From Rudanella lutea DSM 19387 (GTDB lineage: Bacteria > Bacteroidota > Bacteroidia > Cytophagales > Spirosomataceae): 64,000 bases of DNA. This document shows, piece by piece, positions 1 through 64,000 of this stretch. The notes below the pieces were generated by a model, which was given only the letters and a program-made list of their open reading frames with translations, searched no databases and was not told the origin of the DNA. Every line of letters begins with the position of its first letter. Positions within the stretch are counted from its first letter, which is position 1. The translations under genes were made by a program, and so were the position numbers. The DNA lies in NCBI RefSeq assembly GCF_000383955.1, contig NZ_KB913013.1:1828277-1892276 (forward strand). The letters are read 5' to 3'.

Positions 1-571
1 CCAGACGGCCCCACGGAAACTCAAGCAAACCGGAGAAAATAGCCCCATAAAATGCCAGTATGGCGATAAACATCAGAATCACATCGCCGTAATACCAGAC
101 AAAGCCCAGCAGGAGCGGCACGGCCAGCAAACACCGTAACCAGAACGGAATCTCGCCCGGCAGCACCACGTTGAATGCGGCCAGCAAAAACGCGGCTCCC
201 ATGACAACCAGGGCGTTGTCGGGGCCACTTCGATAAAAATGATACCGGCCGATAAGCCCATGGGCAAGCAACAACATGCCTACCCCTACCACAGTATTAA
301 ACACCCCAAACGCATTGGCCTGATCGACCAGACCGCTCAGAAAAAGCATCAGTAGTGCGTAAGCCCCCCCCACGGCAATACCCGTAAAAATAAAGGCCCC
401 GATCTCCGAGAAAATGTTGTTTTCCCGAAACGATACCGGATAGGCCTGCCTAACAGCGGCCAGTTGTTCGGGCTTCAGGAGCCCTTCGCGTTGCCAACGT
501 TCGGCCTGTTGGCGTACCAACCGGTTGCGAACGTGTTCGGGATTGTATGCTTTCAATAGCGGAAATGTCAA
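1..571 (-). CDS. DUF2157-like integral membrane protein, 3' end cut by window
   Basis: Unrecognised multi-pass membrane protein. Reading leftward from a TTG at 571, it begins LTFPLLKAYNPEHVRNRL, has a soluble N-terminal stretch rich in Q, R and E (about residues 10-45), then a run of hydrophobic helices with short loops. The TTG is chosen because an in-frame TGA lies two codons upstream. A charged N-terminal segment before the helices resembles DUF2157/COG4872 proteins. It follows the similar gene ending at 609 by 37 bp, so the two probably form an operon. The C-terminus lies outside the window. Confidence 0.6.
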   Translation of the reverse strand, partial: MTFPLLKAYNPEHVRNRLVRQQAERWQREGLLKPEQLAAVRQAYPVSFRENNIFSEIGAFIFTGIAVGGAYALLMLFLSGLVDQANAFGVFNTVVGVGMLLLAHGLIGRYHFYRSGPDNALVVMGAAFLLAAFNVVLPGEIPFWLRCLLAVPLLLGFVWYYGDVILMFIAILAFYGAIFSGLLEFPWGRL

Positions 572-608
572 GGCTCAGCCCTAAACGGCTATCTCCCCAC
601 ACAGGGCG

Positions 609-1604
609 TCAATTGGGTGGGGTTGTTTTGGTCCGTGTAGCCTCCGGGCTGATGGTTTGTTTTTTGTACGTCAGCAAATAAGCCACCAATCCCCCCCCCG
701 ACAGCAACAGGTAAAATGTTGACACGTATTCGTCGGGGTGCAGGTAGTGAAACAGCAAATAACTCAGGCCAATATAGCCATACACGGCCGCCATCAACCC
801 AAACAGAAACGACTGCTCCCGACGGGCGTAGCGGTCAAACAGTACACAGGCCAGGGCCAGGCCGGCCGCAAACAGCAACCGTAACGGCGGTACGTTGAAC
901 ATACCCGCCAGCAGGGCTACCAGCAACAGGTTGCCAATCACAAGCAGGTACGAGAACGTGAAATGGGGCTTGATGCCCCGCCGTTGAAGCAACAGTGCGG
1001 CCCCAATGACTACCCCGCTCAGCATCAGGGCCGAGTAAATCACCCGCTCGTCGAAAAAGTTGGTTTTCAGGTATAGATCCAGCGGGCGTACCGTGACCCC
1101 CACCCAGGCCATAAGAGCCGTGAGGCCCATGCCCAACACGCCCCGGTGATCGAACCGGTAGGCCAGAGCCAGAAACAGAATCGCCGGCAAAAACGTCACA
1201 AGCCCGTACCGCTCGCCAAACACGGTGTACTCGTACTGCGCGTACCCTTCAAGCGACAGAAACAGCAAACACCCCAGCACCAGCGCATAATCGCCAAATG
1301 GTGACTGCGACTGCGTGAGGGCGGGTGTCCAGGGCGGCCGCACATACCAGGCGTAGGCAAAGGCCGCCAAGCACAACAGGCCGATACCGGCCAGAATGGT
1401 CAGGTGACCAAGTGCGTCGTAGTTTTCGTAGATCAGCAGGCCCAGTCCTGAGCTCATGAACAGAATTCCGACGTACAGCACCGAGCGCAACTCCCAATGC
1501 AGCGAAAACGGCCGTTCGCGCTCTACACGGTCGATCAGCGCGTGTTGATCGGTTGGTAAAATCCCCCGTTCATGCAGTTGGTCCAGGATCTCTTTAGGGG
1601 ACAT
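609..1604 (-). CDS. DUF2157/DUF4401-like integral membrane protein
   Basis: About 331 residues from the ATG at 1604 (MSPKEILDQLHERG). A reading frame extends 25 residues further upstream but would run across the start of the divergent nuclease gene, so the shorter start is preferred. The N-terminal 45 residues are helical and charged. The rest is roughly ten hydrophobic segments, two of them with aromatic-rich ends (GYIGLSYLLFHYL). Function is unknown; the family is predicted membrane proteins of the DUF2157/DUF4401 kind. It shares an operon with the truncated membrane gene downstream and is divergent from the FAN1-like gene, with 27 bp between start codons. Confidence 0.6.
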   Translation of the reverse strand: MSPKEILDQLHERGILPTDQHALIDRVERERPFSLHWELRSVLYVGILFMSSGLGLLIYENYDALGHLTILAGIGLLCLAAFAYAWYVRPPWTPALTQSQSPFGDYALVLGCLLFLSLEGYAQYEYTVFGERYGLVTFLPAILFLALAYRFDHRGVLGMGLTALMAWVGVTVRPLDLYLKTNFFDERVIYSALMLSGVVIGAALLLQRRGIKPHFTFSYLLVIGNLLLVALLAGMFNVPPLRLLFAAGLALACVLFDRYARREQSFLFGLMAAVYGYIGLSYLLFHYLHPDEYVSTFYLLLSGGGLVAYLLTYKKQTISPEATRTKTTPPN

Positions 1605-1631
1605 ATTCGCCTGATTTGGTGTTATACAAGT

Positions 1632-3320
1632 ATGCTCGGTCGCCAGAAAACGCCCCTTACACCCCGGTATTATCTGCACAATTTCCGCTACGTCCTCGAC
1701 TTTGTCAAGCGGCTTTACGGCTCGTTACTCAACGAAGCCGAAACGGATTTTGTCTATCGGTTCGACGCCTTGAGTGAGGATGCGCAATGTTTGTTTGTGC
1801 GGTTCAGCAACCGCAAAGGACTGTTTTTTCGGGTAAACAAACTACAATATGCCGAGATAACTGACCTACCGGCTGCCCTGACCGAGCTACTGCAAACCGG
1901 CTTTGTGGAGCGTCTGTCGGCTCACCACGAGGTTATGGGGCAGGATGCCCTGAGCGTTTTCACAAAGCCCGAACTGCTCTCGCTACTGCCACTCGAACCT
2001 GAAGAGCTGAAACCCCTCCGGGCGCAGAAAAAAGAAGAGGTAACGGCCTATGCCCTACACGAACTGAACTTTGGCGAGGTAGTGACCAGCCTCACTACGT
2101 TTGAGACGGTGGTTAAAATGCGGTTTGAGGCCGAGGTAACCATGTTTAAGTACCTGTTTTTTGGAAATCGCAGCTCAGACATGACCGAGTTTGTGATTCG
2201 CGATCTGGGCATGGTCAACTTTGAACGGTACGATGAGAGCAAACTCACCGCCCGGTTTCGGTCGCGGAAAGAGGTGGAAGACAAGCTGCTCATTTCGCTT
2301 ACGGGTGAGGCCTTTTACGACCTTAAACAAGCTGAAACACCCGCCGAAGATATTTACAACTGGTTTTTGAACTGGAACGAAACCCGGCCCGAGCTTTCCG
2401 AAATCGCCATTCCGGGCTACCAGCGGCTGGTATGCAAAGTAGGCGGGTTTCTGGAACGGCAAAAGCTACCCGATCAGGCGTTGGCCGTTTACGAACTCTC
2501 CGACCGGGTGCCTGCCCGCGAACGCCGGGTACGGCTTCTGTTTCGGAATGGGCTGATTGACGAGGCCCTCGCCCTCTGCGACGAGATCGCCGTGACGCCC
2601 CAGAATGCCGAAGAGCGGTACTTTGCCAACGACTTTCGTGATAAAATTCTGGGCTTGGGCGAAAAAAAGCGGAGCCGCAAAACAACCACCCGTTTTCTGT
2701 CGGATGCCGAGAGCGTGCTGGTACCGGCTGCGTACCGGCACCATGTCGAAACCGGGGTAATGAACTACTATCTGGAAATGGATTTCGACGCGGCCTTCAC
2801 CGAGAACTACCCCTGGCGGGGCCTGTTTGGGCTGGTGTTCTGGGATATTATCTACGACGCCAACGTGTCGGCGATTCACCATCCGCTGCAACGCGCACCG
2901 TCAGATTTTTACCTGCCCGATTTTTACCTTCGTCGGGCCGAGCTACTCCGCAAGCGCCTGACCGAACTCGAAACCCCCGACCACTGGCGCCGGCACGTGG
3001 GCCGGATGTTCAACGCCAAATACGGCATTACCAACGTGCTGGTCGACTGGAGCGATGAGTTGCTTCACCTGGTCAATCAGATCATTACCGTACTTGATGT
3101 CGAGCAGTTGCGGCTTATTTTGCTCGAAATGGCCCGCAACGTACGCGAACACACGCGGGGCTTCCCCGACCTGCTGATCTGGAACGAAGCTGGTCAGTAC
3201 GAGTTTGTCGAAGTCAAATCACCCACCGACCACCTCGGCCCGCAGCAATTGCACTGGCTTCAGTTTTTTCAGACCATCGGCGTACAAGCCAAGGTGGTGC
3301 GGGTAATCTGGGAAGCGTAG
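1632..3320 (+). CDS. FAN1-like VRR-NUC domain nuclease
   Basis: 562 residues, cytoplasmic. The C-terminal 100 residues carry the VRR-NUC signature: FPDLLIW, then VEVKSPTD, then a Gln-rich segment (PQQLHWLQFFQ), i.e. the P-D...E-x-K core of this PD-(D/E)xK family. The N-terminal region (YYLHNFRYVLDFV, then RKGLFFR) matches the SAP/HTH-like part of bacterial FAN1 homologues. The middle has TPR-like helices around residues 260-330. FAN1 proteins are structure-specific nucleases that unhook interstrand crosslinks; the bacterial role is inferred. The start at 1632 is preferred over the upstream TTG/ATG codons because MLGRQKTPLTPRYYL begins the conserved region. Confidence 0.8.
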   Translation: MLGRQKTPLTPRYYLHNFRYVLDFVKRLYGSLLNEAETDFVYRFDALSEDAQCLFVRFSNRKGLFFRVNKLQYAEITDLPAALTELLQTGFVERLSAHHEVMGQDALSVFTKPELLSLLPLEPEELKPLRAQKKEEVTAYALHELNFGEVVTSLTTFETVVKMRFEAEVTMFKYLFFGNRSSDMTEFVIRDLGMVNFERYDESKLTARFRSRKEVEDKLLISLTGEAFYDLKQAETPAEDIYNWFLNWNETRPELSEIAIPGYQRLVCKVGGFLERQKLPDQALAVYELSDRVPARERRVRLLFRNGLIDEALALCDEIAVTPQNAEERYFANDFRDKILGLGEKKRSRKTTTRFLSDAESVLVPAAYRHHVETGVMNYYLEMDFDAAFTENYPWRGLFGLVFWDIIYDANVSAIHHPLQRAPSDFYLPDFYLRRAELLRKRLTELETPDHWRRHVGRMFNAKYGITNVLVDWSDELLHLVNQIITVLDVEQLRLILLEMARNVREHTRGFPDLLIWNEAGQYEFVEVKSPTDHLGPQQLHWLQFFQTIGVQAKVVRVIWEA

Positions 3321-3333
3321 CGGGCTTCGGAGT

Positions 3334-5193
3334 CTATTGACCCACCCTTAACTTACTATTTGTTTGATATAATAACTTGCCATTCAATTGTAGCTTCTTA
3401 ACAGCCGCTGCGGGGGTATCCACCGTAACGGTATGCCCGGCGCTGATGGTTACGTCGGTTGCTGCGGTCGGTACCTGCCCTGACGACCAAACCCCACTGC
3501 TTGTCCAGACGCCCGAGGCAACGCTTGTAGCCGTTGTGGGCAGTATCACTACCGTGTAATCTTCGGTTTCGCCGTAGAGGTAAGGATTACAGGGTAAAGT
3601 AGGCACCGGGCTGCTATCGTCACTTTGCCGAACTCGGAGCCGCGTAGTGCCTGCCAGAGCGCTGAGCGATAGGGTAAACGTAGCCGTCTGAACAGCCGTT
3701 CGGGAGTGCGTTGCGGATGTGAATACCCGCTCTGTGTCAGCAAACGTTTTGTCCCCGTTGAAATCAATCCAAACCGCAAACCCTTCGGGGTATTGAGCCC
3801 GGTTGGTAACCGCTATGGTATAGCTCTGACCGGGTGTCAGCGTTGCCGAGGACACGGAGCTGTAATCTGAATACCCGTTTGTACCGCATCCAGAGGCCTG
3901 ATTAAGCAGCGTGGTACTCTCCGAGCGCAAGGCGAAATTGATAATATCGTCGCCTAAAGTACAATTGGTCACGCCCGGCACACAGTAACAAATGTTGTTT
4001 GGCGCAACGGTTACGCTAACGGTGTTTCCAACTGTCCCACTGCTGTTTGCTGCCACAACTCGGTAGTAGGTAGCTATACCCGCAACCGGGCTGGTATCTG
4101 TAAAGGATGTCACATTGGAAGTCACCGTCCCAACAGCAATAAACCCGCTGCTGGGGCTTAGCGAGCGTTCCACAATAAACCCGTTCTCATTGGTACTATT
4201 GTCGGTCCAGTTCAAACGTACCGAGCACGTACCTTCCTGAGCGGAGAGATTAGTCGGGGCCACCACAACCGGGCAAGCCGTATTGTACACATACGCTCCA
4301 GACGTTTGCATGAGCGAAGTACGATACAGATACCCATCGGCAATACGACTGTACTGACCCGGCGTAAACTGAGTCCGGCAACCACCGTAGTACGACATAA
4401 TATTACTCACCAGTGGCGTGTACGAATTGGCCTGGGTATCCACAGCTGTGCCCGTATAGGTGCAAGTTGACGAATTGTAGAAATAACAACAGGGGTCAGC
4501 GGGCGTATCGCATACCAGATCCCCAGCCGTCGTACAGTTAGCACCGGTTCCGCGCGTTACAAGCTCCTTGCCTTTTGCCGTTTCGTGGGTATGATACAGA
4601 TTCAGGTAATGGCCCATTTCGTGCGGGAGCGTTTCGCCGTTGCTTAACGCAGCCGTGCTCAGAATCATCTGGTTTGAGCTGGCCGCACCACTCGGAAAAT
4701 AAGCGACCCCGTTCAGCCCACTCCCATCGGCTACCAGAGTGCCAGTCACGTACAAATTGATTGCATCGTTAACGTTATTGAGCACCAGAGAGGGCTGATC
4801 CAAATTAAGATCGCACGCAAAAAAATTATCATTATCGATGTAATGAATAGGGCCACATTGCGTGAACTGAATGTCGACGGGTTGGTACTTGGCATTCAAC
4901 AGTGTGAGTGCTGCATTTAGGGCCGTCACGGTAGCCCCGCCCGATCCGTTTGTCTGACGTACGATATGTACCTTAATGGGTAAGCTTACCGGCCCCGGCA
5001 GAGCCTTATTGCCCAGCTTTTTTTTGAGATCGAAAATAGCCTGTTCGGCCGCGTCAATTGCCTCTTTACTGGGAGAAACGGTACCGCATTCGCCCAGAGG
5101 GCCAGCAGCCTTTTGGCCCTTTTGCGCCAGTGTTACCAGCGTACTACAAGCCCATATAAACAGAACCAGACATCCGTAAGTAAAAATCCGCAT
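3334..5193 (-). CDS. Secreted M43 (pappalysin-like) zinc metalloprotease with FN3 and GEVED domains
   Basis: 619 residues with an N-terminal signal peptide ending near ACSTLVTLAQ. The zincin motif HEMGHYLNLYH (H191-H201) supplies three zinc ligands and the catalytic Glu. The Met-turn is NIMSYYGG near residue 265. After the protease domain come a fibronectin type III domain (about 310-395), a GEVED domain closing with YGETEDYTVVI (about 410-550), and a C-terminal segment (SGVWSSGQVP, then AGHTVTVD). No clear type IX sorting domain is seen. A close architectural paralogue lies at 30576-32531. Target proteins are unknown. Confidence 0.85.
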   Translation of the reverse strand: MRIFTYGCLVLFIWACSTLVTLAQKGQKAAGPLGECGTVSPSKEAIDAAEQAIFDLKKKLGNKALPGPVSLPIKVHIVRQTNGSGGATVTALNAALTLLNAKYQPVDIQFTQCGPIHYIDNDNFFACDLNLDQPSLVLNNVNDAINLYVTGTLVADGSGLNGVAYFPSGAASSNQMILSTAALSNGETLPHEMGHYLNLYHTHETAKGKELVTRGTGANCTTAGDLVCDTPADPCCYFYNSSTCTYTGTAVDTQANSYTPLVSNIMSYYGGCRTQFTPGQYSRIADGYLYRTSLMQTSGAYVYNTACPVVVAPTNLSAQEGTCSVRLNWTDNSTNENGFIVERSLSPSSGFIAVGTVTSNVTSFTDTSPVAGIATYYRVVAANSSGTVGNTVSVTVAPNNICYCVPGVTNCTLGDDIINFALRSESTTLLNQASGCGTNGYSDYSSVSSATLTPGQSYTIAVTNRAQYPEGFAVWIDFNGDKTFADTERVFTSATHSRTAVQTATFTLSLSALAGTTRLRVRQSDDSSPVPTLPCNPYLYGETEDYTVVILPTTATSVASGVWTSSGVWSSGQVPTAATDVTISAGHTVTVDTPAAAVKKLQLNGKLLYQTNSKLRVGQ

Positions 5194-5365
5194 AAAAGTT
5201 AGCTCAGATTAAAGGATACCAAGCTAACAGGCTCACTTCAGATTAAAAACGAATAAAGGCCATTTTCAATTATTAGGTCTGTTTTATATTCATCACGCGC
5301 CCTTTCTATATTGTTTTACCAAGATAGACACAAAGAAAAGACACTTACCTTAACTACCCGTATAA

Positions 5366-6106
5366 CTACTTATTTCGCCCCAGGCGCAGGAATACCGGAA
5401 ACTGTACCAAGGCTTCGCCCGCTCCCCAGGCCGCCTGTACCGGTTCGGTAAGTGCGTCGACCGGGTCATAGCCGTTACTCTGTATGAACTTCCGCACCGC
5501 CGACCATGTACGCAGGTAGTTCAGAAACCACTCAGCCGTCCAGCGCCGTTCGACGGTGAAATCGGCGTACTGAACATCGGCAAAATCGAACGGCAATTGC
5601 GCGTATCGGTTTTCCACATGCCGACGCATGGCGTCCCAGTACGCGCCAATCACATCGGTATAAAAATCCCGCACCAGCCCGTCGACCGTTGGGTTGACGG
5701 TGCACAGGCCATACCCCCACTCGGCCACCACGCCCCCCGGCCGGAGTACCCGCCGAACTTCGCGGTGAAAGGCGTCGACATCGAACCAATGCAGGGCCTG
5801 CCCCACCGTGACCAGATCGAACTGCCTATCGGCAAAAGGCGTATGCTCGGCCGGGCTTACCCGATACCGCACATTGGGCCGGGCGGGAGCTTCGTCGAGT
5901 TGCTGCTGACTGATGTCGGTGGCCTCTACGTGCTCAAAATACACGGCCAGGGCAGTAGCTACCTGACCGTTGCCGGTGGCACAATCCCAGGCTTGCTTTT
6001 GGGCAGGCACAGCGGCCAGAATATACGCGAATAACTCGGCCGGATAGTCGATTCGGTAGCGGGCGTAACTGGCAGCGTGAGCCGAAAATCGATCAAGAAT
6101 TGCCAT
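5366..6106 (-). CDS. Class I SAM-dependent methyltransferase
   Basis: 246 residues, soluble. Motif I is WDCATGNGQVATAL (glycine-rich SAM loop), motif II is VEATDISQQQL, and the post-III region FDLVTVGQALHWFD is typical of Methyltransf_11 enzymes. The HWFD segment is shared with the trans-aconitate/YcgJ-like subgroup. The substrate cannot be inferred. It is a single gene, divergent from the cytochrome c gene. Confidence 0.8.
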   Translation of the reverse strand: MAILDRFSAHAASYARYRIDYPAELFAYILAAVPAQKQAWDCATGNGQVATALAVYFEHVEATDISQQQLDEAPARPNVRYRVSPAEHTPFADRQFDLVTVGQALHWFDVDAFHREVRRVLRPGGVVAEWGYGLCTVNPTVDGLVRDFYTDVIGAYWDAMRRHVENRYAQLPFDFADVQYADFTVERRWTAEWFLNYLRTWSAVRKFIQSNGYDPVDALTEPVQAAWGAGEALVQFPVFLRLGRNK

Positions 6107-6170
6107 CGGTTAAACCTTTTTGGGTAAAACAGATCAAAGAATCGTTTTATGGGATAAAGTTAGGTTTTAA

Positions 6171-6201
6171 TTGGCCTAAGACGCTAAAGACCGTATTTTT
6201 G
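6171..6201 (+). promoter_or_regulatory. Bacteroidota-type promoter for the cytochrome c gene
   Basis: A -33-like TTG at 6171-6173 is followed after 20 nt by TATTTTTG at 6194-6201, a match to the Bacteroidota -7 consensus TAnnTTTG. The predicted leader to the ATG at 6335 is about 125 nt. Confidence 0.55.
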
Positions 6202-6334
6202 CCCAATACAACCTGTTGCTTACAGATGTCCAACATTGGCCCACAGGCGTTTGACGTACCTCGTCGAGCATTTCGTTTCCAGTGTTGGGTGTCTATCCCT
6301 TCTATTAACCAGTTCTTTTACTAACGATTGCCCC

Positions 6335-6697
6335 ATGAAGAAAACGTTTGGCTTATTGTTCGCAACGGCAGCTATGGCCGTTGGTTCATTCAATGCGCAG
6401 GCTCAGGACAACATTCCTGAGGACATGAAAGCCCTGATGACGAAGCATACCTGTATTGCCTGCCACCGGGTAGACCAGCGGCTGGTTGGTCCGGCTTATA
6501 AAGATGTGGCGAAGAAAAATTATACGGATGCTCAGATTGTTGAGCTGATCTATAACCCAAAGCCATCAAACTGGCCGGGTTATCCGCCAATGGCTCCGAT
6601 GAAGCAAGTGCCGAAGGAAGATGCGCTGAAACTGGCGAAGTGGATCAACACGCTCGACGGTACCGCTAAAAAGGCTCCATCGAAGAAGAAAGCGTAG
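6335..6697 (+). CDS. Small periplasmic cytochrome c (class I)
   Basis: 120 residues beginning MKKTFGLLFATAAM, with a signal peptide cleaved after AQAQ. The heme site is CIACH (C40, C43, H44). The distal Met ligand is probably M86 or M89 in YPPMAPMKQ. The C-terminus is Lys/Ala-rich. It is a short monoheme electron carrier of the cytochrome c551/c552 size class. An in-frame extension back to 6236 lacks a plausible signal sequence and lies downstream of a good promoter, so the ATG at 6335 is chosen. Its maturation would depend on the ccm genes 15 kb away. Confidence 0.85.
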   Translation: MKKTFGLLFATAAMAVGSFNAQAQDNIPEDMKALMTKHTCIACHRVDQRLVGPAYKDVAKKNYTDAQIVELIYNPKPSNWPGYPPMAPMKQVPKEDALKLAKWINTLDGTAKKAPSKKKA

Positions 6698-6710
6698 TAA
6701 CGCGTAACCA

Positions 6711-6782
6711 GGAATGGGTAATGTGCAATGGATCTTCAGACCCGTTACACATTACCCATTTTCCATTATACAGTATTCATTA
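6711..6782. repeat. Iterated-word palindrome A (AATG type)
   Basis: Left arm 6711-6727 (GGAATGGGTAATGTGCA) pairs with right arm 6746-6764 (TACACATTACCCATTTTCC). Further AATG words run to 6782, where the rlmB stop codon lies. It sits between convergent genes. Confidence 0.6.
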
Positions 6783-7565
6783 TTTACTCCGCTGCCGTAC
6801 TACTTCGTACAGCACCACGCCGGTTGCTACCGACACGTTGAGCGAGCCTACCGACCCCAGCAGCGGAATTTTAACGTGGGTATCTACCAGTTTCAGAATC
6901 TCCGGCGAAATACCGTCTTCTTCAGAGCCCATCACAATCGCGAGCGGCCCGGTCATATCGGTTGGGGTTTCGTACAGGTCGCGGGGCGACTTTTCGGTAC
7001 AGGCCACCACCTGAACACCTGATTTCTGCAAATAGGCCACGGTATCTTCGAGATTGTACTCCCGGCATACCGAAATGTGGTTGAGCGCCCCCGACGACGT
7101 TTTCATAGCATCCGACCCGATCGCGGCTGCACCCCGGCCCGGAATCACAATGCACTGCACCCCAGCACACTCGGCCGTGCGGGCAATAGCCCCAAAGTTG
7201 CGTACATCGGTAATCCGGTCGAGCAGGAGCAAAAACGGCGTTTCGCCCCGTTCGTGCACATCGGCCAGTACATTAGAGAGCTTCACGTATTGCACAGCCG
7301 CCACCAGACAAACTACACCCTGGTGGTTTTTGCGCGTCAGACGGTCCAGCTTCTCTACCGGCACCCGCTGAATGGTCACGCGGTTCTGGAAAGCCAGTTG
7401 CTGAATTTCGGGGTGACTCATCCCCTTTTCCATGTACAGCTTGTCGATCTGCTGATCGGACCGCAGGGTTTCCAGCACCGACTGGATTCCGAATACCATA
7501 TCGTCAGAGCTGGGTTCCGGGCGGAAATTGGGGCGCTGCCGATTGGGTCTGTTGTTATAACTCAT
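6780..7565 (-). CDS. rlmB: 23S rRNA 2'-O-ribose methyltransferase, TrmH/SpoU family
   Basis: 261 residues. The N-terminal substrate-binding domain (VFGIQSVLETL, residues 24-100) precedes a SPOUT domain with all three motifs: NFGAIARTAECAGV, VMGSEEDGIS and IPLLGSVGSLNVSVATGV. RlmB methylates the 2'-OH of a guanosine in 23S rRNA domain V (G2251 in E. coli). TrmH-family paralogues are hard to tell apart, but the N-terminal domain and motif 3 favour RlmB. It lies 90 bp downstream of the GWxTD gene on the same strand. Confidence 0.85.
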   Translation of the reverse strand: MSYNNRPNRQRPNFRPEPSSDDMVFGIQSVLETLRSDQQIDKLYMEKGMSHPEIQQLAFQNRVTIQRVPVEKLDRLTRKNHQGVVCLVAAVQYVKLSNVLADVHERGETPFLLLLDRITDVRNFGAIARTAECAGVQCIVIPGRGAAAIGSDAMKTSSGALNHISVCREYNLEDTVAYLQKSGVQVVACTEKSPRDLYETPTDMTGPLAIVMGSEEDGISPEILKLVDTHVKIPLLGSVGSLNVSVATGVVLYEVVRQRSK

Positions 7566-7579
7566 ATGCTTTTTCTAAT

Positions 7580-7637
7580 CGCCAAAGGGCGACGAACCCC
7601 GCAAAGGTCGCAAACTCTTCGCGTTATTCGTCGCCCC
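7580..7637. repeat. Inverted repeat N (CGCAAAG words) between GWxTD gene and rlmB
   Basis: Perfect 10-bp arms GGGCGACGAA (7588-7597) and TTCGTCGCCC (7627-7636) enclose words of the form CGCAAAGGTCGCAAAC. It could end the GWxTD transcript, but no T-run follows directly. Confidence 0.45.
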
Positions 7638-7655
7638 CGACCGATTGTACCCAAA

Positions 7656-9101
7656 TTACTCCCGAATTGCGCCGGTACGCCAGGCCTCCACAATCGGATA
7701 CCATACCGGCTGATACTCTGCAAAGCGCACCAGTTCGTAATGATCGTCGACAAACTGATTAGGCTTGCGGTTGAAGGTAAAATTGATCTCCGACACGTTG
7801 GCCCGCCGGTTGTACACCCACACCTCACGGTCGCGGCTGCGCTGCACCCGGTCGGGAGGGCCGAGCACAATGTAAATCATGCCTTTGTCGGTTTTCCAGC
7901 CCTCTTTGTAGGTTGTAAAAAGCCGGTTGGCTTCTTCCACCCGGTTATAATACGCCCGAATGGTCCGCCGGGCTACCTCTTCGTTGCCCGACATGAGGCC
8001 CAGCCAATATTTATCGAGGGCTTTTTTGGCATCCGATGCGCCCCCCAGCTCATTCATTTCCGAGCTGGTGCTCACGTACATTACCGGTTTGGCCAGCTTC
8101 TCGGGTCGGGTCAGTTTCGGAAACCGGTTGTCGGTCACCATCAGGCCCAGTCCGTACGTATCGGTGGTGTCTTCCAGAAAGAAATACAAACCCTCTCTGG
8201 GAAGTTGGAACGGCTGGTTGGTCATGACCGTCAGTGTGGAGTCGACGGCCAATGTTTTCGGAACGGGCCGGTTGCCGGTGTTCATCGGCGACGAGGCCGC
8301 GTCGAACTCGTGCTTGTACCGGAAGCCGTACAAGGGCTTACTTGTACCGTTGACATCCCGAATCACAACGGTATCGTTGCGGCTCACGAAATTGCGCAAC
8401 CGGGGCAACCGTCCCTGGGCATCGAACAGGGTAAACCGGTCCGTGATACGCGGGGCCTGAAACCGAATCTGCAAATCGTTGAGGGCTTTGCGACCCGAGT
8501 TCACCTCGGTGATTTCGGTCAGCATAATGGCCGAAACGGCGTCTTTGGGGCGTTTTACCTCGAAGTTAAGCACCAGGTAATCGTCCAGCACAGTCAGGGT
8601 TTGGGCATTGGTTGGCACGTTGCCGTAGCCCAGCCGCTCCCGGTTGTTGTAGTCGGGGTACAGAACGTAATTGACCAGAAACCGTGTCGCAAAATCATCA
8701 ATATTCCGAATGGGCTTACCATCAGGCTGACGGGTATAGATGTGCAGATAGACGCGGGTAGCCGTACTGTCGACGGTCAGGAACTTGCCTTTGATAGCCG
8801 TAACCGCATAATCTGGGGCCGAATTGCCACCGCTCGCAGGCGGAGTGCCCGCGGCTGGCGTGGTAGGCCGGGCGTTGGAGCTGCCCGCCGGGCGCGCCGA
8901 TGCTCCGGGAGCCGCTGCTCCGGGGTCGGCATTGAGCGTGCCGGGGGTCCGGGGGCGGTCGGCCATTTCGCGCGACTGATTGGGCGCTTCCGTACGCGAC
9001 GGGTTAGATCGGTTCGAGTCGTAGGCAGTCGGCTGGGTCTTTTTTGACGAAGCACAGGCCGACACCAGCAGGGTTAGTGTGATCGCGGAAAGTAGGCGCA
9101 T
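7656..9101 (-). CDS. GWxTD domain lipoprotein
   Basis: 481 residues from the ATG at 9101. A lipoprotein signal is visible (MRLLSAITLTLLVSAC), followed by a low-complexity Pro/Ala/Ser linker (about residues 30-100) and a beta-rich middle. The C-terminal GWxTD domain is marked by EGWKTDKGMIYIVLGPPD. This domain is common in Bacteroidota and Acidobacteriota; its function is unknown. The upstream in-frame extension to 9197 would place a second hydrophobic segment before the lipobox and is rejected. Confidence 0.8.
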   Translation of the reverse strand: MRLLSAITLTLLVSACASSKKTQPTAYDSNRSNPSRTEAPNQSREMADRPRTPGTLNADPGAAAPGASARPAGSSNARPTTPAAGTPPASGGNSAPDYAVTAIKGKFLTVDSTATRVYLHIYTRQPDGKPIRNIDDFATRFLVNYVLYPDYNNRERLGYGNVPTNAQTLTVLDDYLVLNFEVKRPKDAVSAIMLTEITEVNSGRKALNDLQIRFQAPRITDRFTLFDAQGRLPRLRNFVSRNDTVVIRDVNGTSKPLYGFRYKHEFDAASSPMNTGNRPVPKTLAVDSTLTVMTNQPFQLPREGLYFFLEDTTDTYGLGLMVTDNRFPKLTRPEKLAKPVMYVSTSSEMNELGGASDAKKALDKYWLGLMSGNEEVARRTIRAYYNRVEEANRLFTTYKEGWKTDKGMIYIVLGPPDRVQRSRDREVWVYNRRANVSEINFTFNRKPNQFVDDHYELVRFAEYQPVWYPIVEAWRTGAIRE

Positions 9102-9204
9102 ACACCACAAATAAGTAACGTTCTGAATAAGATACGGTAAAATAACGAAAAACAGGTGCCTTATGGCCTGTAAACTCCTATTTTTCTTTGCAAACACAAA
9201 CGAG

Positions 9205-9212
9205 TAATTTTG
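9205..9212 (+). promoter_or_regulatory. Possible -7 element upstream of methyltransferase gene
   Basis: TAATTTTG matches TAnnTTTG and lies 55 bp before the ATG at 9267. The -33 region is only T-rich. Confidence 0.35.
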
Positions 9213-9266
9213 TAGAATAGTCGACAGGCGCCCTGTTTTGTCGGCTACCGACTATCGACTTTACGC

Positions 9267-10049
9267 ATGTACAAAACCACCGAGATTACCTCCGCCGAAA
9301 TTACCTCCGACAACCCGGTTCATCAGCGGCTACTTTTTCCGTATGTCGAAGCCGCGGAAATGGTAAGCGGCCAAGTGCTCGAAATTGGGTGCGGCTGGGG
9401 CCGCGGGCTGGAGTTGCTCACGCAGGCGGCAACCCACTACACGGGTATCGACAAAAACGCCGATCTGATAGGCTCGCTTCAGCAAGCCTACCCCAAGGCT
9501 ACCTTCGTAGCGGCTAATATCCCCCCCCTCACCGACGGCACCGGGCAACCTCTACCCGACAATACGTTTGATTTTGTGGTGACGTTTCAGGTAATCGAAC
9601 ACATCGAAAACGACGATCTGTTTGTGAAGGAAGCCTACCGGGTACTCAAGCCTGGGGGTAAATTACTACTCACGACGGTCAACAAGTCGTACTCTCTGAC
9701 GCGCAACCCCTGGCACGTGCGCGAGTACGTAGCCGACGAACTGCGGGCGCTCATGGGCCGTTATTTCCCGGTTGTCGAAACGCGCGGTATCCACGGCAAC
9801 AACAAGGTGATGACGTATTATGAGCAAAACAAGAAGTCGGTCGAACGCTTTACGCGCTGGGACATTTTCAACCTCCAATACCGGTTGCCCCGCCGACTGC
9901 TTCAGGTACCTTACGATATTGCCAACCGCATGAATCGCAACCGGCTGCTGAAGCAGGATGGTCTGGCCGCCGAAATCCGGCACACCGATTATGTACTGAG
10001 CGACTCACCTGCCCAAAGCCTCGATTTTTTCTACGTTGCCACCAAGTAA
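9267..10049 (+). CDS. Class I SAM-dependent methyltransferase
   Basis: 260 residues. SAM-binding motif I is LEIGCGWGRGLELL, motif II is YTGIDKNADLI, and FDFVVTFQVIEHIENDDL is the conserved acidic turn of Methyltransf_11. The C-terminal third (YYEQNKKSVERFTRWDIFNL) is basic and has no match I recognise. Substrate unknown. It is monocistronic and followed by a good terminator. Confidence 0.8.
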   Translation: MYKTTEITSAEITSDNPVHQRLLFPYVEAAEMVSGQVLEIGCGWGRGLELLTQAATHYTGIDKNADLIGSLQQAYPKATFVAANIPPLTDGTGQPLPDNTFDFVVTFQVIEHIENDDLFVKEAYRVLKPGGKLLLTTVNKSYSLTRNPWHVREYVADELRALMGRYFPVVETRGIHGNNKVMTYYEQNKKSVERFTRWDIFNLQYRLPRRLLQVPYDIANRMNRNRLLKQDGLAAEIRHTDYVLSDSPAQSLDFFYVATK

Positions 10050-10070
10050 TTAGTAGTCATCCACCCGTAC

Positions 10071-10098
10071 AGCCACTCCCAACCGAGTGGCTTTTTTT
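10071..10098 (+). terminator. Rho-independent terminator
   Basis: Stem AGCCACTC (10071-10078)/GAGTGGCT (10085-10092), 6-nt loop, then seven T. Confidence 0.8.
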
Positions 10099-10143
10099 GT
10101 GCCCATCGCCTGTAACCAAAAACACAACACCCTAAAAATCAAC

Positions 10144-10180
10144 TACCAAATACCAGAAAGTCCTACCGAATACCAGAAAA
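10144..10180. repeat. Short direct repeat upstream of tail-collar gene
   Basis: TACCAAATACCAGAAAG (10144-10160) and TACCGAATACCAGAAAA (10164-10180) are 17-nt copies at a 20-bp period, in an AT-rich leader. Two helical turns of spacing would suit a regulator site, but this is inference. Confidence 0.4.
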
Positions 10181-10294
10181 TATAAATGCATTTAAATACT
10201 AATATAATCAACCTATATACATTAGGCAGGCAATCCATACGGTTGTACTGAACCATTCTATTCTACCAACATTTTCTAACTACTTTTTCAAATC

Positions 10295-10819
10295 ATGGAA
10301 GTTTTCATTGGCATGATTGGCCTGTTTGGCTTCAATTTCCCCCCCAAAGACTGGGCATTCTGCAACGGGCAACTACTATCAATTTCCCAAAATTCAGCCC
10401 TGTTCGCCTTACTAGGTACAACGTACGGCGGTAACGGGCAGACCACGTTTGCTCTTCCCGATTTGCGTGGCCGTACTCCTATTGGTATGGGCAATGGTCC
10501 AGGCCTGACACCGCGCACCATTGGTGAGATGTCGGGCTCAGAGAACGTCACGCTTCTGCAAACCCAGATGCCCCAACACAATCACTTGATGAACGTGTCG
10601 AATCTGGCAGGAACAAATACAAGTCCCGAGAATTCCGTAATAGCGGTAGCGTCTGTTAGTGGTGAACCTCTTGCCGGATATAGTTCTACTATCGACACCA
10701 CGGCCAACCCAATGGCTATTGGCATGGCAGGCGGCACTCAGCCCCACAACAACATGCAACCTTACCTGGCAATGAACTACTGCATTGCGCTTTACGGCAT
10801 TTTCCCAAGCCGTAATTAA
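10295..10819 (+). CDS. Phage tail-collar domain protein (MdpB-like)
   Basis: 174 residues. The N-terminus MEVFIGMIGLFGFNFPP and the core WAFCNGQLLSI, then LPDLRGRTPIGMG, is the phage tail-collar fold. The middle MPQHNH and the C-terminal PYLAMNYCIALYGIFPS are the family's hallmarks ('microcystin-dependent protein' group). In Bacteroidota these occur as small stand-alone genes near secreted proteins, with no phage around them, as here. Role unknown. It may be cotranscribed with the FG-GAP gene 78 bp downstream. Confidence 0.85.
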   Translation: MEVFIGMIGLFGFNFPPKDWAFCNGQLLSISQNSALFALLGTTYGGNGQTTFALPDLRGRTPIGMGNGPGLTPRTIGEMSGSENVTLLQTQMPQHNHLMNVSNLAGTNTSPENSVIAVASVSGEPLAGYSSTIDTTANPMAIGMAGGTQPHNNMQPYLAMNYCIALYGIFPSRN

Positions 10820-10830
10820 TACATCCATCA

Positions 10831-10874
10831 GTCTTAGCTCTGCTGTAAAAAACTATCTGACGCAGGGCTAAGAC
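10831..10874. terminator. Hairpin between tail-collar and FG-GAP genes
   Basis: GTCTTAGCTCTGC (10831-10843) pairs with GCAGGGCTAAGAC (10862-10874) with one mismatch. It is followed by only a CT-rich run, so it may be a weak terminator or an intercistronic processing hairpin. Confidence 0.45.
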
Positions 10875-10897
10875 CTGTTCTCTTCCTCTATCCAACC

Positions 10898-13699
10898 ATG
10901 ACGAACCGCTACGCTCCATCAGTCCGGATGGCTTTTCTGGGCCTTTTGCTCCATTGCTTATTTACGTTTTCTATCCAGGCGGCCACTTCACCAACTGACC
11001 CGCCCAAAGCCACTGCTCATGCCGTGTTGGCTCCAGTGGCTTATTCAGAACCCGGCAGTCCGTTTCCAGCTCTGGCAAGCTTTCAACGGCGGCTTTTTTT
11101 TGATGCCGATAATGATGGCGATGTAGATATTTTGTATCAAACTACTACCACCTTAGGCTCTGGGATTGGCTTAAGTCTGAATAACGGTAGTGGAGGGTTT
11201 AACACCACACATACAGCTACTGAAGGAACCGGGCTCTTCACATCTGGGCCACTCAACGGAATTGCCCTACGCGAGGTGAGTAACCCAAACAGTTCTACCG
11301 GATTGGTAGCACTGGATTATGATAACGACGGCGATACGGACCTGTACGAGACGTCATCCTCTTCTACCGGACGGATTCTGCGTAACAACAACGGGAGTTT
11401 TAGTGTCCAGACCAGCCCGTTCCCCGCCTTGGTCAGCTTTGCCCGCCGACTTTTCTTTGATGCTGATAACGATGGGGATGTAGACATTCTGTACCAGTCT
11501 ACTACAACAGCAACCAACGGCATTGCCCTGAGGCTGAACAATGGTAGTGGCGATTTCAGTACGCTTCACTCAGCTACCGACGGAACCGGCCTATTTTCGT
11601 CAGGGCCACTTAATGGGATCACACTACGAGAGGTTAACGGCCCTACCAGCAACACAGCTCTGGTTGCTGTTGATTATGATAATGATGGAGATACCGACCT
11701 ATATGAGGCAGTAGCAGGTGGTGCCGGACGGATGCTTCGCAACAACAACGGTAGCTTTAGTGTCCAGGCCAGCCCATTTCCGACAATAGCCGCCTTCAGA
11801 CGTCAGATTTTCTTCGATGTAGACAGTGACGGCGACATTGATCTCCTCTATCAGACGGGCATAACGGCAGGCAGCGACATTGCCCTGATACTAAACAACG
11901 GCAGTGGTGGCTTTAGTAACACCATTACTGCGGCAAACGTAACCGGTTTATTTTCTTCTGGGCCACTCAGCGGAATTTCATTTCAGACGATTGGTAGTAC
12001 CAATAGTGCAGCGCTGTACGCTATCGACTACGACAACGATGGCGATACCGACCTATTTGAAGGTACAGCCAACTCAGCAGGGCGGATTATCCGGCAGAAT
12101 GAATCCCCACCAGTTATTTCTTCGACTAATCCCGCCGATAATGCCACCAACGTTTCTGTCACAGCCAATCTGGTGCTGACTTTCAACCGGAGCATGATCA
12201 AAGGAACGGGCAATCTGTATCTGGTACGTACTTCCGATAACAGCGTTGTCGAAACGATTCCGGTCACCAGCGCGCAGGTAACTGGGTCGGGAACCACCTG
12301 GACAGTTAACCCTAACAGTACGCTCGCCAGCCTGACCAACTACGCCCTGCGAGCCGACGAGGGGACTTTTTTCGATGCCGATGGTCGTATTTTCCGAGGT
12401 ATCCTTACAAATACCATCTTTAATTTTACCACCGGCTGTACCCCACCTATCGTTTCTATTAACCCCAATAGTGCGGTACTCACCTGTACTCAACCTACCC
12501 AAACGTTGACAGCCATTGGTACGGGTACCTTCCGCTGGTCGACAACGGCTACCTCGCCCACTATCATCGCCAACACGACGGGTACGTTCTCAGTCACCCT
12601 TACCGACGTCAACGGCTGTACGGCCACAGCCTCGAGCAACATCACGAGCAACACAACCGCCCCCGGCGCAACCCTTACGGCAAGTGGTCCACTCAACTGT
12701 ACGGCCACCAGCGTCACCCTCACGGCGGGCACTACGTTGGGGACTTTGTTTGCATTTAGCAGCGGAGCCGTGCAGTTGGGGGGCGTTTCGGGCCTCTCGG
12801 CTACTGTGAGCAGTGCCGGGTTGTACTCGGTTACCGTAACCGGAGCCAACGGCTGTACGAGCATAGCCAGCACCAACGTCACCCAAAACAACACCATTGC
12901 GGGCTTCACCGTGAGTGGAAGCGGATCGGCCTGCTCGGGCAGTACGGTGCTGCTCACAGCCAATGGTTGTACTGGTGGCACGGTATCCTGGCCCGGCGGT
13001 GTAGTAGGCAGCACGTTTTCGGCCAGCCTGACGGGCAACTACACGGCCACCTGCACCATCGGCACTTGTACCACCACCGCTACCGGCACGGCTACTATCA
13101 ATACCCCTGCTTTTGCGGCTGCCCCTACCCTCTCAACCAATACCCCACTGCCGGGGCAGGCCCTGAGCCTGAGTTATGCCGCTACGCAATGCCCCTTCAA
13201 CAATGCAGGGCCCTTCGGCGTCGAATTGTCAACGGATAATTTCGCCAGCCAAACGGCCCTGACCCCAACTACCAGCACCAGTACCGAGCTCACCGTCGAC
13301 CTACCCGGTACGCTTCTGGCCGGTACGGCATACCAGTTACGCGTAGTGTACCAAACCAGCACATTCAGCCCACCAGCCAGCTTCACCGTGTCAAGCCCGG
13401 CGGTTCTGAGTATTAGCGCGAGCCAAACAAGTATTTGCATTGGTGGTACCATACAACTCACAGCCACCGGATGCCCCGATGGCGAGGTACATTGGTCGAC
13501 GGGTGAAACGGGCGCATCGATTGTCGTGAGCCTAACGGCTACGAGTACCATCTCGGCCAGTTGTGTGATAGCCCCACCTCCCACGCGCGACGCCTTCGCC
13601 CCCGGTAAGGCACAAACGTCGGCACGGCCCCAAACGCCCCCCCAACGGAGTAGCCAACCCGCCGAAGCCATTGATCGACGGCGGCTCCCGAACCGATAA
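10898..13699 (+). CDS. Secreted FG-GAP/Big_5/Ig-like repeat protein, 3' end probably broken
   Basis: 933 residues as read. A signal peptide ends near FSIQAATS. Three tandem repeats of exactly 119 residues (54-172, 173-291, 292-410) each carry two Ca-binding FG-GAP loops (DADNDGDVDI, DYDNDGDTDL). A Big_5 (SbsA Ig-like) domain follows (SPPVISSTNPADNATNVSV, to about residue 510), then Ig/PKD-like units with NGCTATASS-type ends. After CVIAPPP (about nt 13573) the composition changes to a basic, proline-rich tail that looks like a readthrough of unrelated DNA. No type IX sorting domain is present. Probably a cell-surface or secreted adhesin, truncated. Confidence 0.75.
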   Translation: MTNRYAPSVRMAFLGLLLHCLFTFSIQAATSPTDPPKATAHAVLAPVAYSEPGSPFPALASFQRRLFFDADNDGDVDILYQTTTTLGSGIGLSLNNGSGGFNTTHTATEGTGLFTSGPLNGIALREVSNPNSSTGLVALDYDNDGDTDLYETSSSSTGRILRNNNGSFSVQTSPFPALVSFARRLFFDADNDGDVDILYQSTTTATNGIALRLNNGSGDFSTLHSATDGTGLFSSGPLNGITLREVNGPTSNTALVAVDYDNDGDTDLYEAVAGGAGRMLRNNNGSFSVQASPFPTIAAFRRQIFFDVDSDGDIDLLYQTGITAGSDIALILNNGSGGFSNTITAANVTGLFSSGPLSGISFQTIGSTNSAALYAIDYDNDGDTDLFEGTANSAGRIIRQNESPPVISSTNPADNATNVSVTANLVLTFNRSMIKGTGNLYLVRTSDNSVVETIPVTSAQVTGSGTTWTVNPNSTLASLTNYALRADEGTFFDADGRIFRGILTNTIFNFTTGCTPPIVSINPNSAVLTCTQPTQTLTAIGTGTFRWSTTATSPTIIANTTGTFSVTLTDVNGCTATASSNITSNTTAPGATLTASGPLNCTATSVTLTAGTTLGTLFAFSSGAVQLGGVSGLSATVSSAGLYSVTVTGANGCTSIASTNVTQNNTIAGFTVSGSGSACSGSTVLLTANGCTGGTVSWPGGVVGSTFSASLTGNYTATCTIGTCTTTATGTATINTPAFAAAPTLSTNTPLPGQALSLSYAATQCPFNNAGPFGVELSTDNFASQTALTPTTSTSTELTVDLPGTLLAGTAYQLRVVYQTSTFSPPASFTVSSPAVLSISASQTSICIGGTIQLTATGCPDGEVHWSTGETGASIVVSLTATSTISASCVIAPPPTRDAFAPGKAQTSARPQTPPQRSSQPAEAIDRRRLPNR
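11057..12127 (+). repeat. Three tandem 357-bp in-frame repeats
   Basis: Repeat starts at 11057, 11414 and 11771 are exactly 357 bp apart. Each copy encodes a SPFP...RR/RQ.FFD segment and two FG-GAP loops. The first two copies are the most alike. Confidence 0.8.
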
Positions 13700-13835
13700 A
13701 ACCTTTCGGAATGTTATAGGGTCGGAAGCGGTCAAAAACCCGCTTGCGACCCCATTTTGCAACCAACAGGCTATACCGATATTGACTTGAATACCATGGA
13801 GCAACTCCGGCAGCAGCCCGGTGCGCTGCTCATTG
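13570..13835 (-). pseudogene. Candidate remnant of an unrelated minus-strand gene
   Basis: On the minus strand a stretch open from about 13833 down past 13570 reads YRYSLLVAKWGRKRVFDRF followed by RPYNIPKGFIGSGAAVDQW and then GYSVGGAFGAVPTFVPYRG. That has the composition of a genuine protein. It overlaps the anomalous tail of the FG-GAP protein and the first codons of the rhodanese, and has no good start. I do not recognise the family. It may be the core of a broken gene. Confidence 0.35.
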
Positions 13836-14065
13836 ATGTTCGGGATGAGTGGGAGTTTGAGGAGTTTAACTTGGGCGGCATCAATATCCCTTTAGGCGAT
13901 ATTCGGGCCCGCAAAGCCGAAATCGAACCGTTCGATCCGTTGATTGTCGTTTGCACCAACGGCGTTCGGAGTCGGGTAGCCGCTAAAGACTTTCTGCGGC
14001 AGCCTGAGCTACAGCACAAAACCATCTATCACCTCCACGGAGGGCTGATTGGCGACCTGAGCTAA
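13757..14065 (+). CDS. Single-domain rhodanese-like protein
   Basis: 102 residues. One rhodanese domain: IDVRDEWEFEEFNLGGINIP, then the active-site loop VCTNGVRS with Cys66. Such proteins move sulfane sulfur between thiols. The start is uncertain. The first codon is TTG at 13757; the first in-frame ATG (13796) would remove the beginning of the domain. The region before it is the suspected rearrangement, so the native start may be lost. It is convergent with the bestrophin gene, 6 bp apart. Confidence 0.75.
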   Translation: MQPTGYTDIDLNTMEQLRQQPGALLIDVRDEWEFEEFNLGGINIPLGDIRARKAEIEPFDPLIVVCTNGVRSRVAAKDFLRQPELQHKTIYHLHGGLIGDLS

Positions 14066-14071
14066 ATAGAC

Positions 14072-15001
14072 TTACGTCACAATCACAAAGCCCAGCTTGG
14101 CCGCATCTTTCTCGATGGTGGGCAGATTATAGCCGAAAATTTCGTGCACATTGACCCGAATCACCTGCGAGAGCTGTGTAAGAGGTAAGTTGTTGCGCTC
14201 CAGCCCAAACGGCTCTTCGATCTCAACGCCGATCATTTCCAGACCCACCAGCACGTACGACACCAGCATAACTGCCGGAATTGTGAGGTACCCGTAATCT
14301 TCGACTACCATAAACGGCATAATGCCAATGTAGCAGGTGATAAACAGCTTAATGAAAAAGCTGTATGAAAATGGAATGGGGGTGCTTTTGATCCGTTCGC
14401 AGATACCTGCCACATCGAGCAAAACGACGAGCAGATCGTGCAGGTTGATGAGTTGCCCCTCCGAAATGACCCCTTCCTTGTACAACAGCTCGGTTCGGTT
14501 ACGCAACTGCGACACCACGCCGTTGGGCACGTGGTCGAAGCGTTGTAGCATAGCAAGAGTTCCGGGCACGGTTTCGTCGAGGTCGTTCAGGTTGCGGGCA
14601 TCGCGCAGGTGATTTTTGAGCGCAAACGGAAAATTTGAAATCACCTTGGTGAAAAAGAGCTTCTCGGCCGGGCGGCCTTCACCCAGCACCGCGTTGTAAT
14701 ACACGGCCAGATTTCGGCAGGTATTTACCAGCACACCCCAGGTTCGCCGGCCTTCGTAAAAGCGGTCGTAGGCCGTATTGGTGCGAAAAATAATGAGCAG
14801 GCTCAACAGAATCCCCATAGTCGACAGGAACTCCGTCGGGGTGTTTTTGAGCTTAAAATCGAGAAAGTTGAGTTCGACTACGATCACAACGACGACGTAA
14901 ACGAACACAAACGCCAGTCGTTTGAGGAGGGATAGTACCGTTGAGCCGGTATGAAATTTCCAGATGGCCTGTAGCCAATCGTGCGTTTTATAAACAATCA
15001 T
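14072..15001 (-). CDS. Bestrophin-family anion channel
   Basis: 309 residues, four main hydrophobic segments. The bestrophin/UPF0187 core is visible: STMGILLSLLIIFRTNTAYD, FYEGRRTWGVLVN, and the C-terminal IGVEIEEPFG, close to the family's acidic Ca-clasp motif. Bacterial homologues form pentameric channels in the inner membrane. It is convergent with the rhodanese gene and ends 6 bp from it. Confidence 0.85.
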   Translation of the reverse strand: MIVYKTHDWLQAIWKFHTGSTVLSLLKRLAFVFVYVVVVIVVELNFLDFKLKNTPTEFLSTMGILLSLLIIFRTNTAYDRFYEGRRTWGVLVNTCRNLAVYYNAVLGEGRPAEKLFFTKVISNFPFALKNHLRDARNLNDLDETVPGTLAMLQRFDHVPNGVVSQLRNRTELLYKEGVISEGQLINLHDLLVVLLDVAGICERIKSTPIPFSYSFFIKLFITCYIGIMPFMVVEDYGYLTIPAVMLVSYVLVGLEMIGVEIEEPFGLERNNLPLTQLSQVIRVNVHEIFGYNLPTIEKDAAKLGFVIVT

Positions 15002-15054
15002 GTACCGTTGAGTAAGGCAAGTAACTGTTTATAAACCGCCCAACGGTCAAACTG

Positions 15055-15828
15055 TTAGAGCACAATATCGCCCTCAAAGACCCGTACCGCCGGGCCAATC
15101 AGGTCGATGCGCTCGTAGCCACCCGATTCAGACTCGACAAAAGCGACTTGCAAAGGCCCGCCTAACGTTCGGATAGCCACCGGTGAGGGTACGCCCGACT
15201 GTCGATTAGCCACCAAAGCGGCCGCCGTCACGCCCGTACCACAGGAGTACGTTTCGTCTTCAACCCCGCGCTCGTACGTCCGCACGAAAAGCGTTCCGTC
15301 CTCGTCGGATTGTACAAAGTTGACGTTGGTACCTTTGGGCGCAAATGCATCGCTGTACCGAAGCCGCCGACCTACGCCGACCACATCGTACTGCGCCAAC
15401 CCGTCGACGGTCATCACTACATGCGGAGAGCCAGTGTTGGTAAAGCTGTATTCGGTCCCCAGATCAATACCGGCCACGTTGGTCATCCGCAACGACACCA
15501 GTCCCTCGGTTACGGTGGCTTCGTGTTCGCCATCCACGGCCATAAAGCGGGTATGCTCTGTAAACAGACCCAGGTCGTGCGCAAACCGAACAATACAACG
15601 CCCACCATTGCCACACATGCTCCCCTCGGCCCCGTCGGCATTGAAATAAACCATTCTAAAATCCAGTTCAGGATGATTTTGGAGCAGAATCAAGCCATCG
15701 CCCCCGATACCAAACCGGCGGTCGCACAAGCGGGCTACCAAAGCCTGATCGTGCTGAGGAAAGGTTTCGGCCCGGTCGTCGATCAAGACAAAATCATTGC
15801 CGGTACCCTGATATTTAAAGAAATGCAT
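15055..15828 (-). CDS. dapF: Diaminopimelate epimerase
   Basis: 257 residues, cytoplasmic. It converts LL-DAP to meso-DAP for lysine and peptidoglycan. The two catalytic cysteines are in MCGNGGRC and SCGTGVTAAAL. The N-terminus FFKYQGTGNDFVLIDDR is diagnostic. It lies downstream of rplS on the same strand but is separated from it by a terminator. Confidence 0.95.
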   Translation of the reverse strand: MHFFKYQGTGNDFVLIDDRAETFPQHDQALVARLCDRRFGIGGDGLILLQNHPELDFRMVYFNADGAEGSMCGNGGRCIVRFAHDLGLFTEHTRFMAVDGEHEATVTEGLVSLRMTNVAGIDLGTEYSFTNTGSPHVVMTVDGLAQYDVVGVGRRLRYSDAFAPKGTNVNFVQSDEDGTLFVRTYERGVEDETYSCGTGVTAAALVANRQSGVPSPVAIRTLGGPLQVAFVESESGGYERIDLIGPAVRVFEGDIVL

Positions 15829-15880
15829 GGCTTCTGAACGGGGTTAGCAGCCGGACGCTGCAAGAGCAACCGGAAAGAGA

Positions 15881-15941
15881 GAAAACAACAAAAGTCTCAG
15901 CCTACCTACGCCAGAAAATGGGGGCGGAAGCACGCTGAGAC
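15881..15941 (-). terminator. Terminator of rplS
   Basis: Read on the minus strand, GTCTCAGC (15941-15934) pairs with GCTGAGAC (15901-15894) and is followed by TTTTGTTGTTTTC. Confidence 0.65.
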
Positions 15942-15965
15942 CTTTGCTCAAATACAGGGGTGTAA

Positions 15966-16328
15966 TTACGCTTTTGCTTTCCGCTCTTTCACACGGGCAG
16001 CCTTACCCTGGCGACCACGGAGGTAGAACAGACGGGCGCGCCGTACTTTACCCAGACGCAGTACTTCTACTTTGTCGATGTTTGGCGACAGTACGGGGAA
16101 GATACGCTCCACACCGATACCGTTTGAGATTTTACGAACGGTGAACGTTTCGCCGTTGGTGTTTGGGTTACGGCGTTGAATGACCGTACCCTGGAACACC
16201 TGAATACGCTCTTTATTGCCTTCGCGGATTTTAACGTGCACATTGACCGTGTCGCCTGCCCGGAAGGTAGGCATATCAGCCCGACGCTGTGCGTTGTCGG
16301 CTTCCACTAATTTAATCAGGTCATTCAT
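15966..16328 (-). CDS. rplS: 50S ribosomal protein L19
   Basis: 120 residues. It sits at the 30S-50S interface. The conserved core includes [20 protein letters not shown], then QVFQGTVI, then [14 protein letters not shown] and [14 protein letters not shown]. The C-terminus is Lys/Ala-rich. It appears monocistronic here, with its own promoter and terminator, rather than in an rpsP-rimM-trmD operon. Confidence 0.97.
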
Positions 16329-16415
16329 GACTGTAGTGTATCGTCAGCTAAGTTAATGCGAACACAAGGTTGCGAGCACCACGCTTGCAGCGCCTTGATG
16401 TTGTAAAATGAGCCG

Positions 16416-16446
16416 CAAAGATAAGGATAAATTAAGCACGGTAAAA
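16416..16446 (-). promoter_or_regulatory. Bacteroidota-type promoter of rplS
   Basis: On the minus strand, TATCTTTG (16423-16416) matches the -7 consensus, with a T-rich CTTTT about 19 nt upstream. The leader is about 80 nt and can fold, which would suit the leader-based control common for ribosomal protein genes. Confidence 0.55.
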
Positions 16447-16545
16447 GCTTCCTCTGCTAATTTATTGAGCAACTGCTGCATAAGTCGCCATTGAGTCGGA
16501 ATGATTGGGCGATTACAGAGTTTTTACCTAATTCGCGTTGCAAGA

Positions 16546-16643
16546 ATAAATAGGAACACGGATTAATGAGATTCAACGCCCTGAAACAGATTTTACCCTG
16601 ATTATCCATTTTAATCTGTTCAACCCGTTTCACCCGTGTTTCT
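16546..16643. repeat. Iterated-word palindrome B (ACACGGATT type)
   Basis: Left arm 16552-16594 (GGAACACGGATTAATGAG, then AACAGATTTT) pairs with right arm 16608-16643 (AATCTGTTCAACC, then CACCCGTGTTTCT). It ends 14 bp before the nnr ATG. Confidence 0.55.
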
Positions 16644-16657
16644 ATCCAAAGCCAACT

Positions 16658-18160
16658 ATGAAAATCCTGAACGTTAACCAAATCCGCGAACTCGACCAGT
16701 ACACCATTCAGCACGAGCCCATTGCCCCCATCAATCTGATGGAACGCGCTTCTGAAGCGTTTGCCGACTGGTTTGTGGCGAAGTTTCCGGCCACGCGCCC
16801 CGTCAAGATTTTCTGCGGTTTGGGTAACAACGGGGGCGATGGCATGGCCGTGGCCCGTATGCTGCTTCAGCTCGACTATAATGTGGAGGTAAACGTAGTT
16901 CGGTACGCGCCCCGCGAATCTGACGACTGCGCCCACAATCACCGCCGACTTAAGCTGCTCACCAATCCGAACTACATCGAGAAACCACAGGACATACCGG
17001 CACTGCGGCATAACGAGATTGTGATCGACGCCATTTTGGGTTCGGGGTTATCGCGGCCTACCGAAGGTATCGTCAGGACCGTGATCGAGGCCATCAACCG
17101 GTCGCCGGCAATGGTGATCTCCATCGACATTGCCAGTGGTTTGTACCCCGACCGGCCCAATCAGCCCGGCGATGTCATTATCGAACCCGACCATACGCTT
17201 ACGTTTCAGCTACCCAAGCTGGCGTTTATGCTCCCCAAAAACAGCCGTTACGTGGGCGATTGGCAGGTGCTCGACATTCGGCTGAGCCGACGCTACATTG
17301 ATCAGACGCGCACACTATACTACTATACCAACCCCGAAGAAGCCCGCCTGCTCCTGCGCACCCGCGACCGGTTTTCGCACAAGGGAACGTTTGGGCACGC
17401 ACTGCTTCTGGCCGGCAGTTACGGTAAAATTGGAGCCGCCCTGCTGGCAAGCCGGGCCTGTTTGCGGTCGGGGGTGGGCCTACTCACGGTTCAGACACCC
17501 CGCTGCGGATACGATATTCTGCAAACGAACGTGCCTGAGGCCATGTGCCGACCCGATCAGCATGAGCACGTTCTGACGGGTATGAGCGACATTTCGGGCC
17601 CCGATTTTAGCGAGTACTCAGCCGTGGGCGTGGGACCTGGTATTGGACAAAGCCCCGAAACCGTTTCGATGCTTCGGGGGCTGTTACAATCGCTCCGCAA
17701 ACCGGCCGTTTTTGATGCCGACGCTCTGAACATTCTGGCCAAAAACCGGGATTTGCTCGGTCTACTGCCCGAACGTAGTATTCTGACCCCACACCCCAAA
17801 GAGTTTGAGCGGCTCACCCAACGTTGGGAAAACGACTACGATAAGCTCGAAATTTTGCAGGACTTTGCCCGCCGGTACGACGTGGTAGTGGTGCTAAAAG
17901 GAGCCCATACGGCCATTGCCACCCCCGAGGGTGAAGTACATTTCAACTCGACCGGCAATCCGGGGCTGAGTACTGGTGGTACAGGCGACGTACTAACGGG
18001 CGTGATTACGGCCCTGCTGGCGCAAGGGTACGACCCGGTTGAAGCTTCCGTATTAGGCGTGTATAGTCATGGTTTAGCGGGCGATACCGCAGCAGCTCAC
18101 CGCGGACAAATTGGCCTCACCGCTACCGATGTCATTGAACATCTGCGGTGGAATATGTAG
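16658..18160 (+). CDS. nnr: Bifunctional NAD(P)H-hydrate epimerase/dehydratase
   Basis: 500 residues. The N-terminal YjeF_N epimerase domain (1-215) has CGLGNNGGDGMAVARML and an IDIASGL motif. The C-terminal carbohydrate-kinase-like dehydratase (230-500) has FGHALLLAGSYGKIGAA and the nucleotide/phosphate motif STGGTGDVLTGVI. It repairs hydrated NAD(P)H, epimerising the R-form and dehydrating the S-form. Length matches bacterial fused enzymes. Confidence 0.95.
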   Translation: MKILNVNQIRELDQYTIQHEPIAPINLMERASEAFADWFVAKFPATRPVKIFCGLGNNGGDGMAVARMLLQLDYNVEVNVVRYAPRESDDCAHNHRRLKLLTNPNYIEKPQDIPALRHNEIVIDAILGSGLSRPTEGIVRTVIEAINRSPAMVISIDIASGLYPDRPNQPGDVIIEPDHTLTFQLPKLAFMLPKNSRYVGDWQVLDIRLSRRYIDQTRTLYYYTNPEEARLLLRTRDRFSHKGTFGHALLLAGSYGKIGAALLASRACLRSGVGLLTVQTPRCGYDILQTNVPEAMCRPDQHEHVLTGMSDISGPDFSEYSAVGVGPGIGQSPETVSMLRGLLQSLRKPAVFDADALNILAKNRDLLGLLPERSILTPHPKEFERLTQRWENDYDKLEILQDFARRYDVVVVLKGAHTAIATPEGEVHFNSTGNPGLSTGGTGDVLTGVITALLAQGYDPVEASVLGVYSHGLAGDTAAAHRGQIGLTATDVIEHLRWNM

Positions 18161-18366
18161 AAAACCGTGGGCAAAAACTGCACAAAAGTGTGGATTTTTA
18201 TACCCAATCTAAGTTGCTCATTGCTGAACAAAACCGTGAAATTTAACCGCAGGATACGTAGTAATACGTATTCCGTAAAACCCGTACTAATGCGCTAAAA
18301 GTCTCGCCGAGATGGTATGAAATTTGCGACATCCATAACATACTCATCTCAAAATAGACAGTGCAT

Positions 18367-18531
18367 ATGGCAAACCTCACCACTAAACCACTACGTACCA
18401 ATCGTTCGACGCGTAAAATGCAAACGGGTATGGACCAGACTATGGCGCTGGGAGGCCTAACCTTCGCTTTATTTACCTACATCGTTTATCACTTTGTTTA
18501 TCCCTTGATTTCGAAGGGGTTGCTCTGGTAA
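18367..18531 (+). CDS. Small single-pass membrane protein (54 aa), unrecognised
   Basis: ATG at 18367 to TAA at 18529-18531. It reads MANLTTKPLRTNRSTRKMQT, then GMDQTMALGGL, then TFALFTYIVYHFVYPLISKG, ending LLW. The basic, hydrophilic N-terminus and a single 20-residue C-terminal helix suggest an N-in inner-membrane peptide. It is followed directly by a strong terminator, so it looks like a complete short transcription unit. The start codon has no clear competitor. I know no family; it is not a FeoC. Confidence 0.55.
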   Translation: MANLTTKPLRTNRSTRKMQTGMDQTMALGGLTFALFTYIVYHFVYPLISKGLLW

Positions 18532-18559
18532 TAACTCCCTTCTATCTATACACCCATGA

Positions 18560-18586
18560 AAAAGCCCGCTTTTGCGGGCTTTTTTG
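18560..18586. terminator. Bidirectional terminator between small ORF and feoB
   Basis: AAAGCCCGC (18561-18569)/GCGGGCTTT (18574-18582) with a 4-nt loop and T-runs on both strands. It serves the convergent 54-aa gene and feoB. Confidence 0.85.
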
Positions 18587-18608
18587 ATTTGGGAGGTACC
18601 ATCAGACT

Positions 18609-20723
18609 TTACGAAAGAGCTTGATACGTCAGATAGGCGGCCCCATAGGCCAGTAGCATCATGTACACCAGTTGCACGGCAGGCCACTTCCAGCTTTTGG
18701 TCTCGTGCAGGGTTGCGGCCAGCGTACTCATACACATCATGGCGAATACGTAAAAAATGAGCAGCGACCACGCCAGCGCTTCGGTGTACATTGGTCCGCC
18801 GGTGGTCGGGTTCCGCTCGGCTTTGAGCCGCTCCCGAATCGTGACTCCTTCTTCATCGCCCCCATCCCCAATGCTGTAGATAGTTGCCATGGTACCCACA
18901 AACACCTCACGGGCAGCAAACGAACTGAGCAGGGCAATCCCGATTTTCCAATCGTAGCCTAACGGCCGGATGGCGGGTTCGATAAAGTGCCCAAACCGAC
19001 CCGCATACGAGGCTTCGAGCCGCTCAGAGGCCACCCGATTGTCGAGTTCAGCGGCTTCTACACCCACCGACTGCGCCCGTACCCGATCTTCGGCCTGCTG
19101 CATGGAGTCGCCGGGACCATAATTAGCCAGCACCCAGAGTACAATCGAGATAGCCAGAATGACGCGCCCGGCCTCCCATACAAATGAGCGGACGCTCTCC
19201 CAAACCGTCAGACCCACGTGGTTCCAGCGGGGCAGCTTGAACGTAGGTAGCTCCATGATAAAAAAGCTACGCTCTTTCGTTTTCAGGATCAGCTTGAGTA
19301 CATAAGCCGCTATGAGGGCACTCAACAGGCCCAGCAGGTACAGGCCCATCAGTGCCAGCCCTTGCAGGTTAAACAGACCCAGCACCCGCTCATTGGGCAC
19401 TACGAGGGCAATGAGAATCGTATAAATAGGCAAACGCGCCGAGCAACTCATAAGGGGCGTTACCAGAATAGTAATAAGCCGATCGCGCCGGGTGCCAATA
19501 CTGCGCGTGGCCATAATGGCGGGTACCGCGCAGGCCACCCCCGAGATAAGGGGCACTACACTCCGGCCGTTGAGCCCAAACTTGCGCATGATCCGGTCCA
19601 TGATAACCATAACCCGCGCCATATAGCCCGATTCTTCGAGCAGGGCCACCAGCAGGAACAAAAACCCGATTTGCGGGATAAATACCAGAATGCCGCCAAT
19701 ACCCGCCAGAATCCCGTCGGTGAGCAGGTCAGTTAGAGGGCCCGGCGGCAGTGTTTCTTTAAGCGTACCATTGAGCCAGGCAACGCCTTCGTCGATGAAG
19801 TCCTGCAAGGGAGTGGCCCAGGCAAAAATGGCCTGGAAAATAAGAAGCATAATCAGCCCAAACAGCGCATACCCCCAAACCGGATGCAGCAACACCCGGT
19901 CGAGCTTCTGGCTCCAGGTGAGTTGACCATCGGTTTTCTGTTGGGTAACGGCTTCTGTCAGCAGAGCCGCAATGCGTTTGTAGCGCGTGATGGTTTCGTT
20001 GGCCTGAAACTTAATCTCACTAAAGTCGTGCCGGGCGATAAGTGCATCGAGACCCTGCCGCTGTTCGGTACCGAGAAACGAAAACCCGTCGTGCTGAATC
20101 AGATATTGTAAGGCCAGATAGTTGTTATCGAGCTTGTACTGTTCACGCGTTTCGCCGATCAGATCCGGGATTTCTTCAGCCGGATCATAGAAGAGTTTGG
20201 CCGGCAGCGTTGGCTGCTGCAATTGCACCTGAACCGCCTTGCGCACCTGATCGAGACCCTCGCCGGTGCGGGCGTTGATCCGAATCACGGGTACGCCCAA
20301 CCGCATAGCGAGCCGGGCTCCATTAACCTCTTTGCCCTCGTCACGGGCCACATCGAGCATGTTCAGGGCCAGAATGGTCGGTACACCCAAATCGGCAATC
20401 TGGGTAAACAGGAGCAGATTTCGGTGCAGGTTAGACGCATCGACCACCACAATAGCGACATCCGGGTAGTCGGGATGCGCCGGATTGGCCAGGATATCGG
20501 TTACGAGTTGCTCGTCTAATGACTTGGGGTAGATAGAGTAAACACCCGGAAGATCGACGATGGTGGCCGTAGTTTGGGCATCGAGGGGCCAGGTACCGGA
20601 TTTCTTATCGACGGTAACACCGGGGAAGTTTCCGGTTTTCTGGCGTAGGCCGGTCAACTGATTAAACAGCGACGACTTACCGGCATTAGGGTTGCCCACA
20701 AGGGCTATTACGGGGGGACGCAA
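18609..20723 (-). CDS. feoB: Ferrous iron transport protein B
   Basis: 704 residues. The N-terminal G domain has G1 GNPNAGKS (10-17), DLPGVYS as G3 and NMLD as G4, followed by a helical linker. The membrane part has two Gate motifs (PLISGVACAVPAIMATR and the segment near SSFAAREVFVGTMATIYSI) and about ten helices. It imports Fe(II) across the inner membrane. The start is a TTG at 20723; an in-frame TAA lies shortly upstream inside palindrome C, so no ATG is available before the G1 motif. feoA is directly upstream. Confidence 0.95.
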   Translation of the reverse strand: MRPPVIALVGNPNAGKSSLFNQLTGLRQKTGNFPGVTVDKKSGTWPLDAQTTATIVDLPGVYSIYPKSLDEQLVTDILANPAHPDYPDVAIVVVDASNLHRNLLLFTQIADLGVPTILALNMLDVARDEGKEVNGARLAMRLGVPVIRINARTGEGLDQVRKAVQVQLQQPTLPAKLFYDPAEEIPDLIGETREQYKLDNNYLALQYLIQHDGFSFLGTEQRQGLDALIARHDFSEIKFQANETITRYKRIAALLTEAVTQQKTDGQLTWSQKLDRVLLHPVWGYALFGLIMLLIFQAIFAWATPLQDFIDEGVAWLNGTLKETLPPGPLTDLLTDGILAGIGGILVFIPQIGFLFLLVALLEESGYMARVMVIMDRIMRKFGLNGRSVVPLISGVACAVPAIMATRSIGTRRDRLITILVTPLMSCSARLPIYTILIALVVPNERVLGLFNLQGLALMGLYLLGLLSALIAAYVLKLILKTKERSFFIMELPTFKLPRWNHVGLTVWESVRSFVWEAGRVILAISIVLWVLANYGPGDSMQQAEDRVRAQSVGVEAAELDNRVASERLEASYAGRFGHFIEPAIRPLGYDWKIGIALLSSFAAREVFVGTMATIYSIGDGGDEEGVTIRERLKAERNPTTGGPMYTEALAWSLLIFYVFAMMCMSTLAATLHETKSWKWPAVQLVYMMLLAYGAAYLTYQALS

Positions 20724-20726
20724 AGT

Positions 20727-20828
20727 AGTTACAGTTTACAGTTTACAGTTTGCAGTTCACAGTTTGCAGTTCTGACTATGCCATTGGGTCTCTACAACTG
20801 TAAACTGAAAACAGCAAACTGAAAACTA
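20727..20828. repeat. Iterated-word palindrome C (CAGTTTACAGTT type), feoA-feoB spacer
   Basis: Left arm 20727-20771 (ACAGTTTACAGTTTACAG and on) pairs with right arm 20796-20827 (AACTGTAAACTGAAAACAG and on), about 26 of 32 positions. It fills the whole feoA-feoB spacer and includes the feoA stop codon. Confidence 0.7.
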
Positions 20829-21050
20829 CTCAACGAGGATAGTAGCAGCCTCGGACCGACGCATGGACAGGCAGTACCCGGCTACGTTGAGGCAGATCGG
20901 GTCGCCGAGTGGAGCCTTGCAGTGCAGACACACCTCGGCACCGGGCAGGCAACCCATTTCGAGGAGTTTGAGCGACATCAACTGGTCATTGAACGACTGG
21001 ATGGTGGCCCGCTCGCCAATTTTCAGATCAGCAACACTGCGCTTGCTCAT
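20826..21050 (-). CDS. feoA: Ferrous iron transport protein A
   Basis: 74 residues, SH3-like fold. The family pattern is intact: LKIGERATIQSF, LMSLKLLEMGCLPGAEV, GDPICLNVAGYCLSMRRSEA. FeoA is a small cytosolic partner of FeoB. It is the first gene of the feoAB operon and is separated from feoB by palindrome C. Confidence 0.93.
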   Translation of the reverse strand: MSKRSVADLKIGERATIQSFNDQLMSLKLLEMGCLPGAEVCLHCKAPLGDPICLNVAGYCLSMRRSEAATILVE

Positions 21051-21075
21051 AAGAGTGGTGCCGCGTCGAAACGGC

Positions 21076-21108
21076 CAAAACTATTTAGATTCAGTTTAAT
21101 TAACGCAA
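21076..21108 (-). promoter_or_regulatory. Possible promoter of feoAB
   Basis: Minus strand TAGTTTTG (21083-21076) matches the -7 consensus; a TTG lies 22 nt upstream. I did not find a convincing Fur box. Confidence 0.4.
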
Positions 21109-21278
21109 GTTTACAACGGAAAGTTTGTCTGTGCAAGCCACAACTCAAAGTTTAGGTCTGATGCGCCGGGCAGGCGGGTTGGCAGTTGGCTCTGCATTAC
21201 CGGGAGGGGCTTTGTTACGGTCCTCATCGGCCCCCGAAACATTGTCTACTTTACCCTGCAACTTCACCGTCTAAGCCG

Positions 21279-21286
21279 TAACTTTG
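21279..21286 (+). promoter_or_regulatory. -7 element of the ccm operon
   Basis: TAACTTTG matches TAnnTTTG and lies 19 bp before the ccmB ATG at 21305. The -33 match is weak. Confidence 0.45.
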
Positions 21287-21304
21287 CAACCCGATTGTTT
21301 AGGT

Positions 21305-21979
21305 ATGTCAGAATCGATGCGGCAGATAGGTGCCCTGATGCGTAAAGAGTTTGTGCTGGAGTGGCGGCAACGCTACGCCCTCAATGGTATGCTTCTGTAC
21401 ATTGTGGGGGCCGTGTTTGTGTGCTACCTCAGCTTCAACGCCCGCCGGGGGCAGCTGACGCCCATTGTCTGGAACACCGTTTTCTGGATTATCCTGCTGT
21501 TTTCGGCGATCAATGCGGTAGCCAAAAGCTTTGTGCAGGAACGCGCCGGTCGGCTGCTGTACTACTACACAGTGGCCAGTCCGCTCCAGATCATTGTTTC
21601 CAAGATTCTGTACAACACCGTACTGATGCTGGTGCTGGCCGGGCTGGGGTTTGTAACCTACGCCTTTGTGCTTGGTAATCCAGTGCAGGATATTCCGCTG
21701 TACCTGCTGAGTCTGCTGCTGGGGGCCGTAGGGTTTGCCGGTTCGCTCACGCTCGTAGCGGGTATTGCTTCGAAAGCCGAGAACTCGGCCACCCTAATGG
21801 CCATACTGAGCTTTCCGGTTATTCTGCCCCTGTTGCTTATGCTACTGCGGATTTCGAAAAGCGCCCTTGATGGGCTCGACCGAAGTCTAAGCAGCGACGA
21901 GATTATTACCCTGCTGGCCATCGACGCCATTGTGCTGGTGCTTTCGGGCTTGTTGTTTCCGTTTATATGGCGGAGCTAA
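21305..21979 (+). CDS. ccmB: Heme exporter protein CcmB
   Basis: 224 residues, six hydrophobic segments. The N-terminus GALMRKEFVLEWRQRYALNG is the conserved CcmB amphipathic start. VLSGLLFPFIWRS ends the protein. CcmB is the permease of the CcmAB complex that frees holo-CcmE from CcmC. No ccmA ATPase gene is in the window. The ATG at 21305 is preferred over a TTG at 21284, which overlaps the promoter. Confidence 0.88.
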   Translation: MSESMRQIGALMRKEFVLEWRQRYALNGMLLYIVGAVFVCYLSFNARRGQLTPIVWNTVFWIILLFSAINAVAKSFVQERAGRLLYYYTVASPLQIIVSKILYNTVLMLVLAGLGFVTYAFVLGNPVQDIPLYLLSLLLGAVGFAGSLTLVAGIASKAENSATLMAILSFPVILPLLLMLLRISKSALDGLDRSLSSDEIITLLAIDAIVLVLSGLLFPFIWRS

Positions 21980-21983
21980 ACAT

Positions 21984-22068
21984 AGTTTTCAGTGTACAGT
22001 TTGCGGTTTACAGTTCGCTTGCGCGTCTGCTAGCCCAACTGAAAACTGAAGACCGTAAACTGTAAACT
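21984..22068. repeat. Iterated-word palindrome D (CAGTTTACAGTT type), ccmB-ccmC spacer
   Basis: Left arm 21984-22015 and right arm 22037-22068, each 32 nt, pair at about 24 positions. The words match palindrome C. It fills the spacer up to the base before the ccmC ATG. Confidence 0.7.
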
Positions 22069-22069
22069 T

Positions 22070-22729
22070 ATGAGAAAAAACTGGTGGAAGGGCGTTGCTG
22101 TCCTGCTTCTAACGTACGTAGTATTCTGGGGATTACTCGGCCCGACTCCGCGTCAGCCGATTCTGAACGAAAGCATCCGAAATGTGTATTTCCACGTTCC
22201 CCTCTGGTTTGGCATGGTCATTCTGCTGCTGACAGCGGCCATTTTCTCCGGGCGTTACCTGCGCTCGGGCAACCCTGAGCACGACCGCGTAGCCGTCGAG
22301 TTTACCAATACCGCACTGGTGTTTGGCCTGTTGGGCTGCCTGACAGGCTCTATCTGGGCCAACTTTACTTGGGGCGAGCCCTGGCCCAACGACCCTAAAC
22401 TCAACAGTGTGGCCGTGGGTATGCTGCTCTATCTGGCTTACGTGATTCTGCGCGGCTCGTTCGATGATGAGCAGCGCCGGGCCCGCATCTCGTCGGTGTA
22501 CAACATCTTTGCCTTTGCCGTGTTCATTCCGCTTATTTTCATTGTGCCCCGCCTGACCGATTCGCTGCACCCCGGCAATGGCGGCAACCCCGCTTTTGGG
22601 CAGTACGATATGGACAATCAGATGCGTATGGTGTTTTATCCGGCCGTGATTGGGTTTACACTGCTCGGCGTCTGGATTACCGAAATCCGGGTTCGCACCC
22701 GGCGAATTGAGGCCTATCTGGAGGAATGA
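22070..22729 (+). CDS. ccmC: Heme ABC transporter permease/heme handling protein CcmC
   Basis: 219 residues, six helices, CcsA/CcmF/HCP family. Conserved His are in NVYFHVPLWFGM and near DSLHPGN. The tryptophan-rich periplasmic signature reads TWGEPWPNDPKL, whereas the textbook form has WGxxWxWDxRLT, so one aromatic is replaced by Pro/Asn. CcmC loads heme onto CcmE. Confidence 0.88.
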   Translation: MRKNWWKGVAVLLLTYVVFWGLLGPTPRQPILNESIRNVYFHVPLWFGMVILLLTAAIFSGRYLRSGNPEHDRVAVEFTNTALVFGLLGCLTGSIWANFTWGEPWPNDPKLNSVAVGMLLYLAYVILRGSFDDEQRRARISSVYNIFAFAVFIPLIFIVPRLTDSLHPGNGGNPAFGQYDMDNQMRMVFYPAVIGFTLLGVWITEIRVRTRRIEAYLEE

Positions 22730-22785
22730 TTCAGCCGGTTTTGCTGTTATAAAGCCGACCCACGTTTAAGTACTCGGACAGAATT

Positions 22786-22875
22786 AAATGTAAAATGAAT
22801 AGTGTAAGATGTACAATGAGATGGCTGATTATCAGCAGGTAATTCAATTATACATTTTACATTGTTCATTCACTT
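22786..22875. repeat. Iterated-word palindrome E (AATG type), ccmC-ccmD spacer
   Basis: Left arm 22786-22820 (AAATGTAAAATGAATAGTG and on) pairs imperfectly with right arm 22846-22875 (AATTATACATTTTACATTG and on). The loop contains its own CTGATTATCAG palindrome. Confidence 0.6.
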
Positions 22876-22939
22876 ATCTCAATTATTGCTTAGTTAAGTC
22901 AATGTTCCGGCTCGGCCGGGGCTTCCAAAACATACTTTC

Positions 22940-23173
22940 ATGAATGTACTTCTTTCTCTTTCGCTGGCGTTGAATGGTTGGTTTCAACAGCCCGATTCGG
23001 TTGAAATGGCCGATGGGCTCCGGGCCGACGGCAAAATCTGGGTGGTTGTGCTCGTTATCGCCGTGGTTTTTGCCGGTCTGATTACGTATCTGGTCCGGCT
23101 GGATCGGCAACTGGGTCGTGTAGAAAAAGAAGTACAACGCAAAAGGCTGGACAAGAAGCCGCTTGATGCTTAA
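22940..23173 (+). CDS. ccmD: CcmD-like small membrane protein
   Basis: 77 residues: a short N-terminal signal-like segment, then one helix (IWVVVLVIAVVFAGLITYLV) followed by a charged cytosolic tail (RLDRQLGRVEKEVQRKR). CcmD stabilises the CcmC-CcmE complex. The identification rests on size, topology and position between ccmC and ccmE; sequence identity to proteobacterial CcmD is not obvious. Confidence 0.7.
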   Translation: MNVLLSLSLALNGWFQQPDSVEMADGLRADGKIWVVVLVIAVVFAGLITYLVRLDRQLGRVEKEVQRKRLDKKPLDA

Positions 23174-23204
23174 TTTTATCTCCGTAACACACTGAATTGC
23201 AAAC

Positions 23205-23645
23205 ATGAAACTGACACATATTCTCGGAATCATTGTGATTGCCATTGCCATTGGCATCATCGTTTCAACGGCCGGTGACGCCAGTGTTTATACCACCTTC
23301 ACCAAGGCCGAAGCCATGGCCAAAGAAGGTAATGGCGACATGGTACACGTGGTTGGTAAGCTGCCCAAAGATGGTAGCGGCCGCATCACGGATATGCTGT
23401 ACAACCCCCAGATCGACCCGAATCATTTTGAGTTTACCCTCGTGGATAACGAGAACAATGCCCGCCGGGTGGTGTACAATAGCCCTAAGCCGCAGGACTT
23501 TGACCGTTCGGAGCAGATTGTGGTGATCGGCGCTGTAGAAGGCAACCATTTTCAGTGCAACAAAATCCTGCTGAAGTGCCCCTCGAAGTATCAGGATGGC
23601 AAGTTGGAAACAACGGAACACGAAGCAAAAACGGCAAAGCTATGA
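23205..23645 (+). CDS. ccmE: Cytochrome c maturation heme chaperone CcmE, CxxxY type
   Basis: 146 residues: one N-terminal helix, then a periplasmic OB-fold (MVHVVGKLPKDG, then VVVIGAVEGNHF). The covalent heme-binding residue of E. coli CcmE is a His in HxxxY; here the position reads CPSKY (C125, Y129), the alternative CxxxY form known from archaea and some bacteria. Its stop codon overlaps the next start by ATGA. Confidence 0.9.
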   Translation: MKLTHILGIIVIAIAIGIIVSTAGDASVYTTFTKAEAMAKEGNGDMVHVVGKLPKDGSGRITDMLYNPQIDPNHFEFTLVDNENNARRVVYNSPKPQDFDRSEQIVVIGAVEGNHFQCNKILLKCPSKYQDGKLETTEHEAKTAKL

Positions 23646-23839
23646 GCGTTCAGGAAATTGAGACCGCGATTAGCCAACTAAGCGATCAGGAAAAGTGGCA
23701 GCTATCTGATTGGTTCACTGAATACATGAATCAGCAGTGGGATAAGCAGCTTGAAGAAGACGCCATAACGGGTCGCCTGGATGATTTAATCCGTGGCGCT
23801 AAGGAAGATATTCGTAAAGGTGATTTTAAGCCTTTATGA
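23642..23839 (+). CDS. Putative type II antitoxin inside the ccm operon
   Basis: 65 residues, acidic: MSVQEIETAISQLSDQEKWQ, then LSDWFTEYMNQQWDKQ, ending DIRKGDFKPL. It resembles short helical 'addiction module' antitoxins that precede RelE-type toxins. It starts within the ccmE stop (ATGA, 23642-23645) and ends within the toxin start (ATGA, 23836-23839), so translation is coupled on both sides. Base composition is visibly more AT-rich than the flanking ccm genes. No separate promoter is evident. Confidence 0.65.
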   Translation: MSVQEIETAISQLSDQEKWQLSDWFTEYMNQQWDKQLEEDAITGRLDDLIRGAKEDIRKGDFKPL

Positions 23840-24105
23840 ACTACAGAGCGACGGGTAAATTCTGGAAATGCTATTTCGATTTGCCAGAAGCTATTCAAGA
23901 GTTAGCAGATAAGAACTTTGCGTTATTAAAAGCTGACCCGGAGCACCCTTCTTTGCACTTTAAAGAAATAAAAGGCCGTGATGGTTTATGGTCAGCCCGG
24001 GTGGGCGATCACTACCGGGCACTTGGGCTTTTAGAGGGTGATGATATGTATTGGTTCTGGATTGGTCATCACTCAACGTATAACAACCTCATTAAGCGGT
24101 TATGA
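23836..24105 (+). CDS. RelE/ParE-superfamily toxin inside the ccm operon
   Basis: 89 residues, basic. The fold signature is FDLPEAIQELADKNFALLK, then LHFKEIKGRDGLWSARVGDH, then YRALGLLEGDDMYWFWIG, then HHSTYNNLI. This is the strand pattern of RelE/ParE toxins (RNase or gyrase inhibitors; which one cannot be told). It pairs with the upstream antitoxin. Its stop overlaps the ccmF start by ATGA (24102-24105). Confidence 0.75.
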   Translation: MNYRATGKFWKCYFDLPEAIQELADKNFALLKADPEHPSLHFKEIKGRDGLWSARVGDHYRALGLLEGDDMYWFWIGHHSTYNNLIKRL

Positions 24106-26762
24106 TTCACGAAACCATCGGCCAGGTTGGCCACTTTTTTGTAATTCTGTCGTTTGTGACGGCGTTGGTGGCTACGGTCGCCTACCTGCTCTCGGCACTT
24201 GGCAAAGGACAGGCGCTTCAGGCCGAAGCCGTATCCGAACCCGAACTGGCCTACGCAGGCGAAACAAGCCGGAGTAGCGTGGCTACCAAACGGCCTAAAC
24301 AGGCGAATGCGGGCAAAGCTACCCTACCCGCCCGCGACGATTGGCGCTCGCTCGCCCGCTGGGCTTTCTATATACACGGTGCGGCCATTGTGGGGGTCAT
24401 TGTGTGCCTGTACTACATTGTGTACAACCACTATTTTGAGTACCACTACGCCTGGAGTCACTCGTCGCTGGCGTTGCCGGTGCAGTACATGATCTCGTGT
24501 TTTTGGGAAGGTCAGGAAGGTAGCTTTTTGCTGTGGCTGTTCTGGAATGCGTTTCTGGGCGTTATCCTGATCAACACCAACAAGCAGTGGGAAGCCCCCA
24601 TGATGACCGTGTTTGCGTTAGTACAGGCGTTTTTGGCGTCTATGATTCTGGGCGTTGTATTCGGCGGTGCATTCAAGATTGGCAGCTCGCCGTTTCTGCT
24701 CCTGCGCGAAGCTATGCCCGATACCCCCATCTTCGCTACCGATCCTAACTTTGTTCCGAAAGATGGCAACGGCCTGAACCCCCTGCTCCAGAACTACTGG
24801 ATGGTGATTCACCCGCCAACCCTGTTTCTGGGCTATGCGCTGACACTCGTCCCCTTCGCTTACTGTATTGCCGGTTTGTGGCGCAACCAACCTCTTGAAT
24901 GGATTCGCCCGGCTTTGCCCTGGACGCTTGTTGGCGGCCTGATTCTGGGCGTTGGTATCATGATGGGTGGCTACTGGGCCTACGAAACCCTCAACTTTGG
25001 AGGCTACTGGAACTGGGACCCCGTCGAAAACTCGGTGTACGTACCGTGGCTCGTGCTCGTGGCCAGTCTGCACACTATGCTTATTGCCCGGAAAAGCTCG
25101 ATTGGCCTGAAAACAACCGTCATTCTGACCATCTCGACGTTCCTGCTCATTCTGTATTCAACCTTCCTCACCCGTAGCGGTATTCTGGGCAATGCCTCGG
25201 TGCACTCGTTTACCGACCTCGGCCTGTCGGGGCAGTTGCTGGTGTACATGCTGGTATTTGTGGTGGGTGCTGTGCTGATTATGGCCCGGAAATGGAAGGT
25301 AATGCCAACCGACGCCGAAGAAGCCTCTATTTACACCAAGGAATTCTGGCTGTTTATTGGTGCTACCACGCTTACACTGGCGGCTTTCCAGGTAATTGCC
25401 ACCACGTCGATTCCGGTGTACAATAAGATCATGGAAGGGTTTGGGATCATCTCGAACCTGGCCCTCCCCGCCGATCAAATCGCCCACTACAACAAGTTTC
25501 AGGTCTGGTTCTTCATCATCATTGCTGTGCTCACCGGTGTGGGGCAGTACCTATGGTGGCGTAAAGTAGAAGGCCGCAACTGGACAGCCCTGACTACGCC
25601 CGGTATCATCACGTTGTTGCTGAGCGCCGGTATCATTGTGGTCGCCAAGATGTCGAACCCGATTTACATTGTTCTGACGGTGGCCTCGGTGTTTGCGCTG
25701 GTCACCAACGGCACTGTACTCTGGGGCATTATCCGGGGCAATTACCGCCTGTCGGGCGGGGCGGTGGCGCACATCGGTATGGCACTTATGCTCATCGGAA
25801 TTTTATTCTCGGCGGGCTACTCGAAAGTTATTTCGATTAACAACAGCGGCATTCCGATCTCGAAGCGCGACGAGTTTACGAAGAACAACAATCAGGAAAA
25901 TAAAGAGAATGTACTGCTCTGGATCAATCAGCCGGAGCGTATGGACAAATTCCAGATGACCTACCGGGGTCAGCGCATCGAAATTCGGGATGTGCCGGGC
26001 TACGTACCCCGCTCCTGGGTGACGGTTATCGAAGGCGACTTCCACGGCATTGCCCAGCGCGATATTGAGCAAAACGGGAAGGTTTACCACAAGAAAGGCG
26101 ATACACTGGCGCTTTACCCCGAAAACGTGTACTACGAGGTAGAGTACCGCGAACCCGACGGCAAAATCTTTACGCTTTACCCACGTGCACAGGCCAACCC
26201 CCGTATGGGTCTGCTGGTGTCGCCCGATATTAAGCGTAACGCCGGTCGGGATTTGTACACGCACGTATCCTCAGTACCCGACCCGAATGCCGACAACGAG
26301 TGGAGCCGCACCGAAACATTCAGTGTAGCCGTGCGCGACACGTTCTTTGTGAACGACTATGTGGCCATCCTGGACAATGTGACGCGGGTCGAGAAAGTCG
26401 ATGGCGTTACACTCGGCCCTGGCGATGCCGCCGTGCAGGCGCAGGTTCGGGTACTCGACAAAAATGGGGAGTACATGCTGACGCCTTCGTTTATCATCCG
26501 CGACAAGATGGTGGCCCGCCCGGCCTTTGTGAGCGACGAACTGGGTGTTCGGATTCAGCTGATGGAAATCGACCCCCGCACGGGTAATTTCACCTTCGGG
26601 GTCAACACCACGCAGCGTGACTACATCGTCATGAAAGCCTACGAGAAGCCACTCATCAACGTATTGTGGATCGGAACACTGATTGTGGCCCTTGGCTTTG
26701 GTATGTCGACCGTACGGCGGTATCGGGAGTTCAGTAAAATGCGGGATAAAGGACTGGCATGA
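24102..26762 (+). CDS. ccmF: Cytochrome c heme lyase CcmF/CcsA-type
   Basis: 886 residues with about fifteen helices. The WWD-domain signature is GGYWNWDPVENSVYVPWL near residue 300. Conserved periplasmic His include VIHPPTLFLGYAL (near residue 230) and VHSFTDLG (near 370). A large periplasmic region (about 590-860) precedes the last helix. CcmF attaches heme from CcmE to CXXCH cysteines. It is translationally coupled to the toxin gene upstream and the 76-aa gene downstream. Confidence 0.92.
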   Translation: MIHETIGQVGHFFVILSFVTALVATVAYLLSALGKGQALQAEAVSEPELAYAGETSRSSVATKRPKQANAGKATLPARDDWRSLARWAFYIHGAAIVGVIVCLYYIVYNHYFEYHYAWSHSSLALPVQYMISCFWEGQEGSFLLWLFWNAFLGVILINTNKQWEAPMMTVFALVQAFLASMILGVVFGGAFKIGSSPFLLLREAMPDTPIFATDPNFVPKDGNGLNPLLQNYWMVIHPPTLFLGYALTLVPFAYCIAGLWRNQPLEWIRPALPWTLVGGLILGVGIMMGGYWAYETLNFGGYWNWDPVENSVYVPWLVLVASLHTMLIARKSSIGLKTTVILTISTFLLILYSTFLTRSGILGNASVHSFTDLGLSGQLLVYMLVFVVGAVLIMARKWKVMPTDAEEASIYTKEFWLFIGATTLTLAAFQVIATTSIPVYNKIMEGFGIISNLALPADQIAHYNKFQVWFFIIIAVLTGVGQYLWWRKVEGRNWTALTTPGIITLLLSAGIIVVAKMSNPIYIVLTVASVFALVTNGTVLWGIIRGNYRLSGGAVAHIGMALMLIGILFSAGYSKVISINNSGIPISKRDEFTKNNNQENKENVLLWINQPERMDKFQMTYRGQRIEIRDVPGYVPRSWVTVIEGDFHGIAQRDIEQNGKVYHKKGDTLALYPENVYYEVEYREPDGKIFTLYPRAQANPRMGLLVSPDIKRNAGRDLYTHVSSVPDPNADNEWSRTETFSVAVRDTFFVNDYVAILDNVTRVEKVDGVTLGPGDAAVQAQVRVLDKNGEYMLTPSFIIRDKMVARPAFVSDELGVRIQLMEIDPRTGNFTFGVNTTQRDYIVMKAYEKPLINVLWIGTLIVALGFGMSTVRRYREFSKMRDKGLA

Positions 26763-26989
26763 AACTAAACGAAACCCTTCTGCTGGCCGGAGCCGCCGGT
26801 GCTTTGCTCATCTGGCTGCTGGAACTGCAACGAACCAGTTTTGCCGAGAGCTACATTTATCTGATGCTCTGCCTGGCGCTTTTGTTCTCGCTCCAGTTCG
26901 TCAGAAACAGGCGGATTCAGCGCGAAAAAGAGGTGTCGCCTACGATTAAGCAGATGGCCGCCGATCAGAAGAAAAAGAAAAAAAAGTAG
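26759..26989 (+). CDS. Small membrane protein at the end of the ccm operon
   Basis: 76 residues with two hydrophobic segments (LLLAGAAGALLIWLLE, YIYLMLCLALLFSLQFV) and a C-terminal lysine tail (DQKKKKKK). It starts in the ccmF stop (ATGA). No family recognised. The position suggests an accessory to heme lyase, but nothing in the sequence shows this. Confidence 0.7.
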   Translation: MKLNETLLLAGAAGALLIWLLELQRTSFAESYIYLMLCLALLFSLQFVRNRRIQREKEVSPTIKQMAADQKKKKKK

Positions 26990-27077
26990 TGAGCAGTGAA
27001 CAATGAGCAACGATCAACCAACACTAACCCGTTGACCGTTGCTCATTGTTCGTTGATCATTGTTCACTGTTCGTTGT
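26989..27077. repeat. Iterated-word palindrome F (AATGAACAATG type)
   Basis: Left arm 26991-27018 (AGTGAACAATGAGCAACG and on). Right arm 27031-27076 carries an extra unit of about 14 nt (GTTGATCATTGTTC). GAACAATGAGCAACG pairs almost perfectly. It fills the spacer to the CorC-like gene. Confidence 0.7.
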
Positions 27078-27082
27078 AAACG

Positions 27083-28378
27083 ATGCTCCTTCTCCTTGGT
27101 GCTTTTCTGGCATTAGTTTTGGCCGGCTTCTTCTCGGCCGTCGAAACGGCGTACCTATCCGTCAACCGGGTTTATTTTGAGTTGCACAGCAAGCAGGGGC
27201 CTCTGGCCGAAAAACTGGTGTCTCAGTTTCTCAAAAAGCCAATTCTGTTTGTGGGGACTACGCTGGTCGGCAATACGTTATTTCTGGTTTTATATGCCGT
27301 GCTGGGTGTCACGGCTCTGCATCCCCTACTCCTTCAGGCGCTCCCCGATCAGTACGACAACCCGTTTGTGGTCATTGCCCTCGAAACGGTAATTCTGACG
27401 GTGGTTTTCATGCCCGTTGCCGACTACCTGCCCAAGAGCCTCGCCCTGATTCACCCGGATGCCTTTCTCGAACGCCTGGCTGTGCCGCTTTGGGTCATTT
27501 ATCAGGCCATTGCCCCCATTGTGCGCATACTGGTGAGTACGGCCCGCTTGTTTAACCGGTACGTGCTTCGGCAAAAACAAGACGAAATTCGCCCGGTTTT
27601 CGGTCTTACCGACCTGAACCAATATCTGCAACAGGCTCATCACCGAACCTCGGAGCGTACTCCCACCGAAGATGAGGTCGACGTAGATACCCGGATTTTC
27701 AATAATGCGATTGAGTTTCGGGATGTGCGGGTACGGGATTGCCTCATCCCACGTCGGGAAATAACGGCCGTTGAAGTCGACGATAGTATCGACGATCTGC
27801 GCCGGGCGTTTCAGGACAGCGGCCACTCCAAAATTCTGGTGTACCGCGAGAGTATCGACGATGTGATTGGGTATTGCCACGCGCTTGCCCTGTTTGGCAA
27901 GCCTGCCACTATCGAGAGCATACTGACGCCCATTGTCACCGTCCCCGAAACCATGCCCGCTCAGGATCTGCTCCTGCGGTTTACGAGCGAACGTAAAAGT
28001 CTTGCCCTGGTGGTGGATGAGTTTGGCGGAACGGCCGGTCTGATCACCATCGAAGATATTGTTGAGCAGATCTTCGGCGAAATTCAGGATGAGTTTGATA
28101 CCAACGAGGACTGGACCGAACGCCAAATCGACGAAAATACCTACCTGCTGAGTGCCCGCCATGAGATTGCGTACCTCAATGAGCAGTACGGCTGGGATAT
28201 TCCGGAAGGCGATCAGCCATCGGCCCGGTACGATACCCTCGGTGGCCTGATTCTGGCGCTTAACGAAGACCTCCCCTCAGTAGGCGAGCGCATCGAAATG
28301 TCCCCTTTCATATTCACCGTCGAGTCAATGGACGGCACCCGAATCGACACGGTACGGGTGGAAGTGCGGGAAGAGTAA
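27083..28378 (+). CDS. HlyC/CorC-family CNNM-CBS membrane protein
   Basis: 431 residues. The N-terminal CNNM/DUF21 domain has FFSAVETAYLSVNRV and three to four helices (to about 160). A CBS pair follows (RDCLIPRREITAVEVDDSID; SLALVVDEFGGTAGLITIED), then a C-terminal CorC_HlyC domain (about 345-425). Family members act in Mg2+/Co2+ efflux or resistance; the gliding-associated GldE has the same architecture and cannot be excluded. It may be read through from the ccm operon. Confidence 0.85.
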   Translation: MLLLLGAFLALVLAGFFSAVETAYLSVNRVYFELHSKQGPLAEKLVSQFLKKPILFVGTTLVGNTLFLVLYAVLGVTALHPLLLQALPDQYDNPFVVIALETVILTVVFMPVADYLPKSLALIHPDAFLERLAVPLWVIYQAIAPIVRILVSTARLFNRYVLRQKQDEIRPVFGLTDLNQYLQQAHHRTSERTPTEDEVDVDTRIFNNAIEFRDVRVRDCLIPRREITAVEVDDSIDDLRRAFQDSGHSKILVYRESIDDVIGYCHALALFGKPATIESILTPIVTVPETMPAQDLLLRFTSERKSLALVVDEFGGTAGLITIEDIVEQIFGEIQDEFDTNEDWTERQIDENTYLLSARHEIAYLNEQYGWDIPEGDQPSARYDTLGGLILALNEDLPSVGERIEMSPFIFTVESMDGTRIDTVRVEVREE

Positions 28379-28383
28379 GTTTT

Positions 28384-28486
28384 CAATGAATAATGAGCAA
28401 TGAATAATGGATAATGGCCTGCCGGGTACATACATGCCTCAGCCTATTATTCACAATTCACTATTCATTATCCATTGTTCTCTACG
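28384..28486. repeat. Iterated-word palindrome G (AATGAATAATG type)
   Basis: Left arm 28384-28416 (CAATGAATAATGAGCAATG and on) is complementary to right arm 28443-28482 (TATTATTCACAATTCAC and on). It lies between convergent genes. Confidence 0.65.
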
Positions 28487-28488
28487 CC

Positions 28489-29577
28489 TTAGCCATTGCT
28501 CACCACCTGCTCCAACATAGCGATGTATCCCTTCACGCCCTGTTCAATTTCGCGCAGGTAGATAAACTCGTTGGCCGTGTGTGACCGTCCCGAATGACCG
28601 GGGCCACACTTGAGCGAGGGGCAGTTAAGCAGCGCCTGGTCAGAAGTGGTGGGTGAACCGTAGGTGGTTCGGCCCATAGCCAGCCCGGCCTGTACAATCG
28701 GGTGCTCAACCGGAATACTCGACGGTTTCAGCCGGATTGAGCGGGGTTTCACCTCGGAGCTGATATGCTGCCGAATCGTTTCAATGATTTCTTCGAGGGT
28801 GTACTGTTCCGTCACGCGGATGTCGACGGTAAACGTACAGGCATCGGGCACTACGTTGTGCTGCGTACCGGCATTGATAATCGTTACCGACATCTTGATC
28901 GGGCCGAGCGTGGGCGACACTTTCGGAAACTGGTACGTGGTGAGCCAGTTAATGTCCTGAATGGCCTTGTAAATGGCATTTTCGCCTTCGTTACGGGCGG
29001 CATGCCCCGACCGGCCGTGGGCCGTGCAGTCGATCACAAGCAACCCCTTTTCGGCAACGGCCAATTGCATTTCGGTAGGCTCACCCACAATGGCAAAGCT
29101 GATGGGTGGCAGATCGTCGACAATCATTTCCAGCCCCTCTCGGCCCGAAATTTCTTCTTCGGCCGTAGCAGCCATTACCATGTTGTATTGCAGGTCGGAG
29201 CGGTCGTAGAAATAGCAGAAGGTAGCCAGCAACGACACCAGACAGCCACCCGCATCATTGGAGCCCAGACCGTACAGTTTTTCATCCTGTACCAGCGGCT
29301 CAAACGGGTCGAGTGTCCACGACGGATTGGGCTTTACGGTATCGTGATGGGAGTTGAGCAGCAGCGTTGGTTTGGCCGGATCAAAATACTGATTGTAGGC
29401 CCAAAGGTTATTTTTCTTCCGACGAAACGGAATTGACTGATCAGTCAGAAACTGCTCGATCAGGAGGGCCGTTTTGTCTTCCTCCCGGCTAAACGAAGGA
29501 GTAGCAATCAGCTGTTTGAGCAGCGAGATGGCTGACTCGGTCAGGGCTTGCTGTCGGGAGGTTGTTTGGCTAATCAT
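28489..29577 (-). CDS. M20-family metal-dependent deacetylase, ArgE-like
   Basis: 362 residues. Metal and catalytic motifs: LLLNSHHDTVKP, YGLGSNDAGG and ATAEEEISG. A dimerisation insert occupies about 175-285, and SGRSHTANEF ends the active site. It best fits acetylornithine deacetylase or the N-succinylornithine variant of Bacteroidota, giving ornithine for arginine synthesis. DapE-like activity is possible. It lies 36 bp after the trypsin-like gene on the same strand. Confidence 0.8.
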   Translation of the reverse strand: MISQTTSRQQALTESAISLLKQLIATPSFSREEDKTALLIEQFLTDQSIPFRRKKNNLWAYNQYFDPAKPTLLLNSHHDTVKPNPSWTLDPFEPLVQDEKLYGLGSNDAGGCLVSLLATFCYFYDRSDLQYNMVMAATAEEEISGREGLEMIVDDLPPISFAIVGEPTEMQLAVAEKGLLVIDCTAHGRSGHAARNEGENAIYKAIQDINWLTTYQFPKVSPTLGPIKMSVTIINAGTQHNVVPDACTFTVDIRVTEQYTLEEIIETIRQHISSEVKPRSIRLKPSSIPVEHPIVQAGLAMGRTTYGSPTTSDQALLNCPSLKCGPGHSGRSHTANEFIYLREIEQGVKGYIAMLEQVVSNG

Positions 29578-29613
29578 GCAGTTGGTTCAATAGTACGGTT
29601 AGTCAAAGATACG

Positions 29614-30501
29614 TTAAGCCTCATAAAATCGTACGCCCTTATCGCGCAAAAACCGCTTGATGACATCCGCATGGACACACAGTCCCACGTTCAGAAAAGG
29701 GTAGTTTGAGACTTTCGTTTTGCGGTTATTAACCAGTACCTCACGGTCTTCGATGTCGAAACCGAGGTGCAGGTGACGGGTTGCCGACTGCATGCCGCAG
29801 ATAAGCCCGCGCACATCGAAAAGTGGACCTCCACTTTGTCCGCGCAGGCCGGGCGTACTCATTTCGACCCCCGAAATGGTGCCGTCGGGGTCGGCAATCA
29901 GGCGCGTCACAATCCCGTCGATCGGAAACCGTACCGATTCGGCCCGGCCGCTCTCGGTCCACTCAATATCGTCGAGCTGGGCGTTGTAGCGGAAATTGGT
30001 AAAGTCGGGAAACGGGAAGCCCAACCGGCACAAACTTCGGCCGGGTTTTATGTACGACGTGTCTCTGGCAAATACCGCGTGCGACTGGTACAGGGTTTGG
30101 GTGTATCCCTCAAACCGAATCAGGGCCAGGTCGTACACCGGGTGCATATCGATATGAATCTTCTGCATTCGGTCGACACAGCCGTGAAAGTTGTTGCGCA
30201 GCCGAACAATACTCTCGGCCTGTAGCTTGTAGCGGTCTTCCAGCAAGCGCAGGTGTTCGGAGTAGTGCCGGTCGCGCGGCAACTTGCGCCGGTCCGACTG
30301 GAAATTGAGGTAGTGTTTGTAGATATCGTCGGCGCGCACAATCAGCTCAGCAACGTGCTTACAAGTAATGGCACACCCATCTTCGTTCACAAAGAAAAGG
30401 GTTGCGCTACCGGGCACCACTTCGCTGTGTCCATACAGCCGAATGATGGATTGTAACGGGCGGGTAAACGGTTCGACACGCTCAATGGCGTCAACAAACA
30501 T
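29614..30501 (-). CDS. Cytosolic trypsin-like serine protease domain protein
   Basis: 295 residues, no signal peptide. The catalytic triad is visible: H49 (ITCKHVAEL), D124 (YDLALIRF) and S223 (GQSGGPLF). A charged, roughly 60-residue helical insert (residues 60-115, with RRKLPRDRHY and LRLLEDRYKLQ) separates His and Asp. No PDZ domain is present, unlike HtrA. Targets are unknown. It shares an operon with the M20 gene. Confidence 0.75.
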   Translation of the reverse strand: MFVDAIERVEPFTRPLQSIIRLYGHSEVVPGSATLFFVNEDGCAITCKHVAELIVRADDIYKHYLNFQSDRRKLPRDRHYSEHLRLLEDRYKLQAESIVRLRNNFHGCVDRMQKIHIDMHPVYDLALIRFEGYTQTLYQSHAVFARDTSYIKPGRSLCRLGFPFPDFTNFRYNAQLDDIEWTESGRAESVRFPIDGIVTRLIADPDGTISGVEMSTPGLRGQSGGPLFDVRGLICGMQSATRHLHLGFDIEDREVLVNNRKTKVSNYPFLNVGLCVHADVIKRFLRDKGVRFYEA

Positions 30502-30575
30502 AGCAACCAGGTTAAAAAAGTAAGCGACAAAGATAGCACGCGAGGGGCAAAGACACGGCCCCGGCGGGCACCGTG

Positions 30576-32531
30576 TCAGCTTTCGGGGGGGCGGGGTGCC
30601 AGTTGGAGTCGGCTACCAGCAGTCATAACGAGCTTCCCCCCTGCCGAATACTGTATTTTCTGACCCAGTACCAGGGCGTTGGCCGGTACAGTTACGGTAT
30701 GACGAATATCAACCGCATCGCCCGCCACCGGCACCCGGTTGCACGACCAAACCGTTGGGTCATTCCAGTTTCCGGCTTTGATGGATATGAGCGTTGTACA
30801 AACCGGAGCTGTCACGCTGATCACGTAATCTTCGGCCTCGCCGTATTGATAGGTTCCACAGGGATCGGTCGGAATATCAGCGTATGTAACCATCACACGT
30901 AGCATCAGCGAGCCAGCCGATGTACTCGCCGGAATGGTTAGACTACCCGAAAAACCCGAGGTTACTGTCTGCGGAGTGGAGTAGACAACTTCGGTGGAGT
31001 CGAAAACGGCGTTGCGGTTGAGGTCCGCCCATATCTTCACTCCTTCAAAAAACGTACTTCCCAAAAACCCACCCGCCACACTCACCGCCTGACCCGCCGT
31101 CACGGCCGGAGCGGGCCCCGGAAATGACGTTACCCCCGTGGGCGAACAACCCGAGTTGCTGCTCATGGTTACGCCATTAAGTGTAAAGCTATTGAGACCG
31201 TCCTCGTCGGTACAGCCGACACTAAACGTTGGCTGGCAGTATGTAGCCCCCGCTGTTGCCGACACCACCGCCGAAATGCCCCCAGTGGTGCTGTTGGATG
31301 GGCGAATCCGGTACCAATAGGCCGAGTTTGTGCTGACGGACATGTCGCGGTACGAGGTACTGTTGGGGGCAACTCCGCCAATGGGCACAAACAGGCCATC
31401 TGCAGTTGGTGAGCGCTCAATGATGTAGCCCAGCTCGTTGGTGCCATTGTCTTGCCAACCCAGCAGAATACCACCCGTAGCAAGCGGGCTGGCACTCACG
31501 CCCGATGGGGCAGCCACTACCGTCGGGGCGCAGTTGAGGCTGTATGTTGTGGCCGTTTGCCGGGTTGCCAGCCCTCCCTGAATCCGCGCGTACTGATCGC
31601 CCGTGAAAAACACATTACACCCTTCGTAGTACGACATGATGTTGCTTGTCTGGGGCGAATAGGTTTCTCCGTTCGCGTCGGTTGCGGTCCCCGTGTACAC
31701 CTCGCAGCCGTTCACAAAATCACTCGCCGAGCCGGGCAGGTTGAGCGGATCGGCGGGGGTATCGCACAAAAAATCACCCGCTGTACTACAGTTAGCCCCT
31801 GTGCTCCGGGTAACGAGTTCGGTGCCGTACGTGCGCTCAAAGGTATGGTAGAGGTTGAACGTGTGCCCCAGCTCATGGTTCAGAATATAATCGCTGATGT
31901 ATCGGTCGGCAAGGCCCCCGGTCCGAATAAAAGCACGGGTCGATTGCAGGGTATTTTCCGGAAAATAAGCGTAACCCAGCAAACGTGATTCGTCGAAGAG
32001 ATTGATGAAATACACGTTGAGGGCATTGTTCGCATCGCGGCCATTCACGCTCGACTCGTTGGCCCGTGGAAAGCCATTGTACAGGGTTGTATTCTGAATA
32101 TAATCGGGCGTGATTCCGCAGAAATAAAACTGGATGCCACTACCGTTGTTCAGGTAAAACCGGTTTGTACGGGCCAACACATTGTTCAGGCTACTCAGAC
32201 TCATCCCCCCTGCCCCGTTGGTCTGTTGAAGTATGTGGGGTCTAATAGGCACGTATGTAATGCCTGTATTGGCTTGCCCGGAGGCTTTTTTGATCGCCAG
32301 TGCAAACTGAACCTGTCGTTCAAGAGCCTGCCGTTGGTCGTCGGGGAGCGAGGGCGTCCCGCAAAACGGCACGGAATCGGCTCGGGGACGTTTTTTAGGT
32401 GGGTCTCCCCCCGACTGCGCCAGACCGGGCTGTGTGCCCAAAACGCACACGAGGCTCATGAAACAAGCCAGCCGGAACAGCGCCCAACCTCGGAAAATTA
32501 AAATAAAGCAACTTAAGTACAGTTTACGCAT
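30576..32531 (-). CDS. Secreted M43 zinc metalloprotease with FN3 and GEVED domains (paralogue)
   Basis: 651 residues from the ATG at 32531. Zincin motif HELGHTFNLYH (about H219-H229), Met-turn NIMSYYEG, then FN3 (about 325-415), GEVED (ending YGEAEDYVISV) and a C-terminal GNWNDPTVWS segment with DIRHTVTVP. Domain order matches the protein at 3334-5193, and disulfide cysteines near CSTAGDFLCDTPADP are shared. A long hydrophobic n-region before AQSGG acts as the signal peptide. Confidence 0.82.
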   Translation of the reverse strand: MRKLYLSCFILIFRGWALFRLACFMSLVCVLGTQPGLAQSGGDPPKKRPRADSVPFCGTPSLPDDQRQALERQVQFALAIKKASGQANTGITYVPIRPHILQQTNGAGGMSLSSLNNVLARTNRFYLNNGSGIQFYFCGITPDYIQNTTLYNGFPRANESSVNGRDANNALNVYFINLFDESRLLGYAYFPENTLQSTRAFIRTGGLADRYISDYILNHELGHTFNLYHTFERTYGTELVTRSTGANCSTAGDFLCDTPADPLNLPGSASDFVNGCEVYTGTATDANGETYSPQTSNIMSYYEGCNVFFTGDQYARIQGGLATRQTATTYSLNCAPTVVAAPSGVSASPLATGGILLGWQDNGTNELGYIIERSPTADGLFVPIGGVAPNSTSYRDMSVSTNSAYWYRIRPSNSTTGGISAVVSATAGATYCQPTFSVGCTDEDGLNSFTLNGVTMSSNSGCSPTGVTSFPGPAPAVTAGQAVSVAGGFLGSTFFEGVKIWADLNRNAVFDSTEVVYSTPQTVTSGFSGSLTIPASTSAGSLMLRVMVTYADIPTDPCGTYQYGEAEDYVISVTAPVCTTLISIKAGNWNDPTVWSCNRVPVAGDAVDIRHTVTVPANALVLGQKIQYSAGGKLVMTAGSRLQLAPRPPES

Positions 32532-32660
32532 ATGTGTTGAGTAAGAGTATGAACAGAAAAACAAATTCAAATGTACATTAATACCCCATTAAGGAACATT
32601 AAAACGTAAACACCTTTGTCCCTTTAGTTAGCCTATTTCAATCCGAAACGGCTTCAAACC

Positions 32661-32700
32661 TAAAAAGCCCTGTACGAGAACTGGCGTACAGGGCTTTTTA
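32661..32700 (-). terminator. Terminator downstream of the 87-aa lipoprotein gene
   Basis: AAAAGCCCTGTACG (32663-32676)/CGTACAGGGCTTTT (32684-32697), an almost perfect 14-bp stem with A/T-runs on both sides. Confidence 0.85.
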
Positions 32701-32717
32701 TTGTTTAAGAATTCCAT

Positions 32718-32981
32718 TTACTCTTTTCTTACATTGACGTTAGCTGGCACAATAGCCCCGCCATCGGCGCTGTCGGGTGGAGCCTGCGTAGGTCCCGTTG
32801 TGCTGCTGTTGGCGGTATCGCCCTGCATGCCCATGACGGGCGTATTACCCTGCTCAACCGCCGACATGGAATCCGAATTGGCCGTTGTGCTGCCACTTTC
32901 CGTTTTCCGTTCTCCACAACTCGCCATCACAACTACGGTCATCAGCGTCAGGGCCCAAACCGATCCATTTCTCTTCTTCAT
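32718..32981 (-). CDS. Small lipoprotein, low complexity
   Basis: 87 residues from MKKRNGSVWALTLMTVV with the lipobox MASC. The mature part is Ser/Thr/Gly/Asp/Pro-rich and ends ANVNVRKE. No domain. The ATG at 32981 is chosen; the upstream extension runs into palindrome H. Its role is unknown; it is followed by a strong terminator. Confidence 0.65.
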   Translation of the reverse strand: MKKRNGSVWALTLMTVVVMASCGERKTESGSTTANSDSMSAVEQGNTPVMGMQGDTANSSTTGPTQAPPDSADGGAIVPANVNVRKE

Positions 32982-32997
32982 AATCAGGTTGTTTAAA

Positions 32998-33093
32998 GTG
33001 AATGAACAATGTAAAATGCACAATGAATAATTAGATTACCTGTTGCCAATCAGCCCGTTCATTATACATTTTACATTGTTCACTATCCATTTT
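32998..33093. repeat. Iterated-word palindrome H (AATGAACAATG type)
   Basis: Left arm 32998-33031 (TGAACAATGTAAAATGCAC and on) and right arm 33058-33093 (TATACATTTTACATTGTTC and on) match at about 23 of 26 central positions. It sits in the spacer after the OmpA gene. Confidence 0.7.
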
Positions 33094-33112
33094 ATTTCAA
33101 CTCGGCACTCCA

Positions 33113-34447
33113 TTACACTTTTGTTACAATCACGTCGATTCGGCGGTTTTGCCCGCGCCCCTCTTCGGTGTTGTTACTGGCAACGGGCTTGCTTGACCCA
33201 AACCCCTGCGTCACAATTCGGGTGGCCTCAATACCAGCCTCGGTCAAGGCCGCCCGAACAGCATTGGCCCGGTCGAGCGACAGCTTTTGATTGGTCTGTC
33301 CGTTGCCGGTATTATCGGTATGTCCCTCTACCCGGATCGACAATGTCGGGTAGGCTTGCATGATCTGAATCAGATCGTTGAGGTTCGAGCGCGAGTCCGT
33401 TGTAATTCGGGCAGAACCGGTCTCGAACGTCAGATTGTCAAACCGGAACGTCCGCGGAGTTGAGCGATCTTTACTCGCCATAAACGCGGCCAGGTTCGCG
33501 TTGAACGACCTCTCGGCCACGTTAATTTGCCGACCACCCGGTAGTTGCACAGGCGTTCGGATACCCAGCGCACCGGGTACCGTGGAGTCGCTTGTCTGCC
33601 CGTTAGCATCTTCAATATTCTGCAGAGTCGAGGCTGTCGTGTCTTCTACAGCGTCGGGTTCGGCCCGGCGCGTGGTATCGGTGTACACACCATCGACACC
33701 GTTTTGCGGCTCACGGCACTTTTGCACAATCAACGCGATGACCAGAGCGGCCAGAGCAAACATGGCCCAACGCAGCCACCGCACGTTTTCGCGTTGGCGT
33801 TCACCATCGGTACTTTTCGGAATGTTCGGATTGAGCGGGGTTCCACTAAAATGGTCAGCGCCCTGTACCTCGGTTGGCCCCCCGGTGGGTGTACGCAAGG
33901 CATCGAGCCCCAGCAACCCGGCCACGCCCGACAGCCCCACGGGCAAAGCCCCCCTGACGATGTCGGTTTGGCCCAGCAGGAGCGATTTCAGGTTCAGGTC
34001 TGATAGCCCCTGCTCGTGCTGTTGCCGACCCAGCACACCCATGAGTACCGAGCCCGCCAGACTCATGATAGACAGAGCCGACGCCGGTTGTACTCCGCTA
34101 TACTGCGCAATATGTTCGGCAATACGGGGAGCATTATCACCCAGAATGCCATTAATGAAGGTGCGGCCGTTGGCTACGGCCTGCCCCGTTTCTTCGCGGG
34201 TATCCACTACCTGTGAAGCATCAATAGGCGTAGTTTCTTTGCTGTAGGTTCCCTTTTTGAGCAGATCGATTATATCATCGGCTCCGCCCTGCCCGACCCG
34301 GCTTGCCAGACCACCCAACAGGGCAGGCAACGTACCGCCAACTGCTTTCTGCACGTGGGCGGGGGTCTCGTTCAGATGTTGGCTCAGTTGGTCGACAACC
34401 GAGGGCGAAAATTGTTCAGTGAGGTAGGATAAAACGTTGAGCGCCAT
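33113..34447 (-). CDS. DUF937 - OmpA fusion protein
   Basis: 444 residues from MALNVLSYLTEQF. DUF937 occupies about 1-190 (GGTLPALLGGLASRVGQGG). One helix near residue 225 (MFALAALVIALIVQ) follows. The C-terminal OmpA peptidoglycan-binding domain (335-444) has FETGSARI, VEGHTDNTGN, LSLDRANAVRAAL and GQNRRIDVIV. It is probably inner-membrane anchored with the OmpA domain in the periplasm, tethering to the cell wall. Confidence 0.82.
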   Translation of the reverse strand: MALNVLSYLTEQFSPSVVDQLSQHLNETPAHVQKAVGGTLPALLGGLASRVGQGGADDIIDLLKKGTYSKETTPIDASQVVDTREETGQAVANGRTFINGILGDNAPRIAEHIAQYSGVQPASALSIMSLAGSVLMGVLGRQQHEQGLSDLNLKSLLLGQTDIVRGALPVGLSGVAGLLGLDALRTPTGGPTEVQGADHFSGTPLNPNIPKSTDGERQRENVRWLRWAMFALAALVIALIVQKCREPQNGVDGVYTDTTRRAEPDAVEDTTASTLQNIEDANGQTSDSTVPGALGIRTPVQLPGGRQINVAERSFNANLAAFMASKDRSTPRTFRFDNLTFETGSARITTDSRSNLNDLIQIMQAYPTLSIRVEGHTDNTGNGQTNQKLSLDRANAVRAALTEAGIEATRIVTQGFGSSKPVASNNTEEGRGQNRRIDVIVTKV

Positions 34448-34520
34448 GACACGAGTGATTGTGTACATGACGCTTAACCGGCCCTTTCGGGCGAATGTTC
34501 GGGAAAGAAAGGCAACGGGC

Positions 34521-35600
34521 TTACGACACCGCGGCTGCGGGCTGCATCACGATAGTGGGCTCATCTTTAATACGTTGTGTCCGGTGGCGGAGTAGCGCTT
34601 CAATTTCTTCCTGGCTCGAAAAGGCCCCGTTGATGTTGACTACGTGGCTGGCCAGAACATCGTACCGCTTGCGCATCAGGTTATAAAACACGCCCAGAAA
34701 ATCGAGCCGATCGAACACAATAGCTTTGTTCTGAGCATACTTATCGACCGTTTTCAGAAAAAAGGCGGGGTGTTCGGTCCAGTGTAGGCCGGGCCGGTAG
34801 TGGTGGCTGATGTGGTAGCCATCATTCCAGCACTTGTGGTTGTATTTGACGTTGATACAGGTAATGCTGTTCTTGTACGGGTTCAGCGGTTCGGTGGGGC
34901 ACACAAAGGCGTGTTGGGTCCAGTTGCCGAGCATGGTAATAAGCCGGAACATGAAAAAAGGCAGGATAAACACCACCACCGTAGCCGGGAAATTGACAAA
35001 CGACAACCCGATACAGAGGGCATAAAAACTCAATTCGCCCAGCAAGGCCCGATACAGCAGTTTCATGCGGTTTTTCCGGCGCAGGTACGCCAGTAGCTCA
35101 AGCACACCGAAGAAGAAGAAGTCCAAAAAATAAGCCAGAAAACTCCGCACACTATCGCGCTGATACGGCATCGTTGTACTCTCGTCGGGGGCCACGTTGT
35201 TTTCGGCATGGTGCATCCCCAGGTGGTGGCTGTAATACGTTTCGGGGGTATTGCCAAAGAGCGGGGCCATAACCCAGGTCCAGAAGTAGTACGCGTTTTT
35301 GTACTCAGGCTTGAAGAGCGGCCGGTGGCTCGTGCAATGCAGCATGAGTCCAAACGGGCCCTTAAACACCAGATTATTCAGATAAAAATACAGCACCGCC
35401 ACCACGCCCCAGGCCCATCCGGTCAGAAACGGCATGTACAGGAGTACCGCCATCGGCATCAGCACCGCCACGATCCGGAGCGTTAGATAGATAAATGGTA
35501 AATCGCGCTCGTCTTTGATGAATTGGAGCCAGAATCGGTCGAAACGAGTGTAGGCAGGCTGCACAAATCCAGGATCGCTGATGGGGCCGAGTGTACGCAT
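34521..35600 (-). CDS. Membrane fatty acid desaturase
   Basis: 359 residues. Three histidine boxes bind the di-iron centre: HCTSH, HHLGMHH (followed by AENN) and HISHH. Helices flank them (VVVFILPFFMFRLITML and others). Family enzymes introduce double bonds into acyl chains for membrane fluidity; a carotenoid/sphingolipid role is possible since desaturase and hydroxylase subfamilies share the boxes. Monocistronic. Confidence 0.85.
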   Translation of the reverse strand: MRTLGPISDPGFVQPAYTRFDRFWLQFIKDERDLPFIYLTLRIVAVLMPMAVLLYMPFLTGWAWGVVAVLYFYLNNLVFKGPFGLMLHCTSHRPLFKPEYKNAYYFWTWVMAPLFGNTPETYYSHHLGMHHAENNVAPDESTTMPYQRDSVRSFLAYFLDFFFFGVLELLAYLRRKNRMKLLYRALLGELSFYALCIGLSFVNFPATVVVFILPFFMFRLITMLGNWTQHAFVCPTEPLNPYKNSITCINVKYNHKCWNDGYHISHHYRPGLHWTEHPAFFLKTVDKYAQNKAIVFDRLDFLGVFYNLMRKRYDVLASHVVNINGAFSSQEEIEALLRHRTQRIKDEPTIVMQPAAAVS

Positions 35601-35725
35601 ATGCTTGAAGGCTAAGGGAATACTTATAAATAAAGAACGGCAACAGGACTTAGCCCATTGCCGTCTACCAAAGATATAGTTTTAATTCAGTTAGTCAATA
35701 GCGGGTACGTTTGGCTATCGGCTGC

Positions 35726-36565
35726 TTACTTGCACGTAGCCAAAATCCCCTTGTGGTTTTTAATGTACGCATCGTCGCCAGCCTCCTGCGCCATTTTCAG
35801 GCCAGCCTCGGCATCGGCCCGGGCGGTTTTGCAGTCGCCCTGCTTGGCGGCAATCTTACCCCGCAGGAAGTATGTCCAGTATTTTTTGTCGGCCTCAACC
35901 ACCTTATCGGCCCAGGCGCGGGCCTTGTTCAGGTCACGGTTGGTATCGTAGTAGTAGTTGGCCGCGGCCGAAAATACCCCCGGTTTGGCATCCGGCTTGC
36001 TTACTTCTGCGTCGATCTGGGCCATGATCTGAGCATCGGGGTCCTGCTTCAGCTGGAATTTCACCTGCACGTTTTCCCAGCGCATGGCCAGGTTGGCGGT
36101 AGTCGGTGTAAAGTCGGTAAATTCAACCGTAAAATATTCGGCCGGTGTGCTCAGTTTTTCGGGCTTCACGGTAAAGCGCAGCACATCCTCAGCTTCTTTG
36201 TAATCGAACGCGCCAAACGCCTTGGTGTTCTTATTCAGAATGATGGTCCACTCGTTTTGGCCGGGAATGGTAAAGAGGGCATAGCTACCCGCCGGTACCG
36301 CTTTTCCGTTCACGCTCATTTCGTCGTCGAGGGTAAGCTTGGTGGCCATGTTGGCCCCGGTGCGCCATACTTTGCCGTAGGGTACCTGATCGCCAAACAT
36401 TTTGCGGCCTTTCAGGGCCGGGCGGCTGTATTCAACTGTGGCTTTAGTGAGGCCGATACCCTGCGAAACCGTAGCCATTGGGCTGGCTTGTGGAGTCCGA
36501 ATTTGAGCCTGTACGCTACCGGCAAGACTGGCTACCAGAGCCAGTGTCCATAGTGATTTGGTCAT
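35726..36565 (-). CDS. Secreted DUF2911 domain protein
   Basis: 279 residues with a signal peptide ending SVQAQ. The DUF2911 core spans about 25-180: VEYSRPALKGRKMFG, VPYGKVWRTGANMAT, GSYALFTIPG, EWTIILN. The C-terminal 90 residues form TPR-like helices (ARAWADKVVEADKKYW). The family is widespread in Bacteroidota, periplasmic, and of unknown function. Confidence 0.85.
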   Translation of the reverse strand: MTKSLWTLALVASLAGSVQAQIRTPQASPMATVSQGIGLTKATVEYSRPALKGRKMFGDQVPYGKVWRTGANMATKLTLDDEMSVNGKAVPAGSYALFTIPGQNEWTIILNKNTKAFGAFDYKEAEDVLRFTVKPEKLSTPAEYFTVEFTDFTPTTANLAMRWENVQVKFQLKQDPDAQIMAQIDAEVSKPDAKPGVFSAAANYYYDTNRDLNKARAWADKVVEADKKYWTYFLRGKIAAKQGDCKTARADAEAGLKMAQEAGDDAYIKNHKGILATCK

Positions 36566-36794
36566 AGTGAAGTGATTTTGAACGAAGCCGCAAGTTACAA
36601 AGAAACCGGCGCGATTGGGGCAAAAAAAGCCCTGTCTACGCCTTTCAGCCGTACGCCCGATTTCCGCCCGGCCCCCTCGCCCGCAAAAGGTCTGTTTAAT
36701 TCGTGACTCTGTTCATGGAATCCGATTAGATACCGAGTATTTTCGTGTTTCTTGGTGTAATACAAGCTGATTCAAGTTTTTCTCCCCCTCATAC

Positions 36795-38492
36795 ATGCAC
36801 ATTATCGCTCCTCCCCAAACTTTCGACGCCATCGTGGTTGGCTCTGGCGTCAGTGGGGGCTATGCCGCCAAAGAACTCACCGAAAAAGGCCTGCGCGTGC
36901 TGATGCTCGACCGGGGCAAACCCCTCGAACACGTCACCGGCTACGAGTCGGCCATGAAAGACCCCTGGGAAATGCCGCACCGGGGTAAACTGACCAACGA
37001 GCAGATTAAGGCACACCCCTACCTGAGCCGCGACACCATTTTTCAGGAAGCCAACGCTCAATACTGGATCAACGATACTGACTCACCCTATACCGAAACC
37101 AAACGGTTCGATTGGTTCCGGCCCGACATTGTGGGGGGCAAGTCGATTATGTGGGGGCGGCAAACATACCGCTGGAGCGACCTCGACTTTGAGGCCAACG
37201 CCAAAGAAGGCATCGCCGTCGATTGGCCCATTCGCTACAAAGACATTGCCCCCTGGTACAGCTACGTGGAGAAATTTGTGGGGATCAGTGGTGAAAAACT
37301 GAACCTGCCCCAACTGCCCGACAGCGATTTTATGCCCGCGATGCAGATGAACTGCCTCGAAAAACACGTGGCCTCGGCCATAAAGTCCACCTACAAAGGT
37401 GAGCGGGTGATGACCATCGGGCGGGTAGCTAATCTGACCAATGCCCAAAAACTGCATACCGGCCTGGGCCGTGCCAGCTGCCAGTTCCGAAACCTGTGTA
37501 GCCGGGGCTGTCCCTTTGGCGGCTATTTCAGCACCCAGGCGGCTACGCTGCCCGCAGCCCAGAAAACAGGCCGACTGACGCTACGCCCCCACTCTATTGT
37601 GGCCGAAGTACTGTACGATGAGCAGAAGGGCCGGGCCAAAGGCGTGCGTGTGATTGACTCGCAAACGGGCGAAAGCATGGAGTTTTACGCTAAACTGGTG
37701 TTTGTCAACGGCTCTACGCTGGGAACTACCTTTGTTTTGCTCAACTCGATCTCGAAGCGGTTCCCCAACGGGCTCGGCAACGATAGCGGAGTGTTGGGCC
37801 AGAACCTGATGGACCACCACTTCCGGGTGGGCGCGTCGGGTACGTACGACGGCTTCCAGGACAGCTACTACTACGGTCGGCGGGCCAATGGCATCTATGT
37901 GCCGCGTTACCGCAACATCGGCAACGACAAACGGGATTATCTGCGCGGCTTTGGGTATCAGGGCCGGGCGGCCCGGACCCGCAACGAAGGGGCCGAAGGG
38001 TTTGGGGCCGATATGAAAGAGAAAATGACCCAGCCGGGCGAGTGGACCATGGGCCTTGGTGGCTTTGGCGAGTGCCTGCCCTACGCCAGCAACCAGGTCA
38101 CGCTCGACCGCAACAAAACCGACAAATGGGGCTTGCCCACGATGGTTTTCAACGCTGAATTCCGCGAGAACGAGAAGAAAATGCAGATCGACATGATGAA
38201 CGATGCTGCAGAAATGCTCGAAGCCGCCGGGCTCAAAAACATTCGGGCGTACAACAACCAAAGTGCGCCGGGAATGGCCATTCACGAAATGGGCACCGCC
38301 CGGATGGGACGCGACCCCAAAACGTCTATTCTGAACGGATGGAATCAGATGCACGCCGTCAAAAACGTGTTTGTGACCGACGGAGCCTGCATGACCTCAT
38401 CGTCGTGCGTGAATCCCTCGCTCACCTACATGGCCCTGACCGCCCGCGCCGTCGACTACGCCGTTCGGGAAATGAAGAAAAATAACCTGTAG
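36795..38492 (+). CDS. GMC-family FAD-dependent oxidoreductase
   Basis: 565 residues. The N-terminal FAD-binding Rossmann motif is VVGSGVSGGYAAKEL. GKSIMWGRQTYRWS is the GMC substrate-side loop, and the C-terminal GMC_oxred_C ends with IHEMGTARMG and CVNPSLTYMALTARAV, including the catalytic His/Asn region. No Tat signal is seen. Sugar or polyol dehydrogenases of this type often pair with a gluconate-2-dehydrogenase-like small subunit; none is adjacent. Confidence 0.85.
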   Translation: MHIIAPPQTFDAIVVGSGVSGGYAAKELTEKGLRVLMLDRGKPLEHVTGYESAMKDPWEMPHRGKLTNEQIKAHPYLSRDTIFQEANAQYWINDTDSPYTETKRFDWFRPDIVGGKSIMWGRQTYRWSDLDFEANAKEGIAVDWPIRYKDIAPWYSYVEKFVGISGEKLNLPQLPDSDFMPAMQMNCLEKHVASAIKSTYKGERVMTIGRVANLTNAQKLHTGLGRASCQFRNLCSRGCPFGGYFSTQAATLPAAQKTGRLTLRPHSIVAEVLYDEQKGRAKGVRVIDSQTGESMEFYAKLVFVNGSTLGTTFVLLNSISKRFPNGLGNDSGVLGQNLMDHHFRVGASGTYDGFQDSYYYGRRANGIYVPRYRNIGNDKRDYLRGFGYQGRAARTRNEGAEGFGADMKEKMTQPGEWTMGLGGFGECLPYASNQVTLDRNKTDKWGLPTMVFNAEFRENEKKMQIDMMNDAAEMLEAAGLKNIRAYNNQSAPGMAIHEMGTARMGRDPKTSILNGWNQMHAVKNVFVTDGACMTSSSCVNPSLTYMALTARAVDYAVREMKKNNL

Positions 38493-38507
38493 AAAGAAGA
38501 TTACCAT

Positions 38508-38581
38508 TTAGGAGGTAAGGTTTGGGGTAAGCGAATAGGCAACTCCAAACTCTTACCTCCTAACTATTAATGCTTACCTCA
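38508..38581. repeat. Iterated-word palindrome I (GGTAAG type)
   Basis: Left arm TAGGAGGTAAGGTTTGGGG (from 38509) pairs with right arm CTCCAAACTCTTACCTCCTA (38543-38562). A second TTACCTC word follows at 38574. Confidence 0.6.
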
Positions 38582-38609
38582 ACACTATCCTACAGAAATA
38601 CTATTCTAA

Positions 38610-38654
38610 GCCGACATACGTTGTTTTATTACCACAAAACCAACGCATGTCGGC
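38610..38654 (+). promoter_or_regulatory. Hairpin abutting the start codon of the META lipoprotein gene
   Basis: GCCGACATACGTTG (38610-38623) pairs with CAACGCATGTCGGC (38641-38654) with one mismatch, and TTTT/AAAA extend the stem inward. The ATG is the very next base (38655), so the leader would be folded right up to the start codon. It may control translation or be an operator. Confidence 0.55.
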
Positions 38655-39536
38655 ATGAGTAACCGATTAACTCGCTTACCCCTTTCGCTCGTTTTCTTTT
38701 TATTCTGGATCGTGTTGCTGACTTCCTCCGGCTGTCGGCGGCCAACGTCTACGGGCGAATCGGCCGAAAAAGCTACGCGAGCCACCCTCTCCGAAGCCAT
38801 CGACTGGGCCGATAAACGGCGGCAGGGCATCGATTTCGTAGCTATGGGCACCGCCCCGGCCGCCACCACTATTGGCTGGCGGCTCGACATCGACTTCTCG
38901 AAACAGATGCTGTTCCAGTCGTTCGACGGGCCTCAGTTGCTCACGCCCATCCCCAAACCGCAACCTATGGGTAAAACCATGGGTGTAGTGCTCGACGCGA
39001 AAGCGACGCCCGTGTACGCATCCAACACGCGCCGAACAGCCGCGAGCCGCAATGTTGCTCCTAAAGTGTCGCGGCTAAAGGTGTACATTGAGCCCATTGC
39101 CTGCCGCGACCCGGTCAGCAAACGCGACTACGCGTACACGGTTCGGATTGATGCCAACGGTAAACGGTTTACCGGCTGCGGGGCGTTTATCAAGGGTAGC
39201 GACCGGCTCAATGGCGCTTGGGTGCTCGAAACGTTTAAAGGGCAGCGCCTGCGCCCCGATCAGTTTGGCGACAAGCAACTGCCCTATCTGGAAATCGACC
39301 TGGCGGGGCACAAATTGGTGGGCTCCACTGGCTGGAACAAAATCAAAGGGGCTATTGATGCCGAGGGCGACCACCTGGATCTTATCCCTAAAACAACTAC
39401 CCGCCGAACAGCCCCCGGTACGTTTGAAACCGATTTTCTGACCGCCCTCGATCAATCATCGCTCTTTCGGATTGGTAAAGATCGGCTCACGCTGCTCGTC
39501 AATGGTCAGTATGCCATGACCTTTCGGAAGAAGTAA
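38655..39536 (+). CDS. META (HslJ-like) domain lipoprotein
   Basis: 293 residues. The lipoprotein signal ends LLTSSGC. A first domain (about 60-180, with FVAMGTAPAATTIGWRLDI and RFTGCGAF) resembles the COG3650 'GTEPFW' region. A META domain follows (about 185-293: LNGAWVLETFKGQRL, then VGSTGWNKIKG, then LLVNGQYAMTF). Such proteins sit in the outer membrane and are linked to envelope stress or drug resistance in E. coli HslJ; here this is inference. Confidence 0.75.
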   Translation: MSNRLTRLPLSLVFFLFWIVLLTSSGCRRPTSTGESAEKATRATLSEAIDWADKRRQGIDFVAMGTAPAATTIGWRLDIDFSKQMLFQSFDGPQLLTPIPKPQPMGKTMGVVLDAKATPVYASNTRRTAASRNVAPKVSRLKVYIEPIACRDPVSKRDYAYTVRIDANGKRFTGCGAFIKGSDRLNGAWVLETFKGQRLRPDQFGDKQLPYLEIDLAGHKLVGSTGWNKIKGAIDAEGDHLDLIPKTTTRRTAPGTFETDFLTALDQSSLFRIGKDRLTLLVNGQYAMTFRKK

Positions 39537-39547
39537 GCCCGGTTTTA

Positions 39548-42500
39548 TCAACGCGTACTCAGCCCATACATCCGTAACGGCTGACTGTTGACTCCAATCA
39601 GCAAACGATCACCCATGGGTACCACAGCACGCACATCGCCCCGCAGATCGAACCCGGCCTGCTGTTGCGGCACCGCCGTAAAATTGCCTTTGCCATCGCC
39701 CCGGAGCAACAGCCCCCGGTTGGCATCGGCCCGCCCGAACCGCAACCGGGTCTGGTAGGTATTGCCCGCTACGAACAAATCTTTGCGGCCGTCCTTGTCA
39801 AAATCGACCGGGGTCAGCGTAAACACCGGCGACGCCTGAGCGGCCATGGGTAACGGCGTGGCCGTTAGTTTGCCCGCCCCCGCACTCACAAACAGCATCG
39901 ACCGAAACTCATTGGCGGTCAGTTTCTGCGCGTTTTGCAGCTCCTCGGCCGAAAACACGTCAGTAAGTGTCGCGTTGGCGTAGCTATCGTAGGTTGTAAA
40001 CCGCTTACGGAGCATCGCCATCTGATCAAGTAGCTCGTCGCGTGTGGCGTGGGGGTACGCTTTGCCTTGTACGAACAAACACAGCACCGGATCGAGGGTA
40101 CCATTATCATCAAAATCTTTGTAGACCAGCTCAGCCGGTTCGCGGTCGGTGGCCCGGCATTGCGTGTTCAGGCCCAGATTGCCCACCGCCAGATCAGGGC
40201 GCCCATCGCCGTTCAGGTCGTCGACAGTGAGTTTGTTCCACCAGCCCCGGTATTGTTTACCCAGAAACGTAGTGGTCTGATCCACCAGCTTCCCGCCCGA
40301 CCAGGTCAGCACGGTTACGGGCATCCACTCGCCCACGAGTACCAGTTCGGGGGTACGGTCGCCGTTGAGGTCGGCCCAGGCCGCGTCGGTAACCATCCCG
40401 ATTTTTTCGAGCAAAGGAGCCATTTGCTTCGTCTGGTCCACAAAGCGCGGGCTGGCTCCGTCCCCGGCATTGATGAGCAAAAACGACCGGGGTGTTTCGG
40501 GATAACGGCCCGGTACTACACGCCCACCCACAAAGAGGTCGGGCCGACCGTCGTTGTTCACATCGGCCACCCGCACACAGCTCGTGCTGGTGCGCAGATT
40601 GGGCAAAGCCGCAGGTTGTTTGGTAAAATTGCCTTTGCCATCGTTCAGGTACAGCCGGTCGTCCAGGCGCGGGTCGGTGCCGGGTTGCAAGTCGCCATAG
40701 CCACCGCTACATACGTACAGATCGGGAAAACGGTCGCCATTGGCATCAAAAAACAGGGCGTCGGTGTCTTCACAGGCTTTATCGGTAGCAAAAGCGGGCT
40801 GAGCCTTTTTCGTGAACGAGCCGTTGGCCTGCTGCATGAGCAACACTCCTGGCTGCCCGGCACTACCGCCCGCATACACATCCTCGCGCCCATCGCCATC
40901 CACGTCGGCTTTGGCCAGGCACGGTCCCGCATACGATTGCGCGTTGACGAGCAACGGTTGCCGCTTAAAATCATTGACCGTAACAGCCGGGTACGCGTGG
41001 TTGACAGCCGCAGGCAGCTCCCGATACAACGAAGCCGGTGCGGCCGTGGGCCGGAATGTGGCCTTTGCATCAGCTTCACGGAGGGTAAGGATTTGGTCGG
41101 CTTTGACACTCGTCAGGAGCTGGGTTTTGCCCGTAGGCCACACCACCCGCACCGAGTCGACGGTAGCGGTAGCACCCAGCCCCACATGCAACCGGGGCGA
41201 CACACTCGACTGGAAGCCGCGCGTGGGCATTTGCTCGACCAATTGCGGCCGACCGCCCTGATACACCGTCACTTTAGCCCCTACACCCTGGGTGTTGGCC
41301 CCACTTCCCTGCAACGCAAACGCCAGATAATGACGTTTGTGGAGCCGGTTGGCGTCGTTTTGAAAAATGAAGGCTGGCTGGTTGGTGTTATTGACCACCA
41401 GATCCAGGTCACCATCATTGTCGAGGTCGGCGTAGGCCGCGCCGGTACTGTTGGAAGGCTGATTCATGCCCCCAGCGGCACCCATACTCGCAAAAGCAGG
41501 TTCAGACTCGCGCCCGTCGCCCATCTGGTTTCGAAACAGATAGTTCGTTACGTTCGACGAGGGCATCTGGTGCACCAGCTCAAGTACATCGTTACGCTGC
41601 ACATCAGTTGGCCGGTTTTGCATAAAATCGGCCATGTACTTCAGAAAATCGAGATTGGTGTAATCGCGCACGTACCCGTTGGAAACAAACAGGTCTTTCC
41701 AGCCATCGTTGTCGTAATCGGCAAAAAGCGGAGCCCAGCTCCAGTCGGTGTTCGACACGCCAGCCAGTTGGCCCACCTCCCGGAAGACGGGCGTCGCCCC
41801 GCCTTCGTTAATGTGCAGCATGTTGCGCATGTACTGATGATGAAACCCCGACTCTACGCCAAAGGCAAATTTTTCGTAATTGTCGGGTGCCATGAGCAAC
41901 TTCTGCCGCCGATTGTCTTCGGGAAGCATATCGAGCGTCATCAGGTCGGGGCGGGCATCGTTGTTTATGTCAGCGACGTCATTACCCATCGAGAAATTGG
42001 AGGTATGACCGAGGCTTTTGCCCAGCACATCCCGAAACGCGGCCCCACCTTTTCCGGCCGTGTTCAGGTAAAGGTAATCCGGCACAGCATAGTCGTTGGA
42101 AACGTAAATATCGGGCCAGCCATCGCCGTTGATGTCCGACACACCGGCACCCAGGCCGTAGCTCAGCACTGAACTGCTCAGGCCCGAACCGGGGGTTATA
42201 TCAACAAATTTCTGGCGTCGGTTTTCGAAGAGCCGCAGGCCGATTTCGGGGTTCGATTCGCTCAGCAACACCGATGTAGTTGCTTTGTCGAGTACCGGCA
42301 GCGACTTGGGGTTATGGTTGAGCAGCAACAGATCGAGGTCGCCATCACGGTCGTAATCAAAAAAAGTACCCTGCGTCGACTGAGCGGGTTTATCGAGACC
42401 AAACTGGGCCGTTTGGTCCGTAAACCGGGGAACGCCCTGCGCATCGGGGCCCTCGTTGATAAACAGCTGGGGCGTCCGTTTTTCAGGGCGCAGACTACCG

Positions 42501-42946
42501 GAGTAACACACAAAAATATCGAGACGACCATCCCCGTTCACATCGGCCATCGAGACACCCGTGCGCCAGGGCCCTTCGCGCCCGGCCACCCCCGCGGCCG
42601 AGGTCACGTCGGTAAATTTCATGCCGCCCCGGTTGAGGTACAACTGGTTGGGCACCATGTTGCCGCTGAAATAAATATCCTGCAGGCCATCGCCGTTGAG
42701 GTCGCCCACGGCCACCCCGCCCCCGTTGTAGAAGTACTCGTACATGAGCACGTTGGTGTTGAGGCCTTCGCTCAGGTTATTGGCAAAGGTAACGCCCGTC
42801 TGATCGGGTGAGAGGGCCGTAAAGAGCGGAGGTCCGGCGGGCTGAGCGTCGGGTTTTGATTCGGTCGATTCACTCGATTGCCCACAGGCCGACAGCAGGA
42901 GCGCCATGAGCGAATACGGAAAAAGGAAACGGGTACGTAAGGCCAT
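39548..42946 (-). CDS. CRTAC1-family FG-GAP/UnbV lipoprotein
   Basis: 1132 residues from MALRTRFLFPYSLMALLLSAC. More than ten FG-GAP/VCBS loops are spread along it (GDLNGDGLQDIYF, ADVNGDGRLDIFV, ADLDNDGDLDLVV). An ASPIC/UnbV domain near 490-600 reads GAKVTVYQGG, then RLHVGLGATATVDSVRVVWP. It is cotranscribed after SusC-SusD, so likely a surface lipoprotein of the same nutrient system; binding of a glycan or other polymer is inference. The upstream extension to 43006 crosses the terminator and is rejected. Confidence 0.85.
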   Translation of the reverse strand: MALRTRFLFPYSLMALLLSACGQSSESTESKPDAQPAGPPLFTALSPDQTGVTFANNLSEGLNTNVLMYEYFYNGGGVAVGDLNGDGLQDIYFSGNMVPNQLYLNRGGMKFTDVTSAAGVAGREGPWRTGVSMADVNGDGRLDIFVCYSGSLRPEKRTPQLFINEGPDAQGVPRFTDQTAQFGLDKPAQSTQGTFFDYDRDGDLDLLLLNHNPKSLPVLDKATTSVLLSESNPEIGLRLFENRRQKFVDITPGSGLSSSVLSYGLGAGVSDINGDGWPDIYVSNDYAVPDYLYLNTAGKGGAAFRDVLGKSLGHTSNFSMGNDVADINNDARPDLMTLDMLPEDNRRQKLLMAPDNYEKFAFGVESGFHHQYMRNMLHINEGGATPVFREVGQLAGVSNTDWSWAPLFADYDNDGWKDLFVSNGYVRDYTNLDFLKYMADFMQNRPTDVQRNDVLELVHQMPSSNVTNYLFRNQMGDGRESEPAFASMGAAGGMNQPSNSTGAAYADLDNDGDLDLVVNNTNQPAFIFQNDANRLHKRHYLAFALQGSGANTQGVGAKVTVYQGGRPQLVEQMPTRGFQSSVSPRLHVGLGATATVDSVRVVWPTGKTQLLTSVKADQILTLREADAKATFRPTAAPASLYRELPAAVNHAYPAVTVNDFKRQPLLVNAQSYAGPCLAKADVDGDGREDVYAGGSAGQPGVLLMQQANGSFTKKAQPAFATDKACEDTDALFFDANGDRFPDLYVCSGGYGDLQPGTDPRLDDRLYLNDGKGNFTKQPAALPNLRTSTSCVRVADVNNDGRPDLFVGGRVVPGRYPETPRSFLLINAGDGASPRFVDQTKQMAPLLEKIGMVTDAAWADLNGDRTPELVLVGEWMPVTVLTWSGGKLVDQTTTFLGKQYRGWWNKLTVDDLNGDGRPDLAVGNLGLNTQCRATDREPAELVYKDFDDNGTLDPVLCLFVQGKAYPHATRDELLDQMAMLRKRFTTYDSYANATLTDVFSAEELQNAQKLTANEFRSMLFVSAGAGKLTATPLPMAAQASPVFTLTPVDFDKDGRKDLFVAGNTYQTRLRFGRADANRGLLLRGDGKGNFTAVPQQQAGFDLRGDVRAVVPMGDRLLIGVNSQPLRMYGLSTR

Positions 42947-42973
42947 TAGAACAGGTAAATGAACCAGAAATTT

Positions 42974-43013
42974 ACAAAAAATCCCCGTCGGTTCGGCGTC
43001 GACCAACGGGGAT
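42974..43013 (-). terminator. Terminator after susD
   Basis: Minus strand: ATCCCCGT (43013-43006) pairs with ACGGGGAT (42988-42981), with GGT/ACC inside, then TTTTTTG. It would lower expression of the downstream CRTAC1 gene relative to susCD. Confidence 0.75.
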
Positions 43014-43056
43014 AAGCACTATTCCAACCTTGATTGTGAATTACATTAAACCAACG

Positions 43057-44919
43057 CTAGTATCCGGGGTTCTGAACCAGCTTGTTGTTCCGGTTCATTT
43101 CGTCGCGGTTAATGGGCAGGAAGTACATCTTATCAGACCAGGCACGGTTTTCTTTACCAGGGTCTCCTTCTGCAACCCGATATGTGTAATCGTAGCTGGT
43201 TGGATCATACCGGTAGAGCGAAACGGTTTTACCAGGTTTGAGTGTACCCGTAATAGCAATCCACTGCACTTTCCGGCCGAGCGTAGTGGGGGCAATCATC
43301 CAGCGCCGGGCATCGTGGTAGCGTTGTTCTTCAAACGCCATTTCGATGCGTTTTTCGTTGCGCATACGCTGCCGAAGGGCATCGCCCGACTCCGTCAGGG
43401 CAGGCATACCGGCCCGGAACCGGATTTTGTTCAGCCAGGTGCGGGCTTCAGCATCCTGCCCTAACTCGATACAGGCTTCGGCATAGTTGAAGACTGCCTC
43501 GGTGTAGCGCAAAAATGGCCACGGAATTTGCTGCCAGGTGTTTTGATCGACAATAGCCGGGTTGGGGTCGATGAACTTACGCATGTAGTAGCCGGTGTAG
43601 CTACCGTTCCAGTCCTCAATGGGGCTATTGCGCGTATCCAATCCGAAGTGCGTAACCTTGGCGCCCGACGCGTTCACGACTTCGTACCGGCCGGTCTGAA
43701 TTTGTCCGAGTGGGTCACGCGCAGCATTGGCCGCCGAACGGGGTTTCCACTGCGCTCCATCGTACAGAATAGATCCGTAGAAACGGGGGTCGCGGTTGGC
43801 ATAGGGAGCACTGGCGTGGGTCGAATTGGTCCAGCTAAACCGGGTTCCATCCATCATTTCGTAGTCATCCACCAGCTGCTGAATAGGCGTGTTACCGGCC
43901 CAGTTGTTGTAGCCATTGGGTCCGTTGAAAAGCCCCTGACGACCACCATTTTCCTGCTTGATGTTCGTAAACAAGCGAGAGAAGATGATATCTCTCTCGC
44001 CCCCGTTGCGGGCCAGGGCGATGTTCATGTAGTTTTCCGTACCCACGGCAGGCGTTACCGGAGCCGCCAGGTTCATCTGGGAGCCAAAATTCGGCAGGTC
44101 CAGCACAGCTTTGGCAGCATTGCGGGCTTTAGTCCAGCGCTCAGTGCGGCTACCACTCACATATCCCAGTAATTCGGGTTTAGAAAAGGCAGCGTGTGCA
44201 CTCGACTTGGCCTTTGCCGTAGCCACATCGTAGAGATCACTGGCGGCATAGGTCAGGATACGGGCCTTCAGAGCCAGGGCGGCCCCTTCGTTGGCCCGGC
44301 CCAGTGCCATTGTCCGACCCTTAAGCAGAGCAGCGGCATCGTCGCAATCCTTCACAATGAAGTTAATACACTCCTCCATCGTGTTACGGGGCGCCGTATA
44401 GTCGGCTTCCCCGAGCTTATACGTCTCATCCACAATGGGTACACCACCATAATACCGTACCAGTTGGTGGTAATAATAAGCCCGCATAAACTTGGCTTCG
44501 CCGGTGAGCCGCTCTACAATATTGTTGGTATTGGCAAAGCCGGGTTTAGCCAGATTCTCCAGCGCCAGGTTACAGGCCCGAATTCGCAGATACATCTGAT
44601 TCCACTCGATGGTGTTGTTGATCCATCCCTGATCAGCCGGGTTCGAGCGCGACTCGGTAATCGTGGTAATGTTGCGACCGGGGTGCGTAAACTGTGTTTC
44701 GTCGGTGAGCGAAGCCAGCTGCTGCTCATCAAAGCCTCCCTGTCCCAGACCCGCATAAATACCGGTGATAAAGGCTTCGGCCAGGGCCGCATCGGACCAG
44801 ACAGCCGTCCCCGACACCTGATCGAGGGGTTGGGTATTTACAAAACTATCGTTACAGCCCGTTATGGTCAAACCACCAATTAACAGGGTGAGAGCTATCG
44901 TTTTAACGTTACGTATCAT
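43057..44919 (-). CDS. SusD/RagB-family nutrient-binding outer-membrane lipoprotein
   Basis: 620 residues from MIRNVKTIALTLLIGG with the lipobox ITGC. SusD features: LDQVSGTAVWSDAALAEAF at the N-terminus, AYYYHQLVRYYGGVPIVDET in the TPR core, and the C-terminal RYTEAVFNYAEACIELG, then RMRNEKRIEMAFEEQRYHD. It forms the lid over the SusC transporter. It begins 13 bp after the susC stop. Confidence 0.93.
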   Translation of the reverse strand: MIRNVKTIALTLLIGGLTITGCNDSFVNTQPLDQVSGTAVWSDAALAEAFITGIYAGLGQGGFDEQQLASLTDETQFTHPGRNITTITESRSNPADQGWINNTIEWNQMYLRIRACNLALENLAKPGFANTNNIVERLTGEAKFMRAYYYHQLVRYYGGVPIVDETYKLGEADYTAPRNTMEECINFIVKDCDDAAALLKGRTMALGRANEGAALALKARILTYAASDLYDVATAKAKSSAHAAFSKPELLGYVSGSRTERWTKARNAAKAVLDLPNFGSQMNLAAPVTPAVGTENYMNIALARNGGERDIIFSRLFTNIKQENGGRQGLFNGPNGYNNWAGNTPIQQLVDDYEMMDGTRFSWTNSTHASAPYANRDPRFYGSILYDGAQWKPRSAANAARDPLGQIQTGRYEVVNASGAKVTHFGLDTRNSPIEDWNGSYTGYYMRKFIDPNPAIVDQNTWQQIPWPFLRYTEAVFNYAEACIELGQDAEARTWLNKIRFRAGMPALTESGDALRQRMRNEKRIEMAFEEQRYHDARRWMIAPTTLGRKVQWIAITGTLKPGKTVSLYRYDPTSYDYTYRVAEGDPGKENRAWSDKMYFLPINRDEMNRNNKLVQNPGY

Positions 44920-44932
44920 CTTGAATGAGGAA

Positions 44933-47900
44933 TTAGAATCGTAGCGAGGCACCAAAATTGATCACACGAGCCTGTGGGTAGTACTGCCCTGTCGCGTTGG
45001 ACGATTCTGGATCGAACGAGCCCAATTTGTTGATTATATTAGCTAAGTTCAGTGCGTTGGCATAGACCCGCAGGTTGTTCAGGCCTACCCGGCGACCCAG
45101 GGCTTCGGGGATGGTGTAGCCCAGCTCAAGGTTTTTCAACCGGATATAATCAGCCGAACGCAGCCAGTACGTATTCCCGTTGGAGAAGTACTGATCACTC
45201 CGGTTGGCAATGCGCGGGTGTACGCTGCTGGGGTTGTCGATGGTCCAGCGATTCGTGTAGAACTCCCGGAGGTAGTTACCAATATTACCCGACTCGCCCA
45301 GGCTGATGTACTGACGTGCGCCTGCCGAACCCTGGAACAGAATGGTCAGGTCGAAGTTCCGGTAAGAGGCTGTAATGTTCATACCGCCCTGGAACAAAGG
45401 CAGGTTAGTGCGCTCGAGCCGATACTGATCGTCGGGTGTGATTTTACCGTCGCCGTTATAGTCTTTATATTTCATATCGCCGGGGCGGAGCGTTTTCACA
45501 ATGGCGGTATAATCGATCTTATTGGCATCAATTTCGGCCTGATCTTTAAACACGCCGTCGTATTCGTACACCAGGTAGGAGTTCAAGGCCCGACCCGTGG
45601 TCCGCTGCCACTCGGGCGCACCGGGGGCTTCGTCCCAGAACAGGATTTTGTTCTGAGCGTAACCGCCGTTCAGAGCTACCGAATACTTCAGGCCACCCTG
45701 TTGGCCGTTGTAGGTAATCTGCGCATCAAAGCCCCGGTTACGAAGCTTTCCGATGTTTTCGGGCGGCAGAGTGAGGCCAGTGGAGCGAGGAATAGACGCA
45801 TTACGCGGAAACAGAATTGAGGTCCGCAAGTTATTGAAGTAGTCGAACTCAAAGCTGAATTTCCCGTTCAGGAACTGCCCTTCCAGACCAATATTCATGT
45901 TGTTGGCCACCTCCCACGTAATGGTTGGGTTCGGAATACGAGCTTCCGACAAGGTAGTTTGGGGGGCATTGTTGATAATATACGTATTGAAGCCGTAGGT
46001 GGCCAGATACTGGTAGGTAGCCAGCGTTTCGGTATTAGGCAGGTAGATCTGATCGTTTCCTAACTGCCCCCACGATCCCCGCAACTTCAGGTAGTTGACC
46101 GATGGCACGGCATTTTTCCAGAAACCTTCTTCAGAAATCACCCAACCCGCCATAAAGCCAGGGAAGAAACCGTAGCGGGTAGCTTCGGGGAAGATGTCGG
46201 AGCCATCATACCGCCACAGAAACTCGGCCAGGTATTTTTCTTTGTAGTTATAGGCCACCCGTCCGAAGTAGTTGATCCGCGCCCGGTTGTAGGCTCCACC
46301 GGTTCCGTTGCGCTCCAGGTCGCCCCCAGCAAACAACTGATCAATGGCTGGCGAGATAAAGTACCGCCGGAAAGCCTGCACGTTATCACCCTGAACAGTT
46401 TCGCGGTTCACCCCCGCCAGAACGGTCATGCCATGATCGCCAAACTTCCGTTCGTACGTACCAATACCACCGAGCAGTATGTTCAACTGTGTTTCACCAT
46501 AAACGTTTAAGTTTGGCTCAGCAGGGCCACGTAGGCTGGGTACCAGATTTGGGTTACCATTGGCGTCGTTGCCGGAACCGAGTTGATAAAGTGTCCAGGG
46601 AGTTTGCCAGAGCCGCCGGTTCCGCTGCCGATTGTCGATAGCCGCTGTACCGCTGAACTTCAGGCCCTCAATACCAGGAACTTTAAAATCCACCTGCCCA
46701 TTCGACTGGAAATAATCCTGCTTATCACGGTCATAGCCAGTAGCATTGGTAGTGATCACAACCGGGTTTTCGCCGTTTTCAATATCCGGGCCGGGCCGAC
46801 CATCGGGCCAGAAAGCGGGCTGATTAGGCTTACCACGCATCTGCATCCGGAAAATAGCCCCAGCCCCACGAGTTGGGTAGAAACGGAACTCCCGACGACC
46901 CAGTAACCCAACGGCTACGTGGATGTACTTGTTGATATTGGCGTCCAGGTTAACCCGCATATCATATTGCTTGTAGCCCGTAGCCGATTGTTTGTAGTAG
47001 GCATCCTGATTCTGATAACCCAGCGAAGCCAGGTATTTGAAATCTTCGGTGCCACCTGTCACCTGCAAATTATGCTGCTGCTGGGGCGACCAGTTTTTGA
47101 GGGTTGCCGCATACCAGTCGGTATCTGGATAACGCCAGGGGTCCGAACCGTCTCGGTATTTAGTGATGTCGGCAGGGGAGTAAGGAGCCGTCCGTACCGA
47201 CCCGTTAGGCCGGGTGAACGAACCCGTTGATTTATAGGCCTGGTTGGCAGCCGCCCACTCTGAAACTGGCAGCTCATAAATGTTCAGGTCATTGAGCATT
47301 TCGGCGTATTGAGCGGCATTAGCCAGCTTAGGAATAACCGTTGGCTGCGAGAAACCCTGGTTGAACGAGTACGACAGTTGGGGCTTACCCGTTTTGCCGC
47401 GCTTGGTGGTAATCAGAATAACCCCGTTAGCAGCCCGCGACCCATAAATAGCGGCCGAGGCATCTTTCAGAACGGAGATGTTCTCAATGTCGTTGGGGTT
47501 GATACGGTCCAGACCACCTGCCCGCGCCGGAATACCATCCACCACAACCAGGGCATTATTGTTACCGATGGTGTTGGTGCCCCGGATACGAATAGCTGAC
47601 CCGTCGTAGCCAGGTTCACCACTTCGGTTCACCGCAACAACACCCGGCAGCCGCCCCGCTATAGAGTTGGAAAGGTTCACGGTTGGCGACTTAACCAGAT
47701 CAGACCCTTTCACCGACACTACCGAACCGGTTACGGTTTCTTTGCGCTGCGTACCGTAACCTACCACTACCACTTCGTTGAGCGACTTGGTATCCGTCGC
47801 CATTGTGATGTTTACAGTCGTTTGACCGTTGATAGGTACCTCCTGGCTAACGTAGCCAATGTACGAGAACACCAGCGTGCTGTTCCGGTCCGACACGTTT

Positions 47901-48151
47901 AGCGAGTAACCGCCGTTGGCATCGGTCACCGAGCCGGTTGTTGTACCTTTCAGTACCACACTCACACCGGGTAGAGCTTGTCCCTCATCGTCAATTACCT
48001 TTCCGGTAACTTTCGACTGGGCCATAGCACCCACAGAGCAGAGCATCAAAAGTAGGAGCGTTACGTTCGAAAAGATAGTACGTAACCTCATAAAGGGTGG
48101 TTTGTCCCTCCGAGTCGGGGGCGCCACATTAGGAGTAAAGGGTGTTTCCAT
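44933..48151 (-). CDS. SusC/RagA-family TonB-linked outer-membrane transporter
   Basis: About 1072 residues. A CarboxypepD_reg-like domain (KVIDDEGQALPGVSVVLKGT), the SusC hallmark VVVGYGTQRKETVTGSV, a plug (RIRGTNTIGNNNALVVVDG) and a 22-strand barrel ending in Phe (INFGASLRF). The start is uncertain: METPFTPN at 48151 gives a long n-region; MRLRTIFSNVTLLLLML at 48091 gives a standard signal peptide. It imports an unknown oligomer with SusD. No sigma/anti-sigma pair or glycoside hydrolase is adjacent. Confidence 0.93.
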   Translation of the reverse strand: METPFTPNVAPPTRRDKPPFMRLRTIFSNVTLLLLMLCSVGAMAQSKVTGKVIDDEGQALPGVSVVLKGTTTGSVTDANGGYSLNVSDRNSTLVFSYIGYVSQEVPINGQTTVNITMATDTKSLNEVVVVGYGTQRKETVTGSVVSVKGSDLVKSPTVNLSNSIAGRLPGVVAVNRSGEPGYDGSAIRIRGTNTIGNNNALVVVDGIPARAGGLDRINPNDIENISVLKDASAAIYGSRAANGVILITTKRGKTGKPQLSYSFNQGFSQPTVIPKLANAAQYAEMLNDLNIYELPVSEWAAANQAYKSTGSFTRPNGSVRTAPYSPADITKYRDGSDPWRYPDTDWYAATLKNWSPQQQHNLQVTGGTEDFKYLASLGYQNQDAYYKQSATGYKQYDMRVNLDANINKYIHVAVGLLGRREFRFYPTRGAGAIFRMQMRGKPNQPAFWPDGRPGPDIENGENPVVITTNATGYDRDKQDYFQSNGQVDFKVPGIEGLKFSGTAAIDNRQRNRRLWQTPWTLYQLGSGNDANGNPNLVPSLRGPAEPNLNVYGETQLNILLGGIGTYERKFGDHGMTVLAGVNRETVQGDNVQAFRRYFISPAIDQLFAGGDLERNGTGGAYNRARINYFGRVAYNYKEKYLAEFLWRYDGSDIFPEATRYGFFPGFMAGWVISEEGFWKNAVPSVNYLKLRGSWGQLGNDQIYLPNTETLATYQYLATYGFNTYIINNAPQTTLSEARIPNPTITWEVANNMNIGLEGQFLNGKFSFEFDYFNNLRTSILFPRNASIPRSTGLTLPPENIGKLRNRGFDAQITYNGQQGGLKYSVALNGGYAQNKILFWDEAPGAPEWQRTTGRALNSYLVYEYDGVFKDQAEIDANKIDYTAIVKTLRPGDMKYKDYNGDGKITPDDQYRLERTNLPLFQGGMNITASYRNFDLTILFQGSAGARQYISLGESGNIGNYLREFYTNRWTIDNPSSVHPRIANRSDQYFSNGNTYWLRSADYIRLKNLELGYTIPEALGRRVGLNNLRVYANALNLANIINKLGSFDPESSNATGQYYPQARVINFGASLRF

Positions 48152-48308
48152 ACATGCAAAATGCTTAATATTAAACACCTGTTAAAGTAGTCTGATGAGC
48201 TACCCTACTATCTTAAATCTTAAAACAACTATGTTTTTTACTATTTGGTAAAAATAGAATTAGCATGGGTCAATATAAGCACAAACTGTACCGTATATAT
48301 ACGTAAAC

Positions 48309-48355
48309 AAAAAGGTTACCAGCGTACATCATTCGATGGAGCTGGTAACCTTTTT
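48309..48355 (-). terminator. Terminator of the 6PGDH gene
   Basis: AAAAAGGTTACCAGC (48309-48323)/GCTGGTAACCTTTTT (48341-48355), a perfect 15-bp stem with a 17-nt loop. Confidence 0.9.
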
Positions 48356-48380
48356 CACAGTATTATATTAAAACGGGCGT

Positions 48381-49283
48381 TTATTCCGCTTTCACTACCG
48401 CGTGCCCGCCAAATTCATTGCGCAGAGCAGCTACTACTTTCCCCGTGAAGGTATCGTCCTGCAGTGAGCGGTACCGCATCATCAGCGACAGGGCAATTAC
48501 CGGGGTGGGTACACCGAGGTTGAGCGCCGTTTCGAGGGTCCATTTGCCTTCGCCGGATGAGAACATACGCCCTTTGATACCTTCCAGTTTGGCGTCTTTC
48601 TTAAAGGCGTTCTCGGTCAGCTCCATGAGCCAGCTCCGAATCACCGACCCGTTGTTCCAGAGCCGGGCTACGGCTTCGTAATCGAACGGGAAAGGGCTCT
48701 TCTCCAACACCTCAAACCCCTCGGCAATGGATTGCATCATACCGTACTCGATACCGTTGTGTACCATTTTGGTGAAGTGACCGCTACCGGCCGGGCCCGT
48801 GTACAGGTACCCGTTCTCCACCGAAATTTCCCGAAATACATCGTCGAGTTTACCAACAGCCTCGGGATCTCCACCGACCATGGTACAGGCTCCGTTGAGG
48901 GCACCGCTTACCCCGCCACTTGTGCCGCAATCGACGTACGAAACCCCGCTGGCTTTGAGCAGTTCGTACCGCCGGAGCGTATCCTGATAATGCGAATTGC
49001 CACCATCAATCACGATATCGCCCGCCGACAGACCAGCGGTCAACAACTGATCGAGTACTTTATCAATAAGGGGGCCAGCCGGGATCATCAGCCAGATAAC
49101 CCGGGGGCTGGGCAGCGTGCTAAACAACTCTTCGTACGAGTTTACGCCTGTGGCTCCTTCGCCCTTGATTGCTGTAACTAACTCGGGATTAATATCAAAA
49201 CCAACGACTTCGTGCTTATGCCGCAACAGGTTTACGACAAGATTATAGCCCATCTTGCCAAGGCCAACGAATCCAATCTGCAT
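48381..49283 (-). CDS. gnd: 6-phosphogluconate dehydrogenase (decarboxylating), short form
   Basis: 300 residues. NAD(P)-binding GFVGLGKMGYNLV, the substrate loop VIDGGNSHYQDT, CGTSGGVSGALNGACTMVGG and the catalytic Lys region GHFTKMVHNGIEYGMMQ. The roughly 300-residue length (versus 470 in E. coli) marks the GntZ/YqeC-type form, often NAD-specific. It converts 6-phosphogluconate to ribulose-5-phosphate and CO2. Monocistronic with a strong terminator. Confidence 0.92.
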   Translation of the reverse strand: MQIGFVGLGKMGYNLVVNLLRHKHEVVGFDINPELVTAIKGEGATGVNSYEELFSTLPSPRVIWLMIPAGPLIDKVLDQLLTAGLSAGDIVIDGGNSHYQDTLRRYELLKASGVSYVDCGTSGGVSGALNGACTMVGGDPEAVGKLDDVFREISVENGYLYTGPAGSGHFTKMVHNGIEYGMMQSIAEGFEVLEKSPFPFDYEAVARLWNNGSVIRSWLMELTENAFKKDAKLEGIKGRMFSSGEGKWTLETALNLGVPTPVIALSLMMRYRSLQDDTFTGKVVAALRNEFGGHAVVKAE

Positions 49284-49487
49284 GGTTGGGAATCTATGAG
49301 GTTTTTACAAAGTACAACGATAAACAGGAGAACACCGTCTTTTTGGCCAAAATTCTCGTTGCCGGACATCCAATACGGGGCATACCGGGCCACACAAAAA
49401 AAAGACGAACAGCTACCGTTTACTATCCGTACCTCCGTTGTAAATTAGGTGAAACAAACCGTTGTGCCGTTGTACGCAACCCCTGCC

Positions 49488-50045
49488 ATGAAGCTCCTGT
49501 GCTGTATCCTGTTCGGTCTTTTGATGGGTGCCTGCGCCCGCAACCGGGCGCTGCCCGGCCCGCCCGCACCCGTCGATGAGGCTGAGTACTACTCGCCGGG
49601 GGTTTCGGCCGCGGAGGTGGGCCGCCGGAAACTCCTGCCCGACCCTATCAACGGGCTGGGCCAAACCAACGACCCGAACATCCGGCTCACCGACATCCGC
49701 CAAACCAGCAGCTACACGGTACTGTACCTGACGTTTTCGCTCGGCGATCCACGCGGCCGCGATTACACCTACAGCTCGGCTACGTCCGAAATTTCGATTC
49801 AGTCGGGGGCCGTACTCATGCCGTTCAACAGCCGCGACACCTATAAGCTAGTGAAAGCAACCGGGATACCGCTATCACCCAATACCCAAACGGTACGCGG
49901 TCATGAGCGGGTCGATTTTGTGCTTTACTTCGAACGGCTCCCCGACGCGGTGGAACAGTTTGCTATGTTTGAATGCAAAGACACGCCCACCCAAACCTGC
50001 TGGAATATCACCGGAATGCGGCTTCAGAACGCGCCTAAACCCTAA
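49488..50045 (+). CDS. Lipoprotein of unknown function
   Basis: 185 residues from MKLLCCILFGLLMGAC (lipobox MGAC). The mature part is beta-rich with four short motifs (NIRLTDIRQTSSYTVLYLTF, FVLYFERLPDAVEQFAMFEC) and two cysteines near the end (FECKDTPTQTCW) that could form a disulfide. No family recognised. Confidence 0.75.
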   Translation: MKLLCCILFGLLMGACARNRALPGPPAPVDEAEYYSPGVSAAEVGRRKLLPDPINGLGQTNDPNIRLTDIRQTSSYTVLYLTFSLGDPRGRDYTYSSATSEISIQSGAVLMPFNSRDTYKLVKATGIPLSPNTQTVRGHERVDFVLYFERLPDAVEQFAMFECKDTPTQTCWNITGMRLQNAPKP

Positions 50046-50125
50046 TGTTTAGGCTATTCTGACCGGTTTACCCGCTATCTTTACGGCTCGTTTCGGGTTA
50101 AGTTGCCGAGACACCCCTCTTCTCC

Positions 50126-50626
50126 ATGCAGCGTACTCTTTATATTGTTCGGCACGCCAAAGCCGAAGACCACAGCCCTTACCTGCGCGACCACGACCGC
50201 GACCTTACTTCGGATGGTATCATGGCGGCTGCCCGCATGGGTCGGCACCTACGGCAACAGGGTATTAAGCCCGATGTACTGATAAGCAGTACGGCCAACC
50301 GCGCCCGCGATACAGCCAAGGTTTTTGCCGAACAACTGGGCATCGACCCCGAGACCATTCAACTCGACGAACACCTTTTCGACGGGGGCCCGCGAGCCTA
50401 TCTGGCGGTTGTGAATGCCCTGCCCCAATCGTGTGAGTCGGTAATGATTTTCGGGCACAACCCCGACGTTTCCTACTTCTCAGAGTACCTGACCCATCAG
50501 TCGGTTGGCTCCATGAGCAAAGGGGCCGTTGTAGCCGTTACGTTCGAGGAATTAAACTGGGCCGAGGTTTCGGGGCGCACCGGAACGCTCGCTTTTCAGA
50601 TTGCACCCAAACAACTCCATGATTAA
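50126..50626 (+). CDS. SixA-like histidine phosphatase
   Basis: 166 residues. The catalytic RHG motif is LYIVRHAKAE (His10), and the second His is in MIFGHNPDVSYF. SixA removes phosphate from His-phosphorylated proteins such as ArcB or PTS NPr in E. coli. The substrate here is unknown. Confidence 0.82.
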   Translation: MQRTLYIVRHAKAEDHSPYLRDHDRDLTSDGIMAAARMGRHLRQQGIKPDVLISSTANRARDTAKVFAEQLGIDPETIQLDEHLFDGGPRAYLAVVNALPQSCESVMIFGHNPDVSYFSEYLTHQSVGSMSKGAVVAVTFEELNWAEVSGRTGTLAFQIAPKQLHD

Positions 50627-50628
50627 TA

Positions 50629-50700
50629 GAGTTTTTGGTTTATCGTTTTTGGTTTTATAGTTGACAAAACGTTGAATAACGATTCGTCACTAAGAAGCCA
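50629..50700. repeat. Possible single-arm word repeat J (GTTTATCGTTTTTGG)
   Basis: GTTTTTGGTTTATCGTTTTT (from 50640 or so) repeats a GGTTTATCG/TTTTTGG word; the complementary arm is weak. The same word forms the outer arms of element K. Confidence 0.35.
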
Positions 50701-50730
50701 ACCGCTTGCCTGTAGTCGCATACCACCTGT

Positions 50731-50934
50731 ATGAACCGTAACCGTCGCATCTTTATCATCATTTTTATCGCCTTCGTGCTTATTGTCGTTCTGATCACGA
50801 TCGACATGGCCCGGCGAACCACAGCCCCCTGGAATCGGCGCAAACAACTCGAACGCGCCCTACCCGGCCAAACTCTACCGCCCCCGGCCGATGGCATCAC
50901 GATTGATACCACCGGCCTCGACACTCTGCGGTAG
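50731..50934 (+). CDS. Small single-pass membrane protein
   Basis: 67 residues: a basic start (MNRNRR), one helix (IFIIIFIAFVLIVVLITID), then a Pro/Thr-rich soluble tail (PGQTLPPPADGITIDTTGL). No family recognised. The stop lies 3 bp from the convergent aminotransferase stop. Confidence 0.6.
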   Translation: MNRNRRIFIIIFIAFVLIVVLITIDMARRTTAPWNRRKQLERALPGQTLPPPADGITIDTTGLDTLR

Positions 50935-50937
50935 CGA

Positions 50938-52119
50938 CTACAACTGCCGGACAAGCGTATCGACAAAAACGGCCACGTCGTTTGCATCGTTGTACACATG
51001 CGGGGCCACCCGAATAGCCCGGCCCCGCACCGAAATGGATACATTGTTGGCCAGCAGCGCCTGCTGAATCCCAATCGGGTCGGCCGAGTCGGGCAACCAG
51101 ATACCCAGCAGATGGTGCGTCCGCCAGTTGGTTTCCTCAACCCCACAGCCAACAGCCTGTAACTGCGGAATGGCCTCAGCCATGAGGTCACGGCCGTACT
51201 GCTCAATGCGCGCGGGCTGCCAGTCGAGCAGTTGCGTCAGGGCAGCTTCGAGCATAGGCATATGGATAAAGTGGCTCTGCTCCCCTACGTTGTAGCGGTA
51301 GGCTTTGGGCCGGTAGGCCGGCTGGTACTCCGACAGTTTATGGAACTGATCGCTTTCGAGCCGGGCCATCCAGCTTTCTTCGAGCGGCACCCCGTCGTCG
51401 AAAGCCTCGCCGTAATAGGCCAATCCGGTGGAGTACGGCCCCATGAGCCACTTGTACCCCGCACAAATGAGGGCGTCGGGTTGGATGGTTTCCAGATCAA
51501 ACGGCATGGCACCCACAGCCTGTGTCCCGTCGATGGCGAGCCAGGCCCCAACCTCGCGCGCACGGCGGGCCACCGCTTCGAGGTCGACCCGAATACCGTA
51601 CATCCAATGCGTAGGCGGAGCTACCACCAGGGCCGTTTGGGGACCGATGGCTTCGAGCAACCGGTCGTTCCAGACAGCCCCGCGCGGTAGTTTGGTAGGC
51701 ATGGGCACGGTACGCACCGTGAGCCCGAGTTCGGCGCAGACGCGGTCCCAGGCGTACACATCGCTCGGAAATTCGGCATCGAGCAATATAATCTCCTGCC
51801 CCCGCGCTATGCCCGGCTTGCGGTGCAGGTTGCGGGCTACAACCCCCATGCCATACGATACCGACGGAATAATGGCGATACGGTCGGGGTCGGGGTTGTT
51901 GATGAGCCGGGAAAACAGCTGACGCACCGGTGTCGGTTGCTCGAAGAAGTGGGCAGCCGTGAGTCCAAAGGGGTTCGTTTGCCGCCGGATCGCTTCAATA
52001 CCAGCCTGCTCGGCAGCGCGGCTGAATGGCCCGCGGGTAGCACAATTGATATAGTGCAAATGAGCAGGCAGCGAAAATTTTTCTTTCTGGCCCGTAAGTT
52101 GATGATTTTGGGTTATCAT
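50938..52119 (-). CDS. Aminotransferase class V-fold PLP enzyme
   Basis: 393 residues from MITQNHQLTGQKEKF. The PLP Lys is in ICAGYKWLMGPYSTGLAYYG; the PLP-phosphate and ring-stacking region is ATRGPFSRAA and AIDGTQAVGAMPFDLE. It is close to the cysteine desulfurase/selenocysteine lyase and isopenicillin N epimerase-like clade. The catalytic Cys loop of NifS/SufS is not evident, so desulfurase activity is not supported. Divergent from a methyltransferase. Confidence 0.8.
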   Translation of the reverse strand: MITQNHQLTGQKEKFSLPAHLHYINCATRGPFSRAAEQAGIEAIRRQTNPFGLTAAHFFEQPTPVRQLFSRLINNPDPDRIAIIPSVSYGMGVVARNLHRKPGIARGQEIILLDAEFPSDVYAWDRVCAELGLTVRTVPMPTKLPRGAVWNDRLLEAIGPQTALVVAPPTHWMYGIRVDLEAVARRAREVGAWLAIDGTQAVGAMPFDLETIQPDALICAGYKWLMGPYSTGLAYYGEAFDDGVPLEESWMARLESDQFHKLSEYQPAYRPKAYRYNVGEQSHFIHMPMLEAALTQLLDWQPARIEQYGRDLMAEAIPQLQAVGCGVEETNWRTHHLLGIWLPDSADPIGIQQALLANNVSISVRGRAIRVAPHVYNDANDVAVFVDTLVRQL

Positions 52120-52198
52120 ACATTCAGGATGTTTTCGTCGGGAAGTTACCGTAAAAAGTCGTAGCCTTGTAAGGCCGTTAAACCTACAAGTTGCCTGT

Positions 52199-52783
52199 AT
52201 GAATACCCTGATCTCGTTTATTAAGCGTAAAGTTTTCCGTATCAACCGCGACCGCTGGAACTACCAGTACGGTAAAGGCCTCTGGGATGGCCTGAAGGCG
52301 CTGGACGAACTGGCTCGGTTTAGCGTGATTGTGGGGTACGTGAAGTTTCTGAAACCCGGCCAACCCGATATTCTGGAAATTGGCTGCGGAGAGGGCCTGC
52401 TGCAACAACGGCTTCAGTCGCAAAACTACGGCCGGTACGTTGGCACCGACATTTCGGACCTGGCTATTCAGAAAGCCGCCGACGATGCCGGGGACACCAA
52501 ATGCACCTATCTGGTGGCCGATATGGACACTTACAAGCCGGAGGGGCAGTTTGATCTGATCATTTTCAACGAGGTGATCTACTACAGCAAACACCCGCTC
52601 AAAACCCTACAACGGCTGGCTACTTACCTCAAACCCGACGGGCTGCTGATCGTGACCATCAACGACCATAAGCACAGCGCCAAACTATGGGCCGATATTA
52701 AAGACGGTTTCCCGCTGCTCGACGAAACCACTACGCTCACCACCAAAGGCACCTGCGTTTGTAAAGTGCTGCGGGGCAACTAA
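52199..52783 (+). CDS. Class I SAM-dependent methyltransferase
   Basis: 194 residues. SAM motif I is ILEIGCGEGLLQQRL, motif II is YVGTDISDLAIQKA, and FDLIIFNEVIYYS is the acidic turn. The C-terminus (TKGTCVCKVLRGN) is short. The family is NodS/Methyltransf_11-like, small-molecule acting. Substrate unknown. Confidence 0.8.
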   Translation: MNTLISFIKRKVFRINRDRWNYQYGKGLWDGLKALDELARFSVIVGYVKFLKPGQPDILEIGCGEGLLQQRLQSQNYGRYVGTDISDLAIQKAADDAGDTKCTYLVADMDTYKPEGQFDLIIFNEVIYYSKHPLKTLQRLATYLKPDGLLIVTINDHKHSAKLWADIKDGFPLLDETTTLTTKGTCVCKVLRGN

Positions 52784-52874
52784 AGTCCTTTCTCTCTACT
52801 CGCACCCATGTCTGCGCCCCGCGTGGTGCTTTGCCTCTGTTTGGCACAAATGTTGCCATCCGTTCTGCTTACGT

Positions 52875-52990
52875 AGTTTATCGTTTTGAGCTCGGGACCT
52901 CCGGTGTTTCTATTCAGCGTGAATAGCCTGATAATAAGGCTGTTCATGCTGCATAAATCGCCGTACCGATCTGCTAAAAACGATAAACCA
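52875..52990. repeat. Long imperfect hairpin K upstream of the 180-aa gene
   Basis: The outer arms GTTTATCGTTTT (52876-52887) and AAAAACGATAAAC (52976-52988) pair. The inner stem CAGCGTGAATAGCCT (52915-52929)/AGGCTGTTCATGCTG (52937-52951) has two mismatches and a 7-nt loop. The intervening parts are also partly complementary, making one 116-nt hairpin ending 26 bp before an ATG. Confidence 0.6.
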
Positions 52991-53015
52991 GAAACCACGA
53001 ACGATTTTACAAGCT

Positions 53016-53558
53016 ATGCAGACGTTGTTGGGTGTTGGCTCCCGGGTGGAGCATCCGGAATTTGGGCCGGGCGTTATTATCAATCTGAAATCCAACGGCT
53101 ACACAATCACGTATATTAACCACGGCGTGCGGGTGATGCGTTTCGACGCGCCCCTGACGGTGATTGAAGCGGTAGAGCCGGATGGCGATCTGGTTAGTTT
53201 GCTCGATGTGGAGCAGGCCCTATCGCGGGTATTGCAAAAGTGGGCCGACGTGACCGAACTCGTGCCGCTGGGCGATAAGTGGAAAGGTGGTAAGCTGATC
53301 CTGAAACCCGGCCGGGCCGATTTGGCCTCCAAAGAGATACCGATCGACACCTTTTTTCACAAAATTGTGATGGTGCGCGACCGGCTTCGGACACTTGAGC
53401 AACGGGTCAACGCCAGTGGGTTAGATGATGAGTCGAAGGTAAATATTCAGCAGTATATCACGCGGATATACGGAAGCCTGACCTCATTCAACGTCTTATT
53501 CAAACACGCTGATCACCAGTTTGTTGGCGAAAAATCATCGGCCGACGTAATGGCATGA
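53016..53558 (+). CDS. Conserved protein with a KOW/Tudor-like N-terminus, unknown function
   Basis: 180 residues, soluble. The N-terminal 50 residues (GVGSRVEHPEFGPGVIINL) resemble the small Tudor/KOW-like domain that ends UvrD/PcrA helicases. The rest is helical with coiled-coil character (VRDRLRTLEQRVNASGL). I cannot name the family. It is flanked by two long hairpins (K and the one at 53606-53678). Confidence 0.7.
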   Translation: MQTLLGVGSRVEHPEFGPGVIINLKSNGYTITYINHGVRVMRFDAPLTVIEAVEPDGDLVSLLDVEQALSRVLQKWADVTELVPLGDKWKGGKLILKPGRADLASKEIPIDTFFHKIVMVRDRLRTLEQRVNASGLDDESKVNIQQYITRIYGSLTSFNVLFKHADHQFVGEKSSADVMA

Positions 53559-53605
53559 TTTGTGTTCCAAAGGGAGTGAGAATAGATTTTGAGTCTGTTG
53601 TTTTA

Positions 53606-53678
53606 GTTGTCAAGATGGTTGAGTTAGGGCCTCTCTGCGAGGCCATTAACTCTGTCGATCGCCATCTGTACTGACAAC
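53606..53678. ncRNA. Structured intergenic hairpin, RNA element or MITE-like
   Basis: Four nested helices: GTTGTCA (53606)/TGACAAC (53672), AGATGG (53613)/CCATCT (53662), GAGTTA (53621)/TAACTC (53647) and GGCCTC (53628)/GAGGCC (53639) with the 5-nt loop TCTGC. All pairs are colinear, giving one 73-nt branched hairpin. A palindromic CGATCG sits in the 3' internal loop. Confidence 0.45.
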
Positions 53679-53751
53679 CAGGAACCAACTATACATTTTT
53701 CATCGATGAGCCATTCATAGTGGTTTAGGTTAGGGTTAACAGGTGTTCGGG

Positions 53752-53785
53752 ACACCCCGTGGTTGATGGCCGCGGGGTGTTTTTC
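53752..53785 (+). terminator. Terminator downstream of the 180-aa gene
   Basis: ACACCCCG (53752-53759)/CGGGGTGT (53773-53780) followed by five T. It lies 190 bp after the 180-aa gene, which would place the 53606-53678 hairpin in its 3' UTR. Confidence 0.7.
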
Positions 53786-53831
53786 TTTGCTAACAGGCCC
53801 CTGTCAAAAAGAGCTACTGAACCAAAGCACC

Positions 53832-54746
53832 TCAGCGAAAACTTCGCTTACGCCCGCGGGGGTGATAGTCGATCATGGTCTGGGTGAGGTACTCGCGATC
53901 GAGGTGGGTATAAATTTCGGTGGTTGTGATCGACTCGTGCCCGAGCATCTGCTGCACTGCCCGCAGGTCGGCCCCGCCCTCGATCAGATGCGTGGCAAAC
54001 GAATGCCGGAACGTGTGCGGGCTAATGGTTTTGCGAATGCCGGCCTCGTCGGCTACCCGCTTGATCATAGTAAACACCGACACCCGCGAGAGCGACCCGC
54101 CCCGCGCGTTCAGAAACACCCGATCCTGCGCTTCTTTCTTCACGTCCAGATGCACCCGCACCGAGTCGATGTAGAGTTGGGTATAGTGCATGGCATCCTG
54201 ACCGATAGGCACCAGCCGTACTTTACTCCCCTTGCCCAGCACCCGCAAAAAACCCATATCGAAGTAGCAGTTGGTAATGCGCAGGTCGAGCAGTTCGGAC
54301 ACGCGCAGCCCCGAACTGTAGAGCACCTCAAGCATGGCCCGATCGCGCGGGCCTGCCGGGGTAGAGAGGTCGATGGTGTCGAGCATGGCCTCGATTTCAG
54401 GGAAACTGAGCGTATCGGGCAGCTTTCTGACAGTCTTGGGGCCTTCGATCAGCTGCGTCGGGTCGTGGTCGATCAGGTTGTCGAGCAACAGGTATTTATA
54501 AAATGCTTTCAGCCCCGACAGCATCCGGGCCTGACTCTGAGCCGACAGCCCCAACTCGCTCAGGTAAGCCAGAAACCCCAGTAAATGCCCCTCGGTGACG
54601 GCATCGGGCGGTATGGGTTCCCCATGCAACGAAAGGTATTGCCACAGTTTCTGCACATCGTGCTCGTAGGCTTCCACCGAGTTTTCGGCCAACGACCGCT
54701 CCAGTTTGAGATAACTAATGAAGCTGTTACTATACCTTTGCCACAT
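53832..54746 (-). CDS. xerD: Tyrosine recombinase XerD
   Basis: 304 residues. An N-terminal SAM-like core-binding domain (1-105) and a C-terminal catalytic domain with all residues: R148 (SGLRVSEL), K172 (GKGSKVRL), H244 and R247 (HTFRHSFATHL), H270 (LGHESITTT) and the nucleophile Y279 (EIYTHLDREYL). It resolves chromosome dimers at dif with XerC. It is a chromosomal housekeeping form, not a mobile-element integrase, judging by the length and conserved context with aroQ. Confidence 0.93.
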   Translation of the reverse strand: MWQRYSNSFISYLKLERSLAENSVEAYEHDVQKLWQYLSLHGEPIPPDAVTEGHLLGFLAYLSELGLSAQSQARMLSGLKAFYKYLLLDNLIDHDPTQLIEGPKTVRKLPDTLSFPEIEAMLDTIDLSTPAGPRDRAMLEVLYSSGLRVSELLDLRITNCYFDMGFLRVLGKGSKVRLVPIGQDAMHYTQLYIDSVRVHLDVKKEAQDRVFLNARGGSLSRVSVFTMIKRVADEAGIRKTISPHTFRHSFATHLIEGGADLRAVQQMLGHESITTTEIYTHLDREYLTQTMIDYHPRGRKRSFR

Positions 54747-54751
54747 AAAAT

Positions 54752-54850
54752 TTTAGTGATGAGTGATAAGCTATGAGTGATGAACGTTCCGCCGTAGCGG
54801 TTTGTACCGGTAGATTCACTCATAATTCATCGCTCATCGTTCATCGCTCA
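54752..54850. repeat. Iterated-word palindrome L (ATGAGCGATGA type), xerD-aroQ divergent spacer
   Basis: Left arm 54755-54785 (GTGATGAGTGATAAGC and on), right arm 54814-54851 (TCATCGCTCATCGTTCATCG and on), with a small CCGCCGTAGCGG hairpin between. The last CTCATG supplies the aroQ start codon. Confidence 0.65.
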
Positions 54851-55275
54851 TGAAAAAGATTCTGATCCTGAACGGCCCGAACCTCAACCTGCTGGGTAAG
54901 CGCGAGCCGCACATTTACGGCAGCCGCACGTTTGTTGATTACCTCAAAACAATCGAAGCGCAGTTTCCGGAGGTGCAAATTCACTATTTCCAGTCGAATC
55001 ACGAAGGCGAGCTGATCGATAAAATTCACGAACACGGTTTTACCATCGACGGTATTGTGATTAATGCCGGGGCTTACACCCACACGTCGATTGCCATTGC
55101 GGATGCCCTTTCGGCCGTGACCGCCCCCACCGTGGAGGTACACATCTCGAACGTACACGCCCGCGAGGCTTTCCGGCACCACAGCTACCTCTCGGCCAAG
55201 TGCAAGGGTGTGATTGTGGGGCTGGGGCTCATGGGGTATGAGCTGGCCGTGCGATATTTAGTGCAGACCGATTAA
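54850..55275 (+). CDS. aroQ: 3-dehydroquinate dehydratase, type II
   Basis: 141 residues, dodecameric flavodoxin-like fold. Motifs: NGPNLNLLGKREPHIYG (catalytic Arg/Tyr loop), NHEGELIDKIHE, NAGAYTHTSIAIADAL and VEVHISN (catalytic His). It acts in the shikimate pathway. Confidence 0.97.
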   Translation: MKKILILNGPNLNLLGKREPHIYGSRTFVDYLKTIEAQFPEVQIHYFQSNHEGELIDKIHEHGFTIDGIVINAGAYTHTSIAIADALSAVTAPTVEVHISNVHAREAFRHHSYLSAKCKGVIVGLGLMGYELAVRYLVQTD

Positions 55276-55279
55276 CTTT

Positions 55280-55492
55280 ATGAATATGACAACGGCCCAG
55301 ATAATTTACGAGCAATATAAAGTCCTTCCGAAGCGGGTTCGTAATGAACTGAAACAGCTTATTCTGAGCGAAGAGACAGAAGGGACGCAAAGTTCGCTCA
55401 TGGATGAACTCGAAGAAAGCCTGAAACAGGTAAAAGAGATGCGGGAGGGTAAACGGCCAAAGAAATCGCTGAATAGCTTGTTCAATGGCTAA
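55280..55492 (+). CDS. Putative type II antitoxin downstream of aroQ
   Basis: 70 residues, helical and charged: IIYEQYKVLPKRVRNELKQL, then LMDELEESLKQVKEMREGK, then PKKSLNSLFNG. The length and position before a RelE-like gene, with an 8-bp overlap (55485-55492), mark an antitoxin. It starts 4 bp after the aroQ stop, so the pair may depend on the aroQ promoter. Confidence 0.65.
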   Translation: MNMTTAQIIYEQYKVLPKRVRNELKQLILSEETEGTQSSLMDELEESLKQVKEMREGKRPKKSLNSLFNG

Positions 55493-55823
55493 TCAGATTA
55501 TTCCGACCGATCTGTTTGAGGCAAAATTCAAACGGCTAAAAAAGAAGTTCCGAACACTCGAAAACGACCTGAAGGAGCTGACAGATGGGTTGGTAGAAAA
55601 ACCAACACTCGGCGAGTCGTTAGGGGCAGGTTTACACAAAGTTCGGCTCGCAAGTAAAAGTAAGAACAAAGGAAAATCCGGCGGGTTTCGGATCATCACG
55701 TACCTTGTTGTCCAGACAGAGGATTCAACAGATATCTACCTCCTGACGATTTACGACAAGTCAGAAGAAAGTACCATCCATAAAGACAAACTGGTAGCCT
55801 TAGCCAAAGCCTTACTGGGCTGA
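55485..55823 (+). CDS. RelE/HigB-superfamily toxin downstream of aroQ
   Basis: 112 residues. The family pattern is clear: FEAKFKRLKKKFRTLENDL, then LGAGLHKVRLASKSKNKGKS, then GGFRIITYLVV and YLLTIYDKSEEST. These are HigB/RelE-type mRNA interferase relatives; the KGKSGG-R-I segment is characteristic. It is lower in GC than the neighbours. Confidence 0.8.
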   Translation: MANQIIPTDLFEAKFKRLKKKFRTLENDLKELTDGLVEKPTLGESLGAGLHKVRLASKSKNKGKSGGFRIITYLVVQTEDSTDIYLLTIYDKSEESTIHKDKLVALAKALLG

Positions 55824-55847
55824 CATTCTGCCGAAGCCCCTCCTTTT

Positions 55848-56864
55848 ATGCCAACCTTCTACCCCGGCCCCTCAAAAGTGTACCCCCAGGTTGCCAACTA
55901 TGCCGCCGAGGCTGTCCGGTCGGGCATTGTGAGCCTGAACCACCGGAGTGCGGGCTTCATGGACATTGTGCGGCAGGCCATTGAACAACTGCACCAAAAG
56001 CTGGCCATCCCGTCTGATTACCACATTGCCTTCGTATCGTCGGCTACCGAATGCTGGGAGATTGTGGCTCAGTCGCTTACGGGGAGCACGAGTCTGCACC
56101 CGCACAGTGGGGCATTCGGGCAGAAATGGATGGAGTACGCCCACCGGATTCGCCCGATGGTCCGGCCCGACCTGGCCGATACGCTTTGTCTGGTCCAGAA
56201 CGAAACGTCTAACGGCACTCAATTGAACCGGGAAACGCTGACTCAGTTCCGGCAAGATTTTACGGGCCTCATCGCGGTAGATGCCGTATCGAGTATGGCG
56301 GGTATTGCCCTCGACTGGACACGCGCCGATGTCTGGTTTGCGTCGGTGCAGAAATGCTTTGGCCTACCCGCCGGGCTCGCCGTGCTGGTATATTCACCGG
56401 CGGCACTCGCGCGGGCCGAGGCCATCGGTGAGCGGGCACACTACAACAGTCTGTTGTTTATTCACGAGAATTTTAGCCGGTTTCAGACCCCGTACACCCC
56501 TAATGGCCTGGGCATTTACTGCCTGTTGCGGGTACTCGAACAGCTCCCCCCCATTGCCGAGGTCGACGCCCGCACCCGAAACCGGGCCACCGAGTGGTAT
56601 CGCTTTTTTGAGCAGGACACAAATCACTTACCGTTTACCCTCCTGATCGACGAACCAACCCGACGTTCGGACACGGTGATTGCGGTAGAAGGCCCACCCG
56701 AAGCAATCAAGGCGGTAAAAACGGCCGCGAGCACGGCTGGAATTACCTTAGGCAATGGCTACGGCGCGTGGAAAAACACCACGTTTCGGATTGCTAACTT
56801 CCCAGCTATCGATGACGATGAAATCGCCCAACTGAAGACATTTTTACGTCAATATCGCCCCTGA
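55848..56864 (+). CDS. SerC-like aminotransferase (class V)
   Basis: 338 residues. The PLP Lys is K169 in WFASVQKCFGLPAGLAVLVY; the phosphate-binding area is FVSSATECWEIVAQSL. The start FYPGPSKVYPQV and the QKxxGLPAG loop are those of phosphoserine aminotransferase relatives. A true SerC has a GPxGL loop and longer C-terminus, so specificity is uncertain. It follows the TA pair by 24 bp. Confidence 0.75.
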   Translation: MPTFYPGPSKVYPQVANYAAEAVRSGIVSLNHRSAGFMDIVRQAIEQLHQKLAIPSDYHIAFVSSATECWEIVAQSLTGSTSLHPHSGAFGQKWMEYAHRIRPMVRPDLADTLCLVQNETSNGTQLNRETLTQFRQDFTGLIAVDAVSSMAGIALDWTRADVWFASVQKCFGLPAGLAVLVYSPAALARAEAIGERAHYNSLLFIHENFSRFQTPYTPNGLGIYCLLRVLEQLPPIAEVDARTRNRATEWYRFFEQDTNHLPFTLLIDEPTRRSDTVIAVEGPPEAIKAVKTAASTAGITLGNGYGAWKNTTFRIANFPAIDDDEIAQLKTFLRQYRP

Positions 56865-56902
56865 GTATCCTTATTTCTTCTATTCCTAAACCATTCACGT
56901 AC

Positions 56903-57280
56903 ATGGAATTAGCGGCCAAAATCATGACGGGCCTTGTTGCCCTTGAGCACCTGTACATTCTCTACCTGGAGATGTTTGCCTGGGAAACACTCGGCAAAAA
57001 GACGTTTAAAGGCTCCCTACCCGACGAGCTGTTCAAACCAACGAGGGTGATGGCCGCCAATCAGGGGCTGTACAACGGGTTTCTGGCCGCGGGCCTGATC
57101 TGGAGCTTTACCATTACCGATCCCCAGTGGTCCGAAAAGGTAGCGGTCTTTTTTCTCAGCTGCGTGGCTATCGCGGGTATCTATGGTGCCTTCACCGCGA
57201 GCAAAAAAATCTTTTACACCCAGGCCCTGCCGGCCTTGCTCGCCTTACTGTTCACGTTGCTGGCCGGCATAGGCAACTAA
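56903..57280 (+). CDS. DUF1304 integral membrane protein
   Basis: 125 residues, four helices. LVALEHLYILYLEMFAWET at the N-terminus and NQGLYNGFLAAGLIW are the DUF1304 signature. Function unknown. Confidence 0.85.
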   Translation: MELAAKIMTGLVALEHLYILYLEMFAWETLGKKTFKGSLPDELFKPTRVMAANQGLYNGFLAAGLIWSFTITDPQWSEKVAVFFLSCVAIAGIYGAFTASKKIFYTQALPALLALLFTLLAGIGN

Positions 57281-57400
57281 GGCCTGGATCGGTAGCGAAT
57301 CGAGGGCAAACTCGCGGGCTTACTACCCGGTTCATTTGCCCATACCGTCTGTTTACACTAATCTTGCCCACGCATTGGTGCAGGCCGCCCACTCACCGCC

Positions 57401-57976
57401 ATGTTCAGTTTCAAAGAAATCATCTCGGTCACGCTCATTCTGTTTTCGGTCATCGACATTATCGGCTCGTTGCCCATTATCATCGACCTACGCCGGAAAT
57501 TTGGGGCTATTGAGTCCGAAAAGGCCACATTTGTGTCGGGGGCGCTGATGGTTAGCTTTCTGTTTGTAGGCGAAAAAATCCTGAAGCTATTCGGCGTCGA
57601 TGTGTCATCGTTTGCGGTGGCCGGTGCCCTCATTATTTTCCTGCTAGGGCTGGAAATGATTCTGGGCCGAACCATTTTCAAATCCGAAGTGGAAGCCGAC
57701 GGGGCTGCGCATATCGTTCCCATTGCGTTTCCGCTCATTGCGGGCGCGGGCACCATGACCACCCTCATCTCGCTACGTACTGAGTACCAGACAGCCAACA
57801 TTATTGTGGGCATTGTGATCAATCTGGTGCTGGTGTACATAGTTCTTAAATCGTCGGAATGGCTCGAAAACCGGCTTGGGCCGGGCGGATTGGCCGTTCT
57901 TCGGAAGGTATTCGGCATTATCCTGCTGGCCATTGCCATCAAATTGTTCAAAACGAATCTGCTGCCCCAGTTTTAA
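57401..57976 (+). CDS. MarC-family integral membrane protein
   Basis: 191 residues, six helices. Motifs: FSVIDIIGSLPIIIDL, FLLGLEMILG and IAFPLIAGAGTMTTLISL. MarC (UPF0056) proteins are inner-membrane with no established role. Confidence 0.85.
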   Translation: MFSFKEIISVTLILFSVIDIIGSLPIIIDLRRKFGAIESEKATFVSGALMVSFLFVGEKILKLFGVDVSSFAVAGALIIFLLGLEMILGRTIFKSEVEADGAAHIVPIAFPLIAGAGTMTTLISLRTEYQTANIIVGIVINLVLVYIVLKSSEWLENRLGPGGLAVLRKVFGIILLAIAIKLFKTNLLPQF

Positions 57977-58018
57977 CGCGGCTCGCGCAGATACCCGGCT
58001 TTCCCCTAAATTTGCGCG

Positions 58019-58486
58019 ATGCAATCACCAGATTCTTTACTTGCGGTGGCCGAGTTCCACCATACCTTTCATGCCCCTGTACTCGATACGCCCCAAATTC
58101 CGGCCGAGGGGCGGTGCCGCCTGCGCGTATCGCTGTTGGCCGAAGAGCTCGATGAATTTCGGGAGGCCATTGCCGCGGGCGATATTGTGGCCGTAGCCGA
58201 TGCCCTTTGCGACTTGCAGTATGTACTCTCCGGGGCGGTACTGGAATTTGGACTGGGCCATCAGTTTAAGGCGCTGTTTGATGAGGTGCAGCGCTCCAAC
58301 ATGAGTAAGGCCTGCCTCACCACCGACGAAGCCGAAGCCACCGTGGCATTTTACCAGGCCAAGGGGGTAGCCTGCCACTATGTCGAGTCCGACGGGCGGT
58401 ATCTGGTCTTCCGGGATGAAGACAAAAAAACGCTCAAAAGCATCAATTATTCACCAGCCGATCTTGCCGGGATTCTCCAGCCTTAA
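58019..58486 (+). CDS. MazG/PRA-PH-like nucleoside triphosphate pyrophosphohydrolase
   Basis: 155 residues. The all-alpha NTP-PPase core is visible: LLAEELDEFREAIAAGD (E-E-x-x-E), then VADALCDLQYVLSG (D-x-x-D), which bind Mg. The C-terminal third (VESDGRYLVFRDEDKKTLKS) is extra and of unknown fold. It may sanitise nucleotides. A -7-like TAAATTTG (58007-58014) lies almost on the start codon. Confidence 0.75.
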   Translation: MQSPDSLLAVAEFHHTFHAPVLDTPQIPAEGRCRLRVSLLAEELDEFREAIAAGDIVAVADALCDLQYVLSGAVLEFGLGHQFKALFDEVQRSNMSKACLTTDEAEATVAFYQAKGVACHYVESDGRYLVFRDEDKKTLKSINYSPADLAGILQP

Positions 58487-58624
58487 TAGATACGCTAGCC
58501 CCGACCTGGCCTTTGTGTCGAAGCAGGGGCCTATTGCCGTTTTTACTGAGACTGTACTTTACAGATCCGTTAGGGAGTAAGTAACTTAAACTATTCACCC
58601 ACTTCCGACGTATATACCTTGTAC

Positions 58625-58672
58625 TCGCCCCGGCAGCTCTGCTTCTGAGTAGCCGGGGCGAATTTCGTTTTG
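58625..58672 (+). terminator. Terminator-like hairpin
   Basis: TCGCCCCGGC (58625-58634)/GCCGGGGCGA (58652-58661) followed by ATTTCGTTTTG. Confidence 0.6.
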
Positions 58673-58692
58673 CTCAACGTCTCTATTCCTTC

Positions 58693-59139
58693 ATGAAAAC
58701 TCTCCCCCTTCGGCTACGCCCGAGCCTCGCCCTGCTGTTTGTCAGTCTTTTTTTTGTGAGCCTTGCGGCCTGTAGCCGGAAAGAAGACGACCCCATCGAC
58801 CCCGAGAACCCCGGAGCCGCAGTAGTGGGTAGCTATACCATCGATTACTACAACGCCAACGGTACCGAATACGACAAGGCAAAAGTTGGCGCTATCGGGA
58901 CAATCTCGGTGGTGAGCAGCGGCCGCGAATTTGTGGAGGTCAACCAGGTGTTGAGCCTCCAGAACACAACGATCTTTAGCCCGTTTCCAACGTCCATGCG
59001 CATCGTGAAAAACGGCAACAAATCGGTACTGCTGCAAACGTACGACAGTAAGCCCATCGGCTCCATTACCGACGGCGCTCTCGACATTACCATCGTCGAT
59101 CGGCTCTACACCACTACGATCCGGGCCCGGCGGCAGTAA
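58693..59139 (+). CDS. Small lipoprotein, beta-rich
   Basis: 148 residues. Signal ending FFVSLAAC, then a linker DDPIDPENPG and a beta-strand domain (GSYTIDYYNANGTEYDKAKV to TTTIRARRQ). No family recognised; the size and linker are typical of Bacteroidota surface lipoproteins. Confidence 0.7.
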   Translation: MKTLPLRLRPSLALLFVSLFFVSLAACSRKEDDPIDPENPGAAVVGSYTIDYYNANGTEYDKAKVGAIGTISVVSSGREFVEVNQVLSLQNTTIFSPFPTSMRIVKNGNKSVLLQTYDSKPIGSITDGALDITIVDRLYTTTIRARRQ

Positions 59140-59287
59140 GCCCCCTCCCCCTCCGATGGCGTTCATCCCCTAAAAAAAGGGGTTTGTCACACGCCGGACG
59201 TCGTTTGTCCGATTCTATGCCACAACCCTTGTTTAGGCCGTATATTTGGTCTGTACTCTTAACTACCTGGCAAACGGACTTTAGCCT

Positions 59288-60214
59288 GTGATCCCAAAAT
59301 CTATTCTCGAAACGCGCAATATTGTCAAACAGTACGCCCAGCACCGGGCCCTCGACGATGTTAGCCTGACCGTACCCAGCGGTAGTATTTTTGGTTTGCT
59401 GGGACCCAACGGGGCGGGTAAAACCTCCCTCATCCGCATCATTAACCAGATCACCGCCCCCGACGCGGGCGAGGTGTTTCTGGGGGGCGAAACCCTCCGG
59501 CCCGACCACATCCGGCGCATTGGCTACCTGCCCGAAGAGCGGGGACTCTACAAAAAAATGAAGGTGGGTGAGCAACTGCTGTATCTGGCCCAGCTCAAGG
59601 GCCTGACCGAGCGGCAGGCGATGGACAAGCTCAAAATCTGGTTCACCAAGTTTGATATCAAAACCTGGTGGGAGAAAAACGTAGAAGACCTCTCGAAGGG
59701 GATGCAGCAGAAAATTCAGTTTGTGGCTACGGTTTTGCACGAGCCCGACCTGATCATTCTGGACGAACCATTCTCGGGCTTTGACCCAATCAACGCCAAT
59801 CTGATAAAAGACGAGATTCTGGAGCTGAAAAAGAACGGAGCTACCATTATCTTCTCAACCCACCGCATGGAGTCGGTGGAGGAGCTGTGCGACCACATTG
59901 CCCTCATCAACCGCTCGCACAAGATCCTCGACGGCCCCAAGCGTGCCATTAAGGAGCAATTCAAGACGCATACCTACCACGTTGAATACCAGGGAAATTT
60001 AACGGATTTACCGCCGGCTTTTCAGGTGGTTGGCAGCAAGCCTACCGACGATAACTTCACGCGTGCCGACATCCGTATTCCGCCCGATGCGTCGGTCAAC
60101 GATCTTATTCGGACCCTGCTGGAGCGGGTAGCCGTCCGCAGCTTTGGCGAGAACATCCCCAGCATGAACGACATCTTTATTCGGTCAGTGAATGGTGAAA
60201 GATCGAACGAGTGA
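59288..60214 (+). CDS. ABC exporter ATP-binding protein (NatA-like)
   Basis: 308 residues from a GTG start. Walker A GPNGAGKTS, signature LSKGMQQK, Walker B LIILDEPFSGFDP, switch His in IIFSTHRMESVEEL. The C-terminal 90 residues (DUF4162-like) are usual for NatA/CcmA-type exporters. Its last codons (SVNGERSNE) and stop lie in palindrome M. TATATTTG at 59241 could be its -7. Confidence 0.85.
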   Translation: MIPKSILETRNIVKQYAQHRALDDVSLTVPSGSIFGLLGPNGAGKTSLIRIINQITAPDAGEVFLGGETLRPDHIRRIGYLPEERGLYKKMKVGEQLLYLAQLKGLTERQAMDKLKIWFTKFDIKTWWEKNVEDLSKGMQQKIQFVATVLHEPDLIILDEPFSGFDPINANLIKDEILELKKNGATIIFSTHRMESVEELCDHIALINRSHKILDGPKRAIKEQFKTHTYHVEYQGNLTDLPPAFQVVGSKPTDDNFTRADIRIPPDASVNDLIRTLLERVAVRSFGENIPSMNDIFIRSVNGERSNE

Positions 60215-60280
60215 AAGAGCAAAAGCTCAAGCCTCTGATCACTCTTTCGTTCTCTCACTCTTTCGCTCTTTCACTCTTAT
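60185..60280. repeat. Iterated-word palindrome M (GTGAAAGAGCG type)
   Basis: Left arm 60187-60220 (GAACGAGTGAAAGAGC and on) encodes the ATPase C-terminus and stop. Right arm 60241-60278 (CACTCTTTCGCTCTTTCACT) ends at the base before the permease ATG. Confidence 0.7.
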
Positions 60281-61634
60281 GAAAACCATCTTCCTAATCC
60301 TTCAACGCGAGTATCTGGTCCGCGTCAAGAAAAAGTCATTTATTGTGATGACCCTCCTGACGCCCATACTGATGTCGGCTATCTGGTTGCTGCCGGTGTA
60401 CCTGGCCATGCGCAACACCGACCTCAAAAAAGTACAGGTCATTGACGACAGCAAGCGGTTTGCCTCGGTCTTTAAATCGACCAACGAGCTGAAGTTTGAA
60501 GCCGGCACCAAGCCACTTGAAATAGCCAAGAAAGAATTTACCAAAAGCGGCTACGATGTACTGGTGTACATTCCGGCCGATATTATGGAGAACCCCAAAT
60601 CGTTGAAGCTGTACGCGGAGAAAAACGTGAGTCTGGGGGTGCAAAACGGCATTGAAGACGCCGTTGAGCAGGAAATCGAAAACCAGAAACTGTTGCAGGC
60701 GGGTATTGACCGTAAAGTACTCGAGAGTACCAAGGTGAAGGTTTCGGCCGATACGTACAACCTGAGCGATGAAGGCGAAAAAGACAGTAGTTCGGGCGCG
60801 GCTACGGCCCTTGGGTATCTGTTTGCCTTTGCCATTTACTTCACCATTTTCCTGTACGGCGCGCAGGTGATGCGGGGCGTGCTGGAAGAAAAAACCAACC
60901 GGATTGTCGAGGTTATCATCTCGTCGGTGAAGCCGTTTCAGCTCATGGCGGGTAAGATTATCGGGGTTGCTCTGGTAGGGCTTACCCAGTTTCTGCTCTG
61001 GATTTTGCTCACGTTCGGGCTATCGTCGGCCTTGTCGGCTGCTTTTGGCCCCGACACCGTGGCCAAAATGGGGGGCAGCAGCGCCTACAGCCAACCGGGC
61101 CAAACAGCCAACGGCACAGCCGTAACCGACGCCAATGCACCGGCCGTACCTACAGCCAGCCCCGCTACGGCCAACGTATTTAGCAAGGCCAAAGCCGCCG
61201 TTAGCACCCTCGACTGGACCATGCTGCTCGTTTGTTTCGGCATTTACTTCGTGGGGGGATACCTGCTCTACAGCGCCCTGTTTGCCGCCGTTGGGGCCGC
61301 CGTCGACAACGAGACCGACGTACAGCAGTTTATGTTTCCCATCACGATTCCGCTTATTCTGGCCTTTATCATGGCCCAATTTGTGATTCGGGAGCCCGAC
61401 GGCCCCATTGCCTTCTGGTTTTCGATGATTCCGTTTACCTCGCCCGTAATTATGATGGTTCGGGTACCGTTTGGCGTTCCACTCTGGGAAATTGCCTTGT
61501 CGGTAGCGCTGCTGATTGGGGGCTTTATCGGGGTTGCGTGGGTAGCCGCCCGTATTTACCGGGTGGGTATTCTGATGTATGGGAAAAAGCCTACGTTTGC
61601 CGAACTCTCAAAGTGGATTTTCTACAAAGCCTGA
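60279..61634 (+). CDS. ABC exporter permease (NatB-like)
   Basis: 452 residues from MKTIFLILQREYLVRVKKK. One N-terminal helix, a large extracytoplasmic domain (about 45-200), then five to six helices; EEKTNRIVEVIISSVKPFQL is the ABC2_membrane_3 coupling motif. A Thr/Ala/Pro linker (about 270-310) is unusual. With the ATPase it exports Na+ or an unknown drug/peptide. Confidence 0.85.
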   Translation: MKTIFLILQREYLVRVKKKSFIVMTLLTPILMSAIWLLPVYLAMRNTDLKKVQVIDDSKRFASVFKSTNELKFEAGTKPLEIAKKEFTKSGYDVLVYIPADIMENPKSLKLYAEKNVSLGVQNGIEDAVEQEIENQKLLQAGIDRKVLESTKVKVSADTYNLSDEGEKDSSSGAATALGYLFAFAIYFTIFLYGAQVMRGVLEEKTNRIVEVIISSVKPFQLMAGKIIGVALVGLTQFLLWILLTFGLSSALSAAFGPDTVAKMGGSSAYSQPGQTANGTAVTDANAPAVPTASPATANVFSKAKAAVSTLDWTMLLVCFGIYFVGGYLLYSALFAAVGAAVDNETDVQQFMFPITIPLILAFIMAQFVIREPDGPIAFWFSMIPFTSPVIMMVRVPFGVPLWEIALSVALLIGGFIGVAWVAARIYRVGILMYGKKPTFAELSKWIFYKA

Positions 61635-61656
61635 TGAGGTTAACACCTGTCTACGT

Positions 61657-61692
61657 TGAGCCTCCTGAACAAATCGGGAGGCTCTTTTTTTT
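61657..61692 (+). terminator. Terminator of the ABC exporter operon
   Basis: GAGCCTCC (61658-61665)/GGAGGCTC (61677-61684) then eight T. Confidence 0.88.
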
Positions 61693-61728
61693 CGTACGTG
61701 ATTAGCCACCGAGGTTCATGTAGGCCGT

Positions 61729-61758
61729 TTTGATATTATGTACGAATCCCTATGTTTG
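61729..61758 (+). promoter_or_regulatory. Bacteroidota-type promoter of the TPR-LuxR gene
   Basis: TTTG (61729-61732), 18-nt spacer, TATGTTTG (61751-61758): both boxes match. It lies 18 bp before the ATG at 61777, excluding the earlier ATG at 61738. Confidence 0.65.
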
Positions 61759-61776
61759 CGGTTTAGTCTCTATATT

Positions 61777-63021
61777 ATGTACAGTATTCGTGCTCATTTT
61801 CTTCTAGTTGTAGCCCTTTCACTAACATTGACCCCTATATGGGCACAAAAAGTGCCTTTTCGAGAACTTGAGCAGAAAATCTACCGTCTTAACAATCAAT
61901 TAAAGTACACAGAGTCGCAGGCCTTGTTGTTGCCCGTTTTGGAGAGCGACCTGTACAGTGCCCCTGAGAAATATCAGGCCGCGCTCTTGCTTTCGTACAC
62001 GTACAAGCGGGTGTACGACTACCAGTCAACGTTGCGGTTTCTGGCAACGGCCCGTCGCTTTGCCGATCAAACCCCCAACCGGGATAAGTATCTGGCCACC
62101 ATCGCAAGCCAGGAAGCCTTTGTCTACTTCGATATTCAGGAGTACGCTAAAGCCGACAGCCTCATGAAACGGCTGGAGACCACGTATTTCCGGCATATCG
62201 ATCAGGAGAATAAAGCCAAGCTGGTGATGCAACAGGGTTACCTGTTGTTTTTGAACAAGCAGTATGCCGAGGCCGAAGCCGCTTACGACCGCGCCCTTGG
62301 CTGGCTCCGAACGTCGTCGCCCTGTGACCTCCCGATGATTCTGGTCAAAAAAATGCAGCTTTACGCGGCCACTAACCAGATGGATAGGCTTCGGGGTGCG
62401 CTGCGCCAGTCATCGGCACAGGCCGACTCGTGCGGTATCATCAAATACCACCTCTATGCCTACGAAGAACTCCTGAATATATACCGCAAACGAAACGATA
62501 CCCGGGGCATTACCACGACCACCCAAACCCTCGACTCGCTTCGAAAACTGTACGCTCAGCAGGAAAAGCTCTCAGCCCTGCACAATCAGAAAGAGACCAT
62601 TCTGCTGCGCGATAAAGAAGACCAGTTGAATACCGAACGGACCAACCGCCAACTGGTGACGGCATTGGCAATCGGGCTTTTGCTGGCCAGTATTGGGCTA
62701 CTTACCTGGCTGGTTACCTACCGACGTAAACAGGCTCGCATTGAGACTGAGCTAAGGCAGATGAAGGCAGAACTGGAGCATTACCTCACACTAAGCAAAA
62801 CTGCCCAACACGAAGCGATCCTGACCGAGCAATCGTACCTCAACACTCTGTCGGAACGGCAACGCGAGGTGCTCAACTACATGGCCGAAGGATTATCGAA
62901 CCGCGAGATCGCCGATAAACTCTTTATCTCGGAAAATACAGTCAAATACCACATCAAAAACATCTATCAGTTACTCGACATTAAAGACCGAAAAGAGTTT
63001 CTGGTGAATATTAAGAAGTAA
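61777..63021 (+). CDS. Membrane-anchored TPR-LuxR transcriptional regulator
   Basis: 414 residues from MYSIRAHFLLVVALSLTL (signal or anchor). A periplasmic TPR-like helical repeat region (about 25-260), one helix near 290-310 (ALAIGLLLASIGLLTWLV), a coiled coil (ELRQMKAELEHYL) and a C-terminal LuxR HTH (LSERQREVLNYMAEGLSNRE, then IADKLFISENTVKYHIKNIY). The layout suggests a one-component sensor reading a periplasmic signal with the DNA-binding domain in the cytosol. The adjacent ABC exporter operon is a candidate target. Confidence 0.82.
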   Translation: MYSIRAHFLLVVALSLTLTPIWAQKVPFRELEQKIYRLNNQLKYTESQALLLPVLESDLYSAPEKYQAALLLSYTYKRVYDYQSTLRFLATARRFADQTPNRDKYLATIASQEAFVYFDIQEYAKADSLMKRLETTYFRHIDQENKAKLVMQQGYLLFLNKQYAEAEAAYDRALGWLRTSSPCDLPMILVKKMQLYAATNQMDRLRGALRQSSAQADSCGIIKYHLYAYEELLNIYRKRNDTRGITTTTQTLDSLRKLYAQQEKLSALHNQKETILLRDKEDQLNTERTNRQLVTALAIGLLLASIGLLTWLVTYRRKQARIETELRQMKAELEHYLTLSKTAQHEAILTEQSYLNTLSERQREVLNYMAEGLSNREIADKLFISENTVKYHIKNIYQLLDIKDRKEFLVNIKK

Positions 63022-63046
63022 CCAAATAACCATAGATAACAATTTG

Positions 63047-63070
63047 CAGACTACCCGATGGGGTAGTCTG
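63047..63070 (+). terminator. Hairpin downstream of the TPR-LuxR gene
   Basis: Perfect 10-bp arms CAGACTACCC/GGGTAGTCTG with the loop GATG; no T-run follows. Confidence 0.5.
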
Positions 63071-63283
63071 TGTAAAATGGCCGTCAAACTACCCGTTAGG
63101 ACAAGCAAAAGCCTACACAAAATTGATAGGTTTGGATAGTTAATCCGTCGACAGGCAAAACAGGTTTATTCTGTTAATCGAATTATCTAACCCATAAAAA
63201 CGTGAAATCTGTAGTATTGCATTGGTTTGGTTACCGGTAAAAACGGTACCTGTTCCGACTAAATCGAGGCAAACTACACAACC

Positions 63284-63318
63284 TAAAGAAGGCCGGATCG
63301 TATGACCCGGCCTTCTTG
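63284..63318 (-). terminator. Terminator of the symporter gene
   Basis: AAGAAGGCCGG (63286-63296)/CCGGCCTTCTT (63307-63317), 10-nt loop, followed on the minus strand by a short T tract. Confidence 0.7.
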
Positions 63319-63346
63319 GCATAACGTTTTATGTTGAATCGTTTCC

Positions 63347-64000
63347 TTACAGCTCTTCATCCACTGGCACTTCGCGGCCGGGGTGATACTCCCCTTCCCA
63401 CTTCGCAACCACGGCTGTAGCCACCGCATTACCCGCTACACTCGTAGCCGAGCGGCCCATGTCGAGGAAGGGGTCGATGCCGAGAATAAGGGCCAGCCCT
63501 TCGGGGGGCAGGTCGAACATGGCCATGGTGCCGGCAATCACTACGAGCGAGGCCCGGGGAACGCCCGCAATGCCTTTTGACGTCACCATCAGGGTCAGCA
63601 ACATCAGCACCTGTTGCTCAAGCGTGAGGGGCACGCCGTAAGCCTGTGCCAGAAAACCCGTGGCAAAGGTCATGTACATCATGGAACCGTCGAGGTTGAA
63701 CGAGTATCCCAGCGGCAACACAAATCCAATAATCCGCGACGAGATACCGAAGCTCTCAAGAGCTTTGATCTGCTGCGGCAGCGAAGCCTCCGAACTCGCC
63801 GTACTAAACGACAGCAGCAAGGCGTCTTTGACCTGTGCCATCAATTTGAAGAACGGAATACCTACTACCGTACAAACGGCAAACAGCACCACAAAAATGA
63901 AGAACAGCAACCCGCCGAAGAAGCAGATAAGCAGGTACGCGTACGAAACCAGAATACCGAGCCCTTTGGCCGCCACAACGGCGGTCATGGCGCCCAGCAC
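63347..64000 (-). CDS. Dicarboxylate/amino acid:cation symporter (DAACS), 5' end cut by window
   Basis: 217 C-terminal residues. The GltP/DctA hallmarks are present: the serine-rich hairpin STASSEASLP, NLDGSMMYM (Na+/substrate), the second hairpin region KGIAGVPRAS and DMGRSATSVAGNAVAT. It carries glutamate, aspartate or C4-dicarboxylates with H+ or Na+. The N-terminal half is outside the window. Confidence 0.9.
   Translation of the reverse strand: MLGAMTAVVAAKGLGILVSYAYLLICFFGGLLFFIFVVLFAVCTVVGIPFFKLMAQVKDALLLSFSTASSEASLPQQIKALESFGISSRIIGFVLPLGYSFNLDGSMMYMTFATGFLAQAYGVPLTLEQQVLMLLTLMVTSKGIAGVPRASLVVIAGTMAMFDLPPEGLALILGIDPFLDMGRSATSVAGNAVATAVVAKWEGEYHPGREVPVDEEL

Follow-up and report, generated by a model that had tools for sequence, protein, structure and literature searches.

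Palindromes of the window

The window analyzed here is the whole stretch of 64,000 nucleotides from the Rudanella lutea DSM 19387 contig NZ_KB913013.1. Its spacers, beside genes such as those for FeoB, CcmB-like and CNNM/CBS/CorC proteins, harbor palindromes whose arms are arrays of a degenerate, tandemly repeated word (Table 1). Palindromes had been listed in 11 spacers by the initial annotation, and 10 of these sites were recovered by an ungapped palindrome scan with a score of at least 12. A total of 12 mostly intergenic palindromes reach this score in the window, whereas dinucleotide shuffling of the spacers (50 replicates) gave a mean of 0.10 and a maximum of 2; the shuffled background that had been proposed as a check thus yields about 0.1 per window. 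The 12 consist of 9 iterated elements (8 listed and 1 new) and 3 plain hairpins. The listed sites 6713 and 60195 lie within ORF calls and are therefore outside this count.

Table 1. Palindromic elements of the window.
Positions	Element	Genomic context	Scan values and remarks
6713-6760	Palindrome, heptad AATGNNN class	Just 3' of + strand ORF 6236-6697	Score 15.5, lag-7 0.62
16546-16650 (end approximate)	Weak gapped 9-mer palindrome, ACACGGATT type		Under threshold in the window
20740-20827	Palindrome, CAGTTTN heptad	5' side of - strand FeoB gene	Score 19.5, lag-7 0.80
21991-22068	Palindrome, CAGTTTN heptad	Between CcmB-like gene and cytochrome c assembly (CcmC-like) gene	
22794-22870	Palindrome, AATG subfamily, end TTAAGTACTCGGACAGAATT (from 22766)		Palindrome scan
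26991-27072	Palindrome, AATGAAC/CAACGAAC heptad	Spacer before CNNM/CBS/CorC gene	
28384-28477	Palindrome, AATGAAT heptad	3' of CNNM/CBS/CorC gene stop	
33003-33082	Palindrome, AATGNNN heptad		Score 20, lag-7 0.75
38500-38571	Palindrome		Different words at the same site in R. paleaurantiibacter
52876-52988	Palindrome, GTTTATC/GTTTTTG class		Missing from the earlier list; loop 81 nt, score 13.5, lag-7 0.61
54759-54851	Palindrome, GATGAGT heptad	Extends into ATG of type II dehydroquinase gene	
60195-60274	Palindrome, 8-nt unit (AAAGAGTG)	Within 5' end of ABC2-type membrane-transporter ORF call	

The observation is larger than what had been claimed. An 800-kb part of the R. lutea genome contains 171 intergenic palindromes with a score of at least 12, versus 3, 0 and 1 in three shuffles. 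Iterated palindromes number 110 in these 800 kb, mostly near stop codons and with a G-rich 5' arm, and 96 in the matching 800-kb stretch of a species that is 90% identical. No Rfam RNA family matches the window at the gathering score.

The repeated unit is 7 nt, or 8 or 9 nt in some elements, and not the 8-14 nt first proposed. Among 117 intergenic palindromes with arms of at least 18 nt, a shift of 7, 14 or 21 nt leaves an arm self-identity of 0.50, versus 0.26-0.32 for the remaining lags from 2 to 24, so that tandem 7-nt units exceed chance; the exceptions include the 60185 element (unit 8) and the 16546 element (unit 9). The word previously given as AATGAACAATG is in fact the class AATGNNN, with a variable triplet. 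As a phylum-wide marker AATGNNN was unspecific, since the reversed control also matches many genomes. The idea of a constant architecture with differing words was borne out, and shuffling abolishes this architecture.

The sites of the window are not all of one kind when compared with their counterparts in relatives. The 16546 palindrome passes the threshold in the same spacer of R. paleaurantiibacter and of the L010 genome, and the 20740 element retains its word in the ortholog. Two other genomes carry different words in the 21991 spacer, making three words across three genomes. The counterpart of the 28384 element in R. paleaurantiibacter has near-perfect arms, and that of the 60195 element has AATGCRT-type units. 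In other genera, the same CNNM/CBS/CorC gene is preceded by palindromes with other words. The 22786 element is absent in R. paleaurantiibacter, lacks an iterated counterpart among the calls for two more genomes, and looks like a recent insertion.

Placement relative to genes

The median distance from an iterated element to a stop codon is 11 nt. Only 6 of 99 elements lie between divergent genes, compared to 65 of 272 spacers of at least 100 nt, and 27 of 99 lie between convergent genes, compared to 43 of 272. The remaining palindromes found by that scan, which include many terminator-like ones, show a comparable distribution (44 co-directional, 27 convergent, 6 divergent). This placement, together with pairing that is maintained through change, would suit functional RNA hairpins, either terminators or stabilizers of mRNA 3' ends, in which selection acts on the structure only and the word drifts freely. 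Mismatches of the iterated elements are of the G.U type in 111 cases and of the A.C type in 94 (p 0.26), without the significant wobble excess that would support such RNA-level maintenance, which had been suggested earlier and is weakly disfavored. The corresponding split in non-iterated palindromes is 49 vs 30 (p 0.04), and the difference from the iterated ones is not significant (p 0.29). Furthermore, a terminator needs no iterated words, some elements sit within one pathway, as between the ccmB- and ccmC-like genes, and perfect arms of 36-51 bp are more than RNA pairing requires. We thus consider the RNA explanation improbable. The hairpin is followed by 3.75 T in 10 positions in iterated elements and 3.92 in 10 in the other palindromes, a likeness that does not separate the two sets. 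An intrinsic terminator would be a GC-rich hairpin with a U tract behind it; at least 6 T in 10 are found at 18 of 111 gene-side ends of iterated elements and at 17 of 84 for the other palindromes.

Word classes with fixed ends

MITEs are defined by terminal inverted repeats and a target-site duplication of fixed length. Both were found for the GACATTA class only, which is thus MITE-like. Its fixed ends, YTCAGTACTGGACATT..CAGTACTGAR, have 67 matches in the genome with at most 2 mismatches, versus 2 in the reversed control. Among the 19 two-ended copies (loci L264-L283), an exact 9-bp target duplication is present in 5, and at least 7 of the 9 positions match in 10. Unlike those of MITEs, its arms are heptad arrays. 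No autonomous partner with matching ends was evident by eye in the list of GACATTA end matches. An AATG subfamily also has fixed ends, with 13 end copies and, in the relative, empty sites that have TTA at both sides. Fixed ends were found in two word classes only. The earlier view of the palindromes as a single family that excludes ordinary repeats is thus unsupported in that form.

Word change at orthologous spacers

Orthologous spacers were compared, as had been proposed, and words were found to have changed while pairing was kept. Different-word iterated palindromes occupy both species at 7 of 429 aligned spacers, or 10 including three intermediate cases, as counted by eye against a species 90% identical; about 1.0 is expected under independence. 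This excess is about 7-fold (Fisher p 2e-5 for the 7, when three spacers excluded on reading are counted as one-sided). The three, C1:1790743, 1909355 and 2247154, were among ten classified automatically as both different and were dropped as insertions beside a palindrome or changes to one, rather than replacements of one iterated element by another. The automatic classification itself, based on 295 non-divergent spacers of at least 90 nt, yields 9/13/9/264, with an odds ratio of 20 (p 4e-7). Paired loci in Spirosoma, in Fibrella/Fibrivirga and in Larkinella show word changes as well. One orthologous gene is preceded by palindromes with a score of at least 12 in 18 of 37 family genomes, versus 0.15 in shuffles, with sequences that vary between genera (the neighboring gene was checked in part of the genomes). 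The outgroup comparison, which bears on ancestral states, covers 25 spacers.

Two explanations bear on these changes: renewal of each hairpin from its own arms, and turnover by insertion and loss, which is its close rival. The latter supposes many mobile palindromic families, MITE- or REP-like, each word class being spread by an enzyme and then inserted, deleted and decaying independently. The iterated words would be enzyme-binding arrays in the element ends, and 3' gene flanks would be tolerated landing sites, so that relatives hold different families in the same spacer. The GACATTA and AATG classes described above speak for such families, and orthologous spacers are shorter in either direction between species. 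In addition, the two words of a both-different pair resemble each other no better than randomly paired words do (8 same-period pairs; median 0.42 vs 0.43, p 0.63), as expected if one element is replaced by an unrelated one, which counts against renewal. The 8 same-period intermediate pairs have words closer than chance (p 1.4e-4), partly by construction because this class was picked by alignment identity. Set against mobile families, half of the 10 replaced sites have spacers that differ in length by at most 10 nt (137/140, 143/144, 149/144, 125/129 and 202/192), those at the other 5 differing by 14-50 nt, and target duplications were not seen in most other classes, which were looked at unsystematically. 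The 7-fold excess of same-site pairs also speaks against independent insertion, although landing hot spots could give it. We regard mobile families as a serious possibility, if short of probable.

Two comparisons count against renewal. Of the 52 spacers where both species have iterated elements, 33 hold similar ones, and Larkinella pairs with 92-93% identity mostly keep their words. A second ortholog survey, on a Fibrella pair with 200 kb from each, covered 11 syntenic spacers, none of which has elements in both genomes.

Paired changes and unit changes within arms

Paired changes in the two arms number 28, against a permutation mean of 17.3 (reached in 1 of 1000), and 32 when taken from the other species (mean 17.8, reached in 0 of 1000); the two directions have most sites in common. 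Without the both-different and intermediate sites, the numbers are 14 (mean 7.5, 5 of 1000) and 17 (mean 8.6, 2 of 1000). Compensatory changes beyond chance are characteristic of template switching, and an excess in this direction would equally follow from RNA selection. At C1:2155452, which is also among the 7 different-word sites, both arms have undergone one and the same change, T-A to G-C, at each of the positions 0, 7, 14 and 21.

Arms had been said to differ by whole units, in a manner pointing to slippage. Seven nucleotides is indeed the commonest indel length (10 of 67), and the enrichment for exact units is weak: of the 67 indels of at least 5 nt that fall inside elements, 15 have a length exactly divisible by the unit of the element concerned. 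Whole-unit indels are thus weak proof of slippage, and their small number counts against renewal. The same change one unit apart is only in mild excess (27, mean 16.9, maximum 28 of 400; and 26, mean 17.8, maximum 27), which likewise counts against it.

A tip module capping iterated arms

A tip hairpin, GGCTGACGC...GCGTCAGCC, was found in 19 of 121 genomes of the family, whereas a sample of 197 other genomes of the phylum has none. It caps iterated arms in the 40 copies read, 38 of which have arms of at least 16 nt, with a self-identity of 0.64 at lag 7. Complementarity falls from 98% adjoining the tip to about 25% past 42 nt. Perfect 36-51 bp arms are seen at a unit-to-unit identity of only 0.31-0.65. 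In two genomes (G056 and G008), arms are 0.92 and 0.95 identical to their own partner, whereas the closest arm from another of the loci read reaches 0.70 and 0.65. Such locus-specific, near-perfect arms at one tip are not predicted by the copying of whole mobile elements. In the Larkinella-genus genome G298, arms match their partner and other loci equally (0.90 and 0.90); arms that are alike across loci fit the copying of whole elements there, against renewal.

REPs keep their sequence. By contrast, arms are not conserved among tip copies in two of the three genomes read, and the conservation of the tip itself follows from the choice of search pattern. A REP or REPIN element would depend on a Y1 (TnpA-REP) transposase; among the genomes searched, Y1_Tnp matches were found in 17 of the 18 with the tip and in 7 of the 9 without it. 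A RAYT/Y1 transposase is a doubtful necessary driver, as tip-rich G278 has 35 copies and no Y1 transposase match; yet all other tip-bearing genomes searched do match. REP and REPIN elements with their TnpA-REP transposases, the subject of PMC8266576, PMC3116915 and PMC3733652, are likewise extragenic multicopy palindromes. Of 163 articles matching GGCTGACGC and GCGTCAGCC in a text search of the literature, the 15 listed, 10 of which contain both, concern unrelated subjects, as judged by title and start of abstract.

Proposed maintenance of hairpins at the DNA level

The reading that we favor, with a probability of about 0.4, is that these elements are DNA hairpins whose shape is maintained at the DNA level even as their sequence is replaced, with additional seeding by mobile elements. 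During replication, the nascent strand would fold back at the hairpin and copy one arm from the other, as in quasipalindrome template switching; arms would thereby stay identical and a change of unit would spread to both. Slippage of units within arms could homogenize the word. New hairpins would be seeded by mobile palindromic modules, namely MITE-like elements and tip modules nested in larger hairpins, and large word jumps may represent the whole replacement of one hairpin by another. Word classes common to loci and genera, a point against renewal, need dispersal beyond template switching alone. Placement would reflect what spacers tolerate, which is 3' flanks away from divergent promoters. 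Such maintenance would require no beneficial function, and the hairpins may shape mRNA 3' ends.

A bolder version, which we consider rather doubtful, is that a hairpin without fixed sequence acts as its own template, growing or being renewed from its tip in steps of 7-9 nt that are each copied into both arms. Site and shape would be inherited and the word would not, the tip modules GGCTGACGC...GCGTCAGCC and GCTTCGCG...CGCGAAGC being nucleation or entry points that nest in one another. Renewal of this kind, in either version, would define a type of chromosomal element that is inherited by its structure more than by its sequence and is thus missed by homology searches that rely on sequence. The 110 and 96 elements in two 90%-identical species would serve as natural replicates in which to measure how hairpins are built and renewed by template switching and slippage in bacteria.

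Comparison with described arrays

Searches of the open-licence literature gave no published account of this combination. Hairpin maintenance by quasipalindrome template switching during DNA replication has been proposed for perfect stems, multi-base compensatory changes and asymmetric pair frequencies; it was demonstrated on RNA genes, and the sections available deal with neither iterated words nor dispersed families (PMC8794818).

In Geobacter metallireducens, paired tandem octa- or heptanucleotide arrays on opposite strands were described as 'putative global regulator binding sites' (PMC2700814). These resemble the present elements in their degenerate tandem 7- or 8-mers, two opposite-strand arrays at variable distance, many copies and nearby insertion sequences, and differ in being described as a few fixed-consensus classes; the accessible part of that report does not describe word replacement, locus-specific arms or a tip module (PMC2700814). 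By analogy, the Rudanella arrays could bind a nucleoid protein or global regulator at a spacing of 7-9 bp in two orientations. The AATG tetrad changed between species at 30 of 428 positions and the variable triplet at 55 of 298, and the 5' arm is G-rich in 91.5 of 110 iterated elements (ties counted as half) and in 36 of 39 tip copies with arms of at least 10 nt, as might be expected of binding sites. Words nevertheless vary among sites of one genome and are replaceable at orthologous sites, and each variable triplet has its mirror image in the opposite arm, which binding does not need. We consider binding arrays a very improbable explanation.

Heptamer direct repeats such as TAACTGA are likewise intergenic, with some in Bacteroidetes, and the excerpts at hand report 7-nt units and 7-nt indels between close strains (PMC4679880). 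As far as these excerpts extend, they are direct arrays, with 169 direct sets and one indirect repeat in the BOGUAY genome, whereas inverted arms are the rule in Rudanella (PMC4679880).

Iterated palindromes in the window and the genome

The window occupies C1:1828277-1892276 of a 6.5-Mb genome (G000) from the family Spirosomataceae. The initial annotation had reported intergenic palindromes with tandem-word arms, and 10 of its 11 sites contain a palindrome with a score of at least 12. The repeated unit, described there as 8-14 nt long, measures 7 nt at these ten sites, except for one 8-nt case. In total, 12 intergenic palindromes of the window score at least 12, versus a mean of 0.10 in 50 spacer shuffles, and 9 of the 12 are iterated, with inverted arms built of tandem 7-9 nt units ("words"). 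Across 800 kb of the genome, 171 palindromes reach this score, whereas three shuffles gave 3, 0 and 1; within the arms, self-identity has sharp peaks at 7, 14 and 21 nt. Requiring an arm of at least 14 nt and a unit identity of at least 0.5 gives 110 iterated palindromes (75, 21 and 14 with units of 7, 8 and 9 nt) and 96 in the corresponding 800 kb of Rudanella paleaurantiibacter, the closest named relative compared, which is collinear and 90.2% identical in DNA across 734 kb of blocks. The 5' arm is the G-rich one in 91.5 of 110 (ties counted as half) and 87 of 96 iterated palindromes, and in 46 of 88 and 47 of 97 other palindromes from the two species.

Individual sites in the window, on its contig (C1) and in loci of other genomes
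Position	Feature	Observation
Window 16546	Reported palindrome	Weak case, 9-mer unit; not among the ten sites scoring at least 12
Window 21984	Spacer	CAGTTTA here, GTTTATG in R. paleaurantiibacter, TTAGTCA-like unit in the L010 genome
Window 22786	AATG-subfamily copy	Missing in R. paleaurantiibacter; TTA flanks on both sides; no iterated call in either of two outgroup genomes
Window 32661-32700	Terminator-like palindrome	No unit structure, 16-nt arms fully complementary; ordinary contrast to heptad elements
Window 52876-52988	Additional palindrome	Absent from the initial annotation
Window 60185	Reported palindrome	Unit 8 nt
C1:1583449	Non-iterated terminator-like hairpin	Compared with the R. 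paleaurantiibacter ortholog, stem letters largely changed; hairpin remains
C1:1790832	AATG-subfamily copy	Missing in R. paleaurantiibacter; TTA flanks on both sides
C1:2155452	Replaced site	In-step identical changes
L019 19302; L018 19539	Fibrella hairpins	Tip GCTTCGCG..CGCGAAGC caps heptad arms; at one site arms are similar, tips differ
L036/L037 near 12801 and 6820	CCCCTAAATCCCC-type palindrome	In one Larkinella, absent in another

Word replacement at orthologous spacers

We compared 429 syntenic spacers between this genome and R. paleaurantiibacter. No iterated element is present in 327, and a similar one is common to both species in 33. An element is called on one side only in 27 and 23 spacers for the two species, with homologous sub-threshold sequence kept in 10 and 10; some of these one-sided spacers look alike, one side falling below the calling threshold. 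The sequences differ in 10 spacers and are intermediate in 9. The initial annotation had proposed checking whether words change at orthologous positions: read by eye, 7 of the 10 different and 3 of the 9 intermediate spacers carry one iterated palindrome in place of another (AGGAGTG to AATGTGT, GACGTTA to AATGCGT, GGCAGTA to GGGAGAA type). About 1.0 such replacement is expected under independence versus the 7 found (Fisher p 2e-5). Same-site word changes also occur in other Spirosomataceae pairs among the matches listed; among the same matches, words are mostly unchanged between Larkinella pairs of 92-93% identity, and one Spirosoma pair lacks iterated elements within the stretch compared.

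Among 37 genomes, represented by the window and 36 loci, a palindrome scoring at least 12 lies upstream of the CNNM/CBS/CorC gene in 18 (versus 0.15 in shuffles) and downstream in 12 (versus 0.0); not every one shows a clear unit, and the neighbouring gene was checked in part of the genomes. The upstream sequences differ between genera.

In 8 different pairs of equal period, word similarity is at the random level (median 0.42 versus 0.43), so the large jumps are explained by replacement; such jumps would arise when an element is swapped for another mobile palindrome. In 8 intermediate pairs the words are closer than chance (p 1.4e-4), but this class was itself picked by alignment identity.

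Mobile classes

Part of the iterated palindromes is ordinary mobile DNA and part is not. The view that they are not ordinary MITE or REP copies is partly supported: it fits those with word replacement and fails for the GACATTA class and one AATG subfamily. GACATTA elements are MITE-like, with heptad arms and fixed ends YTCAGTACTGGACATT..CAGTACTGAR (for example L271, L273, L277, L281 and L282 of this genome); the ends match 67 times in the genome at up to 2 mismatches, versus 2 for a reversed control. The 20 loci read (L264-L283) contain 19 two-ended copies, with lengths of 86, 93, 100, 115 and 128 bp; a 9-bp target duplication is exact in 5 of the 19, and 10 of the 19 match at 7 or more of the 9 positions. 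The AATG subfamily with end TTAAGTACTCGGACAGAATT has 13 copies at up to 3 mismatches.

Shared tips and changes common to both arms

In 7 copies, palindromes whose words differ have a tip in common, GCTGACGC...GCGTCAGC or a near variant of it. In its strict form, GGCTGACGC-N4-24-GCGTCAGCC, the tip occurs in 19 of 121 family genomes from 4 genera, at up to 64 copies, and only twice in the present genome; its reversed control has zero matches in any of the 121. Among 197 other genomes of the phylum, one of them from the same family, the tip has no match and the control one, in one genome. We fetched 40 of the 151 copies counted in three genomes (G056, G008, G298), picked from listed places. All 40 have inverted arms, one being cut by a contig end, and 38 have arms of at least 16 nt, with self-identity of 0.64 at lag 7, 0.66 at lag 14 and 0.60 at lag 21. 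Complementarity declines from 98% in the first 7 nt to 90% at 15-21, 60% at 29-35 and background beyond 42 nt. Over 24 nt, own-arm identity versus that to the best other locus read is 0.92 versus 0.70 in G056 (16 copies) and 0.95 versus 0.65 in G008 (13 copies); both are 0.90 in G298 (10 copies). Three loci (L323, L327, L331) have perfect 36-51 bp arms despite units that have drifted apart, and therefore changes that are locus-specific and common to both arms. Hairpins can also be nested: a 200-kb stretch of G008 (G008:C3) holds one TTCGACAGGCTCAG hairpin inside GGCTGACGC inside GCTTCGCG, and at one place in Larkinella (L036/L037) a CCCCTAAATCCCC-type palindrome sits within the loop of a heptad hairpin, the relative's loop being free of it.

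Across 64 alignable elements, 28 paired substitutions were counted versus a permutation mean of 17.3 (reached in 1 of 1000), and 32 versus 17.8 from the R. paleaurantiibacter side (0 of 1000), mostly at the same sites. With different and intermediate spacers left out, the counts are 14 versus 7.5 (5 of 1000) and, in the other direction, 17 versus 8.6 (2 of 1000). One of the 7 replaced sites shows an identical change at 0, 7, 14 and 21, in step with the unit, and identical changes one unit apart are in mild excess (27 versus 16.9, maximum 28 of 400). Hairpin-templated synthesis, renewing elements in place, would account for perfect arms specific to a locus, for changes in step with the unit and for words that have drifted. 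Probably such renewal and replacement by mobile palindromes both act.

With orthologs of both species pooled, sense-strand mismatches are G.U-type in 111 and A.C-type in 94 cases for iterated elements (p 0.26) and 49 and 30 for other palindromes (p 0.04); the difference between these ratios is not significant (p 0.29). This pattern weakly favours upkeep at the DNA level; an RNA function is possible as an addition. Protein-binding arrays are another possible addition, and the AATG tetrad is changed less than the triplet (7.0% versus 18.5%), as binding would predict.

Earlier reports describe paired tandem octa/heptanucleotide arrays on opposite strands in Geobacter metallireducens (PMC2700814), heptamer direct repeats in Beggiatoaceae, Cyanobacteria and a few Bacteroidetes (PMC4679880), and, for RNA genes, the upkeep of hairpins by template switching (PMC8794818). 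Our literature searches turned up neither a description of words being replaced between orthologous hairpins nor one of the tips described above.

Placement and distribution

Iterated palindromes lie at a median distance of 11 nt from a stop codon. The 99 outside ORF calls lie in co-directional (66), convergent (27) and divergent (6) spacers, compared with 164, 43 and 65 among spacers of at least 100 nt. Palindromes that are not iterated have a similar distribution (44, 27 and 6), so this placing is not peculiar to the iterated ones. Another 11 fall inside called ORFs, and some of these calls may be spurious. The adjoining genes are ordinary, encoding FeoB, CcmB-like, CcmC- and CcmF-like cytochrome c assembly proteins, the CNNM/CBS/CorC protein, an M20 peptidase, an OmpA-family protein, a type II dehydroquinase and an ABC2-type transporter.

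Densities of iterated palindromes per 100 kb are 13.8 in this genome, 13.7 in Larkinella loci, 12.0 in R. paleaurantiibacter, 7.9 in loci of the Spirosoma/Fibrella/Fibrisoma type, 6.2 in the 48 kb of three Rudanella-like loci and 2.0 in Cyclobacteriaceae and others. For two outgroup genomes, the stretches covered contain 16 in 280 kb and 3 in 110 kb. Tandem AATGNNN patterns match 95 and 96 times in this genome versus 5 and 3 for the controls. Of 198 Bacteroidota genomes, 62 contain a match to four such units in tandem, and the motif was ruled out as a specific marker outside this genome because the reversed control also matches many. Titled Flavobacterium sp. SUN052, the L010 record may be misnamed; it encodes a CNNM/CBS/CorC protein 89% identical to that of the window, and parts of it match the window at about 65-79% identity.
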